DNA from: Ruminococcus flavefaciens
Lineage (GTDB): Bacteria > Bacillota > Clostridia > Oscillospirales > Ruminococcaceae
Length of the DNA stretch: 64,000 nucleotides
Assembly (NCBI GenBank): GCA_902777125.1
Contig: CACYSQ010000005.1
Span: 44,609-108,608 of the forward strand
Direction: 5' to 3'
Shown piece after piece: positions 1-64,000 of the stretch (position 1 is the stretch's first letter; the number at the start of each line of letters is the position of its first letter). The notes beneath the pieces are model-generated. The model was not told where the DNA came from. It searched no databases and worked only from the letters and a program-made list of their open reading frames with translations. The translations under genes and the position numbers were made by a program.

Positions 1-1
1 G

Positions 2-805
2 CTCGAGGCAGGGGAGATAGTACAGATAGATTCCGATGAATGTAAGGTGCTCAGCAAGGGCGATCCCTCAAAGATGAAGATCTGCACCTTCCTCTGGACG
101 TACTACGGCTACCCCAATGCGGTCTATGAGGGCGTGAACGTTGAGGTCATGCGTACCCGCAACGGCGAGATAATGGCTGAGAACGACATCAAAGCCGGAA
201 AGCTCCCCGATGTTGACTTCGTTTGCGGCGTTCCGGATTCCGGTACTCCCCACGCTATCGGCTATGCCAACCGCAGCGGTATACCCTTCGCAAGACCCTT
301 TATCAAATACACCCCCACATGGCCGCGAAGCTTCATGCCTACCAATCAGAGCATGAGAAATCAGGTCGCAAAGATGAAGCTCATACCCGTTCATGAGCTT
401 ATAGAGGGAAAGAAGCTCCTCTTCGTTGACGACAGTATCGTCCGCGGCACTCAGATGCGCGAGACAGTGGAGTTCCTCTATGAGAACGGCGCTAAGGAAG
501 TACATATGCGCTCTGCCTGTCCGCCTATCATGTACGGCTGCAAGTACCTCAACTTCTCACGCAGCCACTCCGAGCTCGAGCTTATCGCAAGACAGATAAT
601 CGACGAATTCGAGGGCGCTGAGGGCGTAAAGTACCTCGCTGAGTACAGCGATACAAACACCGAAAGAGGAAAGCGTATGCGCGACGAGATATGCCGCCGT
701 CTGAAGCTCACCTCGCTCGAATTCCAGTCGCTTCCCGGAAAGGTTCAGGCGGTCGGACTTCCCGAATGTAATCTCTGCACCTATTGCTGGAGCGGAAAAG
801 AATGA
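2..805 (+). CDS. purF: Amidophosphoribosyltransferase, C-terminal part (5' end outside window)
   Basis: PurF makes 5-phosphoribosylamine from PRPP and glutamine, the first committed step of de novo purine synthesis. Only the C-terminal phosphoribosyltransferase half is present. The reading frame is open from base 2, so the N-terminal glutaminase domain lies upstream of the window. The PRPP-binding motif VDDSIVRGT is at 427-453, and the conserved GVPDSGTPHAIGYA and RPFIKYTPTWPRSF stretches are visible. It ends in a Cys-containing tail (CNLCTYCW) before TGA. purM follows after a 172-bp gap holding a REP-like element. Identification is firm. Confidence 0.95.
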   Translation, partial: LEAGEIVQIDSDECKVLSKGDPSKMKICTFLWTYYGYPNAVYEGVNVEVMRTRNGEIMAENDIKAGKLPDVDFVCGVPDSGTPHAIGYANRSGIPFARPFIKYTPTWPRSFMPTNQSMRNQVAKMKLIPVHELIEGKKLLFVDDSIVRGTQMRETVEFLYENGAKEVHMRSACPPIMYGCKYLNFSRSHSELELIARQIIDEFEGAEGVKYLAEYSDTNTERGKRMRDEICRRLKLTSLEFQSLPGKVQAVGLPECNLCTYCWSGKE

Positions 806-836
806 TCTGCGTTCAGAAAGCAAAAAGCAGAGAACA

Positions 837-954
837 GTAGGGGCGGATATGATCCGCCCGCAGCCGCATCAATAAATTTGCAGGGGACGGTGCCCACATC
901 GCCCCTCAAGTCAGCAAGTGCATATTAAGGGCTGATGTGGGCATCAGCCCCTAC
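837..954. repeat. REP-like palindromic element pair (copy 1)
   Basis: Opens with GTAG plus a palindrome (GGGCGGATA / GATCCGCCC), contains a weaker GGGGACG / CGCCCC hairpin around 882-905, and closes with the inverted form, a GGGCTGATG / CATCAGCCC stem followed by CCTAC. The whole reads as two GTAGGGG-capped hairpins facing each other. Lies between purF and purM. Confidence 0.7.
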
Positions 955-977
955 ATAAAATCTATGGAGGATAAGAT

Positions 978-2015
978 ATGAACAACAGTTTTTCCGAAAG
1001 CTACAAGAAGGCAGGCGTTGATGTAACTGCCGGCTACAAGTCAGTTGAGCTCATGAAAAAGCATATCGCCCGCACCATGATACCCGGTGCTCTTTCCGGT
1101 ATCGGCGGCTTCGGCGGACTTTTCCAGCTCGATATGACCGGTATCAATACGCCCGTTCTCGTTTCCGGAACAGACGGCGTCGGTACTAAGATCAAGATAG
1201 CATTCATTCTCGACAAGCACGACACTGTCGGCATCGACTGTGTTGCCATGTGCGTCAACGACATCATCTGCTGCGGCGCAAAGCCCCAGTTCTTCCTTGA
1301 CTATATCGCCTGCGGAAAGAATATCCCCGAGAAGATAGCGGAGATAGTTTCAGGCGTTGCGGAGGGCTGTGTACAGGCTCAGTGCGCTCTTATCGGCGGC
1401 GAAACTGCCGAGCACCCCGGTCTCATGCCCGAGGACGAATATGACCTTGCAGGCTTCTCGGTAGGCGTTGTTGACAAGGACAAGATCCTCCAGCCCGATA
1501 CCCAGAAGGCAGGCGATGTTCTCATCGCTATCAAGTCCAGCGGCGTTCACTCAAACGGCTTCTCGCTCGTAAGAAGAGTGTTCGACGTAAACGAGAAGAA
1601 GCTCGCTATGCACTTCGATGATCTCGGTGCAACTCTCGGCGAGACCCTCCTCACTCCTACAAGGATCTACGTCAAGGCTGTAATGAGCCTTCTTGACGCT
1701 GTAAAGGTGAAGTCCATCTCCCACATCACAGGAGGCGGCTTCTATGAGAATATCCCGCGTTCGCTCCCGGATAACCTCGCTGCGAAGATAGAGCGCAATG
1801 CGGTACAGGTACTCCCGATATTCGACCTTATCCAGAGAGCAGGCGATATCCCGGAGAGAGATATGTTCAATACGTTCAACATGGGCGTCGGCATGATAGT
1901 TTCAGTTGACAAGAACGACGCAGACAAGGCGATCGCAGCTATCAAGGCTGCCGGCGAGGACGCTTACGTTCTCGGCGAGCTCGTTGAATCCGAAGAAGGC
2001 GTTATCATCTGTTAA
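978..2015 (+). CDS. purM: Phosphoribosylformylglycinamidine cyclo-ligase (AIR synthetase)
   Basis: PurM closes the imidazole ring, converting FGAM to AIR with ATP in the cytoplasm. At 345 aa it has the normal family length. Visible motifs include [31 protein letters not shown] and the [11 protein letters not shown] segment near residues 190-200. The ATG at 978 follows a good Shine-Dalgarno sequence (TGGAGG at 965-970). It is the second purine gene after purF on the same strand. Function is certain from the motifs. Confidence 0.97.
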
Positions 2016-2050
2016 GAACATATAATAGTTGAGAGTGCAGAGTTGAGAGT

Positions 2051-2120
2051 GCAGGGGCGGATATTATCCGCCCGTCACATAGTTCGCTTGAACCAGCGGG
2101 CGCTTGGAAAGTGCCTCTAC
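2051..2120. repeat. REP-like element (copy 2)
   Basis: GCAG followed by the GGGCGGATA / TATCCGCCC palindrome, then a degenerate inverted end (CCTCTAC at 2114-2120). The flanks carry loose inverted AGTTGAGAGT / ACTCTGAACT type sequence. It occupies the gap between purM and the expansin gene. Confidence 0.6.
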
Positions 2121-2165
2121 AGAAAAACTTTCAACTCTGAACTATTGTAAATGAGGTGGGAAAGC

Positions 2166-3032
2166 ATGAAAAAAAGGTTGATCTCCTCGCTGACCGCGGC
2201 TTCAATGGCGGTCGGTATGCTTTCGCTGTCCTCATATTCTGCCGGTGAGCCCCTCGATTACTCCCCGAACGGTCACATCGACGTTTTCGACATGATCGCG
2301 GCAAGACGCAGCGGCGCTTCCGGGGCGGAGCTGAAGACCCTCCACGAATTTCTCATGGGCAGGGGAAACGGTCTGCCGGTAAGCACCGATCATACCCTCG
2401 ATGAGAGCCTTATCCTCGAACCTATGGGAACTGTCCACACGGGCGAGGGTACCTTCTACGGCGGCGGCTATGAAGGCGGCTGTGCTTCTCTCGACCCCGT
2501 ATCGCGTGACTACTGGATAGTCGCGATGAACCTCGCTGACTACAATGAGGGTCAGCTTGCAGGCGCTTACATAGAGGTGACAGGCGAGCTCGGCACGATA
2601 AAAATGCTCGTCACAGACCTTCTTCCCGAGGGCAAAAAAGGTGACCTCGACCTCTATACGGACGCCTTTCCGCTTATAGCTCCGGTCGAAAAGGGCAGAG
2701 TACCGGTGAGCTGGCACATTATCCCCCTTGACACTGCGGAGAATGCTCCGGTCTGCTACAAGTACAAGGAGGGCACGACTCAATACTGGTGCGGCATACA
2801 GGTGAGAAATCACCGCTATCCGATAACAAGGCTCGAATACCTTGACAAGAACGGCGAATGGGTCGAGATACCGCGAACGAGGTACAATTACTTCATCTCG
2901 GACAAAATGGGAGCCGGTCCTTTTACCTTCCGCATAACCGATATCTACGGACGTCAGGTCATCGACCGCGATATCCCGCTTTCGACCGATGATACCGAGA
3001 TAATTCAGGGACACGTTCAGCTTCCGGAGTGA
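2166..3032 (+). CDS. Secreted expansin-like protein with N-terminal partial dockerin-like segment
   Basis: Bacterial expansins (EXLX1 type) loosen cellulose and plant-wall networks without hydrolysis. The protein has a signal peptide (KKRLISSLTAASMAVGMLSL), then a half-dockerin-like stretch (NGHIDVFDMIAARR, about residues 35-50), then a double-psi beta-barrel with GEGTFYGGG, MNLADYN and TDLLPEGKKGDLDL. The last contains the Asp equivalent to the essential GDLDL Asp of the family. A C-terminal CBM63-like domain carries VRNHRYPITRLEY and RTRYNYF. I use ATG 2166 because GAGGTGGG lies just upstream; an in-frame ATG at 2151 precedes that ribosome site. It is embedded among purine genes, which is odd. 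The dockerin call is tentative because only one repeat is visible. Confidence 0.85.
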   Translation: MKKRLISSLTAASMAVGMLSLSSYSAGEPLDYSPNGHIDVFDMIAARRSGASGAELKTLHEFLMGRGNGLPVSTDHTLDESLILEPMGTVHTGEGTFYGGGYEGGCASLDPVSRDYWIVAMNLADYNEGQLAGAYIEVTGELGTIKMLVTDLLPEGKKGDLDLYTDAFPLIAPVEKGRVPVSWHIIPLDTAENAPVCYKYKEGTTQYWCGIQVRNHRYPITRLEYLDKNGEWVEIPRTRYNYFISDKMGAGPFTFRITDIYGRQVIDRDIPLSTDDTEIIQGHVQLPE

Positions 3033-3036
3033 TATT

Positions 3037-3492
3037 ATGAAAGTTGAAAAAATTGATTTTATATGGGCTGCCGTTTCGATGATAATAGTCGGAGTCTCCT
3101 TCCGCAGGAGACACCTCCCGAACGGTATCATCATGATATACGTCCTCATGGCGGCAGTTTTTGCCTATCATATATGGAAAAAGAAAAAGAGCCTCGGGAA
3201 CGGTATCCCGGTCTTCGGCAAGATAGTGGAATACCGCACCTCCCAGAAGCTCCGCGGGTGCTTCCCGGTAGTAAGGTACACGACCGAGGGCGGCAGAGAG
3301 TATACATCGACCTATTCCGTTGCCGAACGCAAGCCCAAATATGAGGTCGGCGAGGAAAAAATGATATGCTACGACCCGGAGGACCCGATGTCGTTTTACT
3401 TTGTCGGGCGTGAGGACGAGATGACGAACGATTACTTCCGCTTCATCATCTACGGTGCTCCGGTAGCGCTCCTCATGCTGTTCATAAGGTGA
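3037..3492 (+). CDS. DUF3592-like membrane protein
   Basis: A 151-aa protein of unknown function with hydrophobic segments at about residues 8-21, 28-45 and 134-150. The central soluble stretch (GKIVEYRTSQ ... VVRYTTEGGREYTS ... VGEEKMICYDPEDPMSF) matches the pattern of DUF3592 proteins, which carry an SH3-like region between membrane helices. It starts 4 bp after the expansin stop with a GGAG site, so it is probably translated from the same message. A similar protein follows at 3583. Confidence 0.7.
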   Translation: MKVEKIDFIWAAVSMIIVGVSFRRRHLPNGIIMIYVLMAAVFAYHIWKKKKSLGNGIPVFGKIVEYRTSQKLRGCFPVVRYTTEGGREYTSTYSVAERKPKYEVGEEKMICYDPEDPMSFYFVGREDEMTNDYFRFIIYGAPVALLMLFIR

Positions 3493-3536
3493 AAACCGCA
3501 GGCTGTCAGTCTCTAAGGACATAATGAATAAACGGA

Positions 3537-3563
3537 GGAACGGCGAGGGCGCTGTTCCCTGCA
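3537..3563. repeat. REP-like hairpin (copy 3, single)
   Basis: GGAACGGCG / CGCTGTTCCC hairpin ending in TGCA, the reverse orientation of the TGYAGGGAACGG type seen at 7.9, 22.9 and 40.6 kb. Lies between the two DUF3592-like genes. Confidence 0.55.
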
Positions 3564-3582
3564 GACGATATAAGGTGATAAT

Positions 3583-3990
3583 GTGATATTGTTTTTTATC
3601 TGCGGCTTTATTGCTGCCGGAGTGGGCTTCTGCTTTATCATGGCAAGGAGAAGCCGCTTGCAGAATGCGGTCCTCTATACCGCAAAGCTCATAGGCGTTC
3701 AGGAGGGTATCCGCAAGCGCGGTCATGTGCTTTACAAGGTCGTGAAGCCCTGCGTGAAGTACGACAACGGCAAGCGCGGGATAACTGCCGATTATCACGA
3801 TTGGATACGCGAGACCGATTTCCATTACTTAAACGGCGATGAGATAGAGATAAGAGCCTATCCTGAGCTGCCGAAGATATTCTACCTCGCCGAGAATGAC
3901 GACCATATCTCCTATGAGGCAGTGGCCAGCTTCGCTATAGCAGCCGCGTTTTTCATCATAGGAGTATTATCTGTGATATGCTTCGGCTGA
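3583..3990 (+). CDS. DUF3592-like membrane protein, second copy
   Basis: 135 aa, with an N-terminal membrane helix (ILFFICGFIAAGVGFCFIM) and a C-terminal helix (ASFAIAAAFFIIGVLSVICF) around a soluble part with KPCVKYDNGKRG and GDEIEIRAYPELPKIFYL. The layout matches the gene at 3037, so the two are probably distant paralogues. The start is GTG at 3583 behind AAGGTGAT. Function is unknown. Confidence 0.65.
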   Translation: MILFFICGFIAAGVGFCFIMARRSRLQNAVLYTAKLIGVQEGIRKRGHVLYKVVKPCVKYDNGKRGITADYHDWIRETDFHYLNGDEIEIRAYPELPKIFYLAENDDHISYEAVASFAIAAAFFIIGVLSVICFG

Positions 3991-4009
3991 CCAAAAGGAG
4001 ATGTTCCCA

Positions 4010-4636
4010 ATGAAGAATATAGTAGTGCTTGTTTCCGGCGGAGGTACTAACCTCCAGGCCCTTATCGACGCGGAAAAGTCCGGCATCATACAGGGCGGAA
4101 GGATAACCTGCGTCATATCCTCAAAGGAGGGCGCATATGCTCTTGAAAGAGCAAAGAACAGCGGCATTCCCGCAAGAGTTATCCCCCGTAAGGAGTACCC
4201 GGACAGCGTCAGCTACAGCAGGGCGATACTTGCTGCGCTCAATGAGGAAAAGGCTGACCTTGTTGTGCTTGCCGGCTTCATGACGATACTCGATGAGTGC
4301 GTCACGAGAGAATACGCCTACAAGATAATCAACGTCCACCCGGCACTGATACCCTCGTTCTGCGGAGAGGGCTTCTACGGACTGAAGGTCCACGAGGCTG
4401 CCCTTGCCTACGGAGTGAAGGTCAGCGGTGCGACGATACACTTCGTCAACGAAAAAGCCGATGCAGGTGCGATAATCCTGCAAGGAACGGTCAATGTCGA
4501 GAACGGCGACACCCCGGAGATCCTCCAGAGACGCATCATGGAAAATGTCGAATGGAAGCTCCTCCCGAAAGCAGTTTCGCTTTTCTGTCAGGACAAAATA
4601 GACATCATTGACGGCAAGGCTTATGTAAAGGAATAA
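4010..4636 (+). CDS. purN: Phosphoribosylglycinamide formyltransferase
   Basis: Transfers a formyl group from 10-formyl-THF to GAR, the third step of purine synthesis. The N-terminal VVLVSGGGTNLQALI, the catalytic INVHPALIPSF segment (Asn and His) and the following GATIHFVNEKADAGAII with the catalytic Asp are all present. About 208 aa, normal length. I choose ATG 4010 because AGGAG at 3996-4000 is correctly spaced; the in-frame ATG at 4001 abuts that site. It follows the DUF3592-like gene by 19 bp. Confidence 0.95.
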   Translation: MKNIVVLVSGGGTNLQALIDAEKSGIIQGGRITCVISSKEGAYALERAKNSGIPARVIPRKEYPDSVSYSRAILAALNEEKADLVVLAGFMTILDECVTREYAYKIINVHPALIPSFCGEGFYGLKVHEAALAYGVKVSGATIHFVNEKADAGAIILQGTVNVENGDTPEILQRRIMENVEWKLLPKAVSLFCQDKIDIIDGKAYVKE

Positions 4637-4665
4637 GCCGTCAGCCATACTATGGAGAGTTTTTA

Positions 4666-4747
4666 GCAGGGGGCGATGCACAGCTTAACACCGCCCCGCC
4701 AATAAACCGAATAATACTTTCGGGCTGATGTGGGCATCAGCCCCTAC
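4666..4747. repeat. REP-like element pair (copy 4)
   Basis: Opens with GCAGGGGGCG (paired with ACACCGCCCC) and closes with the GGGCTGATG / CATCAGCCC hairpin plus CCTAC, the same right-hand hairpin as copy 1. Lies between purN and the IMP cyclohydrolase gene. Confidence 0.65.
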
Positions 4748-4767
4748 AAAAAACAGGAGTGATAATT

Positions 4768-5481
4768 ATGAAAAAGCTCAATATCGCACAGGAACTCAGC
4801 TCAAACGCTTACCCCGGCAGAGGCATCATCATCGGCAGAAGTGCTGACGGAAAGTCCGCTGTTACCGCTTATTTCATCATGGGCAGAAGCGAGAACAGCC
4901 GCAACCGCGTCTTCGTTGAGGACGGTCAGGGCATTCGCACACAGGCTTTCGATCCCTCGAAGCTCTCCGATCCCCACCTCATCATCTACGCTCCGGTAAG
5001 AGTCCTCGGCAACAAGCTCATCGTTACGAACGGCGACCAGACCGATACTATCTATGAGCTCATGGATAAGCAGTTCACCTTTGAGCAGTCCCTCCGCACA
5101 AGAGAATTCGAGGACGATGCTCCCAACTATACTCCCCGTATCTCGGGAATTCTCCGCTTTGAGGCTGACGGCTTCAACTATGCGATGTCCATACTCAAGA
5201 GTGCTAACGGCAACCCCGATTCCTGTCAGAGATACACTTTCGCTTACGCAAATCCCGTTGCAGGCGAGGGTCACTTTATCCACACATATATGGGCGACGG
5301 AAATCCTCTCCCGAGCTTCGAGGGCGAGCCCAAGCTCGTTGAGATGAGCGGCGGTATCGACGAATTCACCGATATGCTCTGGAACAACCTCAATGCTGAC
5401 AACAAGGTATCCCTCTTTGTACGCTGCGTTGACCTTGCAACAGGCGATGTTCAGACACGCATCGTGAACAAGAACAAGTAA
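4768..5481 (+). CDS. purO: IMP cyclohydrolase, archaeal PurO type
   Basis: Catalyses the last step of purine synthesis, closing FAICAR to IMP. It has no relation to the N-terminal domain of bifunctional PurH. It matches the IMP cyclohydrolase family (PF07826 type) by GRGIIIGRSADGK and AYFIMGRSENSRNRVF near the N-terminus and YAPVRVLGN further on. Length is 237 aa. ATG 4768 has AGGAG 9 bp upstream; a GTG at 4759 lies inside that site. Its partner, the stand-alone AICAR transformylase, is at 6763. Recognised from sequence pattern only. Confidence 0.85.
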   Translation: MKKLNIAQELSSNAYPGRGIIIGRSADGKSAVTAYFIMGRSENSRNRVFVEDGQGIRTQAFDPSKLSDPHLIIYAPVRVLGNKLIVTNGDQTDTIYELMDKQFTFEQSLRTREFEDDAPNYTPRISGILRFEADGFNYAMSILKSANGNPDSCQRYTFAYANPVAGEGHFIHTYMGDGNPLPSFEGEPKLVEMSGGIDEFTDMLWNNLNADNKVSLFVRCVDLATGDVQTRIVNKNK

Positions 5482-5484
5482 GCA

Positions 5485-6138
5485 ATGGGTCTTACTTCAT
5501 TCAAATGCCCCAACTGCGGCGCTGATGTCGCGTTCAGGGGGAGCGATTTCACGGTCTGCGAATACTGCCGGTCGCAGATAGTCCTCGACGGCATCGCAGA
5601 CAAGGCGGAGCTTGAAAGGCTTCGCCGCGAGAACGAGGAGTATCTCAGGGAAAACACCGGTATAGACGTCTATGCTGCAAAGCTGAAAAAATGGGGGCGT
5701 AACCGGAATATCATGTTTGCTGCGGTCAGCGTGCTGTTTCTTATAGGCTTCCTTTGGCTGGAATATTTAAATACAGGCTTAGCAGTTTTGGCGATTCTGA
5801 TCGCGGTCTCAGTGTTGTTTTCGGGACCTCCGGTGCTCGCTTCCAAATACCCGAGCTATGATGAAAAGACCTCTAAGGTCACATATAATAAAAAAACTAT
5901 GGTGAAGAAGGCGCTGCAGCTCTATGCCGCTGCCTTTGGAATGGCATTTTTGGGCATGATCGTTGCAGCTGTCATAGCTACCGCAGGCGATGAAGATGAT
6001 AAAGATAAGTCCTCTGAACAAATGGCTGTATTCTCAGTGCAGTCCGGTGAGGACGGTGAGATATCGCATGAGCTTTGCATCGGACAGGGAGAGTGGAGGT
6101 TTATGGAAAACAGTGCCGGCGGACAGACTGAAAAATGA
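5485..6138 (+). CDS. Zinc-ribbon membrane protein
   Basis: Begins with a zinc ribbon (CPNCG, then CEYC at about residues 9-28), followed by a charged helix and three hydrophobic segments (near residues 75-95, 97-120 and 140-165) and a polar C-terminal tail. This resembles small zinc-ribbon sensor or scaffold proteins common in clostridia. No enzymatic motif is seen. It starts 3 bp after the IMP cyclohydrolase stop, without a clear ribosome site of its own, suggesting translational coupling. It is related in layout to the next gene. Confidence 0.65.
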   Translation: MGLTSFKCPNCGADVAFRGSDFTVCEYCRSQIVLDGIADKAELERLRRENEEYLRENTGIDVYAAKLKKWGRNRNIMFAAVSVLFLIGFLWLEYLNTGLAVLAILIAVSVLFSGPPVLASKYPSYDEKTSKVTYNKKTMVKKALQLYAAAFGMAFLGMIVAAVIATAGDEDDKDKSSEQMAVFSVQSGEDGEISHELCIGQGEWRFMENSAGGQTEK

Positions 6139-6153
6139 CAATGAGGTGCGGAT

Positions 6154-6666
6154 ATGCCGTTTATGAAATGTCCCGGCTGTGCCGGAGATATAGAATACCA
6201 GAAGGGCGAATGGCGGGCGAAGTGTCCGTTCTGCGGCGAATGGCGTGAGACTGGCGAGCCCAAGCCCATAATCAAGCCGCCGCAGGTAAAGCCTGCTGCA
6301 CCGGCAGTTTCCGGACTTACGGAGACGGTCGGGCACTACCTTGAAAGGCTGAGAAAATGGCGCATAAACTGTGCAAAGGTGATAATCTTCGCCTGTGCAG
6401 TGTTCTTCGGGGGAGCAGTCCTCTACCTGAAGGGCAACCCGGAGATAGCGATGCCCATACTGATATTTGCAGTGGGCTTGCTGTTCATGGCACCGCAGCT
6501 TTTTGCCAATTCCAGACCCAAGCCCCTCGGACCTCCGGCTTCGGAGAAGTACAAGGCGCCTCCGACAGCCGCTACAGACCTCTGCTTTATCCTCATTGAT
6601 ATTGCGGCAGGTGCGGCAACAGCCTTTGCCGCGATACAGATATTCGGACCGTTCGAGTGGAAATAA
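6154..6666 (+). CDS. Zinc-ribbon membrane protein, second copy
   Basis: 170 aa. N-terminal zinc ribbon (KCPGCAGDIEY and CPFCGEW), a proline-rich linker, then three hydrophobic segments at about residues 70-90, 98-115 and 145-165. Same architecture as the upstream protein, including the short ERLRKW-type stretch before the first helix, so probably a paralogue. It has a GAGGTG site before ATG 6154. Function is unknown; placement between purO and purH suggests only co-transcription. Confidence 0.65.
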   Translation: MPFMKCPGCAGDIEYQKGEWRAKCPFCGEWRETGEPKPIIKPPQVKPAAPAVSGLTETVGHYLERLRKWRINCAKVIIFACAVFFGGAVLYLKGNPEIAMPILIFAVGLLFMAPQLFANSRPKPLGPPASEKYKAPPTAATDLCFILIDIAAGAATAFAAIQIFGPFEWK

Positions 6667-6687
6667 ACTCAGAGTCAAGAACTGAGA

Positions 6688-6718
6688 GCAGGACGCCGGG
6701 TCTCGGTTTCCCGCCCTG
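6688..6718. repeat. Degenerate REP-like hairpin (copy 5)
   Basis: GCAGGACGCCGGG then a mismatched CCCGCCCTG arm; looks like a decayed member of the GCAGGGG-capped family. Confidence 0.35.
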
Positions 6719-6762
6719 AAGTTACATCAAGATAATGAATCAAATACAAGGAGGACATATCC

Positions 6763-7944
6763 ATGTCAAATGAAATGCAGTTAAAATACGGTTGCAACCC
6801 CAATCAGAAGCCTTCAAGAGTTTATATGGCTGACGGCAGCGAGCTCCCTATCGAGGTGCTCTGCGGCAAGCCCGGCTATATCAACCTCCTCGATGCTCTC
6901 AACGGCTGGCAGCTCGTCAAGGAGCTGAAGGCTGCGACAGGTATGTGTGCAGCGACCTCGTTCAAGCACGTTTCACCTGCTGGTGCAGCTATCGGACGTC
7001 CCCTCAGCGACAACCTGAAGAAGATCTACTGGGTAGACGATCTCGGTGAGCTCTCACCTCTCGCAAGCGCCTACGCAAGGGCAAGAGGTGCTGACAGAAT
7101 GTCCTCCTACGGCGACTTCATCGCTCTTTCTGACAAGGTGGACGTCTGCACTGCAAAGATGATACAGCGCGAGGTCTCGGACGGCGTTATCGCTCCCGAT
7201 TACGATCCCGAAGCTCTTGAGATACTCAGGTCCAAGAGAAAGGGAACATACTGCATACTCAAAATGGACGAGAATTACAAGCCCGCACCTATCGAGACAA
7301 AGCAGGTCTACGGCGTTTCCTTCGAGCAGGGACGCAATGAGCTCGATATCAACCGTGAGCTCCTCGCAAACATCGTTACCGAGAACAAGAACATTCCCGA
7401 TGACAAGAAGGACGACCTCCTCATCTCGCTCATCACGCTGAAATATACACAGTCCAACTCCGTCTGCTATGTCAAGGACGGTCAGGCTATCGGTATCGGA
7501 GCAGGTCAGCAGTCGCGTATCCACTGCACACGCCTTGCCGGTCAGAAGGCTGACAACTGGTGGCTGAGACAGTCCCCGAAGGTAATGGGACTCCAGTTCG
7601 TTGACGATATCCGCCGTGCAGACCGTGACAATGCTATCGACGTTTACATCGGCGATGAGTACGAGGACGTTCTCCGCGAGGGCGAATGGCAGCGTATCTT
7701 CAAGGTAAAGCCGGAGGTTTTCACTGTTGAGGAAAAGAAGGCATGGCTCGCAAAGAATACCGGCGTTTGCCTCGGTTCGGACGCATTCTTCCCCTTCGGC
7801 GACAACATCGAGAGGGCAAAGAAGTCCGGCGTTGAGTACATTGCGGAGCCCGGCGGTTCTATCCGTGACGACAACGTTATCGAGACCTGCAACAAGTACA
7901 ACATCGCAATGGCATTCACAGGCATTCGTCTGTTCCACCATTAA
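6763..7944 (+). CDS. purH: Stand-alone AICAR formyltransferase (PurH C-terminal domain only)
   Basis: Transfers a formyl group to AICAR to give FAICAR. It is 393 aa and corresponds to the transformylase domain of PurH alone. It opens with MQLKYGCNPNQKPS and has the SFKHVSPAGAAIG active-site segment (Lys-His), then GIGAGQQSRIHC and SDAFFPFGDNIERA, all hallmarks of the domain. No MGS-like cyclohydrolase domain precedes it; the start ATG has AAGGAGG 12 bp upstream. The missing activity is supplied by the PurO-type gene at 4768. Confidence 0.93.
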   Translation: MSNEMQLKYGCNPNQKPSRVYMADGSELPIEVLCGKPGYINLLDALNGWQLVKELKAATGMCAATSFKHVSPAGAAIGRPLSDNLKKIYWVDDLGELSPLASAYARARGADRMSSYGDFIALSDKVDVCTAKMIQREVSDGVIAPDYDPEALEILRSKRKGTYCILKMDENYKPAPIETKQVYGVSFEQGRNELDINRELLANIVTENKNIPDDKKDDLLISLITLKYTQSNSVCYVKDGQAIGIGAGQQSRIHCTRLAGQKADNWWLRQSPKVMGLQFVDDIRRADRDNAIDVYIGDEYEDVLREGEWQRIFKVKPEVFTVEEKKAWLAKNTGVCLGSDAFFPFGDNIERAKKSGVEYIAEPGGSIRDDNVIETCNKYNIAMAFTGIRLFHH

Positions 7945-7962
7945 GCAGCCGTTGATAAAACC

Positions 7963-8080
7963 GTAGGGGCGGATATTATCCGCCCGGAAACCGGGTGCTG
8001 TTATGAACGGGTAGGGAACGGCGCCCTCGCCGTTCCCTAAAGTATGAACTGAGGGACGCCGAGACCCGGCGTCCCCTGCA
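7963..8080. repeat. REP-like element with three hairpins (copy 6)
   Basis: Contains GTAG with the GGGCGGATA palindrome (7963-7985), GTAGGGAACGGCG / CGCCGTTCCC (8011-8038) and an inverted GGGACGCCG / CGGCGTCCCC hairpin ending in TGCA (8053-8080). Three different stems share the same capped design within 120 bp, between purH and a lipoprotein gene. Confidence 0.7.
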
Positions 8081-8110
8081 ATATTTAAAGGATATAGGGG
8101 TAAATATGAT

Positions 8111-9217
8111 ATGAAAAACAGGAAAATATTGTCGGCTCTTGCACTTCTCTGTGCCGTGAGCCTTTGCAGCTGCGGAGGCGGAAGCAGTGACAGCGAGTCC
8201 TCCGCTGCAAAAGATACTACAGCCGCCGTTACATCGGCTGCTATCTCGACCGCTGACACTACTGCGGACGAGGACACTACAGCTTCCGCTGAGGCCACTG
8301 CGGAAAAGACTACGGAGGCTGAGACTACCGGCAGTACCGTTGAAATGATCCAGTACAAGACCGGCGACAGGCAGTTCAGGTTTGAAGTTCCGGATAACCT
8401 GAAGCTCGACAAGACCCTCCATGAAGAGGACTGCGAATACTGCTTCACTGCCGACAGTATGTCTATCATCGGAGTATCGTCCTACGGCGATATCCACTAT
8501 ACCGCAAAGGGCTTCATGCAGGAGATGCTCCCGGATTTCGAGAGCAAATTCACCGATGTCAGCCTTGAGGAGACCACGGTCAACGGTCATCCTGCCATGA
8601 AGATGACCGCCTCAAAGGAAGCGGAAGGCACGACTGTTGATACGGTATACTACATAGTTCAGTACGGCAACGGCGAGCTCTTCATGCTCATGTATTCAAC
8701 AACTCCGATAAGCTCATACGACCCTGAGCCTGATGTGCAGAAGATATTTGCTTCCGTTGAGTACAGGGGCGATGAGCTTAAAACTGAGACCGAAAGGTTC
8801 AGCAACAAGGCATTCAAGTGTGCCGTTGACGAAAAGCTGTGGATCAAGAGCAGGGACGATTACAATGTCACTGTCAAGTACAACCTTGTTGACAACATAG
8901 ACGAATATACCTGCTCTGTGAAGATATCTGCTGAGAAGATCGACGATATCAATGAAAAAGCTGACAGCACTTACAATACATGGAAGTCCCACAAGCTGAC
9001 GAAGAACATCACCAAGGACAATGCTCAGATACTCGGCCATGATGCACAGCATATCCGCAGGACGATGACTGTTACCGAGGTAGATGCGGTATCGGAATAC
9101 TACATCTTCAAGGACGGCGATACGACTATAGCTGTTACGCTTGTATATGCAGAGAGCATGGAGGATAAATTCCTCAGCGACATAAAGCCTATGCTCGATA
9201 CCTTTGAACTGAGGTAA
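8111..9217 (+). CDS. Lipoprotein of unknown function
   Basis: 368 aa. The signal peptide ends in a lipobox (AVSLCSC, Cys at about residue 20), then a Ser/Thr/Ala-rich linker rich in TTA-type repeats up to about residue 75, then two similar alpha/beta units (about residues 80-225 and 230-368). Each begins with a hydrophobic strand pattern (RQFRFEVPDNLKL; NKAFKCAVDEKLWI) and ends with a helix. The layout suggests two tandem PsbP/DcrB-like domains, an inference from pattern only. It is followed 1 bp later by a second lipoprotein with the same plan. Confidence 0.7.
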   Translation: MKNRKILSALALLCAVSLCSCGGGSSDSESSAAKDTTAAVTSAAISTADTTADEDTTASAEATAEKTTEAETTGSTVEMIQYKTGDRQFRFEVPDNLKLDKTLHEEDCEYCFTADSMSIIGVSSYGDIHYTAKGFMQEMLPDFESKFTDVSLEETTVNGHPAMKMTASKEAEGTTVDTVYYIVQYGNGELFMLMYSTTPISSYDPEPDVQKIFASVEYRGDELKTETERFSNKAFKCAVDEKLWIKSRDDYNVTVKYNLVDNIDEYTCSVKISAEKIDDINEKADSTYNTWKSHKLTKNITKDNAQILGHDAQHIRRTMTVTEVDAVSEYYIFKDGDTTIAVTLVYAESMEDKFLSDIKPMLDTFELR

Positions 9218-9218
9218 G

Positions 9219-10787
9219 ATGACAGCAATGAGATACAGACGTATTATTGCAGCGGCACTGTGCCTCACGCTGCTCTGCGGAACAGGCTGCTCGCTCGGAA
9301 AGAAGAAGGACAGCAGCAGTTCCGTTTCCGCGGAGATCGGATATTCATACAGCAGCAGCAAAAAGACCAAGTATGAGTTCAAGGACTTCACTTTTGAGCT
9401 GAACGATGATTTCACCGTCGAGGACAAAAACACTTACCCTCAGGACGGAACGCCCTACGGCTTCAAGTTTGCCGGAAAGGGCTTTACGTCCTTTGAGGTA
9501 AACGATTCGGCGCTCTCAAACTGTGACGCGTTCGTTTCTGCAAAGATGATGTATGATGACCTGAGCAATGACGACGATGAGAACAGAAAGGTCAGCGACC
9601 TCGAATGGGAAAAGCTCGACCTTCCCGGACTTGATGCCGCGTGGGTGCATCTTACCACTGAGCACGTCAAGGAGGGTATTACAGAGGGCGAGGCAGTCCT
9701 GTATATCAGCACCGAGGCTCATTACTTCAAGGTCTTTCTCTCATACGAGGACCCGGCTAAGAGGCCGGAGATAAAGGGACTCCTCATGGATATTGCCAAT
9801 TCTGTGAAGTATACCTCAGAAGACCGTCTCCCCACTGAGCCGCAGACCTTCGACTGTGATTATTTCACGCTCACATACCCTCCGGAATGGAGCGTTAAGG
9901 AGACCAACGGCAGCAAAAATGATCCCAACAGCATATCGCTGAGGATAGAATATGCCTACGCAAAGGATGAGGACCATTATCTGTTCCCGCGTCTGAGCAT
10001 AGATGTTGATCCGCTGGACGAGGACAGCGATCCGGTGAAACGTGCGGACAAATCTGCGTCAGCAAAAAAGCAGTCGAAGTATGCTTACGATATTGAACGC
10101 GGACAGGACGAGATACTCGGCTATAAGGCGGAAACAAGCAGCTACAAGATGGATGCATTTGGCTTGAAGGGCACATACCGGAACTACTTCTTCTCCGAGA
10201 ATGGCTGCCTTTACGTCATAACCCTCCACGCCAGAACGGATATTGCTGATACCCACAATGCCGAGCTGGAGGAGCTTCTCAAGGGACTCACTATCAAGAA
10301 GATGTCCGGGGAGGAGCTTGAAAAGCACAAACAGTCAATAGAGGCTGCAAAATATACGGAGCATACTATGGCAAGTGCCGGATTCACTCTTAACAGCAAA
10401 TTCAAAGCCGGCTCAACGAACGGTAAATATGATTCAAGATTCTCCAATTCCGACGAGGATATGTACCTTTATATTTGCCGGAAAGCAGACACTGACTATA
10501 ACGGTGCTTTCCAGGAATACTTTGAAAAAAAGTGCAGCCGGATAAGCTTTTCAAACGATCTTGACGGTGTTTACTCAAAGAAGGTCATACTCGGAGACAA
10601 AAATTTTGAGGACATTTTTTATACCGAGAAAGCTGAAAGCGGTGAAGAACCAAAGAAGCATTCGATATACCTGTTCGACCGCGGTGACGAGATATGGGAA
10701 TTTGACATGAGCTATAATGAAAAGGACGAGGAAAAGGCTGTCGGCTACCTCGAGGAAATGCTCTGGACGCTGAAATTCGATAATTAG
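9219..10787 (+). CDS. Lipoprotein of unknown function, paralogue of the upstream gene
   Basis: 522 aa. Lipobox LLCGTGC near residue 26, a short Ser-rich linker, then three repeats of the same kind of domain as in the previous protein (starting near FKDFTFELNDDFTV, FDCDYFTLTYPPEW and TMASAGFTLNSKF). The start is ATG 9219, directly after the upstream stop. ATG 9228, at a more usual distance from GAGG at 9211-9214, is an alternative. The pair looks like a tandem duplication with domain gain. No catalytic motif is visible. Confidence 0.65.
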   Translation: MTAMRYRRIIAAALCLTLLCGTGCSLGKKKDSSSSVSAEIGYSYSSSKKTKYEFKDFTFELNDDFTVEDKNTYPQDGTPYGFKFAGKGFTSFEVNDSALSNCDAFVSAKMMYDDLSNDDDENRKVSDLEWEKLDLPGLDAAWVHLTTEHVKEGITEGEAVLYISTEAHYFKVFLSYEDPAKRPEIKGLLMDIANSVKYTSEDRLPTEPQTFDCDYFTLTYPPEWSVKETNGSKNDPNSISLRIEYAYAKDEDHYLFPRLSIDVDPLDEDSDPVKRADKSASAKKQSKYAYDIERGQDEILGYKAETSSYKMDAFGLKGTYRNYFFSENGCLYVITLHARTDIADTHNAELEELLKGLTIKKMSGEELEKHKQSIEAAKYTEHTMASAGFTLNSKFKAGSTNGKYDSRFSNSDEDMYLYICRKADTDYNGAFQEYFEKKCSRISFSNDLDGVYSKKVILGDKNFEDIFYTEKAESGEEPKKHSIYLFDRGDEIWEFDMSYNEKDEEKAVGYLEEMLWTLKFDN

Positions 10788-10871
10788 AACATAGTTCATA
10801 GCTGAGAAGTAAGAGCTGATAACTAAAAACTGATAAATAAAAGCAAACCACTGAAAGCAGGAGGAATACCA

Positions 10872-12167
10872 ATGAAAAATGTATTAGTAGTAGGCGGAGG
10901 CGGCAGAGAACACGCCATTATCATGAAGCTTGCCGAAAGCCCGAGAGTAGGGAAGATATACTGTACTCCCGGAAACGGCGGCATATCGAAGTATGCTGAG
11001 TGCTTCAGTGTCGGTGCGACCGATGTTGACGGCGTTGTTAAGCTCGCAAAGGAGCTGAAGCCGGATATGGTAGTAGTAGCTCCGGACGACCCGCTCGTTC
11101 TCGGAATGGTCGATGCCTTGCAGGCGGAGGGCTTCATGACCTTCGGACCTAAGGCGAATGCCGCTATAATCGAGGGCTCGAAGGTCTTTTCCAAGGAGCT
11201 CATGAAGAAGTACAACATTCCGACAGCGTTCTATGAGGTCTTCACCGAGTCTGACAAGGCAATCGCTTATCTCAGGGAGCAGAACAGCTATCCGGCGGTA
11301 ATCAAAGCGGACGGCCTTGCTCTCGGAAAGGGCGTTATCATCGCTCAGAACGAGGAGGAGGCTGTTACTGCTGTTCACGAGATGATAGACGAGCTGAAAT
11401 TCGGAAAGAGCTCGGCGCGTATCGTTATCGAGGAATTCCTCACAGGTCCGGAGGTATCAGTTCTCAGCTTCACTGACGGAAAAGCTCTCGTTCCGATGAT
11501 ATCCTCAATGGATCACAAGAGAGCTCTCGACGGCGACAAGGGACTGAATACCGGCGGAATGGGAACTCTTTCCCCGAACCCCTACTATACCGATGAGGTC
11601 GCAAAGGAGTGCATGGAGAAGATATTCATTCCCACTATGAACGCCATGAACGCCGAGGGACGCACCTTTGAGGGCTGTCTTTACTTCGGTCTGATGATAA
11701 CTCCCAAGGGACCCAAGGTGATCGAGTACAACTGCCGTTTCGGAGATCCCGAGACACAGGTAGTCCTCCCCATGCTCGATGCTGATCTCTACGATATCTT
11801 CGAGGCTATTTACAACCATGAGCTCGACAAGGTGGACATAAAGTGGCATACCGGAAGCTGTGCCTGCGTTGTAATGGCAAGCGGCGGCTACCCTGAGAGC
11901 TATCCCAAGGGCATCGAGATGAACGGCTTCGACGAAAAGGGACAGATCGAGGGCTGCTTCGTTTATCATGCCGGCACCAAGCTCAGTGAGGACGGCAAAT
12001 TCCTCACGAACGGCGGCAGAGTCATCGGTGTTACCGCAAAGGGCACTGATTTGCAGTCCGCACTCGATAAAGCTTACGCGGGCGTTGCCAAGATAAGCTT
12101 CGAGGGAGCTCACTTCCGCAGGGATATCGGTCAGAGGGCACTCAAGGCTCTCGGTCAGGGTGAATGA
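10872..12167 (+). CDS. purD: Phosphoribosylamine-glycine ligase (GAR synthetase)
   Basis: ATP-grasp enzyme that joins phosphoribosylamine and glycine, the second purine step. It opens with MKNVLVVGGGGREHAI and carries KADGLALGKGV (ATP-binding Lys), IEEFLTGPEVSV, LNTGGMGTLSPNPYY and EYNCRFGDPETQ. Its 431 aa match the family. Strong Shine-Dalgarno sequence (AGGAGG) before ATG 10872. It is the last purine gene in the window and its stop overlaps or abuts the start of the next gene. Confidence 0.97.
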   Translation: MKNVLVVGGGGREHAIIMKLAESPRVGKIYCTPGNGGISKYAECFSVGATDVDGVVKLAKELKPDMVVVAPDDPLVLGMVDALQAEGFMTFGPKANAAIIEGSKVFSKELMKKYNIPTAFYEVFTESDKAIAYLREQNSYPAVIKADGLALGKGVIIAQNEEEAVTAVHEMIDELKFGKSSARIVIEEFLTGPEVSVLSFTDGKALVPMISSMDHKRALDGDKGLNTGGMGTLSPNPYYTDEVAKECMEKIFIPTMNAMNAEGRTFEGCLYFGLMITPKGPKVIEYNCRFGDPETQVVLPMLDADLYDIFEAIYNHELDKVDIKWHTGSCACVVMASGGYPESYPKGIEMNGFDEKGQIEGCFVYHAGTKLSEDGKFLTNGGRVIGVTAKGTDLQSALDKAYAGVAKISFEGAHFRRDIGQRALKALGQGE

Positions 12168-12168
12168 T

Positions 12169-13026
12169 ATGCACAAGAAGCTTTCGCTGGGAATAAACTT
12201 AGCGCTTGCAGGAAATCTCCTGTTCATACTGTTCGGCATCATCTGCTACTGGTTCCAGAGCAGCTATGACCCGAAAAGCAGCTTTTCGGCATTCCTCGAA
12301 AAGACAGCCTATACGACGCTTTTTGCAGGGTTCATAGCTCTTGCGGCAGCGGAGATCCTGCTCTGGCGGACAGTCAGAATGAGGCTCGCGGTGAAGCTGG
12401 CGTTCGCCTTCTATATCCTCATGGAGGCGTTCATGATGTACTGTGAGCTGCATTCCTTCGACGTAATGAGCTTCTACGACCCGTATTCGATGAAGCTCGC
12501 GATACTCCACGCGGTTCTTTCGGCGGCGGTATGCTTCGCGTTCGTGTACCTCGACCCCTACAAAACGCCCTATGAGGTCACTATAATAATATGTATAGGA
12601 CTGATACTCGGCGGAATGTTCGGAAATCTCATCGGCGTCAGGGTATATTTCAGCATATTCATGAACGCGGTCGCTTTCTCGGCACTTTTCTTTGCGATAA
12701 GGCATATGCTCAAGCGGGAGGTCATCGAGATCGACTGCTACGGCGACAAGGCGAGAGTAGCCGAGTATAAGAGCGTTTTCTTCGAGGAAGAGGTCGATGA
12801 TGACGAGGAGGACGAGGCTGTACAGGCGGAGGAGCCTGCTGAGGTGAACGTGCCCGAAAAGGAGGAGGAGCCTGCCGCGAAGTCCGAGCCTGAAAAGGAG
12901 AAGAAGGCTCCGGCTGACAGCAGGGAGAAGATCTCCGGCGATGCCCGTGAAAGGAAGCCGGCACAGGGTAAGAACAGACCTGCCGGACAAAGAAATAACA
13001 GAAAAAACCATCACAAGAAAAAATAA
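12169..13026 (+). CDS. Six-helix membrane protein with acidic/basic C-terminal tail
   Basis: About 285 aa. Six hydrophobic segments span roughly residues 4-180. The cytoplasmic-looking tail is first strongly acidic (EEEVDDDEEDE) and then Lys/Arg/Asn-rich to the end (NHHKKK). No known domain is recognised. The start is uncertain: ATG 12169 lies 1 bp after the purD stop, while GTG 12160 in the same frame overlaps purD by 8 bp. A hairpin and T-rich stretch just after the stop end the purine-gene run. Confidence 0.65.
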   Translation: MHKKLSLGINLALAGNLLFILFGIICYWFQSSYDPKSSFSAFLEKTAYTTLFAGFIALAAAEILLWRTVRMRLAVKLAFAFYILMEAFMMYCELHSFDVMSFYDPYSMKLAILHAVLSAAVCFAFVYLDPYKTPYEVTIIICIGLILGGMFGNLIGVRVYFSIFMNAVAFSALFFAIRHMLKREVIEIDCYGDKARVAEYKSVFFEEEVDDDEEDEAVQAEEPAEVNVPEKEEEPAAKSEPEKEKKAPADSREKISGDARERKPAQGKNRPAGQRNNRKNHHKKK

Positions 13027-13034
13027 TAACTGTA

Positions 13035-13070
13035 AATGGCCGGGAGAAATGCTCGCCGGTCATTTGTTTT
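13035..13070 (+). terminator. Rho-independent terminator after the purine gene run
   Basis: Nine-base stem (AATGGCCGG / CCGGTCATT, one G-T pair) with a 12-base loop, followed by TGTTTT. Confidence 0.65.
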
Positions 13071-13226
13071 ACACAACTGACCGTAATTTGCGGAGCTGAC
13101 AAGACTTTAACTATTTTTGTCTAAACATAGTATGGGATTTATGACAAAAAAATCAATAACGATTTGTTGTTTTCTCCAAAAAATTTAAAAACGGTATAAT
13201 TTTTGGAGCTAATTTTTAATAAGGTG

Positions 13227-13255
13227 TTGATTTTTTATGAAGAATACGGTATAAT
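13227..13255 (+). promoter_or_regulatory. Sigma-A promoter for the repeat-protein gene
   Basis: TTGATT at 13227-13232 and TATAAT at 13250-13255 with a 17-bp spacer. The predicted start near 13262 gives a 150-nt leader to the ATG at 13412. Confidence 0.75.
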
Positions 13256-13261
13256 ATATAT

Positions 13262-13411
13262 GTGTTTAGCTGTTCCTTGCAGACAGCTGCCGGAGGATAT
13301 TGTCCTCGCCGCGCAGCATCTACCCTCTTGCAGGGAACTTTCTGGGAAATCGGCTATGTCTCTGCCGTAAAGAGACAGCCGCGGTGGATGGCTGCGGTAA
13401 GGGAGATCATT
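13262..13411 (+). promoter_or_regulatory. Structured 5' leader, identity not assigned
   Basis: The leader contains successive hairpins: AGCTGT / ACAGCT, GAGGA / TCCTC, CCCT / AGGG, GTCTCT / AGAGAC and GCCGC / GCGGT, ending just before the ribosome site GGGAG. It is GC-richer than the AT-rich DNA upstream. The 3' part (CTGCCGTAAAGAGACAGC and onward) faintly recalls the ribosomal-protein L10 leader, but the downstream gene is not ribosomal, so I leave it unassigned. Confidence 0.4.
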
Positions 13412-15904
13412 ATGGATATTACACTCGTAACGACTTCTTTCAACGATGAGGTCCACGGCTCCGAGAACGACCGCAAAACAGGCTGCGGCATCAATCTGCT
13501 CAGACCTGAGAACGTTACTCGTTACCGTCGTTCAGGTACTATGACGGACCTCAAGGATATAACCTGTGAAAAGTGTAAGGCCGTTCTTGCAAAGAGAATA
13601 ATCAGATCTGATAAAAAAGAAATGGATAGGCTCATCAAGGAGGAAAAGCTCCGCGCAAAGAAGGGCATAGTTGATGACGGCATCGTTCCTCTCGGTAATA
13701 CTACAGCGAAGATCACCAGAGACCCTGCCGAGGAAGCTAAAAAGGCAGTAGCCGAAAGAGAAGCCGCTGAGGCAAGAGCCGCCGCAGCTGCCGCAAAGAA
13801 GGCTGCCGAGGAGGAGGCGAGAAGAGCCGCCGAGGAGGAGGAAGCAAGAAAAGCTGCCGAGGAAGCAGAGGCGATACGCCTTGCAAACCGTCCCACTATC
13901 ACCGGTACCAACGTGCCTATGGACGACAGCCTCGCACAGTTCGCTATCAACGTCCCCAAGGAAGAGAAGGAGCCTCAGAACGCTGTTCAGGACGATTTCC
14001 TCGCTCAGTTCGCTATCCAGAAGCCCCAGGACGAGGAGGCTTCCGAAGCACAGGCACCTGCTCAGCCTGACGACTTCCTCGCTCAGTTCGCAGTAAACAA
14101 CGGAGTTCAGCAGAATGTTCAGCCGGCAGCACCCGCCGCTCCTGTACAGTCGGAAGAACCCATAGTGGATATCGCCACTGAGGACGATATCATGAAGATG
14201 TTCTCGATAGGCGGTCAGCCTTCAAATATCAACGGCTTCGGCGGCGCACCTGCCGAGGAACATGAGATCATCGACGTTGAGAGCAGTCAGCTTTCACCCG
14301 CAGCAGCTCCCGAAGAGCCCGAGCCTGAGGTGGACCTCTCAACAGTATCCGAGTGGGATATGGTCGCAAACCAGATATTCGGCTACGAGAACGCTCCCCA
14401 GCCGGCAGCACAGCCTGTTCCCGAGGAAATGGACGAACTTCCGATCGGAGGCGCACCTGTAAACGAGTTCGCCGGCGATCCGGCTTCCGCTGAGATAGAG
14501 GATATCGCAGCTCCCGCATTCGACGATATATCGGTTCCCGAGCCGGCAGCTCCGCAGTTTGACGATATAGCGATGCCTGAGCCGGGAGCTCCGCAGTTCG
14601 ACGATATCGCAATGCCTGAGCCGGGAGTACCGCAGTTCGACGACATAGCAATGCCTGAGCCGGGAGCTCCGCAGTTCGACGATATCGCAATGCCTGAGCC
14701 GGGAGTACCGCAGTTCGACGACATAGCAATGCCTGAGCCGGGAGTACCGCAGTTCGACGATATCGCAATGCCTGAGCCGGCAGCTCCGCAGTTCGACGAC
14801 ATTTCAATGCCCGGACCGGGTGTATCACAGTTCGACGATATCGAAGTTCCGCAGCTCAATGCACCGCAGTTCGACAATATCGCAGCCCCGGATATGAACG
14901 AAGATAATAATGAATTTGAGGAAATTGGTGAAGATAATATGAATAAGTACAGATACAGCACCCCTGTATTTGCCGATGAGATCAGGAATTCTCAGCCGAC
15001 ACCGCCGCCCATTCAGCCCCAGCCCGATCAGCCGCAGGTCATAAGCGTTCCGCAGTTTGCAGGCTATGACATGAACGGTCAGCCTATCTATACATACGTA
15101 CAGATGCAGCTTACCGGCTTTGATTCAAACGGTCAGCCGATATTCATGCCTATCCAGGGTCAGCCCGGCGTAACAGCTCCTATGGCTCCGCCTCCGGCAC
15201 AGCGTCCTGCTCAGCCCAAGGCTCCCGTTCAGCAGCAGGCAGCTCCGGTACAGCCCAAGGCTCCCGTTCAGCAGGCAGCTCCGGTACAGCCCAAGGCTCC
15301 CGTTCAGCAGCAGGCAGCTCCGGCACAGCCCAAGGCTCCCGTTCAGCAGGCAGCAGCTCCGGTACAGCCCAAGGCTCCTGTTCAGCAGGCAGCAGCTCCG
15401 GTACAGCCCAAGGCTCCCGTTCAGCAGCCCGCAGCAGCTCCGGTACAGCCCTCCGTTCCGCGCAAGAAGCCCCCTGTTCAGACAGGTCCTTATACAACTC
15501 CTACCGCAAATATCTCCAAGATCGCGGTAAATCCCCACAGCAAGTCCACATCTCAGTCGTTCATCAACGCTATCGCAAACTCCAAGAACTACGCTGACAA
15601 GAACCTCATCGAGACTCAGGGGCTCAAGGCTAATGCCCCGCTTCTCAATTCTATCGAGGACGCTCTCTCCCAGATGGGTGATGACTCCCTCAAGAGACAG
15701 AAGTCTGCCGCTGCAACGCAGAATGTACCTGTATTCGACGAGTACAAGGGCGGATCAAAGCCTGCCGCAAGATCTTCCGCTCCCAGAAAGCAGACCGAGG
15801 AGCAGGATATCCGCTTCATGACCAAGGCTGAGCTCAAGGCCAAGAAGAAGCAGGATAAGATAGATGCCAAGTTCAAGAAAGATATCGCCAAGAGGGGCCT
15901 TTAA
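13412..15904 (+). CDS. Large disordered repeat protein with N-terminal Cys motif, unknown function
   Basis: 830 aa from ATG 13412, which has GGGAG 6 bp upstream; the frame is open further 5' but lacks a good start. No signal peptide or membrane helix. The N-terminus (residues 1-70) has GCGINLL followed by ITCEKCKAVL, a Cys pattern like small phage-type zinc domains. Then follow an Ala/Glu/Arg-rich helix (about 105-155), three copies of DDxLAQFA[IV] plus a relative (EDDIMKMFSI), nine 13-residue QFDDIAMPEPG units, a Pro/Gln-rich QPKAPVQQ array, and a basic C-terminal helix. It looks like a cytoplasmic scaffold with short linear motifs; the function is unknown. The TPR gene downstream is a candidate partner. 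Confidence 0.75.
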   Translation: MDITLVTTSFNDEVHGSENDRKTGCGINLLRPENVTRYRRSGTMTDLKDITCEKCKAVLAKRIIRSDKKEMDRLIKEEKLRAKKGIVDDGIVPLGNTTAKITRDPAEEAKKAVAEREAAEARAAAAAAKKAAEEEARRAAEEEEARKAAEEAEAIRLANRPTITGTNVPMDDSLAQFAINVPKEEKEPQNAVQDDFLAQFAIQKPQDEEASEAQAPAQPDDFLAQFAVNNGVQQNVQPAAPAAPVQSEEPIVDIATEDDIMKMFSIGGQPSNINGFGGAPAEEHEIIDVESSQLSPAAAPEEPEPEVDLSTVSEWDMVANQIFGYENAPQPAAQPVPEEMDELPIGGAPVNEFAGDPASAEIEDIAAPAFDDISVPEPAAPQFDDIAMPEPGAPQFDDIAMPEPGVPQFDDIAMPEPGAPQFDDIAMPEPGVPQFDDIAMPEPGVPQFDDIAMPEPAAPQFDDISMPGPGVSQFDDIEVPQLNAPQFDNIAAPDMNEDNNEFEEIGEDNMNKYRYSTPVFADEIRNSQPTPPPIQPQPDQPQVISVPQFAGYDMNGQPIYTYVQMQLTGFDSNGQPIFMPIQGQPGVTAPMAPPPAQRPAQPKAPVQQQAAPVQPKAPVQQAAPVQPKAPVQQQAAPAQPKAPVQQAAAPVQPKAPVQQAAAPVQPKAPVQQPAAAPVQPSVPRKKPPVQTGPYTTPTANISKIAVNPHSKSTSQSFINAIANSKNYADKNLIETQGLKANAPLLNSIEDALSQMGDDSLKRQKSAAATQNVPVFDEYKGGSKPAARSSAPRKQTEEQDIRFMTKAELKAKKKQDKIDAKFKKDIAKRGL
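14530..14870 (+). repeat. 39-bp coding tandem repeat (QFDDIAMPEPG units)
   Basis: About nine 39-bp units encode 13-residue repeats of the form [AV]PQFDDIAMPEP[GA]. Third positions vary between units (GATATA, GATATC, GACATA), so the repeat is kept at protein level rather than being a recent perfect expansion. Confidence 0.85.
15195..15455 (+). repeat. Coding tandem repeat (QPKAPVQQ units)
   Basis: Seven or so units encoding QPKAPVQQ followed by two to four Ala/Gln/Pro residues; near-identical DNA, so prone to copy-number change. Confidence 0.8.
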
Positions 15905-15909
15905 TCATT

Positions 15910-15950
15910 GACATAGGCGGAGCAAACCGGAAACGGCTGCTCCGCTTGTC
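15910..15950 (+). terminator. Terminator-like hairpin
   Basis: Ten-base stem AGGCGGAGCA / TGCTCCGCTT directly after the repeat-protein stop. The T tract is poor, so it may only attenuate transcription into the TPR gene. Confidence 0.45.
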
Positions 15951-15977
15951 ACTATACTATTGAAACGAGGAAATACA

Positions 15978-17039
15978 ATGTCTTACAACGATATAAAAAC
16001 AGAGCTTGAAGCAAAGCTCACCGGCACAGAAGATGAAAAGGACGCTTTTCTGCGTCAGGAGGCTGCAAAGTACGCTTCCGAGGGCAATGTTGACGGCTTC
16101 GAGGCTGCAAACGACCTCCTCCTTGCAAATATGCCCGAGGCTAAGCGCAAGGAGATAATCCGCATAACCCACGTTGACGGCGTCCGCCTCGATAAGCTCT
16201 ACCTCCAGATAACACAGCTCATGAAGGAGAAAAAGAGCGTTGAGGCAAAATCGCTTGCCGAGCGCCTCTACAAGAAGATAACGGTCGAATTCAAGGAGAC
16301 CGATACCGAGAAGTTCGTATCTCTCCGCAATCCCTTTGAGGACAACCTCTATCAGCTCCTCTACAAGCCGGAGAAGACTCTCCGCCGCGCACCGTTTGAC
16401 TTTGCGGAATACCTCACCTCCTACGCCTACCTTATCCTTGAGACTGGCTCGCCGCTTGACGCGATACCGATACTCGAAAAGGCCATCGAGTTCAACCCGG
16501 TTGACTGCGGCCCGAAATTCGAGCTTGCCGAGGTATACAAGCTCCTGAAAAATCGCAGAAGATTGCAGGAGATAACACAGGAGACCCTCCACGTTGCCTC
16601 CTCACCGGCAGCTATTGCCCGCTGCTATGCGAATATGGGCTACTCGCTGACAGATGCAATGGAGTATGAGGACGCCGCTGCTTTCTATGTTGCAAGCGTT
16701 ATGATGTACCCGAATGCCGCGATACCCTATGAGCTCCAGCACCTTGCTGACCTCAAGGGCTCGCCGATAATTCGTCCCGAGCACGAACAGGTGGTCGAGG
16801 TGCTCCAGAAGTACGACATGGAGCTCGGACCTCACCCGGACGTTGTTTCGGTATGTGCAAAGCTTTCCGCACATTATCTTCAGGAGAACGATATCCCGAA
16901 TGCTCTCCACGCGATGAAGATGACCTATATCCTCACCCTTGACGAGAATGTCAAGAACCTCATTCTCAAGCTCGACCCCTCCGCAAAGAGATTGGCAGAG
17001 CTGAACGAGATCGCAGGAAAAACCGAAGAACAGAAATAA
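15978..17039 (+). CDS. TPR-repeat protein
   Basis: 353 aa, all-helical, no signal peptide. At least three TPR-like helix pairs are visible in the second half (for example SPLDAIPILEKAIEFNPVD, AIARCYANMGYSLTDAM and NDIPNALHAMKMTYILTLD). The start is ATG 15978 with GAGG 7 bp upstream; a TTG 18 bp earlier is unlikely. TPR proteins bind protein partners, and the neighbouring disordered protein with repeated short motifs is an obvious candidate, though this is only inference from position. A strong terminator follows. Confidence 0.75.
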   Translation: MSYNDIKTELEAKLTGTEDEKDAFLRQEAAKYASEGNVDGFEAANDLLLANMPEAKRKEIIRITHVDGVRLDKLYLQITQLMKEKKSVEAKSLAERLYKKITVEFKETDTEKFVSLRNPFEDNLYQLLYKPEKTLRRAPFDFAEYLTSYAYLILETGSPLDAIPILEKAIEFNPVDCGPKFELAEVYKLLKNRRRLQEITQETLHVASSPAAIARCYANMGYSLTDAMEYEDAAAFYVASVMMYPNAAIPYELQHLADLKGSPIIRPEHEQVVEVLQKYDMELGPHPDVVSVCAKLSAHYLQENDIPNALHAMKMTYILTLDENVKNLILKLDPSAKRLAELNEIAGKTEEQK

Positions 17040-17044
17040 CGACA

Positions 17045-17082
17045 GCGGCGCACAGTTTTTACTGTGCGCCGCCGCCGTTTTA
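17045..17082 (+). terminator. Strong intrinsic terminator
   Basis: Eleven-base perfect stem GCGGCGCACAG / CTGTGCGCCGC with loop TTTTTA, then CCGCCGTTTT. It lies between convergent genes and may work in both directions. Confidence 0.8.
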
Positions 17083-17110
17083 AGGGTGGTTTATATGAAA
17101 AGTGAGGATG

Positions 17111-19201
17111 TCATATAGTATTGGAGGACTTGCGGTTTTCCGGGTCGAAGCTGCCGCCGTCCGGACGCTGACCGCCGTTTCTGCCGCCGCCGAAGCCTCC
17201 TCCGAAGCCGGACTGCGTTCCGATAAGAGATGTACCCTTTTCTGCGGTGAAGCTTTCCGCCTCAGTGCCGCCGCTGTTTCCGCTGCTCAGGTGCGTCTCA
17301 TCGGTACTGCCGCTGAATTTTCCGTCCGTATAGAATGTATAGGTCTCGCCCTCGCGGATATCCGGGGAGCTTATGACGATATTATTGAACGATTTTGCGG
17401 AGGTGAAGCAGACTATCTCGCTGCCGTCGCTGCCGATAAGGGCAATGTTCGTGCCTGCGGAGTAGGTCTTGGTGAAGGTCGCGGAAACCGAATTCTGCGT
17501 GGAATTTTTACCGGGATACTCAGCCATTGCCGAAGCTCCGGCTGCGACTAACGTTCCTCCGGTCACGGTTATTTCACCGTTGCTGTCGAGTGCACCGTTC
17601 CCGCCGTTGGACGAGCCGTCCACAACGGCAGTACCGCCGCTGATATTGAGGTCGCCGTTGGAGTCGATACCGTCGCCGTCAGAGTTGACATAGACGATAC
17701 CGCCGCTGATATTAACGGAAACGCCTGATGAATATGAGCCCATGCCTCCCTGCGACGAGCCGTCGCCGGCGTTGATGCCGTCATCGGAGGCTTTTATCTC
17801 GGTAGTGCCGCCGCTTATGTTGACGACCTTGCCCTCAATGCCCTCGTAGGACTTGGTTATGTTGATCTTGCCGGAATTTGCAATGTCAACGGTCTCCTCT
17901 GCGTGGATACCGTCATCGCCCGCACTGATGGTGAGAATGCCGCCGGAAACAGTGACGCTGCCGTTGGAGTGGAGGGCATCGTCAGCCGAATCGAGGGTGA
18001 AATTTCCGCCTGTTACGGTTATTTCGCTGCCGGCTTTTATAGCCTTTGTGCTGACGGAATCGTCGGAGCTTTCGGAGCTTTTGTTATCCTTGCCGGAGCT
18101 GTCGCGGTCAAAGCCGCCGCCGAAGCCGCCTTTGCCGCCGCCGAAATTACCGGGGTCGAAGTCCTCCGGCATGGAGAAGCTGCCTTCCTCGTTGGTGGGG
18201 AACTCGGGCATACTGTCACGATCAAAGCCGCCGTCAAAGCCGCCTCCTCCGGGGAAGCCCTCACTATGCGTTTTTGTTGAATTGGCACTTCCGCCGCCGG
18301 AAACTACGCTGTATTCGCCGTCCTCGGCATAGAAAACAGTGCTTGCCGAGAAGCCGTCGCCGTCGGAAATTATCGTGAAGCTGCCGTTTCTGATGTAGAT
18401 GAAGCCGAGGGAGGTATCCTCGGTATTTGTTGTTTTTACGCCGTCGCCGCCTGCGTCAACGGTAACGCTTCCGCCTGCCGCCGCGAAGTAGTCCTTTGCC
18501 TTTATGCCGTGACCTGCGGCTTTCACGGAGATATTTCCGCCTGTAACGACAACGTCGTCCTTGCAGCGGATACCGTTGTTGTTATCGGAAACGATAGAGA
18601 GCGAGCCGCTGCCGTTGAAAGTGAGGCTGTCCGCACTGAATATCGCCGCATCAGGGGAATCGCTGTCCTCGTCCGAAACGGCAGGACTGCTGTCCGTGAG
18701 CTTGTTTTCGGTACCCTCCGCGAGCGTGATGAAGACCTTGTCCGCGTCCTTGACATAGACCGGTGCGGAGGTCTTGGAGCTTACGGAAGCGCCGCTGAGT
18801 ACGAGCTGCACCTTTTCGCCCTTTGCGTCAATGATTATCTGACCGTCGTCAAGAGTACCGGTAATGCGGTAAACGCCCTTTGCGGTGATAGTGACGGTAC
18901 TGCCGTCTGCGGAAGCACCGGCGCCGTCGATAACGGCACTGCTGCCCTTGAGCTCGATGTCTGCGGTAACGCTGCCGTAGGACTGTTCGAGGTCGCGGTC
19001 GGAGAATATATCATCAAAATTTGTGGAAATGCTGGATAAGGTCTGCGCTTTCAGAGTGCCTTCCTCTGTGGTGACGATAGAAGCAGAGCTTGTATCGGAG
19101 CTTTCCGAGGTGGAATCGCTGCACCCTGTAACTGCTGCTGCGAAGGCAAATGCTGCTGTAAGGAAACCTAAGGATCGTTTGTATGCGCTGAGTTTTCTCA
19201 T
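17111..19201 (-). CDS. Cthe_2159-type carbohydrate-binding beta-helix lipoprotein
   Basis: 696 aa. Lipobox AVTGC near residue 27. The body has repeated beta-helix rungs with conserved Asp/Gly turns (DDGIHAEE, SYEGIEGK, DDGINAGDG, GDGIDSNG, SVTVDAGGDGVKT), the pattern of the Cthe_2159 family of calcium-containing right-handed beta-helices reported to bind cellulose and acidic plant polysaccharide. Gly/Phe-rich low-complexity inserts (GGFGGGF) sit at about residues 310-360 and at the C-terminus. A surface role in substrate binding fits the expansin and dockerin proteins nearby. Ribosome site AGAGAGGTG precedes the ATG. Confidence 0.85.
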   Translation of the reverse strand: MRKLSAYKRSLGFLTAAFAFAAAVTGCSDSTSESSDTSSASIVTTEEGTLKAQTLSSISTNFDDIFSDRDLEQSYGSVTADIELKGSSAVIDGAGASADGSTVTITAKGVYRITGTLDDGQIIIDAKGEKVQLVLSGASVSSKTSAPVYVKDADKVFITLAEGTENKLTDSSPAVSDEDSDSPDAAIFSADSLTFNGSGSLSIVSDNNNGIRCKDDVVVTGGNISVKAAGHGIKAKDYFAAAGGSVTVDAGGDGVKTTNTEDTSLGFIYIRNGSFTIISDGDGFSASTVFYAEDGEYSVVSGGGSANSTKTHSEGFPGGGGFDGGFDRDSMPEFPTNEEGSFSMPEDFDPGNFGGGKGGFGGGFDRDSSGKDNKSSESSDDSVSTKAIKAGSEITVTGGNFTLDSADDALHSNGSVTVSGGILTISAGDDGIHAEETVDIANSGKINITKSYEGIEGKVVNISGGTTEIKASDDGINAGDGSSQGGMGSYSSGVSVNISGGIVYVNSDGDGIDSNGDLNISGGTAVVDGSSNGGNGALDSNGEITVTGGTLVAAGASAMAEYPGKNSTQNSVSATFTKTYSAGTNIALIGSDGSEIVCFTSAKSFNNIVISSPDIREGETYTFYTDGKFSGSTDETHLSSGNSGGTEAESFTAEKGTSLIGTQSGFGGGFGGGRNGGQRPDGGSFDPENRKSSNTI

Positions 19202-19349
19202 AAGTATACACCTCTCTAAGTTCCCATTCCCTGCTGTGGTTTTTCTCTATGACTGTATTATAGCCTATGAATATGAGGATTTTGTGATAATTTTCCGAAA
19301 CCGGGGAAAAAATTAGAGCAAAGGAAGGTGGAAAAAAGCCCGAAAGCGG

Positions 19350-19387
19350 ACAAAAAACGGGACGCCTTGCAGTAATAAGGCGTCCCG
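19350..19387 (-). terminator. Terminator of the CPBP gene
   Basis: On the minus strand an 11-base stem (CGGGACGCCTT / AAGGCGTCCCG) with an 8-base loop, followed by GTTTTTTG. Confidence 0.8.
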
Positions 19388-19413
19388 GACAGTATATCCG
19401 TATGATAAAGCCG

Positions 19414-20619
19414 TCAGAAAAAGCTTTTGACCGTATTCAGTACAGGCGCATCGAATATCAGCGAGAACAGGTAGAGCGTCTGTAATATCAGCGTTATGGT
19501 CACAAGGGGAGTTGCCAGCGCGAGGGACAAGCCTCTCCGTGTCTGAGCCGGAGTTGTAGCCGGTATCTTGTTGCCGGACCTGAAAACGAGCAGCATTATT
19601 CCGCCGGTAAGCGCTAAAAGCAGGACGATCTCGTTCGCGAGTATCAGTGCCGAGCCCTTGAGCTTCAGCTCTGACATCGCCGTGCTGAATGAGTTCACAA
19701 AAACGTGTACAACTATTGACGGCACGATCGAGCCGTGTATCAGCGTGATGTGTGCGAGGAAAAGTCCGAGTGTGAATGCGAGCGTGAACTGCGGAAGATT
19801 TGCGTGAGCAAGTCCGAAGAAGAGCGCCGAGAAGAACACCGCGAACCGCTGATTTGCCTTTGAGAAGCAGTGCAGGAGCATTCCGCGGAAGAAGAGCTCC
19901 TCCGTTACCGGTGCAACGACGCAGGTGTATATCAGCATGACCGCTTTTCCGGAGTTCGTGACCGCGATGCCGTCCATGTCCATAACGTCCGTCGTGTAGC
20001 CGTATTTCGAGAAGATGTTCTCGGTCAGCGAGGCGATAAGAGCGGTCAGCATGAGCAGGAACACGCCTATCAGGCAGTACTGCGCCGCCTTTCCGGGAGT
20101 ATAGTCCCGCGTTTTGTAAAGGTCGGAGCTTTTCGTGCCGGTCAGCCGCATTCCGAGCCTTGCGAAGCCGACGTTCGTGATGATGTAGACTATCATCATG
20201 ATGCCTGCGAGTATCGACGAACGGTAGATGTACTTAGTCACAGCCTCCGCAGCCGCATCGGGGTTGACCGCGAAAACGAGCTTCCTTATCAGGAGGTATA
20301 TCGCGGCGGTGATATAGTCCGAGAGGACGAAATGTGCGAGCATACAGCCGCCGCCGACCGCGTAGATGCGTTTCAGGCGTTTTCGTTCCTCAAACTGCGG
20401 GTCGAGGGGGATAGAGTAGCCGGGGTACTTTATCTGCGGCAGAACGTCCGAGTAGTCCGTCTGCGATTCGTGGTACTCCGTTGGATTTCCGAAAGGGTCG
20501 CGGCAGTCGGGTATCTGACTGCGTTCCGCCTCGTTCAGCCGGACATTGAGGCGGTATATCTCATGGTTCAGAGCAGCGACCTCTGCGCGGTGCTGTTCCG
20601 GACTGATATTTTCGGGCAT
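19414..20619 (-). CDS. CPBP-family intramembrane metalloprotease (CAAX-like)
   Basis: 401 aa with about eight hydrophobic segments. The three family motifs are present: PVTEELFFRG (EExxxR), FFGLAHANLPQF (FxxxH) and HVFVNS (HxxxN), which together form the active site of intramembrane glutamic/metallo-type CPBP proteases. The N-terminal 90 residues are soluble and charged. Members process peptides or provide bacteriocin immunity in other bacteria; no peptide gene is visible next to it here, so the substrate is unknown. The start has AAGGAGG upstream. Confidence 0.88.
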   Translation of the reverse strand: MPENISPEQHRAEVAALNHEIYRLNVRLNEAERSQIPDCRDPFGNPTEYHESQTDYSDVLPQIKYPGYSIPLDPQFEERKRLKRIYAVGGGCMLAHFVLSDYITAAIYLLIRKLVFAVNPDAAAEAVTKYIYRSSILAGIMMIVYIITNVGFARLGMRLTGTKSSDLYKTRDYTPGKAAQYCLIGVFLLMLTALIASLTENIFSKYGYTTDVMDMDGIAVTNSGKAVMLIYTCVVAPVTEELFFRGMLLHCFSKANQRFAVFFSALFFGLAHANLPQFTLAFTLGLFLAHITLIHGSIVPSIVVHVFVNSFSTAMSELKLKGSALILANEIVLLLALTGGIMLLVFRSGNKIPATTPAQTRRGLSLALATPLVTITLILQTLYLFSLIFDAPVLNTVKSFF

Positions 20620-20639
20620 ATATGCCTCCTTGGGGTTAG

Positions 20640-20779
20640 TTTACATTTTTAGTTCGCAGTTCATAGTGCGTAGTGCTTAGTTAACATTGAGGCAGCTTTC
20701 TTTGATCAGCCCGCCGAAAGGCAGACACCGCAACTATGCACTGACAACTATGAACTAATAACTCTGATTTCGCCGTTCC
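20640..20779. repeat. Intergenic low-complexity 'ACTATGAAC' repeat tract
   Basis: Contains inverted variants of the AGTTCATAGT / AACTATGAACT word at both ends, similar to tracts at 2035-2150 and 10790-10850. No gene is seen in it. Confidence 0.4.
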
Positions 20780-21622
20780 CTACTTGGTTTTTATCTTCAT
20801 AGAGATGTCGAAGCACTTTACGGAGTGGGTGAGTGCGCCGAGTGAGATTATATCAACGCCTGTTTCGGCAACGGCACGGATATTCTCCGCGGTTATATTG
20901 CCGGAGGCTTCGAGCAGAGCGCGTCCGCCTGCTATCTCAACAGCCTCAGCCATTTCGTCGCAGTTCATATTGTCGAGCATGATTATCTCAGCCTTATTTG
21001 CGAGAGCCTCCTCGAGCTCGGAGAGGGTACGCACCTCGACCTCTATTTTTACAGTGTGACCTATCTTGCTGCGGAGAGCAGTCACAGCCGCAGTTATACC
21101 GCCGTATGCGTCGATGTGGTTGTCCTTGAGCATGGCAGCGTCGGAGAGGTTGAAGCGGTGGTTCTTGCCGCCGCCGACCGTTACCGCATACTTCTGGAGA
21201 GGACGCAGACCCGGGAGTGTCTTTCTCGTGTCGGTGACAGCAGCCTTTGTGCCCTTGACAAGCTCAACGCACTTGTTGGTAGCGGTAGCTATGCCGGACA
21301 TATGCTGGAGGATATTGAGCGCTGTGCGTTCACCCTTCAGCAGGGTAAGAGTGCTGCCCTCCATTTCGGCGATGATATCGCCCTTGTTGACCTTAGCGCC
21401 GTCCTTCATGAGAATGCGGAAGTCAACATTTCCGCCTGCGAGGTCGAAAACTCTCTTGGCGATATCAATGCCGCAGACGATGCCGGTGTCCTTGGCGACG
21501 TAGTAGGCGGAGCTGCGGTGATCCTCGGGAATGAGGTTGTCCGCGGCAGCGTCGATGTAGTTTATGTCCTCCATGAGGGCAGTATTAATGATATTATCAA
21601 CATAGCACTGTAAAAGTTTCAT
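20780..21622 (-). CDS. nadC: Nicotinate-nucleotide pyrophosphorylase (quinolinate phosphoribosyltransferase)
   Basis: Converts quinolinate and PRPP to nicotinate mononucleotide in NAD synthesis. The motifs ERTALNILQHMSGIAT, TRKTLPGLRPLQKYAV, GGGKNHRFNL and MLKDNH are diagnostic. 280 aa, normal length. AAAGGAG precedes the ATG. It lies 12 bp downstream of the dockerin-carboxypeptidase gene and shares a strand with nadB; nadA is not in the window. Confidence 0.96.
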   Translation of the reverse strand: MKLLQCYVDNIINTALMEDINYIDAAADNLIPEDHRSSAYYVAKDTGIVCGIDIAKRVFDLAGGNVDFRILMKDGAKVNKGDIIAEMEGSTLTLLKGERTALNILQHMSGIATATNKCVELVKGTKAAVTDTRKTLPGLRPLQKYAVTVGGGKNHRFNLSDAAMLKDNHIDAYGGITAAVTALRSKIGHTVKIEVEVRTLSELEEALANKAEIIMLDNMNCDEMAEAVEIAGGRALLEASGNITAENIRAVAETGVDIISLGALTHSVKCFDISMKIKTK

Positions 21623-21634
21623 ATGCGAGCTCCT

Positions 21635-22945
21635 TTAATTCTTGTATTTCGAGTCGATGCAGAGGAATTCCTCCAGTGTGAGACCGGAATCGTATACCTC
21701 CTTAGCGAGCTCTTTGCCTAAATAGCGAACGTGCCACGGCTCGTACTTGTAGCCGGTGATATCCTGCTTGCCCTGCGGATAGCGGATAATGAAGCCATAC
21801 CTCCAGCAGTTAGCGGCGAGCCACTTTGATTCGGGGGTAAGTCCGAAATTGTCGCCTGCAACGTTGATGTCCATAGCAAGACCTGTCTGATGCTCGGAGT
21901 AACCGGGACGCGCAGAATATGTATCAGCCTTTGCGTATCCGTCACGGGCAGCGTAAGCCTGATAGAGCTGATTCTGGTAGGAATATGAACGGTAGCCGGA
22001 GGTTATCCAGTAGCTCAGACCGTTCCTTGCGCCGTCAGCCTTCAGCGTATTGAATGCGGACATAGCTTCCGGGAGGATAGCTCCGGGGTTGTAGGTAGAG
22101 GGCAGCGAGTAGGACTTGTTCGCGATGAGTATACCGTTAATGTAGGTTATGCCGTCCTTTACGGTGACATTGCGGAGGGTGAAGCGTTCGGCCGTGCCGT
22201 TGCTCCACTTCATGCTGAGGTGCATGGAATCTATCCTTGTAACGGTCGCGGAGAGCTTTGAGCCGTCGTCTAAGGTGAATTCGAGACTGCTGCCGTTCTT
22301 TTTGTAGGTGAAATGCTTGCCGTTGACAGTACCGCTTACGCCGCGGATATTGAAGCTGCGCTTTGAGCTGCCGTTTACCGCGAGCCAGTCGCCTGTGTAG
22401 AGCTCGGACCAGTTGATAGTCTCCTTGCCGTAGTAGCAGAATTTCTCGGTAGAGCCGTCCGAACGCTTCAGGACGAAGTTTTCACTGGTGTTCCAAGAAA
22501 TATCGGAGGTGTTCGTACCGAGTGAGAGCTTGCCGTCCTTGACGGAGCAGTCGAAGGAAGCGGTCTTTCCGGTCTTTTCCTCGGTAGTGGTACATTTTCC
22601 GCCGCTGAACGTGTAATATTTCGTACCGGCAGAGCTGTAGCCGAGCCATGTGCCCTCCGGGAGGGTATCGCGGCGGCCGTAGGTATTCTTTTTCAGGCGC
22701 ATGAGGTCATAGACATTGACCTTTCCGTCGCCGTTGATATCCGCAAGAGCGTATTGCTTGTCCGTGAACGCAGCACGGTTCATCAGGCGGTCGTTAAAGA
22801 GGCTGACGTCCTCCTGAGTGAGGACATTGTCGCCGTTCATGTCGCCTTTGAGGAGGGCTTCCTCCGAGAGAGCACCTCCGGGGACGAGGCATACTGCGGT
22901 CGCTGCACCGAGCATAACGGATATGATCTTCTTTGATTTTTTCAT
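21635..22945 (-). CDS. Dockerin-bearing D-Ala-D-Ala carboxypeptidase (peptidase M15B, VanY-like)
   Basis: 436 aa, secreted. Signal peptide, then a type I dockerin-like pair of Ca-binding repeats (GDMNGDNVLTQEDV and ADINGDGKVNVYDLMRLKK, about residues 33-90), an extracytoplasmic beta-rich middle region, and an M15B domain with WITSGYRSY, SEHQTGLAMD (zinc His and Asp) and EPWHVRYLG (zinc His). M15B enzymes trim peptidoglycan stem peptides. A dockerin suggests anchoring to a cohesin-bearing scaffold. Being between nadB and nadC is unexpected; it may be co-transcribed with them by accident of position. Confidence 0.88.
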   Translation of the reverse strand: MKKSKKIISVMLGAATAVCLVPGGALSEEALLKGDMNGDNVLTQEDVSLFNDRLMNRAAFTDKQYALADINGDGKVNVYDLMRLKKNTYGRRDTLPEGTWLGYSSAGTKYYTFSGGKCTTTEEKTGKTASFDCSVKDGKLSLGTNTSDISWNTSENFVLKRSDGSTEKFCYYGKETINWSELYTGDWLAVNGSSKRSFNIRGVSGTVNGKHFTYKKNGSSLEFTLDDGSKLSATVTRIDSMHLSMKWSNGTAERFTLRNVTVKDGITYINGILIANKSYSLPSTYNPGAILPEAMSAFNTLKADGARNGLSYWITSGYRSYSYQNQLYQAYAARDGYAKADTYSARPGYSEHQTGLAMDINVAGDNFGLTPESKWLAANCWRYGFIIRYPQGKQDITGYKYEPWHVRYLGKELAKEVYDSGLTLEEFLCIDSKYKN

Positions 22946-22966
22946 AATACTCCCCCTTTTTATGTT

Positions 22967-23039
22967 GTAGGGAACGCCGCTCCCGGCGTTCCTCGGTTTT
23001 ATATCCGGGGAATGGAACGGCGAGGGCGCCGTTCCCTGC
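22967..23039. repeat. REP-like element pair (copy 7)
   Basis: GTAGGGAACGCCG / CGGCGTTCC hairpin at the left, GGAACGGCG / CGCCGTTCCC plus TGC at the right, in inverted arrangement with 20-odd bp between. Lies between nadB and the carboxypeptidase gene. Confidence 0.7.
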
Positions 23040-24497
23040 TTATTCTGTTACTTCGCTGAGGATGATTGAGGCAACGGTTACTATCGACTTGGCGAGGACA
23101 TAGTCCGGGTCAACGTAGTATCCGCCCTCGAGGAGATCCTTGCGTATCTCGTTCACACGCTTCAGACCCTTTGCAGCGGCAGCCTTGTCCGGGATAACGA
23201 AGTAGCTGTTCTGCATGATCTTGCGGGTTTCGGTGCGTATGCCCTTGGGGATAGTGGGAGCTCCGATGTGAGCATCGAACTCAGCCTCCTCGAAGCCCTC
23301 CGGAGCAGTACCGAGCTTTGAAGCGATATGGTTCGCGGCATGGCGTGAGAAAACGAGCGCTTCGAGCAGGGAGTTGCTTGCGAGACGGTTGCTTCCGTGA
23401 ACGCCTGTGTGCGAGCATTCTCCGCAGGCGTAGAGGTTCGGGAGGGTAGTCTCGGAGTTCTGGTCAACGTCGATGCCGCCCATGAGGTAGTGCTGACAGG
23501 GGTATATCGGAACAGGCTCCTTCGTGAGGTCATAACCCTGTTCGAGGAGGTTCTTGTAGATCATGGGAAAGCGCTTTTTGAGGAATTCGCTGTCCTTGTA
23601 GCTGATATCGAGGTAGAACTCAGTGGAGTTCTGCTTTTTTGCCTCCTGCACGATAGCGTGGGAAACGACGTCACGCGGGGCAAGCTCAAGACGCTCGTCG
23701 TAGTTCTGCATGAAACGTTCCTTGTGGCAGTTGAGGAGGTAAGCGCCCTCGCCGCGGACAGCCTCCGATATGAGGAAGCATTCGCGGGTAGCACGGTTGT
23801 TGAAAGCTGTCGGGTGGAACTGAACATAGCTCAGGTTCTTGATCTTAGCGCCCATTTCGTAGGCGAAGGTAATGCCGTCGCCGGTAGCGATAGCTGAATT
23901 TGTCGTGAACTGGTAAACTCTGCCGATACCGCCGGTAGCGAGTATCATGTAGTGACAGTTTGCGGTAGTATAGGAGCCGTCCTCATTGCGGAGGAAAGCG
24001 GAATAGCCTGTGGAGGTGCGGGCAGCAGCACACATGAGGGTATTTTCTCTTATCTCAACGTTGCTGAGTGTCTGGACATAGGCGAGGAGCTTTGAAGCGA
24101 TCTCCTTGCCGGTGGAGTCGGCGTGGTGGAAGATACGGTGATGACCGTGACCGCCCTCAAGGGTACGGTGGTAGGAGCCGTCGGGATTCTTGTCGAATTC
24201 AACGCCGAGGTTTATTATGCGTTCGATATCCTGAGCAGCCTCACTTACGAGGGTGTGGACAGCGTCAACGTTGTTCTTGAAGCTGCCTGCGATGAGGGTA
24301 TCGTTCTGGTGGTACTGGATATTGTCCTTGGGTGAGTTGTAAACTCCGGCGATACCGCCCTGTGCGAGGGAGGAATTGCACAGACTGAGCTCTCTTTTGC
24401 AGATTATGAGGACTTTCAGGTGAGCGGGGAGGTTTATAGCTGCGTACAGACCTGCCGCACCGCAGCCTGCAATTATAACGTCGTAATTCTCAGACAT
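23040..24497 (-). CDS. nadB: L-aspartate oxidase
   Basis: FAD enzyme that oxidises aspartate to iminoaspartate, the first step to quinolinate. GCGAAGLYAAINL is the FAD-binding motif, followed by NSSLAQGGIAGV, EGGHGHHRIFHHADSTG and LMGGIDVDQNSET. At 485 aa it lacks much of the C-terminal helical domain of longer homologues, as often in Firmicutes. I choose ATG 24497, 10 bp after AAAGGA; GTG 24506 is too close to that site. Confidence 0.95.
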   Translation of the reverse strand: MSENYDVIIAGCGAAGLYAAINLPAHLKVLIICKRELSLCNSSLAQGGIAGVYNSPKDNIQYHQNDTLIAGSFKNNVDAVHTLVSEAAQDIERIINLGVEFDKNPDGSYHRTLEGGHGHHRIFHHADSTGKEIASKLLAYVQTLSNVEIRENTLMCAAARTSTGYSAFLRNEDGSYTTANCHYMILATGGIGRVYQFTTNSAIATGDGITFAYEMGAKIKNLSYVQFHPTAFNNRATRECFLISEAVRGEGAYLLNCHKERFMQNYDERLELAPRDVVSHAIVQEAKKQNSTEFYLDISYKDSEFLKKRFPMIYKNLLEQGYDLTKEPVPIYPCQHYLMGGIDVDQNSETTLPNLYACGECSHTGVHGSNRLASNSLLEALVFSRHAANHIASKLGTAPEGFEEAEFDAHIGAPTIPKGIRTETRKIMQNSYFVIPDKAAAAKGLKRVNEIRKDLLEGGYYVDPDYVLAKSIVTVASIILSEVTE

Positions 24498-24532
24498 AGT
24501 AAACACGTCCTTTACAGGAAATATATATATAC

Positions 24533-24561
24533 ATTATAACACATATCTGCGAAAATAGCAA
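24533..24561 (-). promoter_or_regulatory. Promoter of nadB
   Basis: Minus-strand TTGCTA (24556-24561) and TATAAT (24533-24538) with a 17-bp spacer. No obvious NadR/NiaR-type operator was recognised. Confidence 0.75.
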
Positions 24562-24671
24562 GGTTTTTTAGAAATCCGGAGGCAGAGTCCGGTGAGCGGA
24601 GCATTTTGAGACGTTCTATGGCAGGGAGGGACGGCTGCAATGGTTAAAACAAAAATATATGTCCGCCCCTA

Positions 24672-24700
24672 TTGACAATGCGGAAAATATGTTCTATAAT
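24672..24700 (+). promoter_or_regulatory. Consensus sigma-A promoter upstream of the sigma-like cassette
   Basis: Perfect TTGACA (24672-24677) and TATAAT (24695-24700) with a 17-bp spacer. Such a strong promoter is normally held down by a repressor; a LexA-like box lies just downstream. Confidence 0.88.
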
Positions 24701-24716
24701 ATAATCGCAAGGAATA

Positions 24717-24728
24717 GAACATTAGTTC
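24717..24728 (+). promoter_or_regulatory. LexA-type SOS box
   Basis: GAAC-ATTA-GTTC, a perfect GAAC-N4-GTTC dyad of the Gram-positive LexA (DinR) kind. It is 16 bp past the -10, over the expected initial transcribed region, where a bound repressor would block transcription. Confidence 0.65.
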
Positions 24729-24774
24729 GATAAGCTGCCGCCACCATTCTTTTTCTCCCTGAGCAAAGGAGGTC

Positions 24775-25002
24775 ATGGAATTGAAACAGATGATAAACGA
24801 TTACCAGAAGGGACTGGATATGCTCAATAACAGGCTCAATGAGCTCACTTCTCTCCGGAAAAGTCTCGGTGAGACCGAGATAGCTGAGCTCGATCTCGAC
24901 AGACGTATACAGCTCCTCAGGAAGGAATCCGTACAGACACAGGAGATCATCGCCTATTTATCATCAGTTGTGAGGAGGCGCGGACTAAGTGTCAAGACGT
25001 AA
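24775..25002 (+). CDS. Small coiled-coil protein
   Basis: 75 aa, almost entirely one predicted coiled coil (KGLDMLNNRLNELTSLRKSL ... EIIAYLSSVV). No known domain. AGGAGG lies only 2 bp before ATG 24775 but 8 bp before an in-frame TTG at 24781, so the shorter start is possible. It overlaps the following sigma-like gene by 14 bp, so the two are probably made together. Similar two-gene units occur in clostridial phages and integrated elements. Confidence 0.6.
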   Translation: MELKQMINDYQKGLDMLNNRLNELTSLRKSLGETEIAELDLDRRIQLLRKESVQTQEIIAYLSSVVRRRGLSVKT

Positions 25003-25285
25003 AAGCTACTCCGATACCTACACCGGCGCCGCCGATGAGGGCATCAGACAGATACTAGAAGGACATAGCAAGGACGACGATAGGGCAAGACTCAAAAAAG
25101 TACTGTTAAAAGTTATAAATAATGAGCTTACTCCGAGACAAAAGCAGATAATTATGCTATACTATTTTCATAGGACGGATACCGTCACTATCGCACGGGA
25201 GCTCGGCGTAACTCCGCAGGCTGTCTCGGCAGTCATGTCCCGTGCAAGACTGAGAATGTTCCGCATACTGCAATACTACTTATGA
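24989..25285 (+). CDS. Small sigma-70 region 4-like DNA-binding protein
   Basis: 98 aa. The C-terminal half is a region 4 type helix-turn-helix (LTPRQKQIIMLYYFHRT ... IARELGVTPQAVSAVMSRA). There is no region 2, so it cannot act as a complete sigma factor; it resembles phage late-gene regulators and other small sigma-like proteins of clostridia. The start is GTG at 24989. Its stop overlaps an ATGA with the next gene. The promoter upstream has a LexA-like box, consistent with an origin in a mobile element. Confidence 0.72.
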   Translation: MSRRKSYSDTYTGAADEGIRQILEGHSKDDDRARLKKVLLKVINNELTPRQKQIIMLYYFHRTDTVTIARELGVTPQAVSAVMSRARLRMFRILQYYL

Positions 25286-25293
25286 GGTCATAT

Positions 25294-26613
25294 ATGGATA
25301 CACCTGTTATAGATTTCCTGAAAAAATACGCGGAGACCGATACTCTCCGCTGCCATATGCCCGGTCACAAGGGCAGGGGACTTTCCTTCGTTTCTGCTGC
25401 GAACGATATCACTGAGATTGCCGGTGCAGACAGTCTCTTTGAGGCGGAAGGCATAATCGCTGAGAGCGAGAGAAATATGTCCCGGCTCTACGGCAGTGCT
25501 GCTACCGTCTACTCAGCCGGAGGCTCGACCCTGTGCATACAGGCAATGCTTGCCGTTATGAAACGCGAGGGAAGACGAGTCCTCGCCGTGAGGAACGCCC
25601 ATAGGGCGTTCCTCAACGCCGCCGCGCTGTTTGATTTGCAGGTGGACTGGATGCTTCCGGAGTACTCGGACGGTATATTGTCCGGCAGGATCGACCCCGC
25701 GGCGGCGTCAGCCGCTCTCAGCGGCTTCGGCGAGGACCCGTCCTGCCTGTACGTCACATCGCCGGACTATACCGGCAGAACGGCAGATATACCGGCGCTT
25801 GCCGAGGTCTGCCGGAAGCACGGCGCAAGGCTCATAGTTGACAATGCTCACGGCGCACATCTGGCGTTCATGCCGGAGAATATGCACCCGATTGCTCTTG
25901 GAGCGGATATGTGCTGCGATTCGGCACACAAGATGCTGCCGGCACTGACCGGAGCTGCCATGCTCCACACCTCGCGTCCGGAGTACGCAGGACTTCTGAA
26001 GCCTGCAATGGGACTTTCCGGCTCGACAAGTCCCTCCTACCTGATAATGGCTTCGCTGGACGGCTGCTGCAAGTACATCTCGGAGGATATACGCCGGGAT
26101 ATCGCGGAAAACCTCGTTCAGCTCGCAAAGTTCAGGGAGCACTTCGGGAGACTTGTATCTGCGGACGGCGACCCTTTTCACATCACGGTATGTGCGGCTG
26201 AAAACGGCTATAACGGCGACGAGCTTGCAGGGCTTCTCCGTGAGAACGGCTGCGAGTGCGAGTATTCAGACAGCGGACTTGTGATACTTCTGATGTCTCC
26301 GGTGAACGTTCCGGACGACTATGCGCGGCTGATTTCCGCCCTTGAAAATGCGCTGTCCCACGCGGAAAAGGGAACTCCCGTGCATGAGAGATTCCGCATG
26401 GAGCTTCCGGAAAGGGCAATGTCCATACGCGAGGCGGTATTCTCTCCCTGCGAGGATATCCCGGTCGAAAAAGCTGAGGGACGCATCTGCGGAGCCGTAT
26501 CCGTTCCGTGTCCGCCGGCAGTACCCATTGCCGCAAGCGGTGAGATCATCGACCGGAACTGCATAAATATTTTCAAAAGGTATGGCATTTCCTCTGTAAA
26601 TGTGGTAAAATAG
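25294..26613 (+). CDS. PLP-dependent Orn/Lys/Arg decarboxylase family protein (YaaO-like)
   Basis: About 439 aa. Fold-type I PLP enzyme of the Orn/Lys/Arg decarboxylase major-domain family: CHMPGHKGRG near the N-terminus, DNAHGAHLAF with the PLP-binding Asp, and DSAHKMLPALTG with the Schiff-base Lys. It lacks the extra wing domain of large inducible decarboxylases. ATG 25294 follows GAGG by 6 bp; ATG 25282 overlaps the upstream stop. In Bacillus the homologue yaaO also lies upstream of holB and ricT, so the order is conserved. Substrate is not determined. Confidence 0.85.
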   Translation: MDTPVIDFLKKYAETDTLRCHMPGHKGRGLSFVSAANDITEIAGADSLFEAEGIIAESERNMSRLYGSAATVYSAGGSTLCIQAMLAVMKREGRRVLAVRNAHRAFLNAAALFDLQVDWMLPEYSDGILSGRIDPAAASAALSGFGEDPSCLYVTSPDYTGRTADIPALAEVCRKHGARLIVDNAHGAHLAFMPENMHPIALGADMCCDSAHKMLPALTGAAMLHTSRPEYAGLLKPAMGLSGSTSPSYLIMASLDGCCKYISEDIRRDIAENLVQLAKFREHFGRLVSADGDPFHITVCAAENGYNGDELAGLLRENGCECEYSDSGLVILLMSPVNVPDDYARLISALENALSHAEKGTPVHERFRMELPERAMSIREAVFSPCEDIPVEKAEGRICGAVSVPCPPAVPIAASGEIIDRNCINIFKRYGISSVNVVK

Positions 26614-26629
26614 TACCGAGGTATTTTTT

Positions 26630-27613
26630 ATGAAAAAGATATATGGAAACGATCATCTGCTCTCTACGCTGAACAGCATGGTCACAAACGACAGGGCTGC
26701 CCATACTATGCTGATATACGGCGAAAGAGGCAGCGGCAGAAAGGCCATAGCGAGATACTATACCGAGCTGCTTCTCTGTGAGTCGCCCTCGGTCGATGGA
26801 CCTTGCGGAGAATGTCCGTCCTGCCGGAATGTCGCAAGGGGCATTCACCCCGACGTCATCTACCCTGAGAGGTCGGGAAAGCTCGGCGGTTATTCCGTTG
26901 AGACCGCAAGATCGGTCATCAGCGACGCTTTCATCAAGCCGAACAACAACAGCGGCAGGAAGATATATCTCTTCCCGGACTGCCATAACATAGATCCGCG
27001 TACACAGAACACTCTCCTCAAAATAATCGAGGAGCCGCCGGATTACGCCTACTTCCTGTTCACTGCGGAGTCGCGGAATGAGTTCCTGCCGACTGTGATA
27101 TCGCGCTGCATCTGCCTCGGGACCTCCCTCTGCACCTCAGTGGACGCGGAGACCTCCCTTGCGGAAAGCGGCTTCACCTCCGCCGAGATAAAGGAGGCGG
27201 TCGGCTGTTTTCACGGAAATATCGGTATGTGTCAGCGGTATATCACCGACCCGGAGCTCAGGAAGCGTGTGGATTTGACAAAATCGCTCGCAGATAGTAT
27301 AATTAGAAAGGACGAGTACGCTCTCAATGTCGCATTCAATTCCGCAGGAAAGGAACGCGGCGACGTCCGGGAGATACTCTCCATGCTCGATATGCTCGTC
27401 CGTGACGCGGCAGTGCTCGGTGCGGACAGCGAAGCCAAGTCCATAGGCTGCTGCCGGAGCTGTGCCGAAAAGCTCGCCGGTCTGCTCACCGCAGGTCAGG
27501 CTGCGCGTATCCACAGGCGCATCGAAAGCGCATGGAAGACCGTTGAGGCAAACGTGAGCATACCCCTTGCCCTGACAGCCCTATGCGCCGAAATATCGGA
27601 CATAGTCAGCTGA
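26630..27613 (+). CDS. holB: DNA polymerase III delta-prime subunit
   Basis: Clamp-loader ATPase subunit. Walker A-like GERGSGRKA, a zinc module with CGECPSCRNV, the LLKIIEEPP stretch of the AAA+ core, and the ISRC sensor motif are seen. 327 aa, normal. Follows the decarboxylase gene by 16 bp with GAGGT as ribosome site. The neighbours (YaaO-like upstream, RicT downstream) reproduce the Bacillus holB region without tmk. Confidence 0.92.
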   Translation: MKKIYGNDHLLSTLNSMVTNDRAAHTMLIYGERGSGRKAIARYYTELLLCESPSVDGPCGECPSCRNVARGIHPDVIYPERSGKLGGYSVETARSVISDAFIKPNNNSGRKIYLFPDCHNIDPRTQNTLLKIIEEPPDYAYFLFTAESRNEFLPTVISRCICLGTSLCTSVDAETSLAESGFTSAEIKEAVGCFHGNIGMCQRYITDPELRKRVDLTKSLADSIIRKDEYALNVAFNSAGKERGDVREILSMLDMLVRDAAVLGADSEAKSIGCCRSCAEKLAGLLTAGQAARIHRRIESAWKTVEANVSIPLALTALCAEISDIVS

Positions 27614-27656
27614 TAACAGGCTGACGGTGCCCTCATCGCCCATGACATAATGTGCT

Positions 27657-27738
27657 GTAGGGGACGGCGTCCCCGACGTCCCGCGGTAATCATGCGGCAA
27701 ACAAACCACGTTTCGTAGGGGCGGATATTATCCGCCCG
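27657..27738. repeat. REP-like elements, two direct copies (copy 8)
   Basis: GTAGGGGACGGCG / CGACGTCCC hairpin and, 35 bp later, GTAG with the GGGCGGATA / TATCCGCCC palindrome in the same orientation. Lies between holB and ricT. Confidence 0.7.
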
Positions 27739-27777
27739 CGGTTACTAATAACTATTACCTTAAAATGGAGTTAAGAT

Positions 27778-28644
27778 ATGAAAGAGATCGTTGGAGTACG
27801 CTTCAAAAGCGTCGGAAAAATATACTATTTCTCTCCCGGAGATATTCAGGCTCAGGTCGGAGATCACGCAATCGTCGAGACCATAAGGGGAGTTGAGTGC
27901 GGAGAGGTCGTTATTGCCAACAGGCAGCTCGAGGACGACCAGATATCTGCACCCCTCAAGCCCATTATCAGGCTCGCTACACCTGCCGACATGAAGATAG
28001 TCGAGAAGAACAAGCAGCGCGAGAAGGACGCCTTCCGCATCTGCGAGGAGAAAATAGCTGCAAGAGGTCTGAAAATGAACCTCGTCGAGGTCGAGTGTAC
28101 CTTCGACAACAACAAGCTGCTCTTCTATTTCACTGCCGAGAACCGCGTGGACTTCCGCGAGCTCGTAAAGGACCTTGCGGCAGTTTTCCGCACCCGTATC
28201 GAGCTGAGACAGATAGGCGTCCGCGATGAGGCTAAGATCCTCGGCGGACTCGGTATTTGCGGCAGGGAGTTCTGCTGCAAGGGCTATATGGGCGATTTCC
28301 AGCCGGTCTCCATAAAAATGGCGAAGGAACAGGGACTTTCCCTCAATCCCACAAAGATATCAGGCACCTGCGGCAGACTTATGTGCTGCCTCAAAAATGA
28401 GCAGAACGCCTACGAAGCCCTCATCAAGATCACCCCTAAGGTAGGCGCTATCGTCGTAACCCCTGACGGCGACCGCGGCAGGGTCGAGGACGCTAACCTC
28501 ATCACAGGCAAGCTCCGCGTAAAGACCGACAAGTCCGAGGTCCCGGTGACCCTCGACAGAAGCGAGGTCAAGCTCCTCAAGGACGCTGAGATAAGAGTCA
28601 GCCGCGAGGAGCTCCGCGCCCTCAAGAACCTCGAGGACAAGTGA
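27778..28644 (+). CDS. ricT: RicT/YaaT (PSP1-domain) regulatory protein
   Basis: PSP1 C-terminal domain protein; the Bacillus homologue forms an Fe-S-containing RicAFT complex that assists RNase Y-dependent mRNA processing. The core GLGICGREFCC and GTCGRLMCCL supply Cys clusters, and EYSPG-like YYFSPGD opens the protein. 288 aa, full length. The QueH gene overlaps its stop. ricA and ricF are not in this window. Confidence 0.9.
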   Translation: MKEIVGVRFKSVGKIYYFSPGDIQAQVGDHAIVETIRGVECGEVVIANRQLEDDQISAPLKPIIRLATPADMKIVEKNKQREKDAFRICEEKIAARGLKMNLVEVECTFDNNKLLFYFTAENRVDFRELVKDLAAVFRTRIELRQIGVRDEAKILGGLGICGREFCCKGYMGDFQPVSIKMAKEQGLSLNPTKISGTCGRLMCCLKNEQNAYEALIKITPKVGAIVVTPDGDRGRVEDANLITGKLRVKTDKSEVPVTLDRSEVKLLKDAEIRVSREELRALKNLEDK

Positions 28645-29273
28645 TGCCCAAGGTCAACTACGGCAGAATGCTCGATGAAAGGCTCGCGGAGCTTCAACGC
28701 ACCGGCGAGCGTCCGAAGCTTCTGCTCCATGCCTGCTGTGCGCCGTGCAGCAGCTATACCCTCGAGTACATAAACCGGTATTTCAACATTATCCTCTACT
28801 TCTGCAATCCGAATATCGCACCGGAAAGCGAGTTTGACTTCCGGCTGAGTGAGCTGAAGCGTCTCGTCCGCGAAATGGGACTGGATATACCCGTCATCGA
28901 GGAGGCCTACGACCCCAAGCCCTTCTATGAGCTCGCAAGGGGACTGGAGGAGCTTCCGGAGAGGGGAGAGCGCTGCCGGAAGTGCATCGCCTACCGTCTG
29001 AGAATGGCTGGTGCAAAGGCTAAGGAGCTGGGCTGTGAGCTGTTCACTACCACCCTCACCATAAGTCCGCATAAGGACTGCCAGTTCATCAACGAGTGCG
29101 GCGCTGAGGTGTCGGCGGAGTGCGGCGTGGACTACCTGTTCTCCGACTTCAAGAAGCATGAGGGCTATAAACGTTCAATTGAGCTGTCAAGGCAGTATGA
29201 TCTGTACCGTCAGAATTACTGCGGCTGCGTCTACAGCAGACAGGCAAGAGAAAAAAGTCCGGATAGCTATTGA
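28644..29273 (+). CDS. queH: Epoxyqueuosine reductase, QueH type
   Basis: QueH reduces epoxyqueuosine in tRNA, the last step of queuosine formation, as an alternative to QueG. HACCAPCSSY, GERCRKCIAYR and NYCGCVYS provide the Cys pairs for metal and Fe-S binding. 209 aa. ATG 28644 overlaps the ricT stop (TGATG) and has GAGG 7 bp upstream; GTG 28641 is an alternative. Confidence 0.9.
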   Translation: MPKVNYGRMLDERLAELQRTGERPKLLLHACCAPCSSYTLEYINRYFNIILYFCNPNIAPESEFDFRLSELKRLVREMGLDIPVIEEAYDPKPFYELARGLEELPERGERCRKCIAYRLRMAGAKAKELGCELFTTTLTISPHKDCQFINECGAEVSAECGVDYLFSDFKKHEGYKRSIELSRQYDLYRQNYCGCVYSRQAREKSPDSY

Positions 29274-29298
29274 CAAATCCGGAGCGATGATGTATAAT
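29270..29298 (+). promoter_or_regulatory. Consensus promoter at the 3' end of queH
   Basis: TTGACA (29270-29275) and TATAAT (29293-29298), 17-bp spacer, overlapping the queH stop codon. Transcription would begin near 29305. Confidence 0.8.
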
Positions 29299-29304
29299 AT
29301 ATGT

Positions 29305-29377
29305 AACCACGAAAGCAGCGAAGTCCATAAGGACACGCAAATGAAATAGCACGGAGCGGCAACTCCGTGCTATTTTT
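29305..29377 (+). ncRNA. Candidate small RNA, about 73 nt, identity not assigned
   Basis: Bounded by the perfect promoter at 29270 and the terminator at 29345-29377. It contains a GTCC-ATAA-GGAC hairpin and no ORF of note. No known RNA family was recognised. Confidence 0.5.
29345..29377. terminator. Intrinsic terminator shared by convergent small RNAs
   Basis: Twelve-base stem AATAGCACGGAG / CTCCGTGCTATT with loop CGGCAA, then TTT on the plus strand; on the minus strand it is followed by TCATTT, so it can act weakly in that direction too. Confidence 0.8.
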
Positions 29378-29537
29378 CCATATTGCTATGGAACAGGCTT
29401 AGTCGGGCTATCTGTCTGACTTACGGCTGAGAAAACTGCCGTGTGCGATGTAAGATGTGCGCTTTATAAGAACTGAACGAGCTTGCGAGTGACAACGTGG
29501 AAGGGTGCAGCGTCACGCTGCCGGAAGAAGCCGACAT
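29345..29537 (-). ncRNA. Candidate structured RNA, about 190 nt, identity not assigned
   Basis: A minus-strand promoter (TTGACT, 16 bp, TAAAAT at 29544-29571) would start an RNA near 29537 that runs to the shared terminator. It has a perfect GCAGCG-TGA-CGCTGC hairpin, an ACGGC / GCCGT hairpin and a closing GTCGG / CCGAC pairing over about 135 nt. The length is like that of 6S RNA, but I could not match the consensus. The region has no supported ORF. Confidence 0.4.
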
Positions 29538-29591
29538 GGTTATATTTTAGCATAAAAAGCCAAAAAGTCAACGAATTTGAAAGGTAAAGAT

Positions 29592-30068
29592 ATGGGCAAG
29601 GAGCTTAAAACAAACGCTATGCGTTTTCTTGATAAAAGCAAAATTGAATACACGGTGCAGACCTACGAATGCGACGAGTTCATCGACGGCATTCACACTG
29701 CCGAGGCTCTCGGACAGCCCCTCGGTGAGACCTTCAAGACCCTCGTTGCAAAGGGCAAGACCGGCAGCTATTACTGCTTCCTGCTTCCTGTCGCACTGGA
29801 GCTCGACCTCAAAAAGGCAGCGAAAAGCGTAGGTGAGAAGTCAGTCGAGCTGCTCCACGTTAAGGACATAACCGCGGTAACAGGCTACGTCCGGGGCGGC
29901 TGCACTCCTATCGGAATGAAGAAGCAGTTCATGACCGTGGTACACGAGACCGCTGAGAAGCTGCCGCTTTTCTACATCAGCGGCGGACGCATCGGCACAC
30001 AGATACAGCTCCCGCCGGCAGAGCTTGTCAGGGCGATACGCGGCAGGTTTGCGGATATCGTGATGTGA
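29592..30068 (+). CDS. ybaK: YbaK/EbsC-type Cys-tRNA(Pro) deacylase
   Basis: Single-domain trans-editing enzyme that hydrolyses Cys-tRNA(Pro). GETFKTLVAKG, the KSVGEKSVELL helix and VTGYVRGGCTPIG are typical of the YbaK family (the Lys in the second element is the conserved functional residue). 158 aa from ATG 29592, with AAAGG upstream. An in-frame TTG at 29577 is a less likely start. Confidence 0.9.
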   Translation: MGKELKTNAMRFLDKSKIEYTVQTYECDEFIDGIHTAEALGQPLGETFKTLVAKGKTGSYYCFLLPVALELDLKKAAKSVGEKSVELLHVKDITAVTGYVRGGCTPIGMKKQFMTVVHETAEKLPLFYISGGRIGTQIQLPPAELVRAIRGRFADIVM

Positions 30069-30108
30069 CCGCGGACAGCCGGATAAGCTTCGCAGTATCA
30101 TATACGGC

Positions 30109-30157
30109 AAAAAAGCGCATTTCCCGGGATAATGGGTCCCGAGGAAGTGCGCTTTTT
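30109..30157. terminator. Bidirectional terminator
   Basis: Long stem (AAAAAGCGCA-TTTCC with GGAA-TGCGCTTTTT, inner CGGGA / TCCCG) with A tract at the left and T tract at the right, between the convergent ybaK and aminotransferase genes. Confidence 0.85.
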
Positions 30158-30197
30158 CATGGGAGATGTTTATGGAAGATTAGTGGAAGTGTCGGTT

Positions 30198-31364
30198 TTA
30201 TGCTTTCGGCATCTTTTTCCGGATATCGTTAAGACGTTCGAGTGCATTTTCGAGCGTTTCGTTCTTTTTGGCGTAGTGGAGCCTTATGTAGCGGTTTTCG
30301 GGCTCCTTGAAGAAGCTCGAGCCCGGAACAGCTCCCACTCCGACGTATTCTGCGAGCTTTTCGCAGAAGTCGAGGTCGCTCGCATAGCCGAATTCGGATA
30401 TATCGAGCAGGATATAGTAAGCGCCCTCCGGAACGGTATGCTGTATGCCGATATCGTCAAGACCGCGCAGGAAAAGGTCACGCTTCTCGGTGTACTTGTC
30501 CTGGAGCCACTTGTAGTAGTCGTCCCCGAAACGCAGACCTGTCACGGCAGCCTCCTGCAAGGGTGCGGCAGCGCCGACAGTGAGGAAGTCGTGTACCTTC
30601 TTGACGGTGTCGATGATGTGCGGAGGAGCTATAACATAGCCAAGTCTCCAGCCGGTAATGGAGTAGGTCTTTGACAGCGAGGAGCAGGAAATGGTCCTCT
30701 CCCACATACCGGGCAGACTTGCGAGGTAAATGTGCTTGTGAGGGGCGTAGACGATGTGCTCATAGACCTCGTCTGTTATGACGAAGGTGTCGTACTTCTT
30801 TGCGAGGTCAGCGATAATCTGCAATTCTTCGAGCGTGAATACCTTTCCGCAGGGATTGGACGGATTGCAGAGTATCAGCGCCTTCGGGTGCTGCCTGAAC
30901 GCAGCTTCGAGGACGTCCGCATCGAAGCTGAAAGCCGGAGGTATCAGCGGAACGTATATCGGTTCAGCGCCGGAGAGTATCGTATCAGCGCCGTAGTTCT
31001 CGTAGAAAGGCGAGAAAACGATGACCTTGTCGCCGGGATTGGTAACGGACATCATTGCCGCCATCATAGCCTCGGTGCTTCCGCAGGTAACGACGATCTC
31101 GCCGTTGGGGTCGATCGGTCTGCCCATGAGACGGGACTGCTTTTCCGCAAGAGCCTCGCGGAAGTTCTGAGCGCCCCATGTTATGGAATACTGGTGGAAG
31201 TCCTCGCGAGTCACCTCGGCGAGACGGTCGAGTATCTCACGCGGAGGCTCGAAGTCGGGGAAGCCCTGTGAGAGGTTCACAGCGCCGTATTTATTGGATA
31301 TTCTCGTCATGCGTCTGATGACGGAATCGGTAAAGGTAGCGGTACGGTTTGAAAGCTCGGGCAT
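30198..31364 (-). CDS. Class I/II aminotransferase (methionine/aromatic type)
   Basis: 388 aa PLP aminotransferase of the kynurenine/methionine aminotransferase subgroup: LSQGFPDFEPP near the N-terminus, NPSNPCGKVF, DEVYEHIVY, SSLSKTYSITGWRLG with the PLP Lys, and R-L-H-Y-A with the carboxylate-binding Arg (NRYIRLHYAK). ATG 31364 has AGGAGG upstream. It follows the acyl-CoA-ligase gene and should interconvert an amino acid and the 2-oxoacid handled by the ferredoxin oxidoreductase. The exact substrate (Met, Phe, Tyr or Trp) is not decidable from sequence. Confidence 0.85.
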   Translation of the reverse strand: MPELSNRTATFTDSVIRRMTRISNKYGAVNLSQGFPDFEPPREILDRLAEVTREDFHQYSITWGAQNFREALAEKQSRLMGRPIDPNGEIVVTCGSTEAMMAAMMSVTNPGDKVIVFSPFYENYGADTILSGAEPIYVPLIPPAFSFDADVLEAAFRQHPKALILCNPSNPCGKVFTLEELQIIADLAKKYDTFVITDEVYEHIVYAPHKHIYLASLPGMWERTISCSSLSKTYSITGWRLGYVIAPPHIIDTVKKVHDFLTVGAAAPLQEAAVTGLRFGDDYYKWLQDKYTEKRDLFLRGLDDIGIQHTVPEGAYYILLDISEFGYASDLDFCEKLAEYVGVGAVPGSSFFKEPENRYIRLHYAKKNETLENALERLNDIRKKMPKA

Positions 31365-31391
31365 TGTAATTCCTCCTGAATCATATAAAAT

Positions 31392-31459
31392 GTAGGGGCT
31401 GGCGTCCTCGACAGCCCACACAAACATATCAATGGGACGTCGGGGACGCCGTCCCCTAC
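31392..31459. repeat. REP-like element pair (copy 9)
   Basis: GTAGGGGCTG(G)CG / CGACAGCCC hairpin at the left, GGGACGTCG / CGCCGTCCCC plus TAC at the right, ends inverted. Lies between the ligase and aminotransferase genes. Confidence 0.7.
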
Positions 31460-31484
31460 AATCATATCTTATATTATAGCATTA

Positions 31485-32825
31485 TCATATGTTGTAGTCA
31501 ATATTTCTCTCGTCGATAACACGCTTGGACTTGTGCTCGGAACGTGTATTCAGTCCGCCGTCGGGGTGAACGACTACTCTGTCGGGCTTAACGCCGATGC
31601 GGGCCTTGAGAGCTGCGCTTACCTCGGCTGCAACGGTAGCATCGTCCTTTGCAACGCCGGAAGCCTTCTCGACCTCAACAGCATACTTGCTTGTGAAGTC
31701 TCTCTCGAATATCCTGATGAGGTATTCGCCGGTCAGATCGCTCTGCTCACGGATAACAGCCTCGATATCGCTCGGGAAAACGTTAACAGCGGAAACGATG
31801 AACATATCGTCCTTTCTGCCGAGAATGCTGATCCTGCCGTGGGTACGTCCGCAGCGGCACTTTGTAGTGTCGATTCTGCCGATATCGCCTGTCTTGAAGC
31901 GGATAAGAGGACGTGCGTGCTTGCGGAGTGTGGTGAATACGAGCTCACCGGTCTGACCGGGCTCGAGCACCTCGCCTGTATGTATATCCACAGTTTCAAC
32001 GAGAATGTGGTTCTCAGCGATGTGGAGACCGTCGTGGTATTCGCACTGTGCAGCGCAGGCTCCGAAAATATCGGAAAGGCCGTAGAAATCGAACACCTCA
32101 GCTCCCCATATATCCTCGATAGCCTTTCTTGTGGCGTCGATGGAACCGCCGAGCTCGCCGGCAACGATGATCTTCTTGATATTGAAGTCCTTCTTCGGGT
32201 CATAGCCGGCTTTGAGAGCCTTTTCGCCGAGCTGCCATGCGTAGGAGGGCGAAGTCCAAATGATAGTGGGCTTGTAGGTCTTGAGAATGAAGAGAAGTCT
32301 CTCGCTCGGGAGAGTACCGCCCCAGATACACAATGCACCGAGGTTCTGAGCGCCGATTACGTCAGGACCGCCTACATAGAGGGAGAAGTTGAGCGCGTGA
32401 ACGTAGCGGTCGTTGGGTCTCATTCCTATCTGCCAGAACCAGCGGCTCTCGGTGTCCTGGAACTCATCGAAGTCCTTCTTTGTGAAGGGGCTCATGGTCG
32501 GAACGCCTGTTGAACCGGAGGAGGTGGAGATGAACACTACGTCCTCCTCGGGAACAGCTGCGAGCTCGCCGAGGAAGGAGCCTACGCCCTGAGTATCGCG
32601 CTGTGTCTTTTTGTTGATGAACGGGAACTTTTCGATGTCCTTGAGGGTCTTGATATCCTCGGGCTTAACGCCTGCCTCATCGAACGAACGCTTGTAGTAG
32701 GGAGCGTTGTCGTATGCGAACTTCACGATCTCCTTGAGGTCCTCAAGCTGTCTTTTTTCGAGTTCTTCACGCGGGAGAGTTTCAAGCTCCTCGTTCCAGA
32801 ATTTGTTGTTTATATCTCTGCTCAT
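31485..32825 (-). CDS. Phenylacetate-CoA ligase family protein (PaaK-like)
   Basis: 446 aa adenylate-forming enzyme that activates an aryl or short acid to its CoA ester. STSSGSTGVPT is the P-loop, YGLSDIFG the A5 region, RFKTGDIGRI the A7-A8 region, and the C-terminal domain is complete. The N-terminus FWNEELETLPREELE is typical of PaaK. ATG 32825 has GGAGG upstream (an earlier ATG at 32840 overlaps that site). It has its own promoter with a LysR box inside the end of the upstream beta-subunit gene. With the ferredoxin oxidoreductase it can link acid, acyl-CoA and 2-oxoacid. Confidence 0.88.
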   Translation of the reverse strand: MSRDINNKFWNEELETLPREELEKRQLEDLKEIVKFAYDNAPYYKRSFDEAGVKPEDIKTLKDIEKFPFINKKTQRDTQGVGSFLGELAAVPEEDVVFISTSSGSTGVPTMSPFTKKDFDEFQDTESRWFWQIGMRPNDRYVHALNFSLYVGGPDVIGAQNLGALCIWGGTLPSERLLFILKTYKPTIIWTSPSYAWQLGEKALKAGYDPKKDFNIKKIIVAGELGGSIDATRKAIEDIWGAEVFDFYGLSDIFGACAAQCEYHDGLHIAENHILVETVDIHTGEVLEPGQTGELVFTTLRKHARPLIRFKTGDIGRIDTTKCRCGRTHGRISILGRKDDMFIVSAVNVFPSDIEAVIREQSDLTGEYLIRIFERDFTSKYAVEVEKASGVAKDDATVAAEVSAALKARIGVKPDRVVVHPDGGLNTRSEHKSKRVIDERNIDYNI

Positions 32826-32873
32826 TGTTTTATCCTCCATAACATATTATTTATATTTGTTTGGTATGTTTAT

Positions 32874-32903
32874 ATTATACACCGCATATCGGCATTTGTC
32901 CAA
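32874..32903 (-). promoter_or_regulatory. Promoter P2 of the ligase gene
   Basis: Minus-strand GTATTGGAC with -35 TTGGAC (32898-32903) and -10 TATAAT (32874-32879), 18-bp spacer. Same -35 context as at 35822 and 43855. Confidence 0.8.
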
Positions 32904-32923
32904 TACTATGCTTCTATACTGAG

Positions 32924-33829
32924 TTATAAGCTTTTCTTATAGCTGAAATTCTTTTCGATGCTCTCCCATTTCTTGTCGCGGGAGGCTGTTATGACCGCGA
33001 TATCCTCGTCCGTGAGATGCCTGAAGCGTCCCTGCTTTTTGAGGTAAGCCGCAGCGTCCGAGAATTCCTTCGGCTTGTGGTTGAGTGTGAACTCGCCGTT
33101 CTCGTACTCAGCCAAGTACCACAGTCCGCAGTCCACGACCTCCTTTGCGATATCAACGGTAGCGTCCGGAGCAACTCCCCAGCCTGTCGGACAGGGAGCG
33201 ATAACGTGGATATACTTAGTACCGCGTATCTGTGAAGCCTTGCGTACCTTTGCGATGAAATCGTAGATGTAGCCGACACTTGCGGTCGCCGCGTAGGGGA
33301 TACCGTGGGCGGCAGCTATCTCGAACATATTCTTCTTAGGACGGATATTGCCGTGGATATTCTCGCCGGCAGGAGTAGTGGTGGTCCTCGCACCGTAAGG
33401 CGTCAGACCGCTTTTCTGAATGCCGGTGTTCATGTAAGCCTCGTTGTCGTAGCAGATGTAGATGATATCGTCATTGCGGTCGATAGCGCCGGAAAGTGCC
33501 TGTATACCGATATCTGCCGTACCGCCGTCACCTGCGAAGCCTACTGCCGTGAAGTCCTTATAGCCTCTTGCACGGAGACCTGCCTCAACGCCCGTGAGCA
33601 TGGAAGCCGTACCTGCAAAGGTGGAGATAATGGAATTGTTGGAGAAGCACAGCTGCGGGAAATTGAAGCCTACCGCGGACATACAGCCTGCCGGGAGTAC
33701 CGAGACCGCATTCTGTCCGAGGACTTTCAGAGCTGCCCTGACCGCAAGACTTCCTCCGCAGCCGGCACAAGCCTTATGACCGTAGAAATATTCCTCGCGG
33801 GAGATGCTTTCCGCGACCTTATTTGCCAT
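32924..33829 (-). CDS. 2-oxoacid:ferredoxin oxidoreductase, beta (TPP) subunit
   Basis: 301 aa. CAGCGGSLAVRAAL near the N-terminus and the TPP site GFAGDGGTADIG ... CYDNEAYMNTGIQKSG mark it as the thiamine-diphosphate subunit of a four-subunit POR/VOR-like enzyme. The enzyme splits a 2-oxoacid to acyl-CoA and CO2 with ferredoxin, or runs in reverse. It overlaps the alpha gene by 11 bp. Substrate class (pyruvate, branched, aryl or methylthio) cannot be set from sequence alone; the neighbours argue against plain pyruvate. Confidence 0.9.
   Translation of the reverse strand: MANKVAESISREEYFYGHKACAGCGGSLAVRAALKVLGQNAVSVLPAGCMSAVGFNFPQLCFSNNSIISTFAGTASMLTGVEAGLRARGYKDFTAVGFAGDGGTADIGIQALSGAIDRNDDIIYICYDNEAYMNTGIQKSGLTPYGARTTTTPAGENIHGNIRPKKNMFEIAAAHGIPYAATASVGYIYDFIAKVRKASQIRGTKYIHVIAPCPTGWGVAPDATVDIAKEVVDCGLWYLAEYENGEFTLNHKPKEFSDAAAYLKKQGRFRHLTDEDIAVITASRDKKWESIEKNFSYKKSL
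32925..32941 (-). promoter_or_regulatory. LysR-type operator box at P2
   Basis: TATAA-N7-TTATA dyad of 17 bp, 21 bp upstream of the -35, followed by AC-N5-ATAGA. It overlaps the 3' end of the beta-subunit gene, so the site is conserved despite lying in coding sequence. Confidence 0.72.
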
Positions 33830-34988
33830 TTTCTTCGCCTCCTATGCCGATGAAGTTAACGCTGTCGGTGCCGTTTGCAATGGCACTGTAGATGTTTTCG
33901 ATGTCCGCAGCGGAGATGTTCCTTCCGCCGAGACCGCCGATGAAATTGTAGCCGGGAACGTTCACGCCAGCCTTTTTGAGGGCGGAGTTGACGTTCGTGA
34001 AGACCGTTCCCTCATTGCCGAAGCTGATGTCCTTTTCGAGGACGGCGTAAGCCTTTGCATTCCGCAGAACACCGGCGATCTCCTCATTCGGGAAGGGTCT
34101 CATGTAGCGTATGCGGACAACGCCTGCCCTGACGCCGTTCTCACGGAGCTTGTCGGCAGTCTCACGGCAGAGACCTGCGATGCTTCCGAGGGTAACGATG
34201 ATGTATTCAGCGTCCTCAGTGCGGTAATCCTCGGTCAGACCGGAGTATTTCCTGCCGAATATTTCAGCGAATTCCGCCTCTGTTCGGGTGATGACCTCAC
34301 GCGCCGCGAGAACTCCTCTGTGTTCCTTGTATTTGAAGATGTAGTTGGTGTCCGGACCTGCCGAGAAAGCCATATTCTTCGGGTTCTCGAAGTCTATGCG
34401 GTTGTCGGTCTCATAGGGCGGAAGAAATCTGTCCGCCTGTTCACGGTCGGGAATGTCCACTGTTTCGTAGGTGTGGGTGAGGATAAAGCCGTCGAGGTTC
34501 GCCATGAAAGGTGTGGAGACCGTCTTGTCCTCAGCTATGCGGTAGCTCATCAGCGCGAGGTCGAGGGCTTCCTGAGCGTTTTCGGCGTAAGCCTGTATCC
34601 AGCCGCTGTCGAGCTGCGAGAGACTGTCACGCTGATCGCCGTAGATGTTCCACGGGAGAGCTGTTGAACGGTCGGCATTCATCATGACGATCGGAAAGCG
34701 TCCGCCTGCCGCGTAGTAGAGACATTCCGCCATGTAGAGGAGACCCTGCGAGGAGGTCGCCGTGAAAGCCCTTGCACCGGCGGCACTTGCACCGATAGCG
34801 CATGAGAGTGCGGAATGCTCGGATTCAACGTGTATGTATTCAGCCTTGAGACTGCCGTCCTCGACCATTTCGGAGAGCTTTTCCACGACTATGGTCTGCG
34901 GGGTTATCGGGTAAGCCGAGATGACCTGCGGACGCGCAAGGCGTATGCCCTCGGCAAAAGCCTCGTTGCCTGATAAAAACTTTTTCAT
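33819..34988 (-). CDS. 2-oxoacid:ferredoxin oxidoreductase, alpha subunit
   Basis: 389 aa. ISAYPITPQTIVVEKLSE is the pyrimidine-binding domain signature; SSQGLLYMAECLYYAAGGRFPIVM and the C-terminal DVLE-type transketolase domain (YAVLEKDISFG) are present. Starts with ATG at 34988 overlapping the delta stop (ATGA), with GGAGG upstream. Works with the gamma, delta and beta subunits encoded in the same operon. Confidence 0.92.
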   Translation of the reverse strand: MKKFLSGNEAFAEGIRLARPQVISAYPITPQTIVVEKLSEMVEDGSLKAEYIHVESEHSALSCAIGASAAGARAFTATSSQGLLYMAECLYYAAGGRFPIVMMNADRSTALPWNIYGDQRDSLSQLDSGWIQAYAENAQEALDLALMSYRIAEDKTVSTPFMANLDGFILTHTYETVDIPDREQADRFLPPYETDNRIDFENPKNMAFSAGPDTNYIFKYKEHRGVLAAREVITRTEAEFAEIFGRKYSGLTEDYRTEDAEYIIVTLGSIAGLCRETADKLRENGVRAGVVRIRYMRPFPNEEIAGVLRNAKAYAVLEKDISFGNEGTVFTNVNSALKKAGVNVPGYNFIGGLGGRNISAADIENIYSAIANGTDSVNFIGIGGEENGK

Positions 34989-35278
34989 TTGCGTTCCGCC
35001 TCCATTCCGACAGCACCGGTCTTGCATATTTTCGCGCATATTCCGCAGCCCTTGCAGAAATCGTAGTCAATGACAGCCTTGCCGTCCTTAATTGAGATGA
35101 CTCCGTCCGGACAGTAGAGGTAGCACTGCTCGCAGCCGACGCATTTTCCGGCGTCGATGACTGGTCTTATGCTTCTCCAACCGCTGTTGACGCTTACGAG
35201 GTAGCCTGCCTCAAACGACGTATTTTCAGGGACTTCCTCAAACGTAAAGCCCTTTTTTTCTCTTATGTAGGGTCTCAT
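34985..35278 (-). CDS. 2-oxoacid:ferredoxin oxidoreductase, delta (2x[4Fe-4S]) subunit
   Basis: 97 aa. Two ferredoxin motifs, CVGCEQCYLYCP and CKGCGICAKIC, carry electrons from the TPP site to free ferredoxin. The N-terminal extension (residues 1-35) is normal for PorD/VorD. Overlaps the gamma gene by 1 bp and the alpha gene by 4 bp, so translation is coupled. Confidence 0.92.
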   Translation of the reverse strand: MRPYIREKKGFTFEEVPENTSFEAGYLVSVNSGWRSIRPVIDAGKCVGCEQCYLYCPDGVISIKDGKAVIDYDFCKGCGICAKICKTGAVGMEAERK

Positions 35279-35790
35279 CAGACTGCCTCCTCTGCGGCTT
35301 TAAGTATCGCGGAGATGTTCCGCTCCTGAATTTTTTTGGGCATATAGCCCTTTACAGCCTCGACCGCGTTCTCCTCGGTGGCAACTCCCGAGATACCGGT
35401 GAGAAGTCCGAGCATGACGGTGTTGACCGTGGGGAGCTTCAGCTCAGCCGCGATATTTTCGGCATCGAAGGAGAGAGCTCCCTCGATGTCATTCTTGGAA
35501 TTGACGATGATATTGCCGTCCTCCTTCAGAAGCGAGCGGAGCTGCGGCTCATAGAGGGTATCATCGAGTATCACGATATAATCAGCCTTTTCGGTCTGAC
35601 TTCTGTCAGCGACCGGCTTTGTATCGAGCTTTGTGAAGGCTCTCACGGGAGCGCCGCGGCGTTCCGGACCGAATGAGGGGAAAGCGAGCGCGTACTTGTC
35701 GCCGCTGTCCGAGGTATAGGCAGCTCCGAGGAGCTTTGCGGCAGTAAAAGCGCCCTGACCGCCGCGTCCGAGCCAGATTATTTCGATCAT
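35278..35790 (-). CDS. 2-oxoacid:ferredoxin oxidoreductase, gamma subunit
   Basis: 170 aa, first gene of the operon. WLGRGGQGAFTAAKLLG is the CoA/subunit-interaction motif of PorG/VorG, and SFGPERRGAPVRAFTKL follows. Start ATG 35790 is preceded by AGGAG. The promoter and LysR box lie just upstream, next to the LysR gene. Confidence 0.92.
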   Translation of the reverse strand: MIEIIWLGRGGQGAFTAAKLLGAAYTSDSGDKYALAFPSFGPERRGAPVRAFTKLDTKPVADRSQTEKADYIVILDDTLYEPQLRSLLKEDGNIIVNSKNDIEGALSFDAENIAAELKLPTVNTVMLGLLTGISGVATEENAVEAVKGYMPKKIQERNISAILKAAEEAV

Positions 35791-35821
35791 AGTGGTTCTC
35801 CTATCGTTTTAGTATGTTTTA

Positions 35822-35851
35822 ATTATACACTGACCTGCAAAAAAAGTCCAA
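35822..35851 (-). promoter_or_regulatory. Promoter P1 of the ferredoxin oxidoreductase operon
   Basis: -35 TTGGAC (35846-35851, in GTATTGGAC) and -10 TATAAT (35822-35827), 18-bp spacer. No leader ORF between it and the gamma gene. Confidence 0.8.
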
Positions 35852-35872
35852 TACCGGACATCTATTTCACGT

Positions 35873-35889
35873 TATAGGCAAAAACTATA
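35873..35889 (-). promoter_or_regulatory. LysR-type operator box at P1
   Basis: TATAG-N7-CTATA, 17 bp, T-N11-A type, 21 bp upstream of the -35 and followed by AC-N5-ATAGA. Lies between the LysR stop and the operon it probably controls. Confidence 0.78.
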
Positions 35890-35894
35890 GCAAA

Positions 35895-35922
35895 GTGGGG
35901 CGCCGGATACGGCGTCCCCTAC
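35895..35922. repeat. REP-like hairpin (copy 10, single)
   Basis: GGGGCGCCG / CGGCGTCCCC hairpin closed by CTAC; right after the LysR stop, so it may also terminate that gene. Confidence 0.6.
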
Positions 35923-35929
35923 AGAAAGG

Positions 35930-36838
35930 CTATATCCCGAGGTAATTCTTTATCTCCTCAATGTATATTTCCGCCATTTCGCTGAGAATGACGTTTTTCA
36001 GCGTGATATAGCCGATTTCCATGACCTCGTCCGTATCGTCCTCGAACGGCACGGCGATATAGTCCGAACCGTTCAGCTCCTCGCAGATGATGCCGGAGCA
36101 GAGGGTATAGCCGTTGAGACCTATCATGAGATTGAGCATGGTAGCACGGTCGTTCGCCTTGATAGTGCGCTGGTAGTCGGCAGTGCTGAGCAGCTCCTCC
36201 GCGAGATAGAACGTGCTGTTGTCGCCCTGCTCAAAGGAGAGACAGGGGTAGTCCGCGAGCTGTTCAAAGGTTATTTTTTTCTCGTTCGAGAGGGGGTGAC
36301 CCTTCCACAGGTAAACGTAGGGGCTGCACTTCGTGAGCGTGTGGAACTCCAGACCGTTCGAGTGGAGCAGCTTGGTTATCGACTTGCGGTTGAAGTCGTT
36401 GAGGTAGATGATGCCGATCTCACTTCGCATAGTGGCAACATCGCTGATGACCTCAGCGGTCTTGGTCTCGCGCACAGCGAATTCGTACTCCGAGGTATCG
36501 AACTCCTTGACCATTTCCACGAAAGCCTTTACAGCAAAGGAGTAATGCTGGGAGGAAACGCCGAACTTCTTCTTGACGCCGCCCTTGTTGATGTATTTTT
36601 CGGCTAGAACATCGAACTGTCCGACCACCTGACGGGCGTATTGCAGGAACTCAGCACCGTCGTTGGTGAGGGTAACTCCGCGGCCGCTGCGGTTGAAGAT
36701 CTTGATGCCGATCTCTTTTTCGAGCTCCTGAACGGAGGAGGTCAGCGAGGGCTGCGAGACGTAGAGCTGTTCTGCGGCTTTGTTCATAGAGCCGGTCGCG
36801 GATATTGCAAGAATGTATTTAAGCTGCTGTAAGGTCAT
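35930..36838 (-). CDS. LysR-family transcriptional regulator, predicted regulator of the sulfur/2-oxoacid block
   Basis: 302 aa. N-terminal winged helix-turn-helix (MTLQQLKYILAISATGSMNKAAEQLYVSQPSLTSSVQELEKEIG) split across about residues 1-60 and a periplasmic-binding-protein-like effector domain. It belongs to the Cys/CmbR-like branch by general pattern, an inference. ATG 36838 with GGAG upstream is used; an ATG at 36871 lacks a site. It sits between the transsulfuration genes and the ferredoxin oxidoreductase operon, and boxes of the TATAR-N7-YTATA type flank four promoters around it. Confidence 0.88.
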   Translation of the reverse strand: MTLQQLKYILAISATGSMNKAAEQLYVSQPSLTSSVQELEKEIGIKIFNRSGRGVTLTNDGAEFLQYARQVVGQFDVLAEKYINKGGVKKKFGVSSQHYSFAVKAFVEMVKEFDTSEYEFAVRETKTAEVISDVATMRSEIGIIYLNDFNRKSITKLLHSNGLEFHTLTKCSPYVYLWKGHPLSNEKKITFEQLADYPCLSFEQGDNSTFYLAEELLSTADYQRTIKANDRATMLNLMIGLNGYTLCSGIICEELNGSDYIAVPFEDDTDEVMEIGYITLKNVILSEMAEIYIEEIKNYLGI

Positions 36839-36889
36839 AATAATTCTCCATTCTATCGAGAGATGTTTCATTTGCTTTACTCTTTGGTG

Positions 36890-37125
36890 AAAGCTCCTAT
36901 GAATGGGATTCTAAAGGGACTTCGTCCCTTTAGCGGAGTCCAGAGGCAGGCTTAACAAGCCCGTCCCCTCTGTCCTTCGGACATCTCCCCGCACTGCGGG
37001 GAGTCACCTCTGGTGGGGAGTGGGGCAAAGCCCCACGATCAACAAAGCGCCTTGCAAGAGAAGGCGTCCCCCTTGCAGCCGAACCCAATATCAAAGCCTC
37101 CGGACTAAGTCCGGACAAAAGGCAA
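36890..37125. repeat. Cluster of five short hairpins (second intergenic repeat type)
   Basis: In order: CTAAAGGGAC-TTC-GTCCCTTTAG, TGTCC-TTC-GGACA, CCCCGC-ACT-GCGGGG, GGGGC-AAA-GCCCC, CGCCTT-N7-AAGGCG and TCCGGAC-TAA-GTCCGGA. They fill the gap between LysR and cysK. The CCTCTGTCC ... ATCTCCCC wording differs from the GTAG family. No gene is seen. Confidence 0.6.
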
Positions 37126-37144
37126 ATTAGGTGAAACATCACGC

Positions 37145-38056
37145 TCAATCGTATAGTCCGGTACTGAAATAACGGTCGCCGCGGTCGGGGAAGACCGTTA
37201 CGATATTGCCTCTTGCGCCGTCCTTTATCAGCTTCAGTACCGCTGCCATTGCCGCTCCCGAGGAAGAGCCGGCGATTATTCCCTCCGTTTTCGCAAGGAG
37301 CCTTGCGGTATTGAAAGCCTCGTCATCATTCATTTTTATCACGCCGTCCACAAGGGACATATCCATTGTCTCGGCAATGAAGTCGTTGCCGATGCCCTCG
37401 ATGTTGTAGTCAGCGTGTTCGCCGCCGCCCATAGTCGAGCCGACCGGGTCAGCGAGGATACCCTTTGCAGTGGGAACTCTCTCCTTGATGTAGCGGAGTA
37501 TTCCCGTGTAGGTACCGCCGCTGCCTGCACCCGCGACAACGTAGTCAATCTTTCCGTCGAGAGCCTCGTATATCTCGCGTCCGGTAGTCTCGTAGTGGGC
37601 GAGGGGATTGCTCTGATTCTTGAACTGTTCGAGCGATACCGAGCCGGGGATCTGTGCCTTTATCTCCTCAGCCTTTGCGACTGCACCGAGCATTCCCTTT
37701 TCGCGGGGAGTGTTCACTACCTCGGCGCCGAGTGCCCGGAGAAGCGACTGCTTTTCCGCTGAAAACTTAGTGGGGACTACGAAGATTATACGGTAGCCGC
37801 GGTTGAGAGCCGCAAAAGCTATTCCGAGACCGGTATTTCCGGCGGTAGCCTCAACGATAGTGCCGCCCGGTCTGAGAATGCCGCGTTTTTCCGCATCGTT
37901 TATCATGTAGAGACCTGTTCTGTCCTTGACGCTTCCGGAGGGATTGTAAAGCTCGAGCTTTGCGAAGACGTTCACGCTGTCCTCCTGAACGATATTACCG
38001 AGCCTTACAAGGGGAGTGTTTCCGATGAGGGACTGCATTGAATCAAAGTATCTCAT
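37145..38056 (-). CDS. cysK: Cysteine synthase / O-acetylserine-dependent cystathionine beta-synthase family
   Basis: 303 aa fold-type II PLP enzyme: IGNTPLVRL, SGSVKDRTGL with the PLP Lys, EATAGNTGLGIAFA substrate loop and GAGSGGTYTGI phosphate loop. It either makes cysteine from O-acetylserine and sulfide or, as MccA does in Bacillus, joins homocysteine to O-acetylserine. Position next to a cystathionine lyase/synthase and a SAM methyltransferase favours the MccA-like role. Start ATG 38056 lies 10 bp after the upstream gene. Confidence 0.85.
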   Translation of the reverse strand: MRYFDSMQSLIGNTPLVRLGNIVQEDSVNVFAKLELYNPSGSVKDRTGLYMINDAEKRGILRPGGTIVEATAGNTGLGIAFAALNRGYRIIFVVPTKFSAEKQSLLRALGAEVVNTPREKGMLGAVAKAEEIKAQIPGSVSLEQFKNQSNPLAHYETTGREIYEALDGKIDYVVAGAGSGGTYTGILRYIKERVPTAKGILADPVGSTMGGGEHADYNIEGIGNDFIAETMDMSLVDGVIKMNDDEAFNTARLLAKTEGIIAGSSSGAAMAAVLKLIKDGARGNIVTVFPDRGDRYFSTGLYD

Positions 38057-38066
38057 ATATATTATC

Positions 38067-39227
38067 TCACTTTCTCTCAGATTTTTCAATAGCCTGTGCG
38101 ATATCTGCAAGAATATCCTCAATGCTCTCAATGCCGACGGAAAGACGGATAAGACCGTCCGTGATGCCGACTTTTTTGCGGATATCAGCCGGAATGGAGG
38201 CGTGGGTCATGGTAGCGGGGTGGCATACGAGGGACTCGACTCCGCCGAGGCTCTCCGCGAGGTTTACAAGCTCAAGGCTCTCGAAGAATGTGTTGATATC
38301 GTAGTTCTCATGGAGCTCAAAGGATATCATCGCACCGCCGTTTTTAGCCTGTCTGCGGTTGACCTCATAGCCCTGACTGCTTTCGAGACCGGGATAGTAG
38401 ACGTTCTTCACAGCCTTGTGCGCTGAGAGGAACTCCGCCGCTTTTTCAGCATTGTAAACGTGTCTGTCCATGCGTACCGCAAGTGTTTTTATGCCGCGGA
38501 TAAGGAGGAACGAATCGAAAGGTCCGAGAACTCCGCCTGTGGAATTCTGTATGAACGCTATCTTCTCCGCAAGCTCCTTTGTGCTGACAACGACAAGTCC
38601 GGAGACAACGTCGCTGTGACCGCCGAGGTACTTTGTAGCGCTGTGAACAACGATGTCCGCACCGAGTTCAAGTGGCTTCTGCAAATAGGGTGTCATGAAG
38701 GTGTTGTCCACGATGACGAGATGACCGTATCTGTGCGAGACCTCCGCGATTGCCCTGATATCGGTGATCGTCATGAGGGGATTTGCAGGGCTTTCGATGA
38801 TGACCGCTTTGACATCGGGAGTTATCTGGCTCTCATAGACCGCTGTGTCGGTGGTATCGGCAATGGTGTAGTTTATGCTGAAGTGGTCGAATACCTTGCT
38901 GAGAAGCCGGAACGTTCCGCCGTAGACGTTGCTTGAAATGAGAACGCGGTCGCCGCTGTGGAGCAGGCTGAGGACTGCGGTGAGAGCAGCCATTCCGGAG
39001 GCAAATGCAAAGCCTGCGACGCCGCCCTCAAGATCAGCGATGAGGGCTTCGAGAGCCTCACGGGTAGGGTTGCCTGTGCGGGAGTATTCATAGCCGCGCA
39101 TTTTTCCGAGACCGTCCTGCTTATAGGTCGAAGTCTGGTATATCGGGATATTTACAGCGCCGGTGCGTTCGTCAATGGAGATGCCTCCGTGGATAAGGGC
39201 TGTTTCTGTATTTGCAAATTTACTCAT
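38067..39227 (-). CDS. Cystathionine gamma-lyase/gamma-synthase family protein
   Basis: 386 aa PLP enzyme of the Cys/Met metabolism family: YEYSRTGNPTREALE, FASGMAALTAVLSLL, DNTFMTPYLQKPLELGADIVVHSATKYLGGHSD with the PLP Lys, and GGVESLVCHPATMTH. Gamma-lyase (MccB-like) and gamma-synthase cannot be separated by eye; the adjacent CysK/MccA-like gene suggests reverse transsulfuration. ATG 39227 has AAGGAG upstream. Confidence 0.88.
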   Translation of the reverse strand: MSKFANTETALIHGGISIDERTGAVNIPIYQTSTYKQDGLGKMRGYEYSRTGNPTREALEALIADLEGGVAGFAFASGMAALTAVLSLLHSGDRVLISSNVYGGTFRLLSKVFDHFSINYTIADTTDTAVYESQITPDVKAVIIESPANPLMTITDIRAIAEVSHRYGHLVIVDNTFMTPYLQKPLELGADIVVHSATKYLGGHSDVVSGLVVVSTKELAEKIAFIQNSTGGVLGPFDSFLLIRGIKTLAVRMDRHVYNAEKAAEFLSAHKAVKNVYYPGLESSQGYEVNRRQAKNGGAMISFELHENYDINTFFESLELVNLAESLGGVESLVCHPATMTHASIPADIRKKVGITDGLIRLSVGIESIEDILADIAQAIEKSERK

Positions 39228-39249
39228 AATAATTCTCCTTTTCAATTCT

Positions 39250-39317
39250 GTAGGGGCGGATACTATCCGTCCGAATGTTTCAGGGCTGTTTCGCGGGCGG
39301 ATAATATCCGCCCCTAC
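39250..39317. repeat. REP-like element pair (copy 11)
   Basis: GTAG with GGGCGGATA / TATCCGTCC at the left and GGGCGGATA / TATCCGCCC plus CTAC at the right, a nearly perfect inverted pair. Lies between the methyltransferase and the cystathionine enzyme gene. Confidence 0.75.
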
Positions 39318-39328
39318 TGTATTCTCAA

Positions 39329-40225
39329 TTATTCGTAGTCGTAGCCTGCGGTGTAGACCGCTGATATCAGGCTAACGTTTTCAAATGCCTTCAAGCCGTC
39401 CTCTCTGCCGTCGAAGTATTCCGACTGCACCTTTTCAGGCGGCATATAGGTGTCTATCTGGAAGCCGAGGGAGTACAGTGCGCGTGAGACTTCATTGTAG
39501 TCAAAACCGCCGCGCATCACCTCACCGAGCTCCTCCGTTATCCTCTCAAGACGGGCAACTCTCCGCGGAAAATCGCCGGTCTTTATAGGGTAGTCGAACA
39601 CGACCGCACTTCCGAGAGCGGAAAGCTCTGCCATTTGCCTGAGAGTGTCCGCAAAGACATCGAGCGTGAGGTAGTAGGAAACTCCGAGAATGCTGAAAAA
39701 CGTCTTCTTGTCCGGGTCGAAGCCTGCCGCGATGAGCTTGTCGCACATTCGCTCCTTCTCGAAATCGACCGGTACGAAATGAACGTTTTGGGGGATATTC
39801 CATTCGAGCTCGCTTATCCTCCCGAGCTTGAAGCGCTGGGTGTCGGGGTGATCTATCTCGAAGATCTCGATGTTCTCATTGGTGTTGCGGAACGAAAATG
39901 TGTCCGAGCCGGCACCGCAGATGACGTACTGTATTTTGCCGTTTTCAGCGGCGAAATCCGCGAGTCTCACCTCGTTGAAGTGTATCCTCGAAAGAGGGAT
40001 AGGAGCGATATATTCCTTTATCAGCAGCTCTGTGTCCTCACGGGAGAAGGACTGAAGTCCTCCGAAGCCGCTGCTTATCATATCGTAGATGCTGTCGTAT
40101 TCTTCCTTGCCCATGAAGTCAAAGGCAAGGTAATCGTCATAGATCTTCTGACGCGCCTTGTTCGAGTGCCAAGCCCTCACGAACGCGCACATTTTAGCGG
40201 TAACGCTTTCTCTTTCATCGACCAT
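39329..40225 (-). CDS. Class I SAM-dependent methyltransferase (leucine-carboxyl-methyltransferase-like family)
   Basis: 298 aa. The N-terminus (AFVRAWHSNKARQKIYDDYLAFDFMG) and the SAM site YVICGAGSDTFSFR with EIDHPDTQ match the LCMT/PPM1-like family of small-molecule methyltransferases. Substrate unknown. Position ahead of transsulfuration genes parallels the yrrT-type methyltransferase of the Bacillus mccAB operon, though the family is different. ATG 40225 has CCGGAGG upstream, directly after an attenuator-like terminator and a Cys-rich leader ORF. Confidence 0.8.
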   Translation of the reverse strand: MVDERESVTAKMCAFVRAWHSNKARQKIYDDYLAFDFMGKEEYDSIYDMISSGFGGLQSFSREDTELLIKEYIAPIPLSRIHFNEVRLADFAAENGKIQYVICGAGSDTFSFRNTNENIEIFEIDHPDTQRFKLGRISELEWNIPQNVHFVPVDFEKERMCDKLIAAGFDPDKKTFFSILGVSYYLTLDVFADTLRQMAELSALGSAVVFDYPIKTGDFPRRVARLERITEELGEVMRGGFDYNEVSRALYSLGFQIDTYMPPEKVQSEYFDGREDGLKAFENVSLISAVYTAGYDYE

Positions 40226-40237
40226 AAAAACCTCCGG

Positions 40238-40276
40238 AAAAATAAAAATGCACGGGAAGCAAACCGCATCCCGCGC
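40238..40276 (-). terminator. Predicted attenuator (intrinsic terminator before the methyltransferase gene)
   Basis: Minus-strand stem GCGCGGGA / TCCCGTGC (8 pairs, one G-T) with an 11-base loop, followed directly by ATTTTTATTTTT. It lies 20 bp after the leader ORF stop and before the ribosome site of the methyltransferase gene, the expected place for an attenuator. Confidence 0.72.
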
Positions 40277-40296
40277 ATAAAAATACTCGCTGACGA

Positions 40297-40389
40297 TCAG
40301 AAAGAGGCGCAACATCGCTGAGCATAAGTACGCAGAACACGGTAATATCTCATTGTACACATACAACAGCACATCATGTTGGTTCTCAT
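40297..40389 (-). CDS. Cys-rich leader peptide (30 aa), predicted cysteine attenuator
   Basis: ATG with AGGAG 8 bp upstream opens a 30-codon ORF containing MMCCCMC early and RCC near its end: six Cys codons, three in a row. It starts about 45 nt into the transcript from promoter P4 and is followed by an intrinsic terminator and then the methyltransferase/cysteine genes. Cys codon clusters in a leader ahead of cysteine metabolism genes indicate control by ribosome stalling when Cys-tRNA is scarce, as in His or Trp leaders. Too short for routine gene calling. Confidence 0.7.
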   Translation of the reverse strand: MRTNMMCCCMCTMRYYRVLRTYAQRCCASF

Positions 40390-40440
40390 GTTCAGGACTC
40401 CTTTCAAAGTAATTCTTGTATTCCTATCGGAACAATATGG

Positions 40441-40469
40441 ATTATATCACATCAAGCATACTTTGTCAA
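40441..40469 (-). promoter_or_regulatory. Promoter P4 of the leader-methyltransferase-transsulfuration operon
   Basis: -35 TTGACA (40464-40469) and -10 TATAAT (40441-40446), 17-bp spacer. Confidence 0.82.
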
Positions 40470-40496
40470 TAGGTTTTGTTTATATTCGGCAATAGT

Positions 40497-40513
40497 TATA
40501 GAAATACCCTATT
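40497..40513 (-). promoter_or_regulatory. LysR-type operator box at P4
   Basis: AATAG-N7-CTATA on the minus strand, 17 bp, followed by ACT as at the other boxes. Its distance to the -35 is 27 bp rather than 21, and the ATAGA subsite is not conserved, so control here may differ. Confidence 0.55.
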
Positions 40514-40578
40514 ATTCAGACGTACTTTATAGATTTTGCCAGAATCAGAAACTAAGAGATCAGAGAGTAGAGAGTAGT

Positions 40579-40815
40579 GTAGGGGCGCACACTGTGCGCC
40601 CGTGCCTTACAATAAAAATATCAAAAATCAAAATGTAGGGAACGGCACCCTCGCCGTTCCACTTGTAGGGGCGGCGTACCGCCGCCCGCAGGCAATAAAA
40701 CTCACCTCCGGCAACGCTGTGTAGGGGGCGATGCCTACATCGTCCTGTCAAATTACAGACAAACCACCGGCAACAAACCGTAGGTGAAGGAACGGCGAGG
40801 GCGCCGTCCCCTGCA
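40579..40815. repeat. Array of five REP-like hairpins (copy 12)
   Basis: Four direct GTAG units with different stems: GGGCGCAC / GTGCGCCC (40579-40602), GGAACGGC / GCCGTTCC (40635-40660), GGGCGGCG / CGCCGCCC (40665-40688), GGGCGATG / CATCGTCC (40721-40745), closed by an inverted GGAACGGCG / CGCCGTCCCC plus TGCA (40789-40815). This is the densest site in the window and fills the gap after the ABC transporter operon. Confidence 0.75.
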
Positions 40816-40822
40816 CAGCAGC

Positions 40823-40862
40823 AAAAAAGCCAAAGAACGAATAATCATCGCTCTCCGGCTTT
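40823..40862 (-). terminator. Terminator of the ABC transporter operon
   Basis: AAAGCCggaGAGCGA / TCGTTCtttGGCTTT stem on the minus strand followed by TTTTGC. Confidence 0.75.
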
Positions 40863-40881
40863 ATCATTTTATATTTTCTAT

Positions 40882-41802
40882 TCATCGTTTCCACCTTAAA
40901 AGGTAGTTCTGGAGCTTGTTGAACAGGAAGGTCACGCCGATGACAACGAAGCCGATGACGAGAAGACCTGTTATAGTGCGTGTGTAGTCGCCGAAATCCG
41001 AGTAATACTTGACATAGTAGCCCATGCCGTCCTTAGCGTTTATCATCTCAGCGGAGGTGAGAAGAATGAACGAAACGCTGAGGCCCTGATTGCAGCCGAG
41101 GAATATCTGCTGCAAGGAAGCCGGGAGTATAACCTTGAAAAGCATCTCCGGTTTTCTGACGTTGAGGACCTTTGCCGAGTCGATAATCTTCTTGTCAACT
41201 CCGAGCACACCGCTCATGGTTCCGGCGAAGACCGGCCAGAATGTTGCGAGGAAGATAACGAAAACGGATACTGACTTGAAGGTCGGGAGAAGCGCGATGC
41301 CGTAGGGGATATAGACTATCGGAGGTATCGAGCTGAAAAACTTGGTTATGTAAGTTGCAGCGCTGCCGGTTCTGGCGTTCCAGCCGATGATAAGACCGAG
41401 CGGAACAGCGGCAGCTACGGCAAAAACGAAGCCCTTGACTATAGTGATGAGCGAGCTCTTGATGTTATCGTTTATCTTGTCCCTGTCAATAACGAACTGG
41501 TGTATGACTCTGCCGGGAGCAGGGAAAAGCAGATCGTTGAGGTAGTTGTACTTGGCAGTAGCAAGCGACCATGCCGCAAGGAGGATATATACAAAGCCGG
41601 CGATGTCCACTAAGAGCGCAAGGCTTTCCTCTTTTTTTATCAGGGAAGAGCCCACGAGGACGAGCACTTCAAAGCCTATCGCAAATTTTACCAGTGATGA
41701 TGTGAAAGCAGGCTTCGTGGACTGTTCGGGAATGAGCTGTATCAGGAGGAGTATGATGAAAAGCAGGTGGGTCACGCGGAGGTATCTTTTTTTCAGCGTC
41801 AT
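40882..41802 (-). CDS. ABC transporter permease (sulfonate/nitrate/taurine type)
   Basis: 306 aa with seven or eight hydrophobic segments. The EAA-type loop appears as DSAKVLNVRKPEMLFKVILPASLQQIFLG, matching SsuC-like permeases. It is longer than typical (about 260 aa) because of an additional hydrophobic N-terminal pair. It overlaps the ATPase gene by 4 bp. Together with the ATPase and lipoprotein it forms an importer for a small anion, most likely an organosulfur compound given the genes under the same operator. Confidence 0.87.
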   Translation of the reverse strand: MTLKKRYLRVTHLLFIILLLIQLIPEQSTKPAFTSSLVKFAIGFEVLVLVGSSLIKKEESLALLVDIAGFVYILLAAWSLATAKYNYLNDLLFPAPGRVIHQFVIDRDKINDNIKSSLITIVKGFVFAVAAAVPLGLIIGWNARTGSAATYITKFFSSIPPIVYIPYGIALLPTFKSVSVFVIFLATFWPVFAGTMSGVLGVDKKIIDSAKVLNVRKPEMLFKVILPASLQQIFLGCNQGLSVSFILLTSAEMINAKDGMGYYVKYYSDFGDYTRTITGLLVIGFVVIGVTFLFNKLQNYLLRWKR

Positions 41803-42617
41803 AGTACCACCTCATCTCCGCCGATACGCTCGGCAATGTCGTTGTAGAGGAGGGAGAGCAGCTTGTTGCGGAACTTTCCGTATTCCTCGGTCTTGACGAG
41901 GTCGGCACGGCTTCTCGGACGCTCAAACGGAACGTTGAGTATCTCATTTACGGTACCGGGGTGAGCGGTGAGAACGACTATCCTGTCTGAAAGGAGGATA
42001 GCCTCGTCGATATCGTGGGTAACGAAAACGACGGTCTTGCGTTCAGTGGTACCGTCGCCCTCCCAGAGCTTGAGGAGGAGCTCCTGAAGGATAACGCGGT
42101 TCTTGGCGTCGATAGCGCTGAAAGGTTCGTCCATGAGGAGTATCTCCGTGTTCATAGCAAGAGCCCTTGCAATGGCAGCTCTCTGCTGCATACCGCCTGA
42201 GAGCTGGGAGGGGTACTTTCCGCCGAATTCAGAGAGACCGACCTTTGTGAGGTATTCGTCAGCTATCCTTGAACGCTCGGTGCGCTTGATATCGTGACGG
42301 GTCTGCTTTATGCCGAACTCTATGTTTTTCTTCGTGGTCATCCACGGAAAGAGGGAGTAGTGCTGGAACACTACTCCGCGTTCTTTTCCGGTGCCGTGAA
42401 GCTCCTTGCCGTCAATCTGAACAGAGCCGCCTGCGGGGGCATAAAGCCCCTCGAGCACGCTCAGAAGCGTGGACTTTCCGCAGCCGCTCGCACCGATAAC
42501 GCTCACGAATTCACCTCTGCCAACGCCGAATGATACATCGTGGAGGGCATTGAAGCTTCGCTTGTTTTCTATGTAATTAACAGTGAGATCCTTTATCTCG
42601 ATCTTATTCGTAGTCAT
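41799..42617 (-). CDS. ABC transporter ATPase (sulfonate/nitrate/taurine type)
   Basis: 272 aa. GASGCGKST (Walker A), FQHYSLFPWMTTKKN (Q-loop), LSGGMQQRAAIARAL (signature), LLMDEPFSAID (Walker B and D-loop) and VFVTHDIDEAILLSDRI (switch His) are all intact. The LFPWMT wording and HPGTVNEIL end region are typical of the SsuB/TauB/NrtD group. Overlaps its neighbours by 14 bp and 4 bp. Confidence 0.93.
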   Translation of the reverse strand: MTTNKIEIKDLTVNYIENKRSFNALHDVSFGVGRGEFVSVIGASGCGKSTLLSVLEGLYAPAGGSVQIDGKELHGTGKERGVVFQHYSLFPWMTTKKNIEFGIKQTRHDIKRTERSRIADEYLTKVGLSEFGGKYPSQLSGGMQQRAAIARALAMNTEILLMDEPFSAIDAKNRVILQELLLKLWEGDGTTERKTVVFVTHDIDEAILLSDRIVVLTAHPGTVNEILNVPFERPRSRADLVKTEEYGKFRNKLLSLLYNDIAERIGGDEVVL

Positions 42618-43722
42618 CGAAATGCTCCTTTAATGATTTGTAGATATCATCGGAGTTTTCGGAGAGGATGTCGTCGAGTGCATTTTTGTATATTTCAGTG
42701 TTGTAATGTGCTTCGAGGTCGAAATCCTCGGTATATCCGAGCTCAACGATGGTGTCTTTGAGGGTGGCTGTACCTTTCTTGTCAGGGTCGGGACTGGATA
42801 TGCTGTATCCGCCGTAGACCTCTGTGTCAATGAAATCTGTTTCAATGTCGATGTACTTCTTTACGTCCTTGACCGTTTTTTCGTGGTCGGTCTGAGTGAA
42901 GTGGTAGGCCTTGATGAAAGCGCGTTCTATCGCGGTGTAGGTGTTGGGATTTGCGCTGAGAGCGGAGGTCTTTGCGACCTGACGGCAGCAGGGCTGATTT
43001 TCGAGAGCCTTTTCGTGAGCGCAGTAGTAAACGACCTTGTGTCCCTGAGACTTTGCAAGTGAAGCGTAGGGGGAGTATACCGAAGCCGCGTCAATGGACT
43101 TGTTGAGAAGTGCAGCGTAGGCGTCCTTCTGACTGTCGAAGTAAACGATGTTGACCTCGTCGTCACCGTCGCCTATCTTTATGCCGGCGTTCTTGAGAAG
43201 TATCTGGAGCTCTGCGTCCTGAACGCTGTTCTTTACGGAGGCAACGTTCCTGCCCTTGAGTATCTCAACTCCGAGCTCGTCCTTGTCAGCGTATTCCTCC
43301 TTGATGACGTAGCCGTGACCGTTTGTCATTGCGCCGCCGAATACCGTAATGTCGTGTCCCTGACTTGCAAATGTCAGCGTGGGAACTGAACCGATGAATG
43401 CGGCGTCGAGCTTGTCGGATTCAAGACCGTTCACAAGCTCGGAGGCGCTGGAGAACTGAGTGAGCTCAACGTCAAGACCTTCCTCCTCGAAGAAGCCCTC
43501 CTCCTCGGCAACGAAAGCGAGCAGATGAGCGGTAGAGTTGAGGTAGCCGATGTTTATCTTGGACTTTTCGGGCTTTTTGCTGCCGCTGCCCTCGCAGCCG
43601 TCACCTGAGCAGCAGTCCGGGACCTCGGAGGTCTTTGACGATGACGAATTGTTATTGAGTGCGCCGCAGCCTGTGAGAAGGGAAGCGGCAGCGAGGATTG
43701 ATATAAGCTTTAAATTTTTCAT
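42604..43722 (-). CDS. ABC transporter substrate-binding lipoprotein (sulfonate/nitrate/taurine type)
   Basis: 372 aa. Lipobox LLTGC near residue 19, a short linker with a Cys-rich patch (DCCSGDGCEG), then an NMT1/SsuA-like binding domain (INIGYLNSTAHLLAFVAEEEGFF, AAFIGSVPTL, IYVSVY-like second lobe). First structural gene of the operon, preceded by a small leader ORF, promoter P3 and a LysR box. The unusual Cys content (also QPCCRQ) may help metal or thiol binding, a guess. Confidence 0.88.
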   Translation of the reverse strand: MKNLKLISILAAASLLTGCGALNNNSSSSKTSEVPDCCSGDGCEGSGSKKPEKSKINIGYLNSTAHLLAFVAEEEGFFEEEGLDVELTQFSSASELVNGLESDKLDAAFIGSVPTLTFASQGHDITVFGGAMTNGHGYVIKEEYADKDELGVEILKGRNVASVKNSVQDAELQILLKNAGIKIGDGDDEVNIVYFDSQKDAYAALLNKSIDAASVYSPYASLAKSQGHKVVYYCAHEKALENQPCCRQVAKTSALSANPNTYTAIERAFIKAYHFTQTDHEKTVKDVKKYIDIETDFIDTEVYGGYSISSPDPDKKGTATLKDTIVELGYTEDFDLEAHYNTEIYKNALDDILSENSDDIYKSLKEHFDDYE

Positions 43723-43769
43723 AATTATTCACCTTTCGTAATTGGAAATTTTTTTGTTTTCAGCGGAGG

Positions 43770-43823
43770 TCAGTGCCAACATCGCATTCGCTCCGAAAAG
43801 GTGATGTATCTTGTATCTTTCAT
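43770..43823 (-). CDS. Short leader ORF (17 aa) upstream of the ABC operon
   Basis: ATG with AGGAG 7 bp upstream opens an ORF ending MRCWH-stop, about 30 nt into the transcript from P3. It has one Cys codon just before the end. There is no clear terminator after it, so an attenuation role is less supported than at 40297. Confidence 0.35.
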   Translation of the reverse strand: MKDTRYITFSERMRCWH

Positions 43824-43854
43824 GTTTTCACTCCTGTATTTCTTTGATGAACTA

Positions 43855-43884
43855 ATCATACCATACCTATAGGCGTTTGTCCAA
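43855..43884 (-). promoter_or_regulatory. Promoter P3 of the ABC transporter operon
   Basis: -35 TTGGAC in GTATTGGAC (43879-43884) and -10 TATGAT (43855-43860), 18-bp spacer. Confidence 0.78.
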
Positions 43885-43905
43885 TACGAAAGGTCTATCG
43901 TTAGT

Positions 43906-43922
43906 TATAACTGCAGGCTATA
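43906..43922 (-). promoter_or_regulatory. LysR-type operator box at P3
   Basis: TATAG-N7-TTATA, 17 bp, 21 bp upstream of the -35, followed by AC-N5-ATAGA, the same layout as at P1 and P2. Confidence 0.75.
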
Positions 43923-43981
43923 AAAAATATCGCCGTCAGGCGATATCGTAATTCTTAATTCACGGGAAACAGCGTTCCTGC

Positions 43982-44014
43982 AAAAAAAGCGGCGTGATTT
44001 TTCACGCCGCTTTT
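43982..44014 (-). terminator. Terminator of hsp20
   Basis: Minus-strand AAAAGCGGCGTGA / TCACGCCGCTTTT hairpin followed by TTTG. Confidence 0.85.
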
Positions 44015-44016
44015 CG

Positions 44017-44442
44017 TTATTTTATTTCAAGCCGTTTCGATACCGGTTCTTCGTGCTTTTTCTTTGGCAGGTCTATGATGAGGATACCGTTTTTGTACTC
44101 CGCACTGATAGCCTCGGCATCAACGTCCGAGATATCGAAGCTTCTCTGGTAAGAGCCATAGGAGCGTTCGCGGCGGATATAGCTGCCTTTTTCGTCTTTC
44201 TGGTCGTCCTGAGTGCTGTGCTCAGCCGAGATAACAAGGTAGGAGCCGCTGATATCGAGCTTGATGTCCTCCTTCTCGAAGCCGGGGAGCTCGGACTCCA
44301 TAACGTATTTGCTGCCCTCGTCCTTTATGTCGGTGCGGCAGGAGCTTACCGGCATATTCGCGCCGAAGAAGTCATTGTCGAGATCATTGAAAACGTTGAA
44401 AAGATCATATCTGTTCCTTCCGAAGGGTGTAAGTCCATACAT
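44017..44442 (-). CDS. Small heat-shock protein (Hsp20/alpha-crystallin)
   Basis: 141 aa. The alpha-crystallin domain spans about residues 35-130, with ESELPGFEKEDIKLDISGSYL and the closing NGILIIDLPKK. Acts as an ATP-independent holdase. GGAGG precedes the ATG. A CIRCE operator lies about 160 bp upstream, so HrcA is the likely repressor. Confidence 0.93.
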   Translation of the reverse strand: MYGLTPFGRNRYDLFNVFNDLDNDFFGANMPVSSCRTDIKDEGSKYVMESELPGFEKEDIKLDISGSYLVISAEHSTQDDQKDEKGSYIRRERSYGSYQRSFDISDVDAEAISAEYKNGILIIDLPKKKHEEPVSKRLEIK

Positions 44443-44602
44443 AATTCATACCTCCAAAAAATAATTTTCATAAGTTATTTTACGCAGACTTTATTCAAAT
44501 ATACCTTTTCCATTGGAATCACCTTGTCTTTCATTTGATTGTCTATATGATACCGCCGCTTTGTGACACAAATATCAATGTTTGGTGAAAGAATGATGAA
44601 AA

Positions 44603-44629
44603 TTAGCACTCTCATACCGAGAGTGCTAA
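44603..44629 (-). promoter_or_regulatory. CIRCE operator (HrcA binding site)
   Basis: Perfect TTAGCACTC-N9-GAGTGCTAA. It lies between the Nudix terminator and hsp20, so hsp20 is the only sensible target. The -35/-10 pair of the hsp20 promoter is not obvious. Confidence 0.93.
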
Positions 44630-44647
44630 AATTGCCGTTGAAAGAAT

Positions 44648-44674
44648 AAAGGCACACCGTAAAGGTGTGCCTTT
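44648..44674 (-). terminator. Terminator of the Nudix gene
   Basis: AAAGGCACACC / GGTGTGCCTTT stem, 5-base loop, then ATTCTTT on the minus strand. Confidence 0.8.
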
Positions 44675-44703
44675 GAGCTTTAGAGGGAATTATCCGTGCA
44701 TTT

Positions 44704-45117
44704 TCAGTATGCTTCCTTGATGGCCGTTTTTGCTTTTGATACGATAGTTTTGTCATTTTCGTATGAAAGAATATTCGAGGCATATGAGATATCGACCCAT
44801 CTTATCTCAGCGATCTCGTCCTCCTGCGGCGTAAAATCAACATTTTTTGCTTTGGCGAGGAAGTATACGACAACCTTGAGCGTATCTTTTTTGGGGGAAT
44901 AGGTCACGGTCTCGCGGAAGGTAGGGTCGATGATGACATCAATGGAGGTCTCCTCCATGATCTCACGGCGGGCGGTCTCTATCTCGGATTCTCCGGCTTC
45001 AACGTGTCCCTTCGGGAACGACCAATGTCCGCTGTTTATGTGTTTTATCAGCAATATTTCGGTATTCCCGTGAAATTTGCGGTAAACTATCGCACCGCAG
45101 GATTTCTCGTGAAACAT
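44704..45117 (-). CDS. Nudix hydrolase (Ap4A/MutT-like)
   Basis: 137 aa from ATG 45117, which has AAAGGA upstream. The Nudix box reads GHVEAGESEIETARREIMEETSI, split as GHVEAGE and REIMEE, with Ser in place of the usual final Gly. N-terminal CGAIVYR and WSFPKG match bis(5'-nucleosyl)-tetraphosphatases. It likely hydrolyses a dinucleoside polyphosphate or related NDP-X compound. Own promoter with TATAAT at 45184-45189. Confidence 0.85.
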   Translation of the reverse strand: MFHEKSCGAIVYRKFHGNTEILLIKHINSGHWSFPKGHVEAGESEIETARREIMEETSIDVIIDPTFRETVTYSPKKDTLKVVVYFLAKAKNVDFTPQEDEIAEIRWVDISYASNILSYENDKTIVSKAKTAIKEAY

Positions 45118-45183
45118 ATCATTTCCTTTCTTGCCCTTCGGCATAAAATTCCGCCGCATGAGCGGCTTTCTCAATTCAATATT

Positions 45184-45212
45184 ATTATATCATATTTTCC
45201 GCATTTTGTCCA
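45184..45212 (-). promoter_or_regulatory. Promoter of the Nudix gene
   Basis: Minus-strand TGGACA (45207-45212), 17 bp, TATAAT (45184-45189). Confidence 0.6.
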
Positions 45213-45271
45213 TACCTTTTATCAGGTCAATTTTTACAAAAGTTTTCTCTGCTCTCATAGTTCTTTTCCCG

Positions 45272-45300
45272 TTGCATTTCAGCCGTCCGGTGCATATAAT
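45272..45300 (+). promoter_or_regulatory. Promoter of asnB
   Basis: TTGCAT (45272-45277), 17 bp, TATAAT (45295-45300). Confidence 0.7.
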
Positions 45301-45366
45301 ATCCCGGCGGATAATTTTCTGCCGGAAATACGGCGTGCCGTATGCCGGAAAGCGGTGGAGGAGACT

Positions 45367-47193
45367 ATGTGCGGAATTGCAGGAGCAATAAGCTTCAAGG
45401 AGGATATGCGCGGCGATCTGCGGATATATGACGAAATGCAGCGTTCGCTGCTGAGACGCGGTCCCGATCAGAGGGGGATAGTCGTTACGAAGGAGGCTGC
45501 CCTTATCCATACGCGGCTCGCGGTCATCGACATCGAGGGCGGAAGACAGCCCATGACCTTTGCCGGTGAGGACGGTACGTTCATCATCGTCTACAACGGT
45601 GAGCTTTACAATACCGATGAGCTCCGCCGTGAGCTGGAAAAGGACTATGCCTTTGATACGAGGTCGGACACGGAGGTCGTCCTGAAAAGCTACGTCAAAT
45701 GGGGCGAAAAGTGCGTTGAGCGCTTCAACGGCATCTACGCATTTGCGGTTTATGAGCAGCAGTCGCACAGGGTATTCCTTGCCCGCGACCGCATGGGCGT
45801 GAAACCGCTGTTTTACGCGGAATGCGGCGATAAGCTCGTCTTTGCCTCGGAGCTTCCGGCGCTGCTCGAGCACCCGGACGTTCCCCGCGAGATAGACGAA
45901 AAGGGTGCGGCAGAGCTCATACTTATGGCGCCGGGAAGAACTCCGGGCTGCGGAGTGATAAGGGGCGTGAAGGAAGTCATGCCGGGCTGGTGCGGCTTCT
46001 ACACCGAAAAAGGGCTTGACCTGTGGAAATACTGGGGCTTGAAGGCTTACGCTCTCGACGAGACCTTTGAGCAGACCGCCGAGCACGTTCGCAGTCTTGT
46101 CCTCGATTCGATACGCCGTCAGCTCGTCTCGGACGTCCCGGTCTGCACGTTCCTGTCCGGAGGGCTGGATTCGAGCCTTATATCGTCGGTTGCAGCCTCC
46201 GAGATGAAGCGGCAGGGCAAGGAACTCCACACCTTTTCGATAGACTACCGCAATAACGACAAATATTTTATCAAAAGCCATTTCCAGCCCGACAGCGACC
46301 CGGAATATATACGCTGTATGGCGGAATATCTCGGAACGGTCCACCACTGGACGATAGTTGACGTTCCGGAGCTGGTCGATGCCCTTGATGAGGCGACGGT
46401 CGCAAGGGGACTTCCGGGAATGGCGGACGTTGACGCATCGCTGCTGCTTTTCTGCCGGGAGATAAAGAAGTACGGCACCGTTGCGGTCTCCGGCGAGTGT
46501 GCAGACGAGCTTTTCGGGGGATATCCGTGGTACAGGGACAAGGATATCCGCATGACGGACGGTTTCCCGTGGGCGCAGAGCACGGCTTACCGCAAGCGTT
46601 TCCTCGCCAAGAGGTACGCAGACGCGATAGATGCGGAGGACTACGTTTACAGCGCGTACCGCAGAACTGCCGACAGTGCGGAGAAGCTTCCCGGGGAAAG
46701 CGCCGATGACGGACGTATGCGCGAAATGACGAAGCTCAACTGCGAATGGTTCATGCAGACGCTTCTCGACAGAAAGGACAGAATGTCGATGTACAGCGGT
46801 CTGGAGGTCCGCGTGCCGTTCTGCGATCACCGTATAGCGGAGTATATGTACAACGTGAAGTGGGAGTACAAGGACTGGCAGGGCAGGGAAAAGGGCTTGC
46901 TGCGCGAGGCGATGAAGGAATGGCTGCCGGAGAAGGTGCTCTGGCGGAAAAAGAGCCCTTACCCGAAGACACACGATCCGGCGTTTCTTGCGGCAGTAAC
47001 GGAGAAGCTGCGGGCGATACTCGCGGAGGATACGCCGCTCACGGGACTTGTAGAGCGAAGTGAGCTGGAGAGGCTTCTGCGGCATGAGGACCATGTCCAG
47101 TGGTACGGTCAGCTTATGAATTTGCCGCAGACCATAGCGTTTTTCATACAGCTCGACTGCTGGCTGAAGAGGTTCGGGATAAAGCTCGCCTGA
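45367..47193 (+). CDS. asnB: Asparagine synthetase, glutamine-hydrolysing
   Basis: 608 aa. Cys-2 glutaminase (MCGIAGAISF), RRGPDQRG and YNGELYN of the N-terminal nucleophile domain, then the synthetase with the PP-loop SGGLDSSLISS and ECADELFGGYPWY. Converts aspartate to asparagine with ATP and glutamine. The start is ATG 45367 because the nucleophile Cys must be residue 2; the open frame extends further upstream. A single REP-like hairpin follows. Confidence 0.95.
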   Translation: MCGIAGAISFKEDMRGDLRIYDEMQRSLLRRGPDQRGIVVTKEAALIHTRLAVIDIEGGRQPMTFAGEDGTFIIVYNGELYNTDELRRELEKDYAFDTRSDTEVVLKSYVKWGEKCVERFNGIYAFAVYEQQSHRVFLARDRMGVKPLFYAECGDKLVFASELPALLEHPDVPREIDEKGAAELILMAPGRTPGCGVIRGVKEVMPGWCGFYTEKGLDLWKYWGLKAYALDETFEQTAEHVRSLVLDSIRRQLVSDVPVCTFLSGGLDSSLISSVAASEMKRQGKELHTFSIDYRNNDKYFIKSHFQPDSDPEYIRCMAEYLGTVHHWTIVDVPELVDALDEATVARGLPGMADVDASLLLFCREIKKYGTVAVSGECADELFGGYPWYRDKDIRMTDGFPWAQSTAYRKRFLAKRYADAIDAEDYVYSAYRRTADSAEKLPGESADDGRMREMTKLNCEWFMQTLLDRKDRMSMYSGLEVRVPFCDHRIAEYMYNVKWEYKDWQGREKGLLREAMKEWLPEKVLWRKKSPYPKTHDPAFLAAVTEKLRAILAEDTPLTGLVERSELERLLRHEDHVQWYGQLMNLPQTIAFFIQLDCWLKRFGIKLA

Positions 47194-47204
47194 GTTCAGA
47201 CGGG

Positions 47205-47231
47205 AGGGGACGCTCCGAGGGTGTCCCTTAC
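47205..47231. repeat. REP-like hairpin (copy 13, single)
   Basis: GGGGACGCTC / GGGTGTCCC, ending in TTAC; the last recognisable member before the pilus locus. Probably also ends asnB transcription. Confidence 0.45.
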
Positions 47232-47492
47232 ATATTTTACGGTAAGCAGAAAAACATTTTGGCGCTTACAGTAATGCAGTTAACTGACAGCCTATAATAT
47301 ATTTTAAATAGTATACATCCGGGAACGGTGTTGAAACGGTAAAAAAGCTGTCCAACGGTCAATTATCTCTCTTTTGTCACGCGAGGTGGACGATCTGAGC
47401 ATTTTCAACAGTCAAATTGCCTAAAATCAAGTTAAGTGCCTTGCCGGAGTTCACAATTCTATAAAAAATCGTAAAAAATCTGTCTTTATCTG

Positions 47493-47521
47493 TTGCAATT
47501 CAATTGAGTGTGTGATATAAT
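47493..47521 (+). promoter_or_regulatory. Distal promoter of the pilus operon
   Basis: TTGCAA (47493-47498), 17 bp, TATAAT (47516-47521). Gives an AT-rich leader of about 250 nt in which GCCGTTT / AAACGGC arms could pair over about 65 nt. Confidence 0.65.
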
Positions 47522-47694
47522 ATTTGTATAAGTTCAACAATGTGCGGCATTGGGTGGTCAATGCTTCACTTTGTGCTGTCTTGCAATTTGGTTTTTGTAG
47601 AATATTCGCCGTTTAGGTAGGTCAATATTACTTCGGGTATATTTCTTAGTGAATATTGATAAAAAACGGCTGATTATTTATGTCAAAAAAACGA

Positions 47695-47723
47695 TTGAAA
47701 AGTAACTCTTAAAATGATATAAT
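47695..47723 (+). promoter_or_regulatory. Proximal promoter of the pilus operon
   Basis: TTGAAA (47695-47700), 17 bp, TATAAT (47718-47723), 50 bp before the pilC ribosome site. The 47.2-47.5 kb part of this gap shows no gene. Confidence 0.7.
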
Positions 47724-47779
47724 GGTTATTATTAAGACAGTAAAATGCTCAGAAAGCAATATTTTATGGAGGTGGTTTC

Positions 47780-48979
47780 ATGAGGAGTTTTTCCTATGTA
47801 GCTCAGGACGCCAGAAATAAACAGGTCAAGGGCGTGATCAATGCCGATAACGAGCAGGAATTCCTTAAAAAAATAAAGGAAAAAGGCTTGTACGTCAAGG
47901 ATTACAGGGAAAGCGAGTCAGACAATTCAAGATCAATGTACAAGTTCAATACCAAAGAGCTTGCGTTCTGCTGCCGTCAGCTCAGCGCGATGCTTACTTC
48001 CGGTCTTACACTTGTAAAAGCGATCGACATCCTGACCAAGGAGCAGGAAAAAGAAAAGGCCAGAGCTATCTGGCAGGATATCTATGAGAACGTTCAGAAG
48101 GGTGAATCCTTCTCGTCAGCTCTCGAAGCCCATGCGGGTTCATTCCCCGACTTCCTGATCTCAATGGTCGGCGCGGGCGAATCGAGCGGTTCGCTTGACG
48201 TTGTTATGCAGCGTATGGCTAATCACTACAACGAAGAGAACAAGCTGCACAACATCATCAAGAGCGCTATGACTTACCCGATGATCCTCGCGGTCCTCTG
48301 CGTAGTCATCACGATTTTTATGTTCACTTTCATCATGCCTACCTTCATTGATATGTATGACGATAAATCCAAGATGCCTGCTCTTACAAAGGCTCTTGCA
48401 GCTATAAGTGACTTCCTCAAGACAAAATGGTACATACTCGTTATTATCGTAGTCGCTCTTTTCTTCGGCATCACCTACGCACTCAAGACGCCTAAGCTCC
48501 GTTTGAAATTCGACCGATTGCTGGTAAAGGGCCCGATGTGGGGGCCGCTTATCACAAAGATCTATACAGGACGTTTCTCTCGTACCCTCTCTTCTCTCTA
48601 TTCAAGCGGTATCCCGATGGTTGAATGTCTTGAAAGATCTTCCTCAGTTCTCGGAAATCTCTACGTTGACGAGAAGTTTGAAGACGTCGTAGACGAGGTA
48701 AAACAGGGTGAGACCCTCTCAGCCGCCATCACAAGAACAGAGCTCTTTGAGCCGATGTTCTGCTCTATCATCTACGTTGGTGAGGAGTCAGGTGCGCTTG
48801 ACTCGATCCTTGAAAAGACCTCTGAATATTACGAAGAAGAATCCCAGTCGGCTGTACAGCGACTTGTCGGACTGATCGAGCCTGTAATGCTCATATTCAT
48901 GGCTGTAATCATCGGACTTGTTGTTGCCGGCGTTTACCCCGCACTCTACGGCTCATTCGAGTCTATCGAGAACGAATAA
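47780..48979 (+). CDS. pilC: Type IV pilus inner-membrane platform protein
   Basis: 399 aa. Two T2SS-F domains (about residues 60-185 and 265-390), each followed by hydrophobic helices (MILAVLCVVITIFMFTFIMP, ILVIIVVALFFGITY, MLIFMAVIIGLVVAGVYPA). Anchors the assembly ATPases and pilin traffic. First gene of the pilus operon, with GGAGGTGG ahead of the ATG. Confidence 0.93.
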   Translation: MRSFSYVAQDARNKQVKGVINADNEQEFLKKIKEKGLYVKDYRESESDNSRSMYKFNTKELAFCCRQLSAMLTSGLTLVKAIDILTKEQEKEKARAIWQDIYENVQKGESFSSALEAHAGSFPDFLISMVGAGESSGSLDVVMQRMANHYNEENKLHNIIKSAMTYPMILAVLCVVITIFMFTFIMPTFIDMYDDKSKMPALTKALAAISDFLKTKWYILVIIVVALFFGITYALKTPKLRLKFDRLLVKGPMWGPLITKIYTGRFSRTLSSLYSSGIPMVECLERSSSVLGNLYVDEKFEDVVDEVKQGETLSAAITRTELFEPMFCSIIYVGEESGALDSILEKTSEYYEEESQSAVQRLVGLIEPVMLIFMAVIIGLVVAGVYPALYGSFESIENE

Positions 48980-49000
48980 TACGGAAAGGTGGAAAGATAA

Positions 49001-50632
49001 ATGCTTTCATTTGATATTACCGATAGAAATATACGTGTCGTTAAGGGAACAGAGAGCAACGGCAAGATCAGGATCAGCTCCGCTGCAACTCTTAACGTTG
49101 AAGAAGGACTTATTGTAAACGGCCACGTTAAGGACGTCCCCAATGTTGCGACCCTCATCAACGGCGTGATCAAGAAGAACAAGATGCCCGATAAGGAAGC
49201 GATCGTTTCGATCTCCTCCAACCTCACGATCTTCAAGGAAATGACCGTTGCAAAGGGCAAGCCCCAGGAACTCCATAAGACCGTTAAGGCTCAGATGCAG
49301 GCTGAGCTCAACCTCGATGACTCCTACTCGGTATCCTATATCGTTGTAGGTGAGGCCGAGAGAACAGAGGGCAATTCCGAGCCGGCTTACAAGATCCTCG
49401 CTACTGCCTGCCCGAATGAGATCATCAACAGCTACAGAGAAGTATTCAAGTATCTCGGTATCTCGCTGAAGTCCCTTATGATCGGCTGCAACTGTATCAC
49501 AAAGGTTCTTCTCGCAGATACAAAGATCAAGTCGAAGATGCCCCTCCTCGCTGTTCAGATCGATAACAACTTCATCTCACTCAACCTCTATGAGCAGGGA
49601 CAGCTTTCATTCTCACGTTTCGCTTCTATCGACTCCGCTGACTACGGTTATTCAGAGGATTACGTTTTTGAAGCCGTTAACGAGAATATCTTCCGTATGC
49701 TCCAGTTCCACAGGAGCCGCAATACCGGCGAGACCATCGAGAACGTTATCTTCTACGGCGATACACACGATTATGTAAGACTTACCGATGAGCTCGAGAA
49801 ACTCGACCTCAAGACCAGCCTTATCAACGTTCCTCCGCAGATCCACGGCCACGAAAACCTTGAATTCTCACTGTATGCAAACGCTATCGGTGCTATGTTC
49901 AAGCGTAACAAGGATACCGAAAAGATCAACCTCCTTGAGACAGACCTCGGTACTGCCGTTAAGAACAAGATCAAGGACGACAGCGCCGGAAACCTCATCT
50001 TTATCGGTGCAGTTGCTCTCTCGATCATCGTTACAGGCGGCTGGTTCCTTCTCAGAAATATCAAGTCCAACAATATCAAGGACGATATCAAGAAGACCGA
50101 GACCTTTATCAACAGCGCTGAAACTCAGCACCAGCTCGATGTTCAGAAGCGTCTCGTTGACGTAAAGGGTCAGGTTGATACATATAAGCTCAACATGGAA
50201 AACCTCTATGCCGCTTATCTTTCACAGCCTGTTATCAACGGCAAGAAGTTCGATGCTATCCACGAAGTCGTTGAGGACACTATGAAGGAATACAAGATCG
50301 AACACGGTCTGCTTGAGCATAACGGCTTCGCTGACGGTACTATCACCCTTACTCTTACTGTTGACGCTGAAGAGAAGGACGACAAGCTGAAGATGGCTCA
50401 GGAATTCCCTGCTGAGTGCGTAAAGAGCCTTCTCGCTTACAAGCTCGACAACAGCAAGGTCCCCATGATCGGCGCTATATCCTATGCAGGATATACTGTT
50501 GAGCCCGCTGAAAAATCAGAAGAAGCCAAGGACGATGCCAAGGAGCAGACGATCTTCTCCTTGACTCTCAAGCTTAACGGCAGAAAGAGCGCATATGTTC
50601 CCGAAGGCGAAGAGTCTGAGACAGCAGAATAA
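49001..50632 (+). CDS. pilM: PilM-PilN fusion-like pilus assembly protein
   Basis: 543 aa. Residues 1 to about 310 have the actin-like fold of PilM (LSFDITDRNIRVVKG at the start, IENVIFYGDTHDYVRL late). A membrane helix follows (NLIFIGAVALSIIVTGGWFLL, about 330-352), then a coiled coil and an alpha/beta domain as in PilN, with no separate pilN gene next to it. In other systems PilM and PilN are two proteins that bind through the PilN tail; here they appear covalently joined. No recognisable ATP-phosphate loop was checked in detail. Confidence 0.8.
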   Translation: MLSFDITDRNIRVVKGTESNGKIRISSAATLNVEEGLIVNGHVKDVPNVATLINGVIKKNKMPDKEAIVSISSNLTIFKEMTVAKGKPQELHKTVKAQMQAELNLDDSYSVSYIVVGEAERTEGNSEPAYKILATACPNEIINSYREVFKYLGISLKSLMIGCNCITKVLLADTKIKSKMPLLAVQIDNNFISLNLYEQGQLSFSRFASIDSADYGYSEDYVFEAVNENIFRMLQFHRSRNTGETIENVIFYGDTHDYVRLTDELEKLDLKTSLINVPPQIHGHENLEFSLYANAIGAMFKRNKDTEKINLLETDLGTAVKNKIKDDSAGNLIFIGAVALSIIVTGGWFLLRNIKSNNIKDDIKKTETFINSAETQHQLDVQKRLVDVKGQVDTYKLNMENLYAAYLSQPVINGKKFDAIHEVVEDTMKEYKIEHGLLEHNGFADGTITLTLTVDAEEKDDKLKMAQEFPAECVKSLLAYKLDNSKVPMIGAISYAGYTVEPAEKSEEAKDDAKEQTIFSLTLKLNGRKSAYVPEGEESETAE

Positions 50633-50650
50633 TAGGGGAGGTAGATTAAA

Positions 50651-51454
50651 ATGAAACTTACTTACAGAGATAAGGTTATTCTTGGAGTAGTTCTGGCGAT
50701 CGCTATTTTCGTAGCCGGCTATTTCGCACTTATCAAAACAAAGAACGAAACTATCAAGAAGGATAATGACAGACTCAGCTCTCTTGAAGAGGTAGAGAAG
50801 GATTACAAGCAGAAGATCTCACAGATCGAGCCCCTCAAGCAGACTATCAACGAAACAGTTGCTGAGACAAACAAGATCACAGAAAAGTTCGTTGACAAGG
50901 ATAAGATCGCAAATCCTGTACTCCTCGATCAGTTCATGCAGCACTTCGCAAACGAGAATGATATAAGACTCACTTCCGTTGCTGTAAGCGACATGACAGA
51001 AAGCTCTCTCAACTACTACTACATGGAGGGCAGAGACATCGGTTCAGGCCTCCGTTCTATCGCTGATATCAACGGCGACTATCAGAAGCAGGTTGACAAG
51101 GAAAACGCAGAGTCCATTTCACTCAAGGAGAGAGAGATCCCTCCGACACTCATCACTCAGTACGGTATCACCGCTGAGGGTACTAAGGAAAACCTCTGGA
51201 AGCTCATGGACGCTATCGAGAAGTATGATGACGCACTCCTCATCAACTCCGTATCCTACCAGCTCAAGGACGAGGATCAGGATAATCCTGCATCCGGCAG
51301 CAAGCCCGAAGGTGATAACGCAAACAAGCCCAAGTCAGGCGATGACAAGGAGCACAAGACTATCGAACCGGAAGATGAATTAACAATCAACATGGTCGTA
51401 TCACTTTATTCTGTTTATGATCTCCAGCAGGTCAACGTCGAAGCTATCGAATAA
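50651..51454 (+). CDS. pilO: PilO-like pilus assembly protein
   Basis: 267 aa. Short cytoplasmic N-terminus, one membrane helix (VILGVVLAIAIFVAGYFALI), a coiled coil (about residues 35-85) and a ferredoxin-like C-terminal domain interrupted by a polar insert (DQDNPASGSKPEGDN). This is the PilO plan. It should pair with the PilN-like half of the upstream protein. 18 bp gap, GGGGAGG as ribosome site. Confidence 0.8.
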   Translation: MKLTYRDKVILGVVLAIAIFVAGYFALIKTKNETIKKDNDRLSSLEEVEKDYKQKISQIEPLKQTINETVAETNKITEKFVDKDKIANPVLLDQFMQHFANENDIRLTSVAVSDMTESSLNYYYMEGRDIGSGLRSIADINGDYQKQVDKENAESISLKEREIPPTLITQYGITAEGTKENLWKLMDAIEKYDDALLINSVSYQLKDEDQDNPASGSKPEGDNANKPKSGDDKEHKTIEPEDELTINMVVSLYSVYDLQQVNVEAIE

Positions 51455-51511
51455 TTCCGCAGCAAGCGCTTCAGTTATGAGAAAAATATAACTTGAAAGG
51501 CGGTAAGAAAG

Positions 51512-54500
51512 ATGAAAACTGAAAAAAGTAAACGTCTCAAGGGTTCAGTTCTGTTTACAGTAGTATCAGTAATGTCGATCATGATAATCTTCATGACTGC
51601 GACACTCGCTGTTGCTGCCGCGGCAAACAAAAGAGCCCGCAAGACCTATTCCTCAGCACAGTCTTCCTATACTGCGAGAACTGCTATCGACAGTATCCTC
51701 GCGGCGGTAGGTACAGACAAGGACTTCTCCAAGGCTGTAAGAAGTCTTCCGCTCAACGGGGAAATGGACATTGTAGTAAATGTCAACAATCCCTCAATGG
51801 GCCGCGTTGAAAACGCAAAGATCAAGTTCGTCGGAACAAAGACCGTCTTTGATCCCGATGAAACTGTAAACACATGGGTAACAAGAAATCTTTACAATAT
51901 CACTGCCGATGTTACTATCGGCGGTGAGACCACAAGAATTTCCACCAATATCCTCCAGGATCCTCCGCAGGGCGACGGCGGCGGCGGCGGTGCAGCGTTC
52001 CTTACATGGGGCGGCGCCGACATCGACAACCACACCTACGCATGGGGCGGTACCTACATCGGTATGGGTAAGTGGGGCGATAAGACCTGGAATACCGACC
52101 TGAACTACATCAGATGGTACAACCAGCAGAACAAGCTCACTGTACTCGAGGATAAGGATTACCTCACACATGAGCAGTATCATTTCCAGAATGATATGTC
52201 CCTTGAAGCTCCCTTCGTTGTAAACGGAAACCTCGACGCTGTAAATACAATGTCTATCTACTACACCTATCAGGGTACCGGTATCAATGCTCCCGGCGTT
52301 CAGATCTGGGGCGACCTCGTGACCGGAAACGATAAGGTAAAGGTCCACCTTACAGACGAGCTCAAGAACTATATCAAGAAAAACGGATACAGCTTCTACA
52401 CAATGCCGTACCTTTACATCGATGAGTCACTTATTGCTCCCAATAACCTCAATCTCGGTACGGACAGCAGCTCACACGCTTCACTGAATGTCCCGCTGAA
52501 TGTTTTCTGCGGCGACCTCCAGCTTCAGTCCAATAACCTTCATATCTCAGCAGATCTCTACTGCATGGACAGTGACAAGACCTCAGTTCTCGGCGGCGCA
52601 GGCTCTAACCTCTACAAGTGGTCAAGCAGCGTTGTTTCAGGACAGGCAAGCTACTCGACTCTCGGCGGTAACTTCTACTCAAAGGGTTCCGTCAAGATTG
52701 ACTGTTCAACTGATATCGCAGGCGATATGAAGATAGAGGGCGACCTCTTCGTCAACAGCAACCTCACCGTTCACGGTGATCTCGTTGTAGGCGGTACTAT
52801 CATCAAGAAGGGCAACCTCAACGTTACAGGCACTATCTATAATGATCATGCCGGTACGTTCGATGAGACCAAGAAGAATGAACTCTTCGAGCATATCCAC
52901 AAGACTACGAGCAACGAGCTCAAGGATTACCTCCTCCAGCAGGACGCTGCAGGCAAGGTCATCGTCAAGAACGCTGCTGTATGGCAGGGCACATGGCTCC
53001 AGCCAGGCGATAACCCTGTTTATAAGTGGGCAAGAAAGTCCTTCCTGAATGATACAAAGCTCAACGGCAGATATACTGCTGTTGCAGATCCCGATCTCGG
53101 AACCATCTATGATTTCGGCGGACAGGGTCTTAACTACTACGCTAATACAGGTGATCCTGCGATCGTTAACTATTTCGATGATAATATCTACGATCTCAAT
53201 GGACTCATCAACAAGAAGAATAACCCCTCCGGCGTTCAGGATTACTGGATCAGAAAGGGCTCTAACCCTGAGGAGATAGTAACCGATGCCGAAATGAATG
53301 CAGCCTGCATCACATCTGATGCTGCATATCCCGGAGCATCTCCTATTTCAGTCTACAAGGCTATGGCTCAGTCCGGCGGTACTATCTATCCGTCAAGAGC
53401 TGAAAGAGAGACCCTTCTCGGTCTTTACTGGCCTGTAAAGGGTATCGAGCACAGAGTTGTATCAGCAGCAAACGTTGATCCTGCTGACTACACAGCAATG
53501 ACTTCAACTGTGTATGAGGCGTTCTCACCTCAGATCATCAACATTACTCAGAGCTGTACCCTCAAGGGTGAATTCAACGGCGCCGTTACTATCAACGCAG
53601 GCGATGAGGATATCTATATCAGACTCCTCGATGTTGACTTCAAGAGTGCTGAGTCCTTAGTTGACGGCAAGAAGACAGTTGCAAATACTGCCCGCATCGT
53701 CGTAAATGAGCCCGGCGCAGGTAAGGTATACTTCGTTCTCGAAGGCATGGTAAAGAGTAACTATGACTACAAGGACGAGAAATCCGCAACCAAGCTCATC
53801 AAGACTGTTTACGACTGGCAGACAGAGTTCAACCTTGAAGCTATCGGCAATGAGCCCGGCAGCCGCACAGGTACTACCTACAACGGCAGCGGTATCCCGA
53901 TCGAAAAGATCGACGGCAAGAACCACGCTGTTATCAGAAATGATGCTACTCTCAAGGGCAACTGGGGCGCAGGCTCCGGAGTTCCAGATGTTGACGGCTA
54001 CCGTGATATCTATATCGTAGCTCCGGAATCCGGTGAGATATGGATAACACTCGATAACTACCAGACCGATAACATGATCCGTATCATCGTCGATGATACA
54101 GCAGACGGAGAGGTTTACTTCTACGTCAAGGGTACTTGTGTACTCGGTTCTAAGGGCGGTATCGTTTCCAAGACCCTCAAGACCATTTTTGACGACCCGA
54201 ACAAGAAGGTCAATGTCCTCAGCAGAAAGGGCGATCCCGTTATAGACGCAGCTGTTGCTAAGAACGGCTACGATATCCTCGAGCCTCTCAAGATCAGAAT
54301 GTATTCCGCAAAGAATGCTTCTCTTGAGATCAAGAACGAGGCACTCGTTACAGCTTATGTAACCGCTATCTATATGGACGTCAAGATGCCTACTGTTAAT
54401 ACCAATGACAAGATCAAGAATTCTATCATTTATGACGGTCAGCCGCTCAGCACAGCAAATCCGATGGAAGGCAGATTCGGCGTAATCGGTATGCTCAACG

Positions 54501-54637
54501 TTAGATCGGCAGACGCTCAGAACGACTGGACTCTCATCTACGTTACAGAAGATGAGGGCAGCGGCAAGAAGCAGATAGTTGACGCTGAGGGCGCACACGC
54601 ATATGAAGCTGTAGAATATATGGCTTATGCAAGATAA
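51512..54637 (+). CDS. Very large PilX-like surface/pilus protein
   Basis: 1041 aa. The N-terminus (LKGSVLFTVVSVMSIMIIFMTATLAVAAAANKRARKTY) is a pilin-like hydrophobic helix of the PilX type without a Glu5. The rest is extracellular and beta-rich. A stretch at about residues 390-445 (DIAGDMKIEGDLFVNSNLTVHGDLVVGGTII) looks like bactofilin or other polymer-forming beta-helix rungs, and Gly-rich GGGGGAAF is seen near 155. No enzyme motif. Size and place among minor pilins suggest a pilus-tip adhesin, an inference. Confidence 0.72.
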   Translation: MKTEKSKRLKGSVLFTVVSVMSIMIIFMTATLAVAAAANKRARKTYSSAQSSYTARTAIDSILAAVGTDKDFSKAVRSLPLNGEMDIVVNVNNPSMGRVENAKIKFVGTKTVFDPDETVNTWVTRNLYNITADVTIGGETTRISTNILQDPPQGDGGGGGAAFLTWGGADIDNHTYAWGGTYIGMGKWGDKTWNTDLNYIRWYNQQNKLTVLEDKDYLTHEQYHFQNDMSLEAPFVVNGNLDAVNTMSIYYTYQGTGINAPGVQIWGDLVTGNDKVKVHLTDELKNYIKKNGYSFYTMPYLYIDESLIAPNNLNLGTDSSSHASLNVPLNVFCGDLQLQSNNLHISADLYCMDSDKTSVLGGAGSNLYKWSSSVVSGQASYSTLGGNFYSKGSVKIDCSTDIAGDMKIEGDLFVNSNLTVHGDLVVGGTIIKKGNLNVTGTIYNDHAGTFDETKKNELFEHIHKTTSNELKDYLLQQDAAGKVIVKNAAVWQGTWLQPGDNPVYKWARKSFLNDTKLNGRYTAVADPDLGTIYDFGGQGLNYYANTGDPAIVNYFDDNIYDLNGLINKKNNPSGVQDYWIRKGSNPEEIVTDAEMNAACITSDAAYPGASPISVYKAMAQSGGTIYPSRAERETLLGLYWPVKGIEHRVVSAANVDPADYTAMTSTVYEAFSPQIINITQSCTLKGEFNGAVTINAGDEDIYIRLLDVDFKSAESLVDGKKTVANTARIVVNEPGAGKVYFVLEGMVKSNYDYKDEKSATKLIKTVYDWQTEFNLEAIGNEPGSRTGTTYNGSGIPIEKIDGKNHAVIRNDATLKGNWGAGSGVPDVDGYRDIYIVAPESGEIWITLDNYQTDNMIRIIVDDTADGEVYFYVKGTCVLGSKGGIVSKTLKTIFDDPNKKVNVLSRKGDPVIDAAVAKNGYDILEPLKIRMYSAKNASLEIKNEALVTAYVTAIYMDVKMPTVNTNDKIKNSIIYDGQPLSTANPMEGRFGVIGMLNVRSADAQNDWTLIYVTEDEGSGKKQIVDAEGAHAYEAVEYMAYAR

Positions 54638-54650
54638 GGAGGTATGACGC

Positions 54651-55133
54651 ATGAAAAAGCTGAAAAGTAAATTAAGCGGCATGACTCTCGTTGAGATGAT
54701 CGTTGCGCTTGCAGTTTTCGCTATGCTTGCTCTTATCCTCGTGCTTATGGGTAGCGCGGTTGAAAAAAACACCCGCGCTGCCAATAACCTCAACTCAAGA
54801 ATCGCAGTGAACGGACCTATCGCTGAGGCTCAGAATACGAAGGATTCATTCCTCGCGGATAATAATTTCGTAATCCAGGTCGCTAACGGCAAGGACGTTT
54901 CCACTAATGCAAACGGCGAAAACGTTTATAACTACATCAACATCGAAGGCACTCTCTGCTACGTTAATCCGACAGACTCCGACAACGAGATCGTTACAAA
55001 CGTGGTAACTACCAATGCTCAGGGCGGTACGGATGTAATTCCTGACCCGACCCTCGAGCCCGGCGATTACGTTCCGAAGTACATCATCGTTACCATGCCG
55101 CAGAACGCTACTACCACAGCGGCTACAACGTGA
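54651..55133 (+). CDS. Minor prepilin
   Basis: 160 aa. Type IV prepilin leader KSKLSG cut before MTLVEMIVALAVFAMLALILVLM, with Glu5. The body is short and Thr/Asn-rich. Should be processed by the prepilin peptidase at 56509. GGAGG upstream. Confidence 0.85.
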   Translation: MKKLKSKLSGMTLVEMIVALAVFAMLALILVLMGSAVEKNTRAANNLNSRIAVNGPIAEAQNTKDSFLADNNFVIQVANGKDVSTNANGENVYNYINIEGTLCYVNPTDSDNEIVTNVVTTNAQGGTDVIPDPTLEPGDYVPKYIIVTMPQNATTTAATT

Positions 55134-55145
55134 GGAGGGTGACGT

Positions 55146-56462
55146 ATGAAGGATAACAGAAAACTAAAAGGCTTTACGCTCATTGAGCTGCTCGTTGTAA
55201 TGGCGATATTCGGTATTCTCATGGTCGCCGTTATGCAGATACTCAATCCTCTCAACAAGCTCTCGAAGCGTGCTACCCTCCAGGAAGCAAACGCTGCGGC
55301 TGTTGACAATATCAAGAGCTACATGGAGAGCTCGCTCAGATATTCGGATTGTATCGAGGTCAATGTAGGTGCTCTCACGGACAATAAGGGCAACTTCCTC
55401 CGTGATACATCAATCTATAATCAGACTAAGCTCAACAATACCTTCGGCGTAAAGACTCTCACAGGCGGTGCTCAGACGGTTACTCCCGAAGAGGCAGCAG
55501 TTGTCAACTTCCTCGATAACCACTATTCAAACAGGGTTACTCCCAATACCGAGGATAAGGCAGAGCCCGCTACCGGCAGAGTTTATATGCTCAAGATCGA
55601 CAATGCAAACGGCGGCGTCATCAGCGAGAAGTCATGGAACTTCAAGGCAGGCTACACCTACACCAAGTTCTATGAGGACGATACAGAGTTCGAGGGCGTT
55701 ACCTACCACAAGGGCGAGATCATGAAGAAGCTCGACGAAAACGGTAACGTTGTAAACGATATCGGAAGAGTTAACGCTTCCATCACACTCAATGATTCAG
55801 ATTCAAGCGTTATCAACCCGGTTTACTATGAATACTACTCATTCTATATAGCTCCCGGCTATAACAACATCGAGACAGTATTCGATACCTCCGAGCTCAC
55901 AGGCTTCGATACATCTGATGATACATCAGACGATTACTACGCTGCTGTAAAGCCCGCTAAATCGGTAAAGGGCAATACCTATACCGACTTCTCGAAGGAT
56001 ATGTTCTCTCTCAGCGTTGTCACCTACAAGAACGATAAGGACGGCGATGACGAGTACCTCTACAGAGGTCAGGCTAAGCAGAAGGACGAGAATGACGTTG
56101 CTCATATCTATGAGGCATTCCAGTCACCCTTCGCCCTTTCCAATATGAATATGTCGCTCGTCAATATCAATTCACAGTTCAGCCAGAACAAGGGCAGCGA
56201 TAACTACGGTCCCGTAAGATATCAGGGCCCCAAGGACGGCAAGGACTATGAGCCCACTATGATGGTTGAGGGCGATAACGACCACTGGAAGTATGAGAAG
56301 ATCACTTCAGACAAGGCTCCGAAGATAGATACAAGACTCTTCGTTCATTCTCCTAATATGGAGGCTCAGGCTAAGGCCAATGCTGCTCATGCAGCAAAGA
56401 AGACCGACGGTCTCTACGAGGACTGCATCTACTTCATCTTTACACTTCCTGATTTCAAGTAA
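55146..56462 (+). CDS. Minor prepilin, large
   Basis: 438 aa. Leader NRKLKG cut before FTLIELLVVMAIFGILMVAVM, with Glu5 of the mature helix. The globular part is Asp/Tyr-rich (DDTSDDTSDDYY near residue 255) and much longer than a normal pilin. Probably an initiating or tip component together with the two genes upstream. A strong terminator follows. Confidence 0.85.
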   Translation: MKDNRKLKGFTLIELLVVMAIFGILMVAVMQILNPLNKLSKRATLQEANAAAVDNIKSYMESSLRYSDCIEVNVGALTDNKGNFLRDTSIYNQTKLNNTFGVKTLTGGAQTVTPEEAAVVNFLDNHYSNRVTPNTEDKAEPATGRVYMLKIDNANGGVISEKSWNFKAGYTYTKFYEDDTEFEGVTYHKGEIMKKLDENGNVVNDIGRVNASITLNDSDSSVINPVYYEYYSFYIAPGYNNIETVFDTSELTGFDTSDDTSDDYYAAVKPAKSVKGNTYTDFSKDMFSLSVVTYKNDKDGDDEYLYRGQAKQKDENDVAHIYEAFQSPFALSNMNMSLVNINSQFSQNKGSDNYGPVRYQGPKDGKDYEPTMMVEGDNDHWKYEKITSDKAPKIDTRLFVHSPNMEAQAKANAAHAAKKTDGLYEDCIYFIFTLPDFK

Positions 56463-56472
56463 GCATAAAAAA

Positions 56473-56510
56473 ACAGGCAGCAGTCAAATGCTGCTGCCTG
56501 TAATTCTTTT
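56473..56510. terminator. Bidirectional terminator between minor pilin and pilD
   Basis: ACAGGCAGCAG / CTGCTGCCTGT stem, 7-base loop, A tract left and AATTCTTTT right. Confidence 0.85.
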
Positions 56511-57351
56511 ACTGCTGTACCGGCGCTTTGAGAAGTTCAAGGTACCAGTCAGCGATACCGTTTCCCCAAAGAGCACCGATCGCGATGCCGATCGAAAGGA
56601 AAGGTCCGAATGCAAACTTTGAATTGCCGGTGACAAACTTGTTTATAAGTCCGGCAACAGCGGCAACTACAATGCCGATCAATGCTGAAACGATAATAGC
56701 TTTTGTTCCGAGGAGAGCACCCGCTGCAAACATCAGTACGGTATCTCCAAGCTCGATAGCACGGTAATCCTCACCGGTCTTCTTCTTGATGAAGACCCTG
56801 CTGATCTCACCGATTATGTAAAAGGGAAGACTTATTGCAAATGCACCGATTATGCGGTGGAGCAGAGTTGACTGGTCAGTGAGCAGTGCCGAGGGGATCG
56901 CAAGCAGGAACACCATGCCGACGATTATAAGGTCGATCTCCATTGTGTCCCAGTCCATGAAGCCGATGATTATCAGAAGCGACATCAGAACGCAGGTTAT
57001 TATGGATCCAGCATTAAAGTCCATAACGAAAAAGGTCAGAACATAGAGGAAGCCGTTAAGGCTCTCAACTATGGGATAGCGCGGGGAGATCTTCTCGCCG
57101 CAGCTATGACATTTGCCGCGGAGCATGAGCCAGCTGAATACCGGTATCAGGTCGATAGCGCGTATCTTGGCACCGCAGGTCATGCAGTGGGACGAACGCT
57201 TGATGAGCGATTCGTGACGCGGTAAACGAAGGATCACAACGTTAAGAAAGCTTCCTATGCTGATCCCGAAGAGGAATGCCACGATGTAGAATGCCGCGAG
57301 AAATACGGGGCTGATATCACTGTCGTGGAGCATATTGAAAAAATTTGACAT
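56509..57351 (-). CDS. pilD: Prepilin peptidase (leader peptidase/N-methyltransferase)
   Basis: 280 aa with about eight membrane helices. N-terminal FGISIGSFLNVVILRLPR, the two zinc Cys pairs CMTCGAKI and CHSCGEKI, and the catalytic Asp motifs GFMDWDTMEID and AIELGDTVL. It cleaves and N-methylates all the prepilins encoded here. It is read against the rest of the locus. Confidence 0.92.
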   Translation of the reverse strand: MSNFFNMLHDSDISPVFLAAFYIVAFLFGISIGSFLNVVILRLPRHESLIKRSSHCMTCGAKIRAIDLIPVFSWLMLRGKCHSCGEKISPRYPIVESLNGFLYVLTFFVMDFNAGSIITCVLMSLLIIIGFMDWDTMEIDLIIVGMVFLLAIPSALLTDQSTLLHRIIGAFAISLPFYIIGEISRVFIKKKTGEDYRAIELGDTVLMFAAGALLGTKAIIVSALIGIVVAAVAGLINKFVTGNSKFAFGPFLSIGIAIGALWGNGIADWYLELLKAPVQQ

Positions 57352-57459
57352 TGGGTGAAAACCCTCCTTACATTATTATTGCTAATTCATATTATAGCAT
57401 AAATCAAATAAATTTCAAGTCTATTCTTCAATTAAAATTTTAAAAAGCGGAGGTTTGTT

Positions 57460-59142
57460 ATGAGAAACGAGAGAATTGGTGACTACTTAGTCAGCCAGGG
57501 GCTTATCAATGACGATCAGCTCCAGAAGGTTCTTACAGCTCAGAAAGAGTCCAACGGAACCAAAAAGTTCGGCGACGTTGTCGTTGAACTCGGCTTTATG
57601 TCGGAAGTGAACTTCACAAAGGCACTCGCCGGCAAGCTGAGAGTACAGTATGTTGACCTCGATAATACCGAGATCAACACAGAAGCAGTTCAGAAGGTTC
57701 CGGAGGCGCTGGCAAGAAAGCACACCGTAATCGCGATCAATGTTCAGGGTAAACGTCTTACCGTTGCTACCAACGATCCTGTAAACTTCATCGTTCTCGA
57801 GGATATCAAGGTTTCAACAGGTATGGATACCGTTCCTGTACTTGCAACAACATCTGCTATCAATAAGGCTATCGGTAAATGCTACTCAATGCAGAACGTT
57901 GACAGCGTTCTCGAAGGCGTTAACGCAATGGGCGGCGACCTCGGCGAAATGAGCGCAGAGGACGCAGAGGCTAAAGACAGAGTTGAAAATGCTCCTATCG
58001 TTAAGCTCGCTACAACTATCGTTGAAAACTCCTACAGAGCAGACGCTACCGATATCCATATCGAGCCCTTCGAGAAGTATACCCGTATCCGTATCCGTGT
58101 TAACGGCGACCTCGTTGAGCTGATGAATATTTCAAGTGCTGTACATAACGCTCTTACAACCCGTCTCAAGCTCATAAGCGGTATGAATATCGCTGAAAAG
58201 CGTATCCCTCAGGACGGTCGTTTCACTCAGGTCGTTGACGGTACTACCCTCGATGTCCGTGTTTCGTCACTTCCTATGGTAAGCGGCGAGAAGATCGTTA
58301 TCCGAATCCTCTCAACCGGACAGATTGCTCTCCGTAAGATCACAGACCTTGGTATGTCTGATTACAACTACCAGCTCTTCGAGTCAATGCTCCGCGTTCC
58401 TCAGGGCGTTATCCTTGTAACAGGACCTACCGGTTCCGGTAAAACAACAACCCTTTACGCTGCTCTCGGTGAGATCGCCAAGCCGAACGTAAACGTTGTT
58501 ACAGTTGAAGACCCTGTCGAGAAGAACATCGACGGTATCAACCAGTGTCAGGTTAACCAGAAGGCCGGCATGACTTTCGCCGCTGCCCTCCGTTCAATCC
58601 TTCGTCAGGACCCTGACGTTGTCATGGTCGGAGAGATGCGTGACTCGGAGACCGCAGATATCGGTATCCGTGCCGCTATCACCGGACACCTTGTTCTTTC
58701 GACCCTCCATACAAACGACGCTGCCTCCACTGTTGTCCGTCTCGTTGATATGGGCGTTGCTCCCTACATGGTTGCTACCTCACTCATCGGCGTTATCGCA
58801 CAGCGACTCGTTAAGGTTCTCTGTTCTGAGTGCAAGAAGCCCAGAATGTCCACCGAGGAGGAAAATGACCTCATGGGCATCGACCACTCTATCCAGATAT
58901 TCGAGCCCTGCGGCTGTCCTTCCTGCAACAACACAGGCTACAGAGGAAGAACCGCTATCCACGAGATCATTCACTGTTCTGCTAATGTTCGTACTATCAT
59001 CGCTGCTAACGGAAGCAAGGAAGAGATCGAGGCTGCTGCCAAGGCTAACGGCACAAAGCTCCTCCGTGATAACGTTTCCGAGCTCGTTCAGGCTGGTATG
59101 ACCTCTATCACAGAGCTTATCAGAACAACCTACACAGTATAA
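57460..59142 (+). CDS. pilB: Type IV pilus assembly ATPase
   Basis: 560 aa. N-terminal GspE-N domain, then Walker A GPTGSGKTTTLYAAL, Asp box, MVGEMRDSETA (Walker B region) and LSTLHTNDA His box. The C-terminal zinc module has CSECKK and CGCPSCNNTGY. Drives pilus extension by powering pilin insertion. GGAGG before the ATG. Confidence 0.95.
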   Translation: MRNERIGDYLVSQGLINDDQLQKVLTAQKESNGTKKFGDVVVELGFMSEVNFTKALAGKLRVQYVDLDNTEINTEAVQKVPEALARKHTVIAINVQGKRLTVATNDPVNFIVLEDIKVSTGMDTVPVLATTSAINKAIGKCYSMQNVDSVLEGVNAMGGDLGEMSAEDAEAKDRVENAPIVKLATTIVENSYRADATDIHIEPFEKYTRIRIRVNGDLVELMNISSAVHNALTTRLKLISGMNIAEKRIPQDGRFTQVVDGTTLDVRVSSLPMVSGEKIVIRILSTGQIALRKITDLGMSDYNYQLFESMLRVPQGVILVTGPTGSGKTTTLYAALGEIAKPNVNVVTVEDPVEKNIDGINQCQVNQKAGMTFAAALRSILRQDPDVVMVGEMRDSETADIGIRAAITGHLVLSTLHTNDAASTVVRLVDMGVAPYMVATSLIGVIAQRLVKVLCSECKKPRMSTEEENDLMGIDHSIQIFEPCGCPSCNNTGYRGRTAIHEIIHCSANVRTIIAANGSKEEIEAAAKANGTKLLRDNVSELVQAGMTSITELIRTTYTV

Positions 59143-59157
59143 TAGGAGGCTATTACG

Positions 59158-60231
59158 ATGGCAATTGAAATTAACAGAATCCTTGATGAGGTCCGCCTTC
59201 TCGGCTGTTCAGACCTTCATTTCACTAACGGTATCGCCCCTGTTGTACGTCTCAACGGTACCCTCAGAACAATGCGTTCACAGTATCCGGAAATGGACGA
59301 GGAGGAAATACTCAATATCGTCAACCAGATGACTAACGACGCTCAGCAGACCAGCGTTAACCAGCACCACGATACCGACTTCTCGTTCCAGACAAGAAGC
59401 GGCTACCGTCACCGTGTAAACGTATACTTCCAGAAGGGCAAGCCGGCTATCGCTATCCGTCTTCTCCGTAACGATATCCCGACTCTTGAGGACCTCGGAC
59501 TTCCTCCGATACTTCAGGATTTCGCAATGCGTCCGCGTGGACTCGTTCTTGTAACAGGTCCTACCGGTTCAGGTAAATCTACAACCCTTGCTGCGATGAT
59601 CGACTTCGTTAACCTCAACAGAAGTGCTCACGTCATCACAGTAGAGGACCCTATCGAGTATGTTCACGAGCATAAGAGATGTATGGTAAACCAGAGAGAG
59701 ATCGGCGACGACGTTCCGAGCTTCGCACTCGCTCTCCGTGCCGCTCTCCGTGAAGACCCCGATGTTATCCTCGTAGGAGAAATGCGTGACTTCGAGACCA
59801 TTCAGGCTGCCGTAACCGCTGCCGAGACCGGACACCTCGTACTGTCAACACTTCATACAACATCTGCCGCTGATACTATCAACCGTATCATCGACGTTTA
59901 CCCTGAGCACCAGCAGCAGCAGATCAGAACTCAGCTCGCTAACAACCTCGTAGGCGTTATCGCCCAGACCCTTATCCCGAAAAAGGACGGCACAGGACGT
60001 ATCGCTTGTATGGAGATCCTCAACTGTACTGACGCGGTTGCAGCTCAGATCCGTGATAACAAGATCCATCTTATCCAGTCCACTATCCAGACCGGTAAGC
60101 AGTTTGGTATGCTTAGTCTCGATATGGAGCTTGCTAAGTACGTTAAGAACAATATCATCACTGAGGTCGATGCTATCGACAAGTGCCAGGATAAGCAGGA
60201 ATTCTACCGCTTCCTCGCACAGCTTGGTTAA
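59158..60231 (+). CDS. pilT: Type IV pilus retraction ATPase
   Basis: 357 aa. Walker A GPTGSGKSTTLAAMI, EDPIEYVHEH, LVGEMRDFETI and LSTLHTTSA; the AIRLLRND and RTQLANNLVGVIAQ segments are typical of PilT. Implies retractile pili (twitching or DNA uptake). Gap of 15 bp from pilB. Confidence 0.95.
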   Translation: MAIEINRILDEVRLLGCSDLHFTNGIAPVVRLNGTLRTMRSQYPEMDEEEILNIVNQMTNDAQQTSVNQHHDTDFSFQTRSGYRHRVNVYFQKGKPAIAIRLLRNDIPTLEDLGLPPILQDFAMRPRGLVLVTGPTGSGKSTTLAAMIDFVNLNRSAHVITVEDPIEYVHEHKRCMVNQREIGDDVPSFALALRAALREDPDVILVGEMRDFETIQAAVTAAETGHLVLSTLHTTSAADTINRIIDVYPEHQQQQIRTQLANNLVGVIAQTLIPKKDGTGRIACMEILNCTDAVAAQIRDNKIHLIQSTIQTGKQFGMLSLDMELAKYVKNNIITEVDAIDKCQDKQEFYRFLAQLG

Positions 60232-60238
60232 TAATGAG

Positions 60239-60267
60239 CCGCAGGCGCAAATGCCTGCGGTTTTTTT
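60239..60267 (+). terminator. Terminator after pilT
   Basis: CCGCAGGC / GCCTGCGG stem, 6-base loop, then seven T. Confidence 0.92.
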
Positions 60268-60830
60268 GTCGGACCGGGAAAAGAGTGGGGGAGAGCTGTC
60301 CTTTTGGCATAATGCAGTAAGAAACAGGACCGTTTTTGAACAACATGACAAAAGAGTTTTGGCAATAAAAAACGAGCGTTAAAAATCACTGTAAATTATG
60401 AACAAAAATTGAAACCGGGTTTTGACACCTCCGAAAAATCAGTCAGTTTAAGAACGAGGTTTGAATACTGTTTAAGATTTAACCTTATTGTGAAAGTGCA
60501 TATTTTTTTTGAGGAGAATGTCAAAAGTGACCGGAATTCAGTTTCGGACGGCAGAGTATACACTTCGAGTGCAAAAATTACATATTGGTAACGCCAATAA
60601 TATCTCCTTCAAAATATACAAATCGTAGTCACTCTATGACGGCTGCAAATCCATATAGTGAGTATATTCCATTTTGTATAAGGAAATGTTAATAATACAT
60701 TATATAAATTAAGTGATTTTACCAGTTCACAGAACGTTGTGCATTTTGACGAAAACCGGTAAAATTTTGCCCTGATTTACCGTGCCTGTGTAGAAAGTCG
60801 CTTTTCTGCGACTAATTTTTTAGAAAACTG
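60268..60830. other. AT-rich gap without recognised genes
   Basis: About 560 bp, strongly A/T-rich. A 60-codon open frame at 60409 has no ribosome site and no pilin or other motif, so it is not called. Nothing else is recognised before the pilA promoter. Confidence 0.6.
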
Positions 60831-60859
60831 TTGACATTTTATGAATGAAGTGATATACT
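60831..60859 (+). promoter_or_regulatory. Promoter of pilA
   Basis: TTGACA (60831-60836), 17 bp, TATACT (60854-60859). Confidence 0.82.
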
Positions 60860-60865
60860 ATAATC

Positions 60866-61022
60866 ACAGGGAAGGGAAAGGGAGACAAACCCAAGGGCGA
60901 TAGACGCCGGGCACTCCGAAGGTGATGAGCCCCAGAGAACGAACCCGGAGATGAACCCTTGAAATCAAATCCCCGTACCTAAAAAACGAGTGGGGCGAAG
61001 AGCCCCGCACAAAAAATATTTT
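60866..61022 (+). promoter_or_regulatory. GC-rich structured leader of pilA, identity not assigned
   Basis: About 170 nt of untranslated leader, G/C-rich inside AT-rich surroundings. CAAGGG and CCCTTG can pair over about 75 nt. Inside, GGCG-ATAGA-CGCC and GGGC / GCCC hairpins, and competing CCGGG / CCCGG and CTCCG / CGGAG pairings, are possible. A GTGGGGC / GCCCCGC hairpin stands before the ribosome site. It resembles a regulatory or stabilising RNA, but I could not match a c-di-GMP or other riboswitch core. Confidence 0.5.
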
Positions 61023-61038
61023 AAAGGAGGTTTTCATT

Positions 61039-61623
61039 ATGAAAACTACAAAGAAAGGTTTCACCCTTATCGAGCTCATCGTTGTTATCGCTATCATCGG
61101 TGTTCTTGCAGCAATCCTCGTTCCTTCAATGCTTGGCTATGTAAGAAAGTCCAAGATCTCATCCGCTAACTCCACAGCTTCATCTGTACAGAAGGCTTTC
61201 GATGCTACTCTTACAGACTGTGACGCTAAGGGCATCAAGCTCGCTTACGAGGGTTGGCTCCTTCTCGACGATGGTAAGATCGAGGCTGCTATCTCTCTTA
61301 CAGCCGGCTCAGGCGGAAATGCTTCTTCACTCCTCTACAGCGGCGTAACAAACTACTTCGACAAGTTCAAGAAGGTTGAAGGCGCTTGCTACATCAAGGG
61401 CACAGCTTGTACAGCAGTTGTTGCTACAACAGACGGCAACTACATCGGAACATATCCTTCTGGTTACGTTGATGCTAAGGATTATAAGTCTCATGGCGAT
61501 CTCAACAGCGGTACTACAGGCGCAAAGCTTTCCAAGATTGTTAAGAGAATCACTGACGATAAAGGTGACGACGCGCCTGAGGTTGATGAAAACAACGCTC
61601 CTGCTGAAGGTTCTTGGAAATAA
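61039..61623 (+). CDS. pilA: Major type IV pilin
   Basis: 194 aa. Leader MKTTKKG cut before FTLIELIVVIAIIGVLAAILVPSMLGYVRKSK, with Glu5, the classic N-terminal helix. The mature protein is about 187 aa. Own promoter, long leader, very good AAAGGAGG site, own terminator, and codon use rich in GCT/GTT/TCC, all expected of an abundant product. The N-terminus is close to the Pil-type cellulose-adhesion proteins described in Ruminococcus albus, from memory. Confidence 0.93.
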   Translation: MKTTKKGFTLIELIVVIAIIGVLAAILVPSMLGYVRKSKISSANSTASSVQKAFDATLTDCDAKGIKLAYEGWLLLDDGKIEAAISLTAGSGGNASSLLYSGVTNYFDKFKKVEGACYIKGTACTAVVATTDGNYIGTYPSGYVDAKDYKSHGDLNSGTTGAKLSKIVKRITDDKGDDAPEVDENNAPAEGSWK

Positions 61624-61660
61624 TCTAAGTCTGATAAGCAGATCAAAACTAATTGAAAAT

Positions 61661-61692
61661 AAAAAACCTCTCTCTCTGAGAGAGGTTTTTTT
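61661..61692 (+). terminator. Terminator of pilA
   Basis: CCTCTCTC-TCT-GAGAGAGG with A6 before and T7 after; some read-through could feed the next gene. Confidence 0.9.
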
Positions 61693-61704
61693 ATGGAGTA
61701 AACT

Positions 61705-62862
61705 ATGGAACTTACGACTAAAATTATAAACGGCTTCCTCTGCCTCAGTGCGAGCGCTGCTATAGGCGCAGGCTGTATGTACCTCTATCACAAGGACAAA
61801 ATCAAAAGTGCCGGAGAGTACAAGCTCGTTGCCGAATGCGAGGATATCCTCAGCGATAACGGCATGGAGTTCCCTGACGGCGAAACAAAGGAGGAGGCAG
61901 CACTCAAGGGCTTCCTTGCTGCTTATAACGACCCCTATACCTATTATATATCGGCAAAGGCTGACGTTGAGCCCTACCTTAACTCAATCAACTCCGTTTC
62001 GTGCCTCGTCACCTGCGGCTACAAAGTCGGTCTGAACGGAAAGGGCGAGCTCTCTGTCATGTCGGTCAGCGCCGGAAGCGTTGCCGAAAAGCAGGGACTC
62101 AAGGTGGACGACGTTATTTTGCAGGTCGATGATATCTCCGTGGCTAATGACGGAATTGAGAAAACCGCGTTTGAGCTTTCCGGAAAGGAAGGTACGGTCA
62201 TGCACCTCGTTCTTCTTCGCGGCGGCGTTCGGACGGAGCTCGATTTCACCCGTGCGAACGATCTCGACCGCGGCGAAATGCCGGTAAATCCGAAGCTCAT
62301 CGACGATGTGCTGTATCTCCGTATCCCTGCCTTTGATAACTCGACTCCGGCTTATCTCACGGGTATCCTCAAGGAGTATGAGGGAAAGTACAGCAAGATG
62401 ATCTTTGATGTCCGCGATAACCCCGGAGGTTACGCTGCGGGAGCGATAGGCTGTGCGGACTTCTTTGTCGGAAATGCGACCGTAACGAGCTACTATAATA
62501 ATGGTAAGGTCGAGAACGACGACCTTTTTGCTTCCGATACCGATATCAAGGTGCCGACCGTTGTTCTCATCAACGAGATAACGGCGAGCTGCGGCGAGAC
62601 CTTTGCGGCTCTCATGAAGCAGTACGGCGATGACGTTACCCTTGTCGGCAAGAATACCTTCGGAAAGGGAATTTTCCAGCGTGAGGCAGAGCTGAGCAAC
62701 GGCGGAACTCTCCACTACACTGCTGGCTACTACACTGTCGGCGACTGGGAGTGCTATCAGGGCAAGGGAATCGCACCTGATACTGAGGTCGAAATGGACC
62801 GTTCGCTCATAGGCACGGACGATGATGTACAGCTCAGTAAAGCGCTGAAGCTCTTGGGATAA
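61705..62862 (+). CDS. S41-family C-terminal processing protease (CtpA-like)
   Basis: 385 aa. One N-terminal membrane anchor (ASAAIGAGCMYLYH), a PDZ domain (about residues 115-185, SVAEKQGLKVDDVILQVDD) and the S41 domain with DVRDNPGGY, NEITASCGETFAALM (nucleophile Ser) and NTFGKGIFQ (general-base Lys). It acts outside the membrane. Position between two pilin genes suggests a role in pilin or adhesin maturation or turnover, by context only. GGAG before ATG 61705, 12 bp after the pilA terminator. Confidence 0.88.
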   Translation: MELTTKIINGFLCLSASAAIGAGCMYLYHKDKIKSAGEYKLVAECEDILSDNGMEFPDGETKEEAALKGFLAAYNDPYTYYISAKADVEPYLNSINSVSCLVTCGYKVGLNGKGELSVMSVSAGSVAEKQGLKVDDVILQVDDISVANDGIEKTAFELSGKEGTVMHLVLLRGGVRTELDFTRANDLDRGEMPVNPKLIDDVLYLRIPAFDNSTPAYLTGILKEYEGKYSKMIFDVRDNPGGYAAGAIGCADFFVGNATVTSYYNNGKVENDDLFASDTDIKVPTVVLINEITASCGETFAALMKQYGDDVTLVGKNTFGKGIFQREAELSNGGTLHYTAGYYTVGDWECYQGKGIAPDTEVEMDRSLIGTDDDVQLSKALKLLG

Positions 62863-62911
62863 TGCACAATGCCCGGAAAGAAAATTTGGTGAAAAACCTG
62901 CAAACTTTTTA

Positions 62912-62940
62912 TTGACAAACTGTGAATAATTTGCTATAAT
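62912..62940 (+). promoter_or_regulatory. Promoter of the last pilin gene
   Basis: TTGACA (62912-62917), 17 bp, TATAAT (62935-62940). Confidence 0.88.
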
Positions 62941-62978
62941 ATATATGAACAGCTATTAAAGTTATGGGGGTGTTGTTT

Positions 62979-63566
62979 ATGAAAACTAAAAAGGGTTTCT
63001 CCCTTATTGAAATGATCGTTGTTCTGGCAATTATTGGTATACTTATGGCTATCCTTGTTCCGACATGGAGCTATTTCATCATGCGTGCGAACGTGAGGTC
63101 TCAGAATAATTACTCTAAGGTAATTTTCAATGCTGCCCAGACTCAGGCTACCCGTGAGAAGTTCTATGAGCATGATAATTATGTTATCGCCAACGATACG
63201 ACAAAGACTGTTGCAGAACGTGATAACGCGAAAAAAGCACTTTTTGTAGGCGCTGATGAAGACTTTTACATCTATTGGAACGGCCGCAAGGGCTTCCTGC
63301 TTTTAGCTGACGGCGAAACAATAGATACGACTGTTACTCCTGATAAGCAGGAAAAAGTAGATGCGTTTGTGAAAGGCATCAATAAGGTGTTCTCACATTC
63401 GCAGGAGACTGTTTATAAGGTCTACATCAAGGACTACAAGGTCATTTCTGTATGCTCCGGGCGTTCCGAGGGCACAGAGAGCATTGGCTCCTTCCCTGAG
63501 ATTCAGGAGGGCAGAAGCAGCGGAAAGACCGTTCAGACCTTTGATATGGATTCTATCAAGCACTAA
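62979..63566 (+). CDS. Type IV prepilin, second pilin type
   Basis: 195 aa. Leader MKTKKG cut before FSLIEMIVVLAIIGILMAILVPTWSYFIMRANVRS, with Glu5. The helix is close to that of pilA, but the globular part differs (Tyr/Asp-rich, FYIYWNGRKGFLLLADGE). Monocistronic, with its own promoter and terminator. ATG 62979 is preferred, with GGGGG about 9 bp upstream; ATG 62964 would add five residues before the leader. Could be an alternative major or a minor pilin. Confidence 0.88.
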   Translation: MKTKKGFSLIEMIVVLAIIGILMAILVPTWSYFIMRANVRSQNNYSKVIFNAAQTQATREKFYEHDNYVIANDTTKTVAERDNAKKALFVGADEDFYIYWNGRKGFLLLADGETIDTTVTPDKQEKVDAFVKGINKVFSHSQETVYKVYIKDYKVISVCSGRSEGTESIGSFPEIQEGRSSGKTVQTFDMDSIKH

Positions 63567-63577
63567 TAGAATGATCC

Positions 63578-63604
63578 AAGAGGACCGTCAGGTCCTCTTT
63601 TTTA
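63578..63604 (+). terminator. Terminator of the last pilin gene
   Basis: AGAGGACC-GTCA-GGTCCTCT followed by TTTTT. Confidence 0.92.
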
Positions 63605-63671
63605 TGCCCAGAAGCGTTTGATGTGCAAAGTTTTAAACATAATATTGTGGGCAATGTTGAAAAGTTTCTGC

Positions 63672-63700
63672 TTGACATTTCCAAAAATGCGTGATATAAT
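63672..63700 (+). promoter_or_regulatory. rRNA-type promoter 1
   Basis: TTGACA (63672-63677), 17 bp, TATAAT (63695-63700): perfect consensus. Confidence 0.88.
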
Positions 63701-63775
63701 AAATAAGTCGCCCGGGGAGAGGACAAGAACCGGGAGGCACACAGAAAAAAGTTTTGAAAAAGATGAAAAAAGTGC

Positions 63776-63804
63776 TTGACAAAACTGAAAAGCTGTGATA
63801 TAAT
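63776..63804 (+). promoter_or_regulatory. rRNA-type promoter 2
   Basis: TTGACA (63776-63781), 17 bp, TATAAT (63799-63804), 104 bp after promoter 1 with the same spacing, as in tandem rrn promoters. Confidence 0.9.
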
Positions 63805-63810
63805 ATTAAA

Positions 63811-64000
63811 GCTGTCTCACGAGAGACAGTGAAAAACGGTAACTTGAAAATTGAACAATGCTAAGAAAAAAGTAACGACCCTTGAGATTCCTTACGAGAG
63901 TAAGGGAAGTCAAGTAAGAAGACTTAAAAACGCAGTAATAACGCAAGCGTTATTGAACAGGATTAGATATTTAGGACGATAGTCTTAACTATACAATTTA
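63811..64000 (+). other. Leader of a probable rRNA operon (16S gene just beyond the window)
   Basis: Begins with a CTGTCTC-ACGA-GAGACAG hairpin, then AACTTGAAAATTGAACAATG, a boxA-like leader phrase typical of clostridial rrn leaders and spacers, and several small stems up to the window end. No ORF. The 16S start itself is not inside the window, so this is inference. Confidence 0.68.

Follow-up and report, generated by a model that had tools for sequence, protein, structure and literature searches.

A predicted LysR regulon in Ruminococcus flavefaciens linking an attenuated cysteine operon to a candidate methionine-synthesis module

Why should a ferredoxin-dependent 2-oxoacid oxidoreductase (POR) and an acyl-CoA ligase lie among genes of sulphur amino acid metabolism, and do they answer to one regulator? 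The question is raised by a 64,000-nucleotide stretch of Ruminococcus flavefaciens DNA (contig CACYSQ010000005.1), referred to here as the window; the operons and promoters described in it are on the minus strand. A first-pass annotation had proposed that one LysR protein controls an ABC importer, the POR, a ligase-aminotransferase pair and a methyltransferase/cystathionine enzyme/cysK operon from four promoters carrying the 17-bp box TATAR-N7-YTATA.

In the window this box has four exact matches against 0.20 expected. Three of them, at 35873-35889, 32925-32941 and 43906-43922, stand 5′ of porC, the PaaK-like ligase and the importer respectively, as annotated; the box placed at 40497 carries one mismatch (AATAG-N7-CTATA). 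The remaining exact match, at 55847, falls within a 438-aa ORF and was taken as a chance occurrence. The box of the ligase overlaps the final codons and the stop of porB. At each of the three promoters the box is followed by AC-N5-ATAGA-N6-GTATTGGAC, and the register claimed for box, ATAGA subsite and -35 is identical, with 21 bp from box to -35 and 18 bp from -35 to -10. The composite sites so defined occupy 35846-35889 (porC; second dyad ATAG-N7-GTAT, -35 TTGGAC, -10 TATAAT at 35822-35827), 32898-32941 (ligase; -10 TATAAT at 32874-32879) and 43879-43922 (importer; -10 TATGAT at 43855-43860).

The bare box was rejected as evidence, being no commoner in the 2.62-Mb genome than its backward control (19 places vs 35). 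The composite, with up to 3 mismatches allowed, occurs in the whole genome only at the porC, ligase and importer sites, each with 0 mismatches, and the control gave 0. A looser composite that includes the -10 gave four sites, all with 0 mismatches (backward control 0). The additional one lies outside the window on another contig, 5′ of metY (O-acetylhomoserine sulfhydrylase); the genome has two metY-type genes and the site is present at only one. Column statistics over 56 sites revealed ATAR/YTAT at positions 2-5/13-16 and ATAR/GTAT at 25-28/36-39, the second dyad having the same 11-bp arm offset as the first. Judged from these columns, the "ATAGA subsite" and the GTAT of the -35 region are a second copy of the box. 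A palindromic recognition site with a second site at the -35 is the usual two-site LysR layout.

The LysR-type regulator gene (35930-36838), probably the last gene of the methyltransferase operon, encodes a protein with an HTH_1 domain (PF00126, 67 bits) and a LysR substrate domain (PF03466, 48 bits). With up to 3 mismatches, the composite was found in 65 of 120 genomes of the genus, the backward control being 0 in each, and the sites move with their operons. Where LysR identity is 83% or higher, all 17 genomes carry at least two sites; so do only 2 of 8 with a diverged LysR (50-82% identity) and none of the 11 without the gene, where no site occurs within 3 mismatches. Of 36 genomes of the genus, 21 have the ligase and 21 the LysR gene (at least 64% identity), with 20 carrying both (Fisher 5.7e-8; the genomes are related). 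Thus, in the scan of related Ruminococcus genomes that had been suggested, the composite stays beside its operons and its presence follows that of the LysR gene. Shared LysR control of importer, POR and ligase-aminotransferase is strongly supported by register, moving sites and co-occurrence, and the predicted shared regulon, which would also take in metY, can be regarded as well supported; the LysR protein presumably binds the composite sites. That the sites serve another LysR protein of the genome is highly improbable. Paralogous LysR clades (47-57% identity) do exist in related genomes, some with variant sites 5′ of themselves; against this stand the empty 11 genomes missing this clade, and the LysR query has two further matches in the own genome, both weak (27-32% identity, covering part of the protein).

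The claim that the methyltransferase operon is a fourth target like the other three is not supported. Its promoter region (40420-40513) has the dyad AATAG-N7-CTATA at 40497-40513, a second dyad running into CTATTGACA, a consensus -35 TTGACA, a 17-bp spacer and TATAAT. Although these dyads are related, the first is 6 bp farther from the -35 than at the composite sites and the weight-matrix score is -25 vs 40 to 53 at the three composite sites, and the promoter was rejected as an instance of the composite. The operon is distinguished further by a predicted cysteine attenuator, which the first-pass annotation had overlooked. The promoter is followed by an ORF for a cysteine-rich leader peptide, MRTNMMCCCMCTMRYYRVLRTYAQRCCASF (40297-40389), and an intrinsic terminator (40240-40279) whose 5′ arm can pair with the leader codons for YRVLRT. 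Folding energies are -20.3 kcal/mol for the terminator and -21.4 kcal/mol for the competing duplex. Leader ORFs of 15-48 aa with at least 3 Cys are present in 34 of 40 methyltransferase regions; in 260-bp upstream windows, Cys-rich leader ORFs were seen at 29/40 methyltransferase genes vs 28/1194 other genes, and RCC-type ORFs at 28/40 vs 5/1219 elsewhere. The competing pairing was tested in 26 leaders (of 35 promoters, the pattern passed over 8 and one more had no terminator), and in 24 of them it had z<-2 relative to base-composition shuffles. The codon-position test revealed no third-position excess in the leaders, and hence an RNA-level constraint appears to overlap the peptide. No known RNA family was found in the window at gathering threshold. 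By these features the operon carries a cysteine leader-peptide attenuator of a predicted ribosome-mediated kind.

Downstream of the attenuator lie the SAM-dependent methyltransferase (MT, 39329-40225; TIGR00027/LCM), a cystathionine gamma-lyase type PLP enzyme (CGL, 38067-39227; best model 561 bits, its cut-off of 594 not reached) and a CysK/cystathionine beta-synthase family enzyme (37145-38056, profile match), for which a PDB sequence search did not separate CysK from CBS. Reverse transsulfuration operons are known in the yrrT-mtnN-mccAB type. With MT, CGL and CysK together in the window, the genes make up a putative reverse transsulfuration set.

The targets of the composite sites were then considered. 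The POR has all four subunits: gamma (PorC-like, 35278-35790) and delta (PorD-like, 34985-35278, with two 4Fe-4S motifs) exceed the PorC_KorC and PorD_KorD cut-offs, and the matches of alpha (PorA-like, 33819-34994) and beta (PorB-like, 32924-33829) are below the equivalog cut-offs. Aligning PorA and PorB with pyruvate and oxalate enzymes did not single out a substrate. The PaaK-like acyl-CoA ligase (31485-32825) belongs to a separate clade. It scores 285 bits against the curated PaaK cut-off (TIGR02155) of 646, a strict one since the genome's IOR-linked PaaK (533 bits) also falls below it. Its pocket segment is ALNFSLYVGGPD, found in 46 of 47 window-type ligases, the other having ALNFTLFVGGPD. 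The aryl segment YGFGLFTGG or YGYGLFTGG, whose Tyr/Phe we take to be aryl pocket residues, is present in the PaaKs of L126, L129 and L132 and is lost from the window-type ligase. The class I aminotransferase (30198-31364) has E. coli YbdL as its nearest solved relative. The importer operon comprises a conserved short leader ORF (43770-43823; MKDTRYITFSERMRCWH), a substrate-binding lipoprotein (42604-43722; NMT1_2, NrtA/CmpA/SsuA/TauA fold, paired cysteines), an ATPase (41799-42617) and a permease (40882-41802), the latter two from profile matches. The imported substrate is likely to be a small acid, probably a sulphur-containing one.

The cassette of POR, ligase and aminotransferase recurs across Clostridia beside sulphur amino acid genes, also in distant families. 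Of 15 class-level loci, 14 have the aminotransferase and 13 the POR no more than six genes away from the ligase; importers are MetQ-type at nine and SsuABC-like at three. The MT is also found in the runs MT-MetK-LuxS-CGL-CysK (L196) and MT-MetK-LuxS-phosphorylase superfamily (L235). At L246 a T-box (RF00230, 124 bits) lies directly 5′ of porC; in GAA-C-AUG-G, with the columns that we take to hold the specifier, the predicted specifier is AUG (Met). At gathering threshold this was the only RNA leader at the 15 loci, other matches being tRNA and rRNA, and six of the loci searched at E<=0.5 gave no RNA leader, rRNA apart. The call of the product therefore rests on one T-box and gene context. The first-pass annotation offered no reason for the presence of a ferredoxin-dependent enzyme among these genes; the evidence suggests that it serves methionine synthesis.

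A sulphur amino acid regulon with two linked controls and a methionine-synthesis module would account for these observations, and we hold this explanation as a whole to be somewhat more probable than its negation. At the promoters of the importer, the POR, the ligase-aminotransferase pair and metY, LysR would act as an activator through two dyads in tandem. TATAR-N7-YTATA would be the strong recognition site and ATAR-N7-GTAT the weaker activation site, with the right arm of the latter overlapping a poor -35 (TTGGAC, 18-bp spacer). The MT-CGL-CysK operon, with its consensus promoter and the LysR gene as its presumed last member, would be attenuated by the leader peptide with its cysteine run. 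When Cys-tRNA is uncharged, the ribosome would stall in the leader and the leader codons would capture the 5′ arm of the terminator, disarming it and allowing read-through into the cysteine synthesis genes and the LysR gene. From the imported methylthio acid, most likely 3-methylthiopropionate, the ligase would form the CoA ester; the POR would add CO2 to this at the expense of reduced ferredoxin, giving 4-methylthio-2-oxobutyrate, and transamination would yield methionine. Methionine would in turn be converted to cysteine by way of SAM, SAH, homocysteine and cystathionine. We infer the substrate identity, the direction of the POR and the co-transcription of the LysR gene. That activation of 3-methylthiopropionate, ferredoxin-driven reductive carboxylation and transamination form an unrecognised methionine route, scattered as a cassette in Clostridia and tied in Ruminococcus to cysteine supply via the attenuated LysR gene, stands at about an even chance. 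Of 14 genomes examined, 13 encode a MetH-like protein, the own genome among them, which makes the module dispensable for methionine. In the open-licence literature, reductive carboxylation of methylthiopropionate to methionine was not found, though word-start matching may miss the "3-" form and absence from print is not established; methylthiopropionate with ferredoxin oxidoreductase and methionine retrieved only catabolism, and 3-methylthiopropionate with rumen and methionine only unrelated matter.

Other substrates and the opposite direction have to be weighed against this methionine route. The same regulon and the same three enzymes might act on another sulphur acid, taking mercaptoacetate via 3-mercaptopyruvate to cysteine, or 3-mercaptopropionate via 4-mercapto-2-oxobutyrate to homocysteine. 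In favour of this, CGL/CysK and the cysteine attenuator share the locus, and thioglycolate and 3-methylthiopropionate are both end products of amino acid fermentation in Pyrococcus (PMC3942289); the sole T-box specifier, the YbdL-like aminotransferase and the MetQ-type importers nevertheless point to methionine and make it unlikely. Those importers, adjoining the cassette at nine of 15 loci, could equally signal methionine uptake and breakdown. In that case imported methionine would lose its amino group, the POR would carry out an oxidative decarboxylation to methylthiopropionyl-CoA, and the ligase would split this ester, with reduced ferredoxin as the gain; the archaeal direction of this chemistry is known (PMC3942289). 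We consider such catabolism quite unlikely, as its sulphur would be discarded and the controls, namely the site common to metY, the adjoining cysteine attenuator and the one Met T-box, are those of starvation. The window ligase family, moreover, is one which we take to be AMP-forming and presumably an ATP consumer. The classical substrates of the POR and PaaK families are pyruvate, branched-chain acids and aryl acids, and an ordinary branched-chain or aromatic reductive carboxylation might have come to be controlled by sulphur on account of the enzyme's many Fe-S clusters. This is very unlikely: the own genome has other enzymes for those roles (PFOR, VorB and IOR alpha, each over curated cut-offs, and the IOR-linked PaaK), the same three kinds of POR frame turned up in seven tested genomes, with the PFOR type missing from G026, the arylacetate segment is lost from the ligase, and the sulphur-gene neighbours recur in distant families.

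Rumen anaerobes make branched-chain and aromatic amino acids by reductive carboxylation, with the same series of acid, CoA ligase, ferredoxin-dependent 2-oxoacid synthase and aminotransferase; the predicted product here is methionine, in a genome that already has the VorB and IOR/PaaK sets. In Pyrococcus, 2-oxoacid oxidoreductases and acyl-CoA synthetases end methionine fermentation in 3-methylthiopropionate (PMC3942289). The intermediates proposed here are the same, whereas the direction would be opposite, the ligase is of the AMP-forming type and control would be by starvation. If the methionine route is true, rumen and gut anaerobes would make methionine by fixing CO2 onto a methionine/DMSP breakdown product, a sulphur-recycling loop that could matter to microbial amino acid supply. 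It would also give a product to a POR/PaaK-like pair that otherwise has none assigned, and describe a compact circuit from cysteine starvation through LysR to methionine-building genes.

The streptococcal methionine regulons of MtaR/MetR/CmhR have a LysR protein and a 17-bp TATAGTTTSAAACTATA, and mutated sites were tested (PMC5359408). A LysR activator (predicted here), a 17-bp palindrome with TATAG...CTATA arms and methionine-related targets are common to both. In contrast, the inner 7 bp are free here, the register also locks in a second dyad and a -35 that departs from consensus, and the targets include the POR, the ligase and a putative SsuABC-like importer. Leader-peptide attenuators with cysteine codons in a short ORF are described for mycobacterial cys and Bifidobacterium cbs genes (PMC1262725) and, as uORFC-8-2, for cysS in Rhodobacterales (PMC8632094). 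A terminator is present in the leader studied here as in uORFC-8-2, the actinobacterial leaders being without conserved ones; unlike in those cases, the leader is from Ruminococcus and precedes a reverse transsulfuration operon that also holds the LysR gene. A corrinoid protein and an MtaA-type methyltransferase, recalling the methylmercaptopropionate system MtpCAP of Methanosarcina (PMC7374477), lie beside the cassette in L241 and L248; no such genes were seen in the window. In L244 the cassette is accompanied by RACo and a URO-D-fold protein.

The first-pass annotation had placed three exact TATAR-N7-YTATA boxes in a common register before porC of the four-subunit 2-oxoacid:ferredoxin oxidoreductase (POR), the PaaK-like ligase gene and the ABC importer operon, and re-reading of the window sequence bore this out. 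The bare 17-bp box alone is no evidence, since it occurs at 19 places in the 2.62-Mb genome versus 35 for the pattern written backward. The composite of box, second dyad and -35 was found genome-wide at three sites, all with 0 mismatches, and its backward control at none; no further site was seen in this genome at up to 3 mismatches. A looser pattern including the -10 gave exactly four sites, again with 0 mismatches and none for the control. The fourth lies on contig C28, upstream of the O-acetylhomoserine sulfhydrylase gene metY (437 aa; TIGR01326, 629 bits, cut-off 495). A second metY-type gene, on contig C37 (594 bits), has no composite site. Elsewhere in the window, a single site scored positive with the composite matrix (8.1; 31465-31509, minus strand); it lies between the ligase and aminotransferase genes and resembles a plain promoter (TTGACT...TATAAT).

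The ATAGA subsite and the -35 GTATTGGAC, previously taken for separate elements, are both present. In 56 aligned sites, ATAR (2-5) pairs with YTAT (13-16) and ATAR (25-28) with GTAT (36-39), both at an 11-bp offset; this identity indicates that ATAGA and the start of GTATTGGAC are instead the arms of one weaker dyad overlapping the -35. A recognition site plus a second site at the -35 is the customary layout of LysR activators. The nearest known box is TATAGTTTSAAACTATA of streptococcal CmhR/MtaR (PMC5359408). A CATACCAAA-like sequence is also kept at the regulated promoters (aligned positions 74-82, e.g. window 35808-35816), just downstream of the -10 and near the expected transcription start.

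At up to 3 mismatches the motif was present in 65 of 120 genus genomes, and the control in none. A census of 40 fetched stretches, allowing up to 4 mismatches, sorted the sites by the gene that follows: porC (18), the ligase (20), the importer (18), a metY-like gene (8) or a LysR paralogue (3); the 8 remaining lie before unrelated ORFs (4), before porA where no porC was called (1) or without a called gene (3). The sites travel with their operons: POR lies 0.77 Mb off in genome G035 (stretches L073, L093), the importer operon ~45 kb off in G072 (L072, L092), and the ligase operon precedes POR in G086 and G141 (L074, L084), with sites kept. The LysR gene is on a separate contig in G032 (L077, L104). 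In a set of 36 genus genomes that includes the window's own, the motif follows LysR orthologues: at least two sites were found in 17/17 genomes with LysR at 83% or more, in 2/8 with LysR at 50-82% (5/8 had one or more) and in 0/11 without it. The co-occurrence p of 4.7e-8 is indicative only, because the genomes are related. The LysR family is common (at least 580 related stretches in named genomes). In a subset of 80 of these, the members from outside the flavefaciens-like group often adjoin metY, cysK, methyltransferase (MT)-CGL-CysK or ABC genes, and in three stretches (L176, L190, L205) POR-ligase-aminotransferase. LysR paralogues in L089, L105 and other genus genomes have a variant composite of CTATAATCTGCAATGGATTTTTCGCATTGGAC type near their own gene, perhaps a second regulon of like design.

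The promoter of the MT-CGL-CysK operon behaves differently: of 21 MT upstream regions run through the composite matrix, not one scored positive. All 35 MT promoters picked by TATTGACA and TATAAT have a 17-bp spacer (14 to 22 bp were permitted); 25 of the 35 have a dyad extending into the -35, and 15 have another dyad that begins 40 bp upstream. LysR may act here as an autoregulator. The predicted transcript start is near a small conserved hairpin, GTTCCGATAGGAAT (40420-40433, minus strand). A predicted attenuator separates this promoter from the MT gene, with a cysteine-rich leader ORF at 40297-40389 (minus strand). Such ORFs (Shine-Dalgarno, 15-48 aa, at least 3 Cys) follow the promoter in 34/40 MT regions; they span 29-38 aa and contain 4 to 8 Cys (TGT 158, TGC 54). 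In plain 260-bp upstream windows, a Cys-rich ORF precedes 29/40 MT genes versus 28/1194 other genes. The window terminator (-20.3 kcal/mol) competes with a leader-codon/5' arm duplex (-21.4). Among the 35 promoters, the search pattern passed over 8 and 1 lacked a terminator; competing pairing reached z<-2 against base-composition shuffles in 24 of the 26 scored. Cysteine leader peptides are described elsewhere (PMC1262725, PMC8632094). A shorter ORF is conserved in the importer leader; most orthologues have SERMRC in it, and two end before RC. A Lachnospiraceae cysK-like gene (L215) follows a cysteine-rich leader ORF of 32 aa, so cysteine attenuators may be more widespread in Clostridia.

The window POR, ligase and aminotransferase are distinct from the general enzymes. 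The genome also encodes PFOR (1839 bits, cut-off 911), VorB (543, cut-off 399) and IOR alpha (727, cut-off 651), the last lying near a second PaaK-type gene. The regulon-less genomes G013, G028 and G031 have frames of PFOR, VorB and IOR alpha sizes, and no four-subunit-type POR alpha save a broken fragment (G031) and one of 284 aa (G028). Ligase clade and LysR at 64% or more each occur in 21/36 genus genomes, both in 20. Eighteen of the 36 have the importer protein (E<=1e-30), and all of these belong to the ligase set. With the PaaK model (cut-off 646) the window ligase scored 285 versus 533 for the IOR-linked PaaK. Its segment ALNFSLYVGGPD stands where IOR-linked PaaKs have YGFGLFTGG or YGYGLFTGG, and is similar to FSLYMG of 2-hydroxyisobutyryl-CoA synthetase (6hdw). 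For the aminotransferase, the closest solved relative is E. coli YbdL (255 bits), a methionine aminotransferase.

Across the class, the ligase clade (E<=1e-120) is present in 16/391 genomes, own included. Of the 15 other loci, 14 have the aminotransferase within 6 called genes of the ligase and 13 have POR subunits within that distance; at 3 the stretch includes LysR (L240 stops at a contig edge). Nine loci have a MetQ-type lipoprotein (Lipoprotein_9 in each), ATPase and permease, three an SsuABC-like importer, and in three none was seen beside the cassette; at L239, the sole locus tested, MetN and MetI both fell below curated cut-offs. PatB C-S lyase and MetB/CGL-type neighbours occur by similarity at L237, L241, L247 and L248 (L247 also by NCBIfam), and MT-MetK-LuxS-phosphorylase at L235. 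At L246 a T-box (124 bits) with AUG in the specifier columns ends ~50 bp before porC. In a small control of five stretches with other PaaK-type genes (L126, L129, L130, L132, L138), no matches to the window CGL, CysK, methyltransferase or importer were found. Near the cassette, L241 and L248 have a corrinoid protein, MtaA/CmuA or URO-D-fold methyltransferases and RACo/AcsV-type activators, and L244 has RACo and a URO-D-fold protein; these neighbours resemble methylmercaptopropionate demethylation in Methanosarcina.

3-Methylthiopropionate is the one obvious acid precursor for a ligase/2-oxoacid synthase/aminotransferase route to methionine, from which the MT operon could lead on to cysteine. 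Starvation control, metY in the regulon and the AMP-forming type of ligase argue for synthesis over breakdown. We infer the identity of the substrate, the direction of the reactions and the binding of LysR. A MetH-like protein is present in 13/14 genomes, and the module would therefore be a salvage or supplementary route.

The importer binding lipoprotein (42604-43722) has paired cysteines, DCC in the linker (also in the orthologue consensus) and CC at 245-246, which is odd in a lipoprotein made under presumed cysteine shortage; they are possibly a metal or thiol ligand. In genome G035, a further ligase (33% identical) is grouped with PorC-like and aminotransferase-like genes, next to a gene for an ABC transporter (L137). 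By eye, gtagggg / cccctac-type sequence recurs between genes at ~31390-31460, 35900-35925, 39250-39320 and 40580-40800, and is probably a dispersed palindromic repeat.
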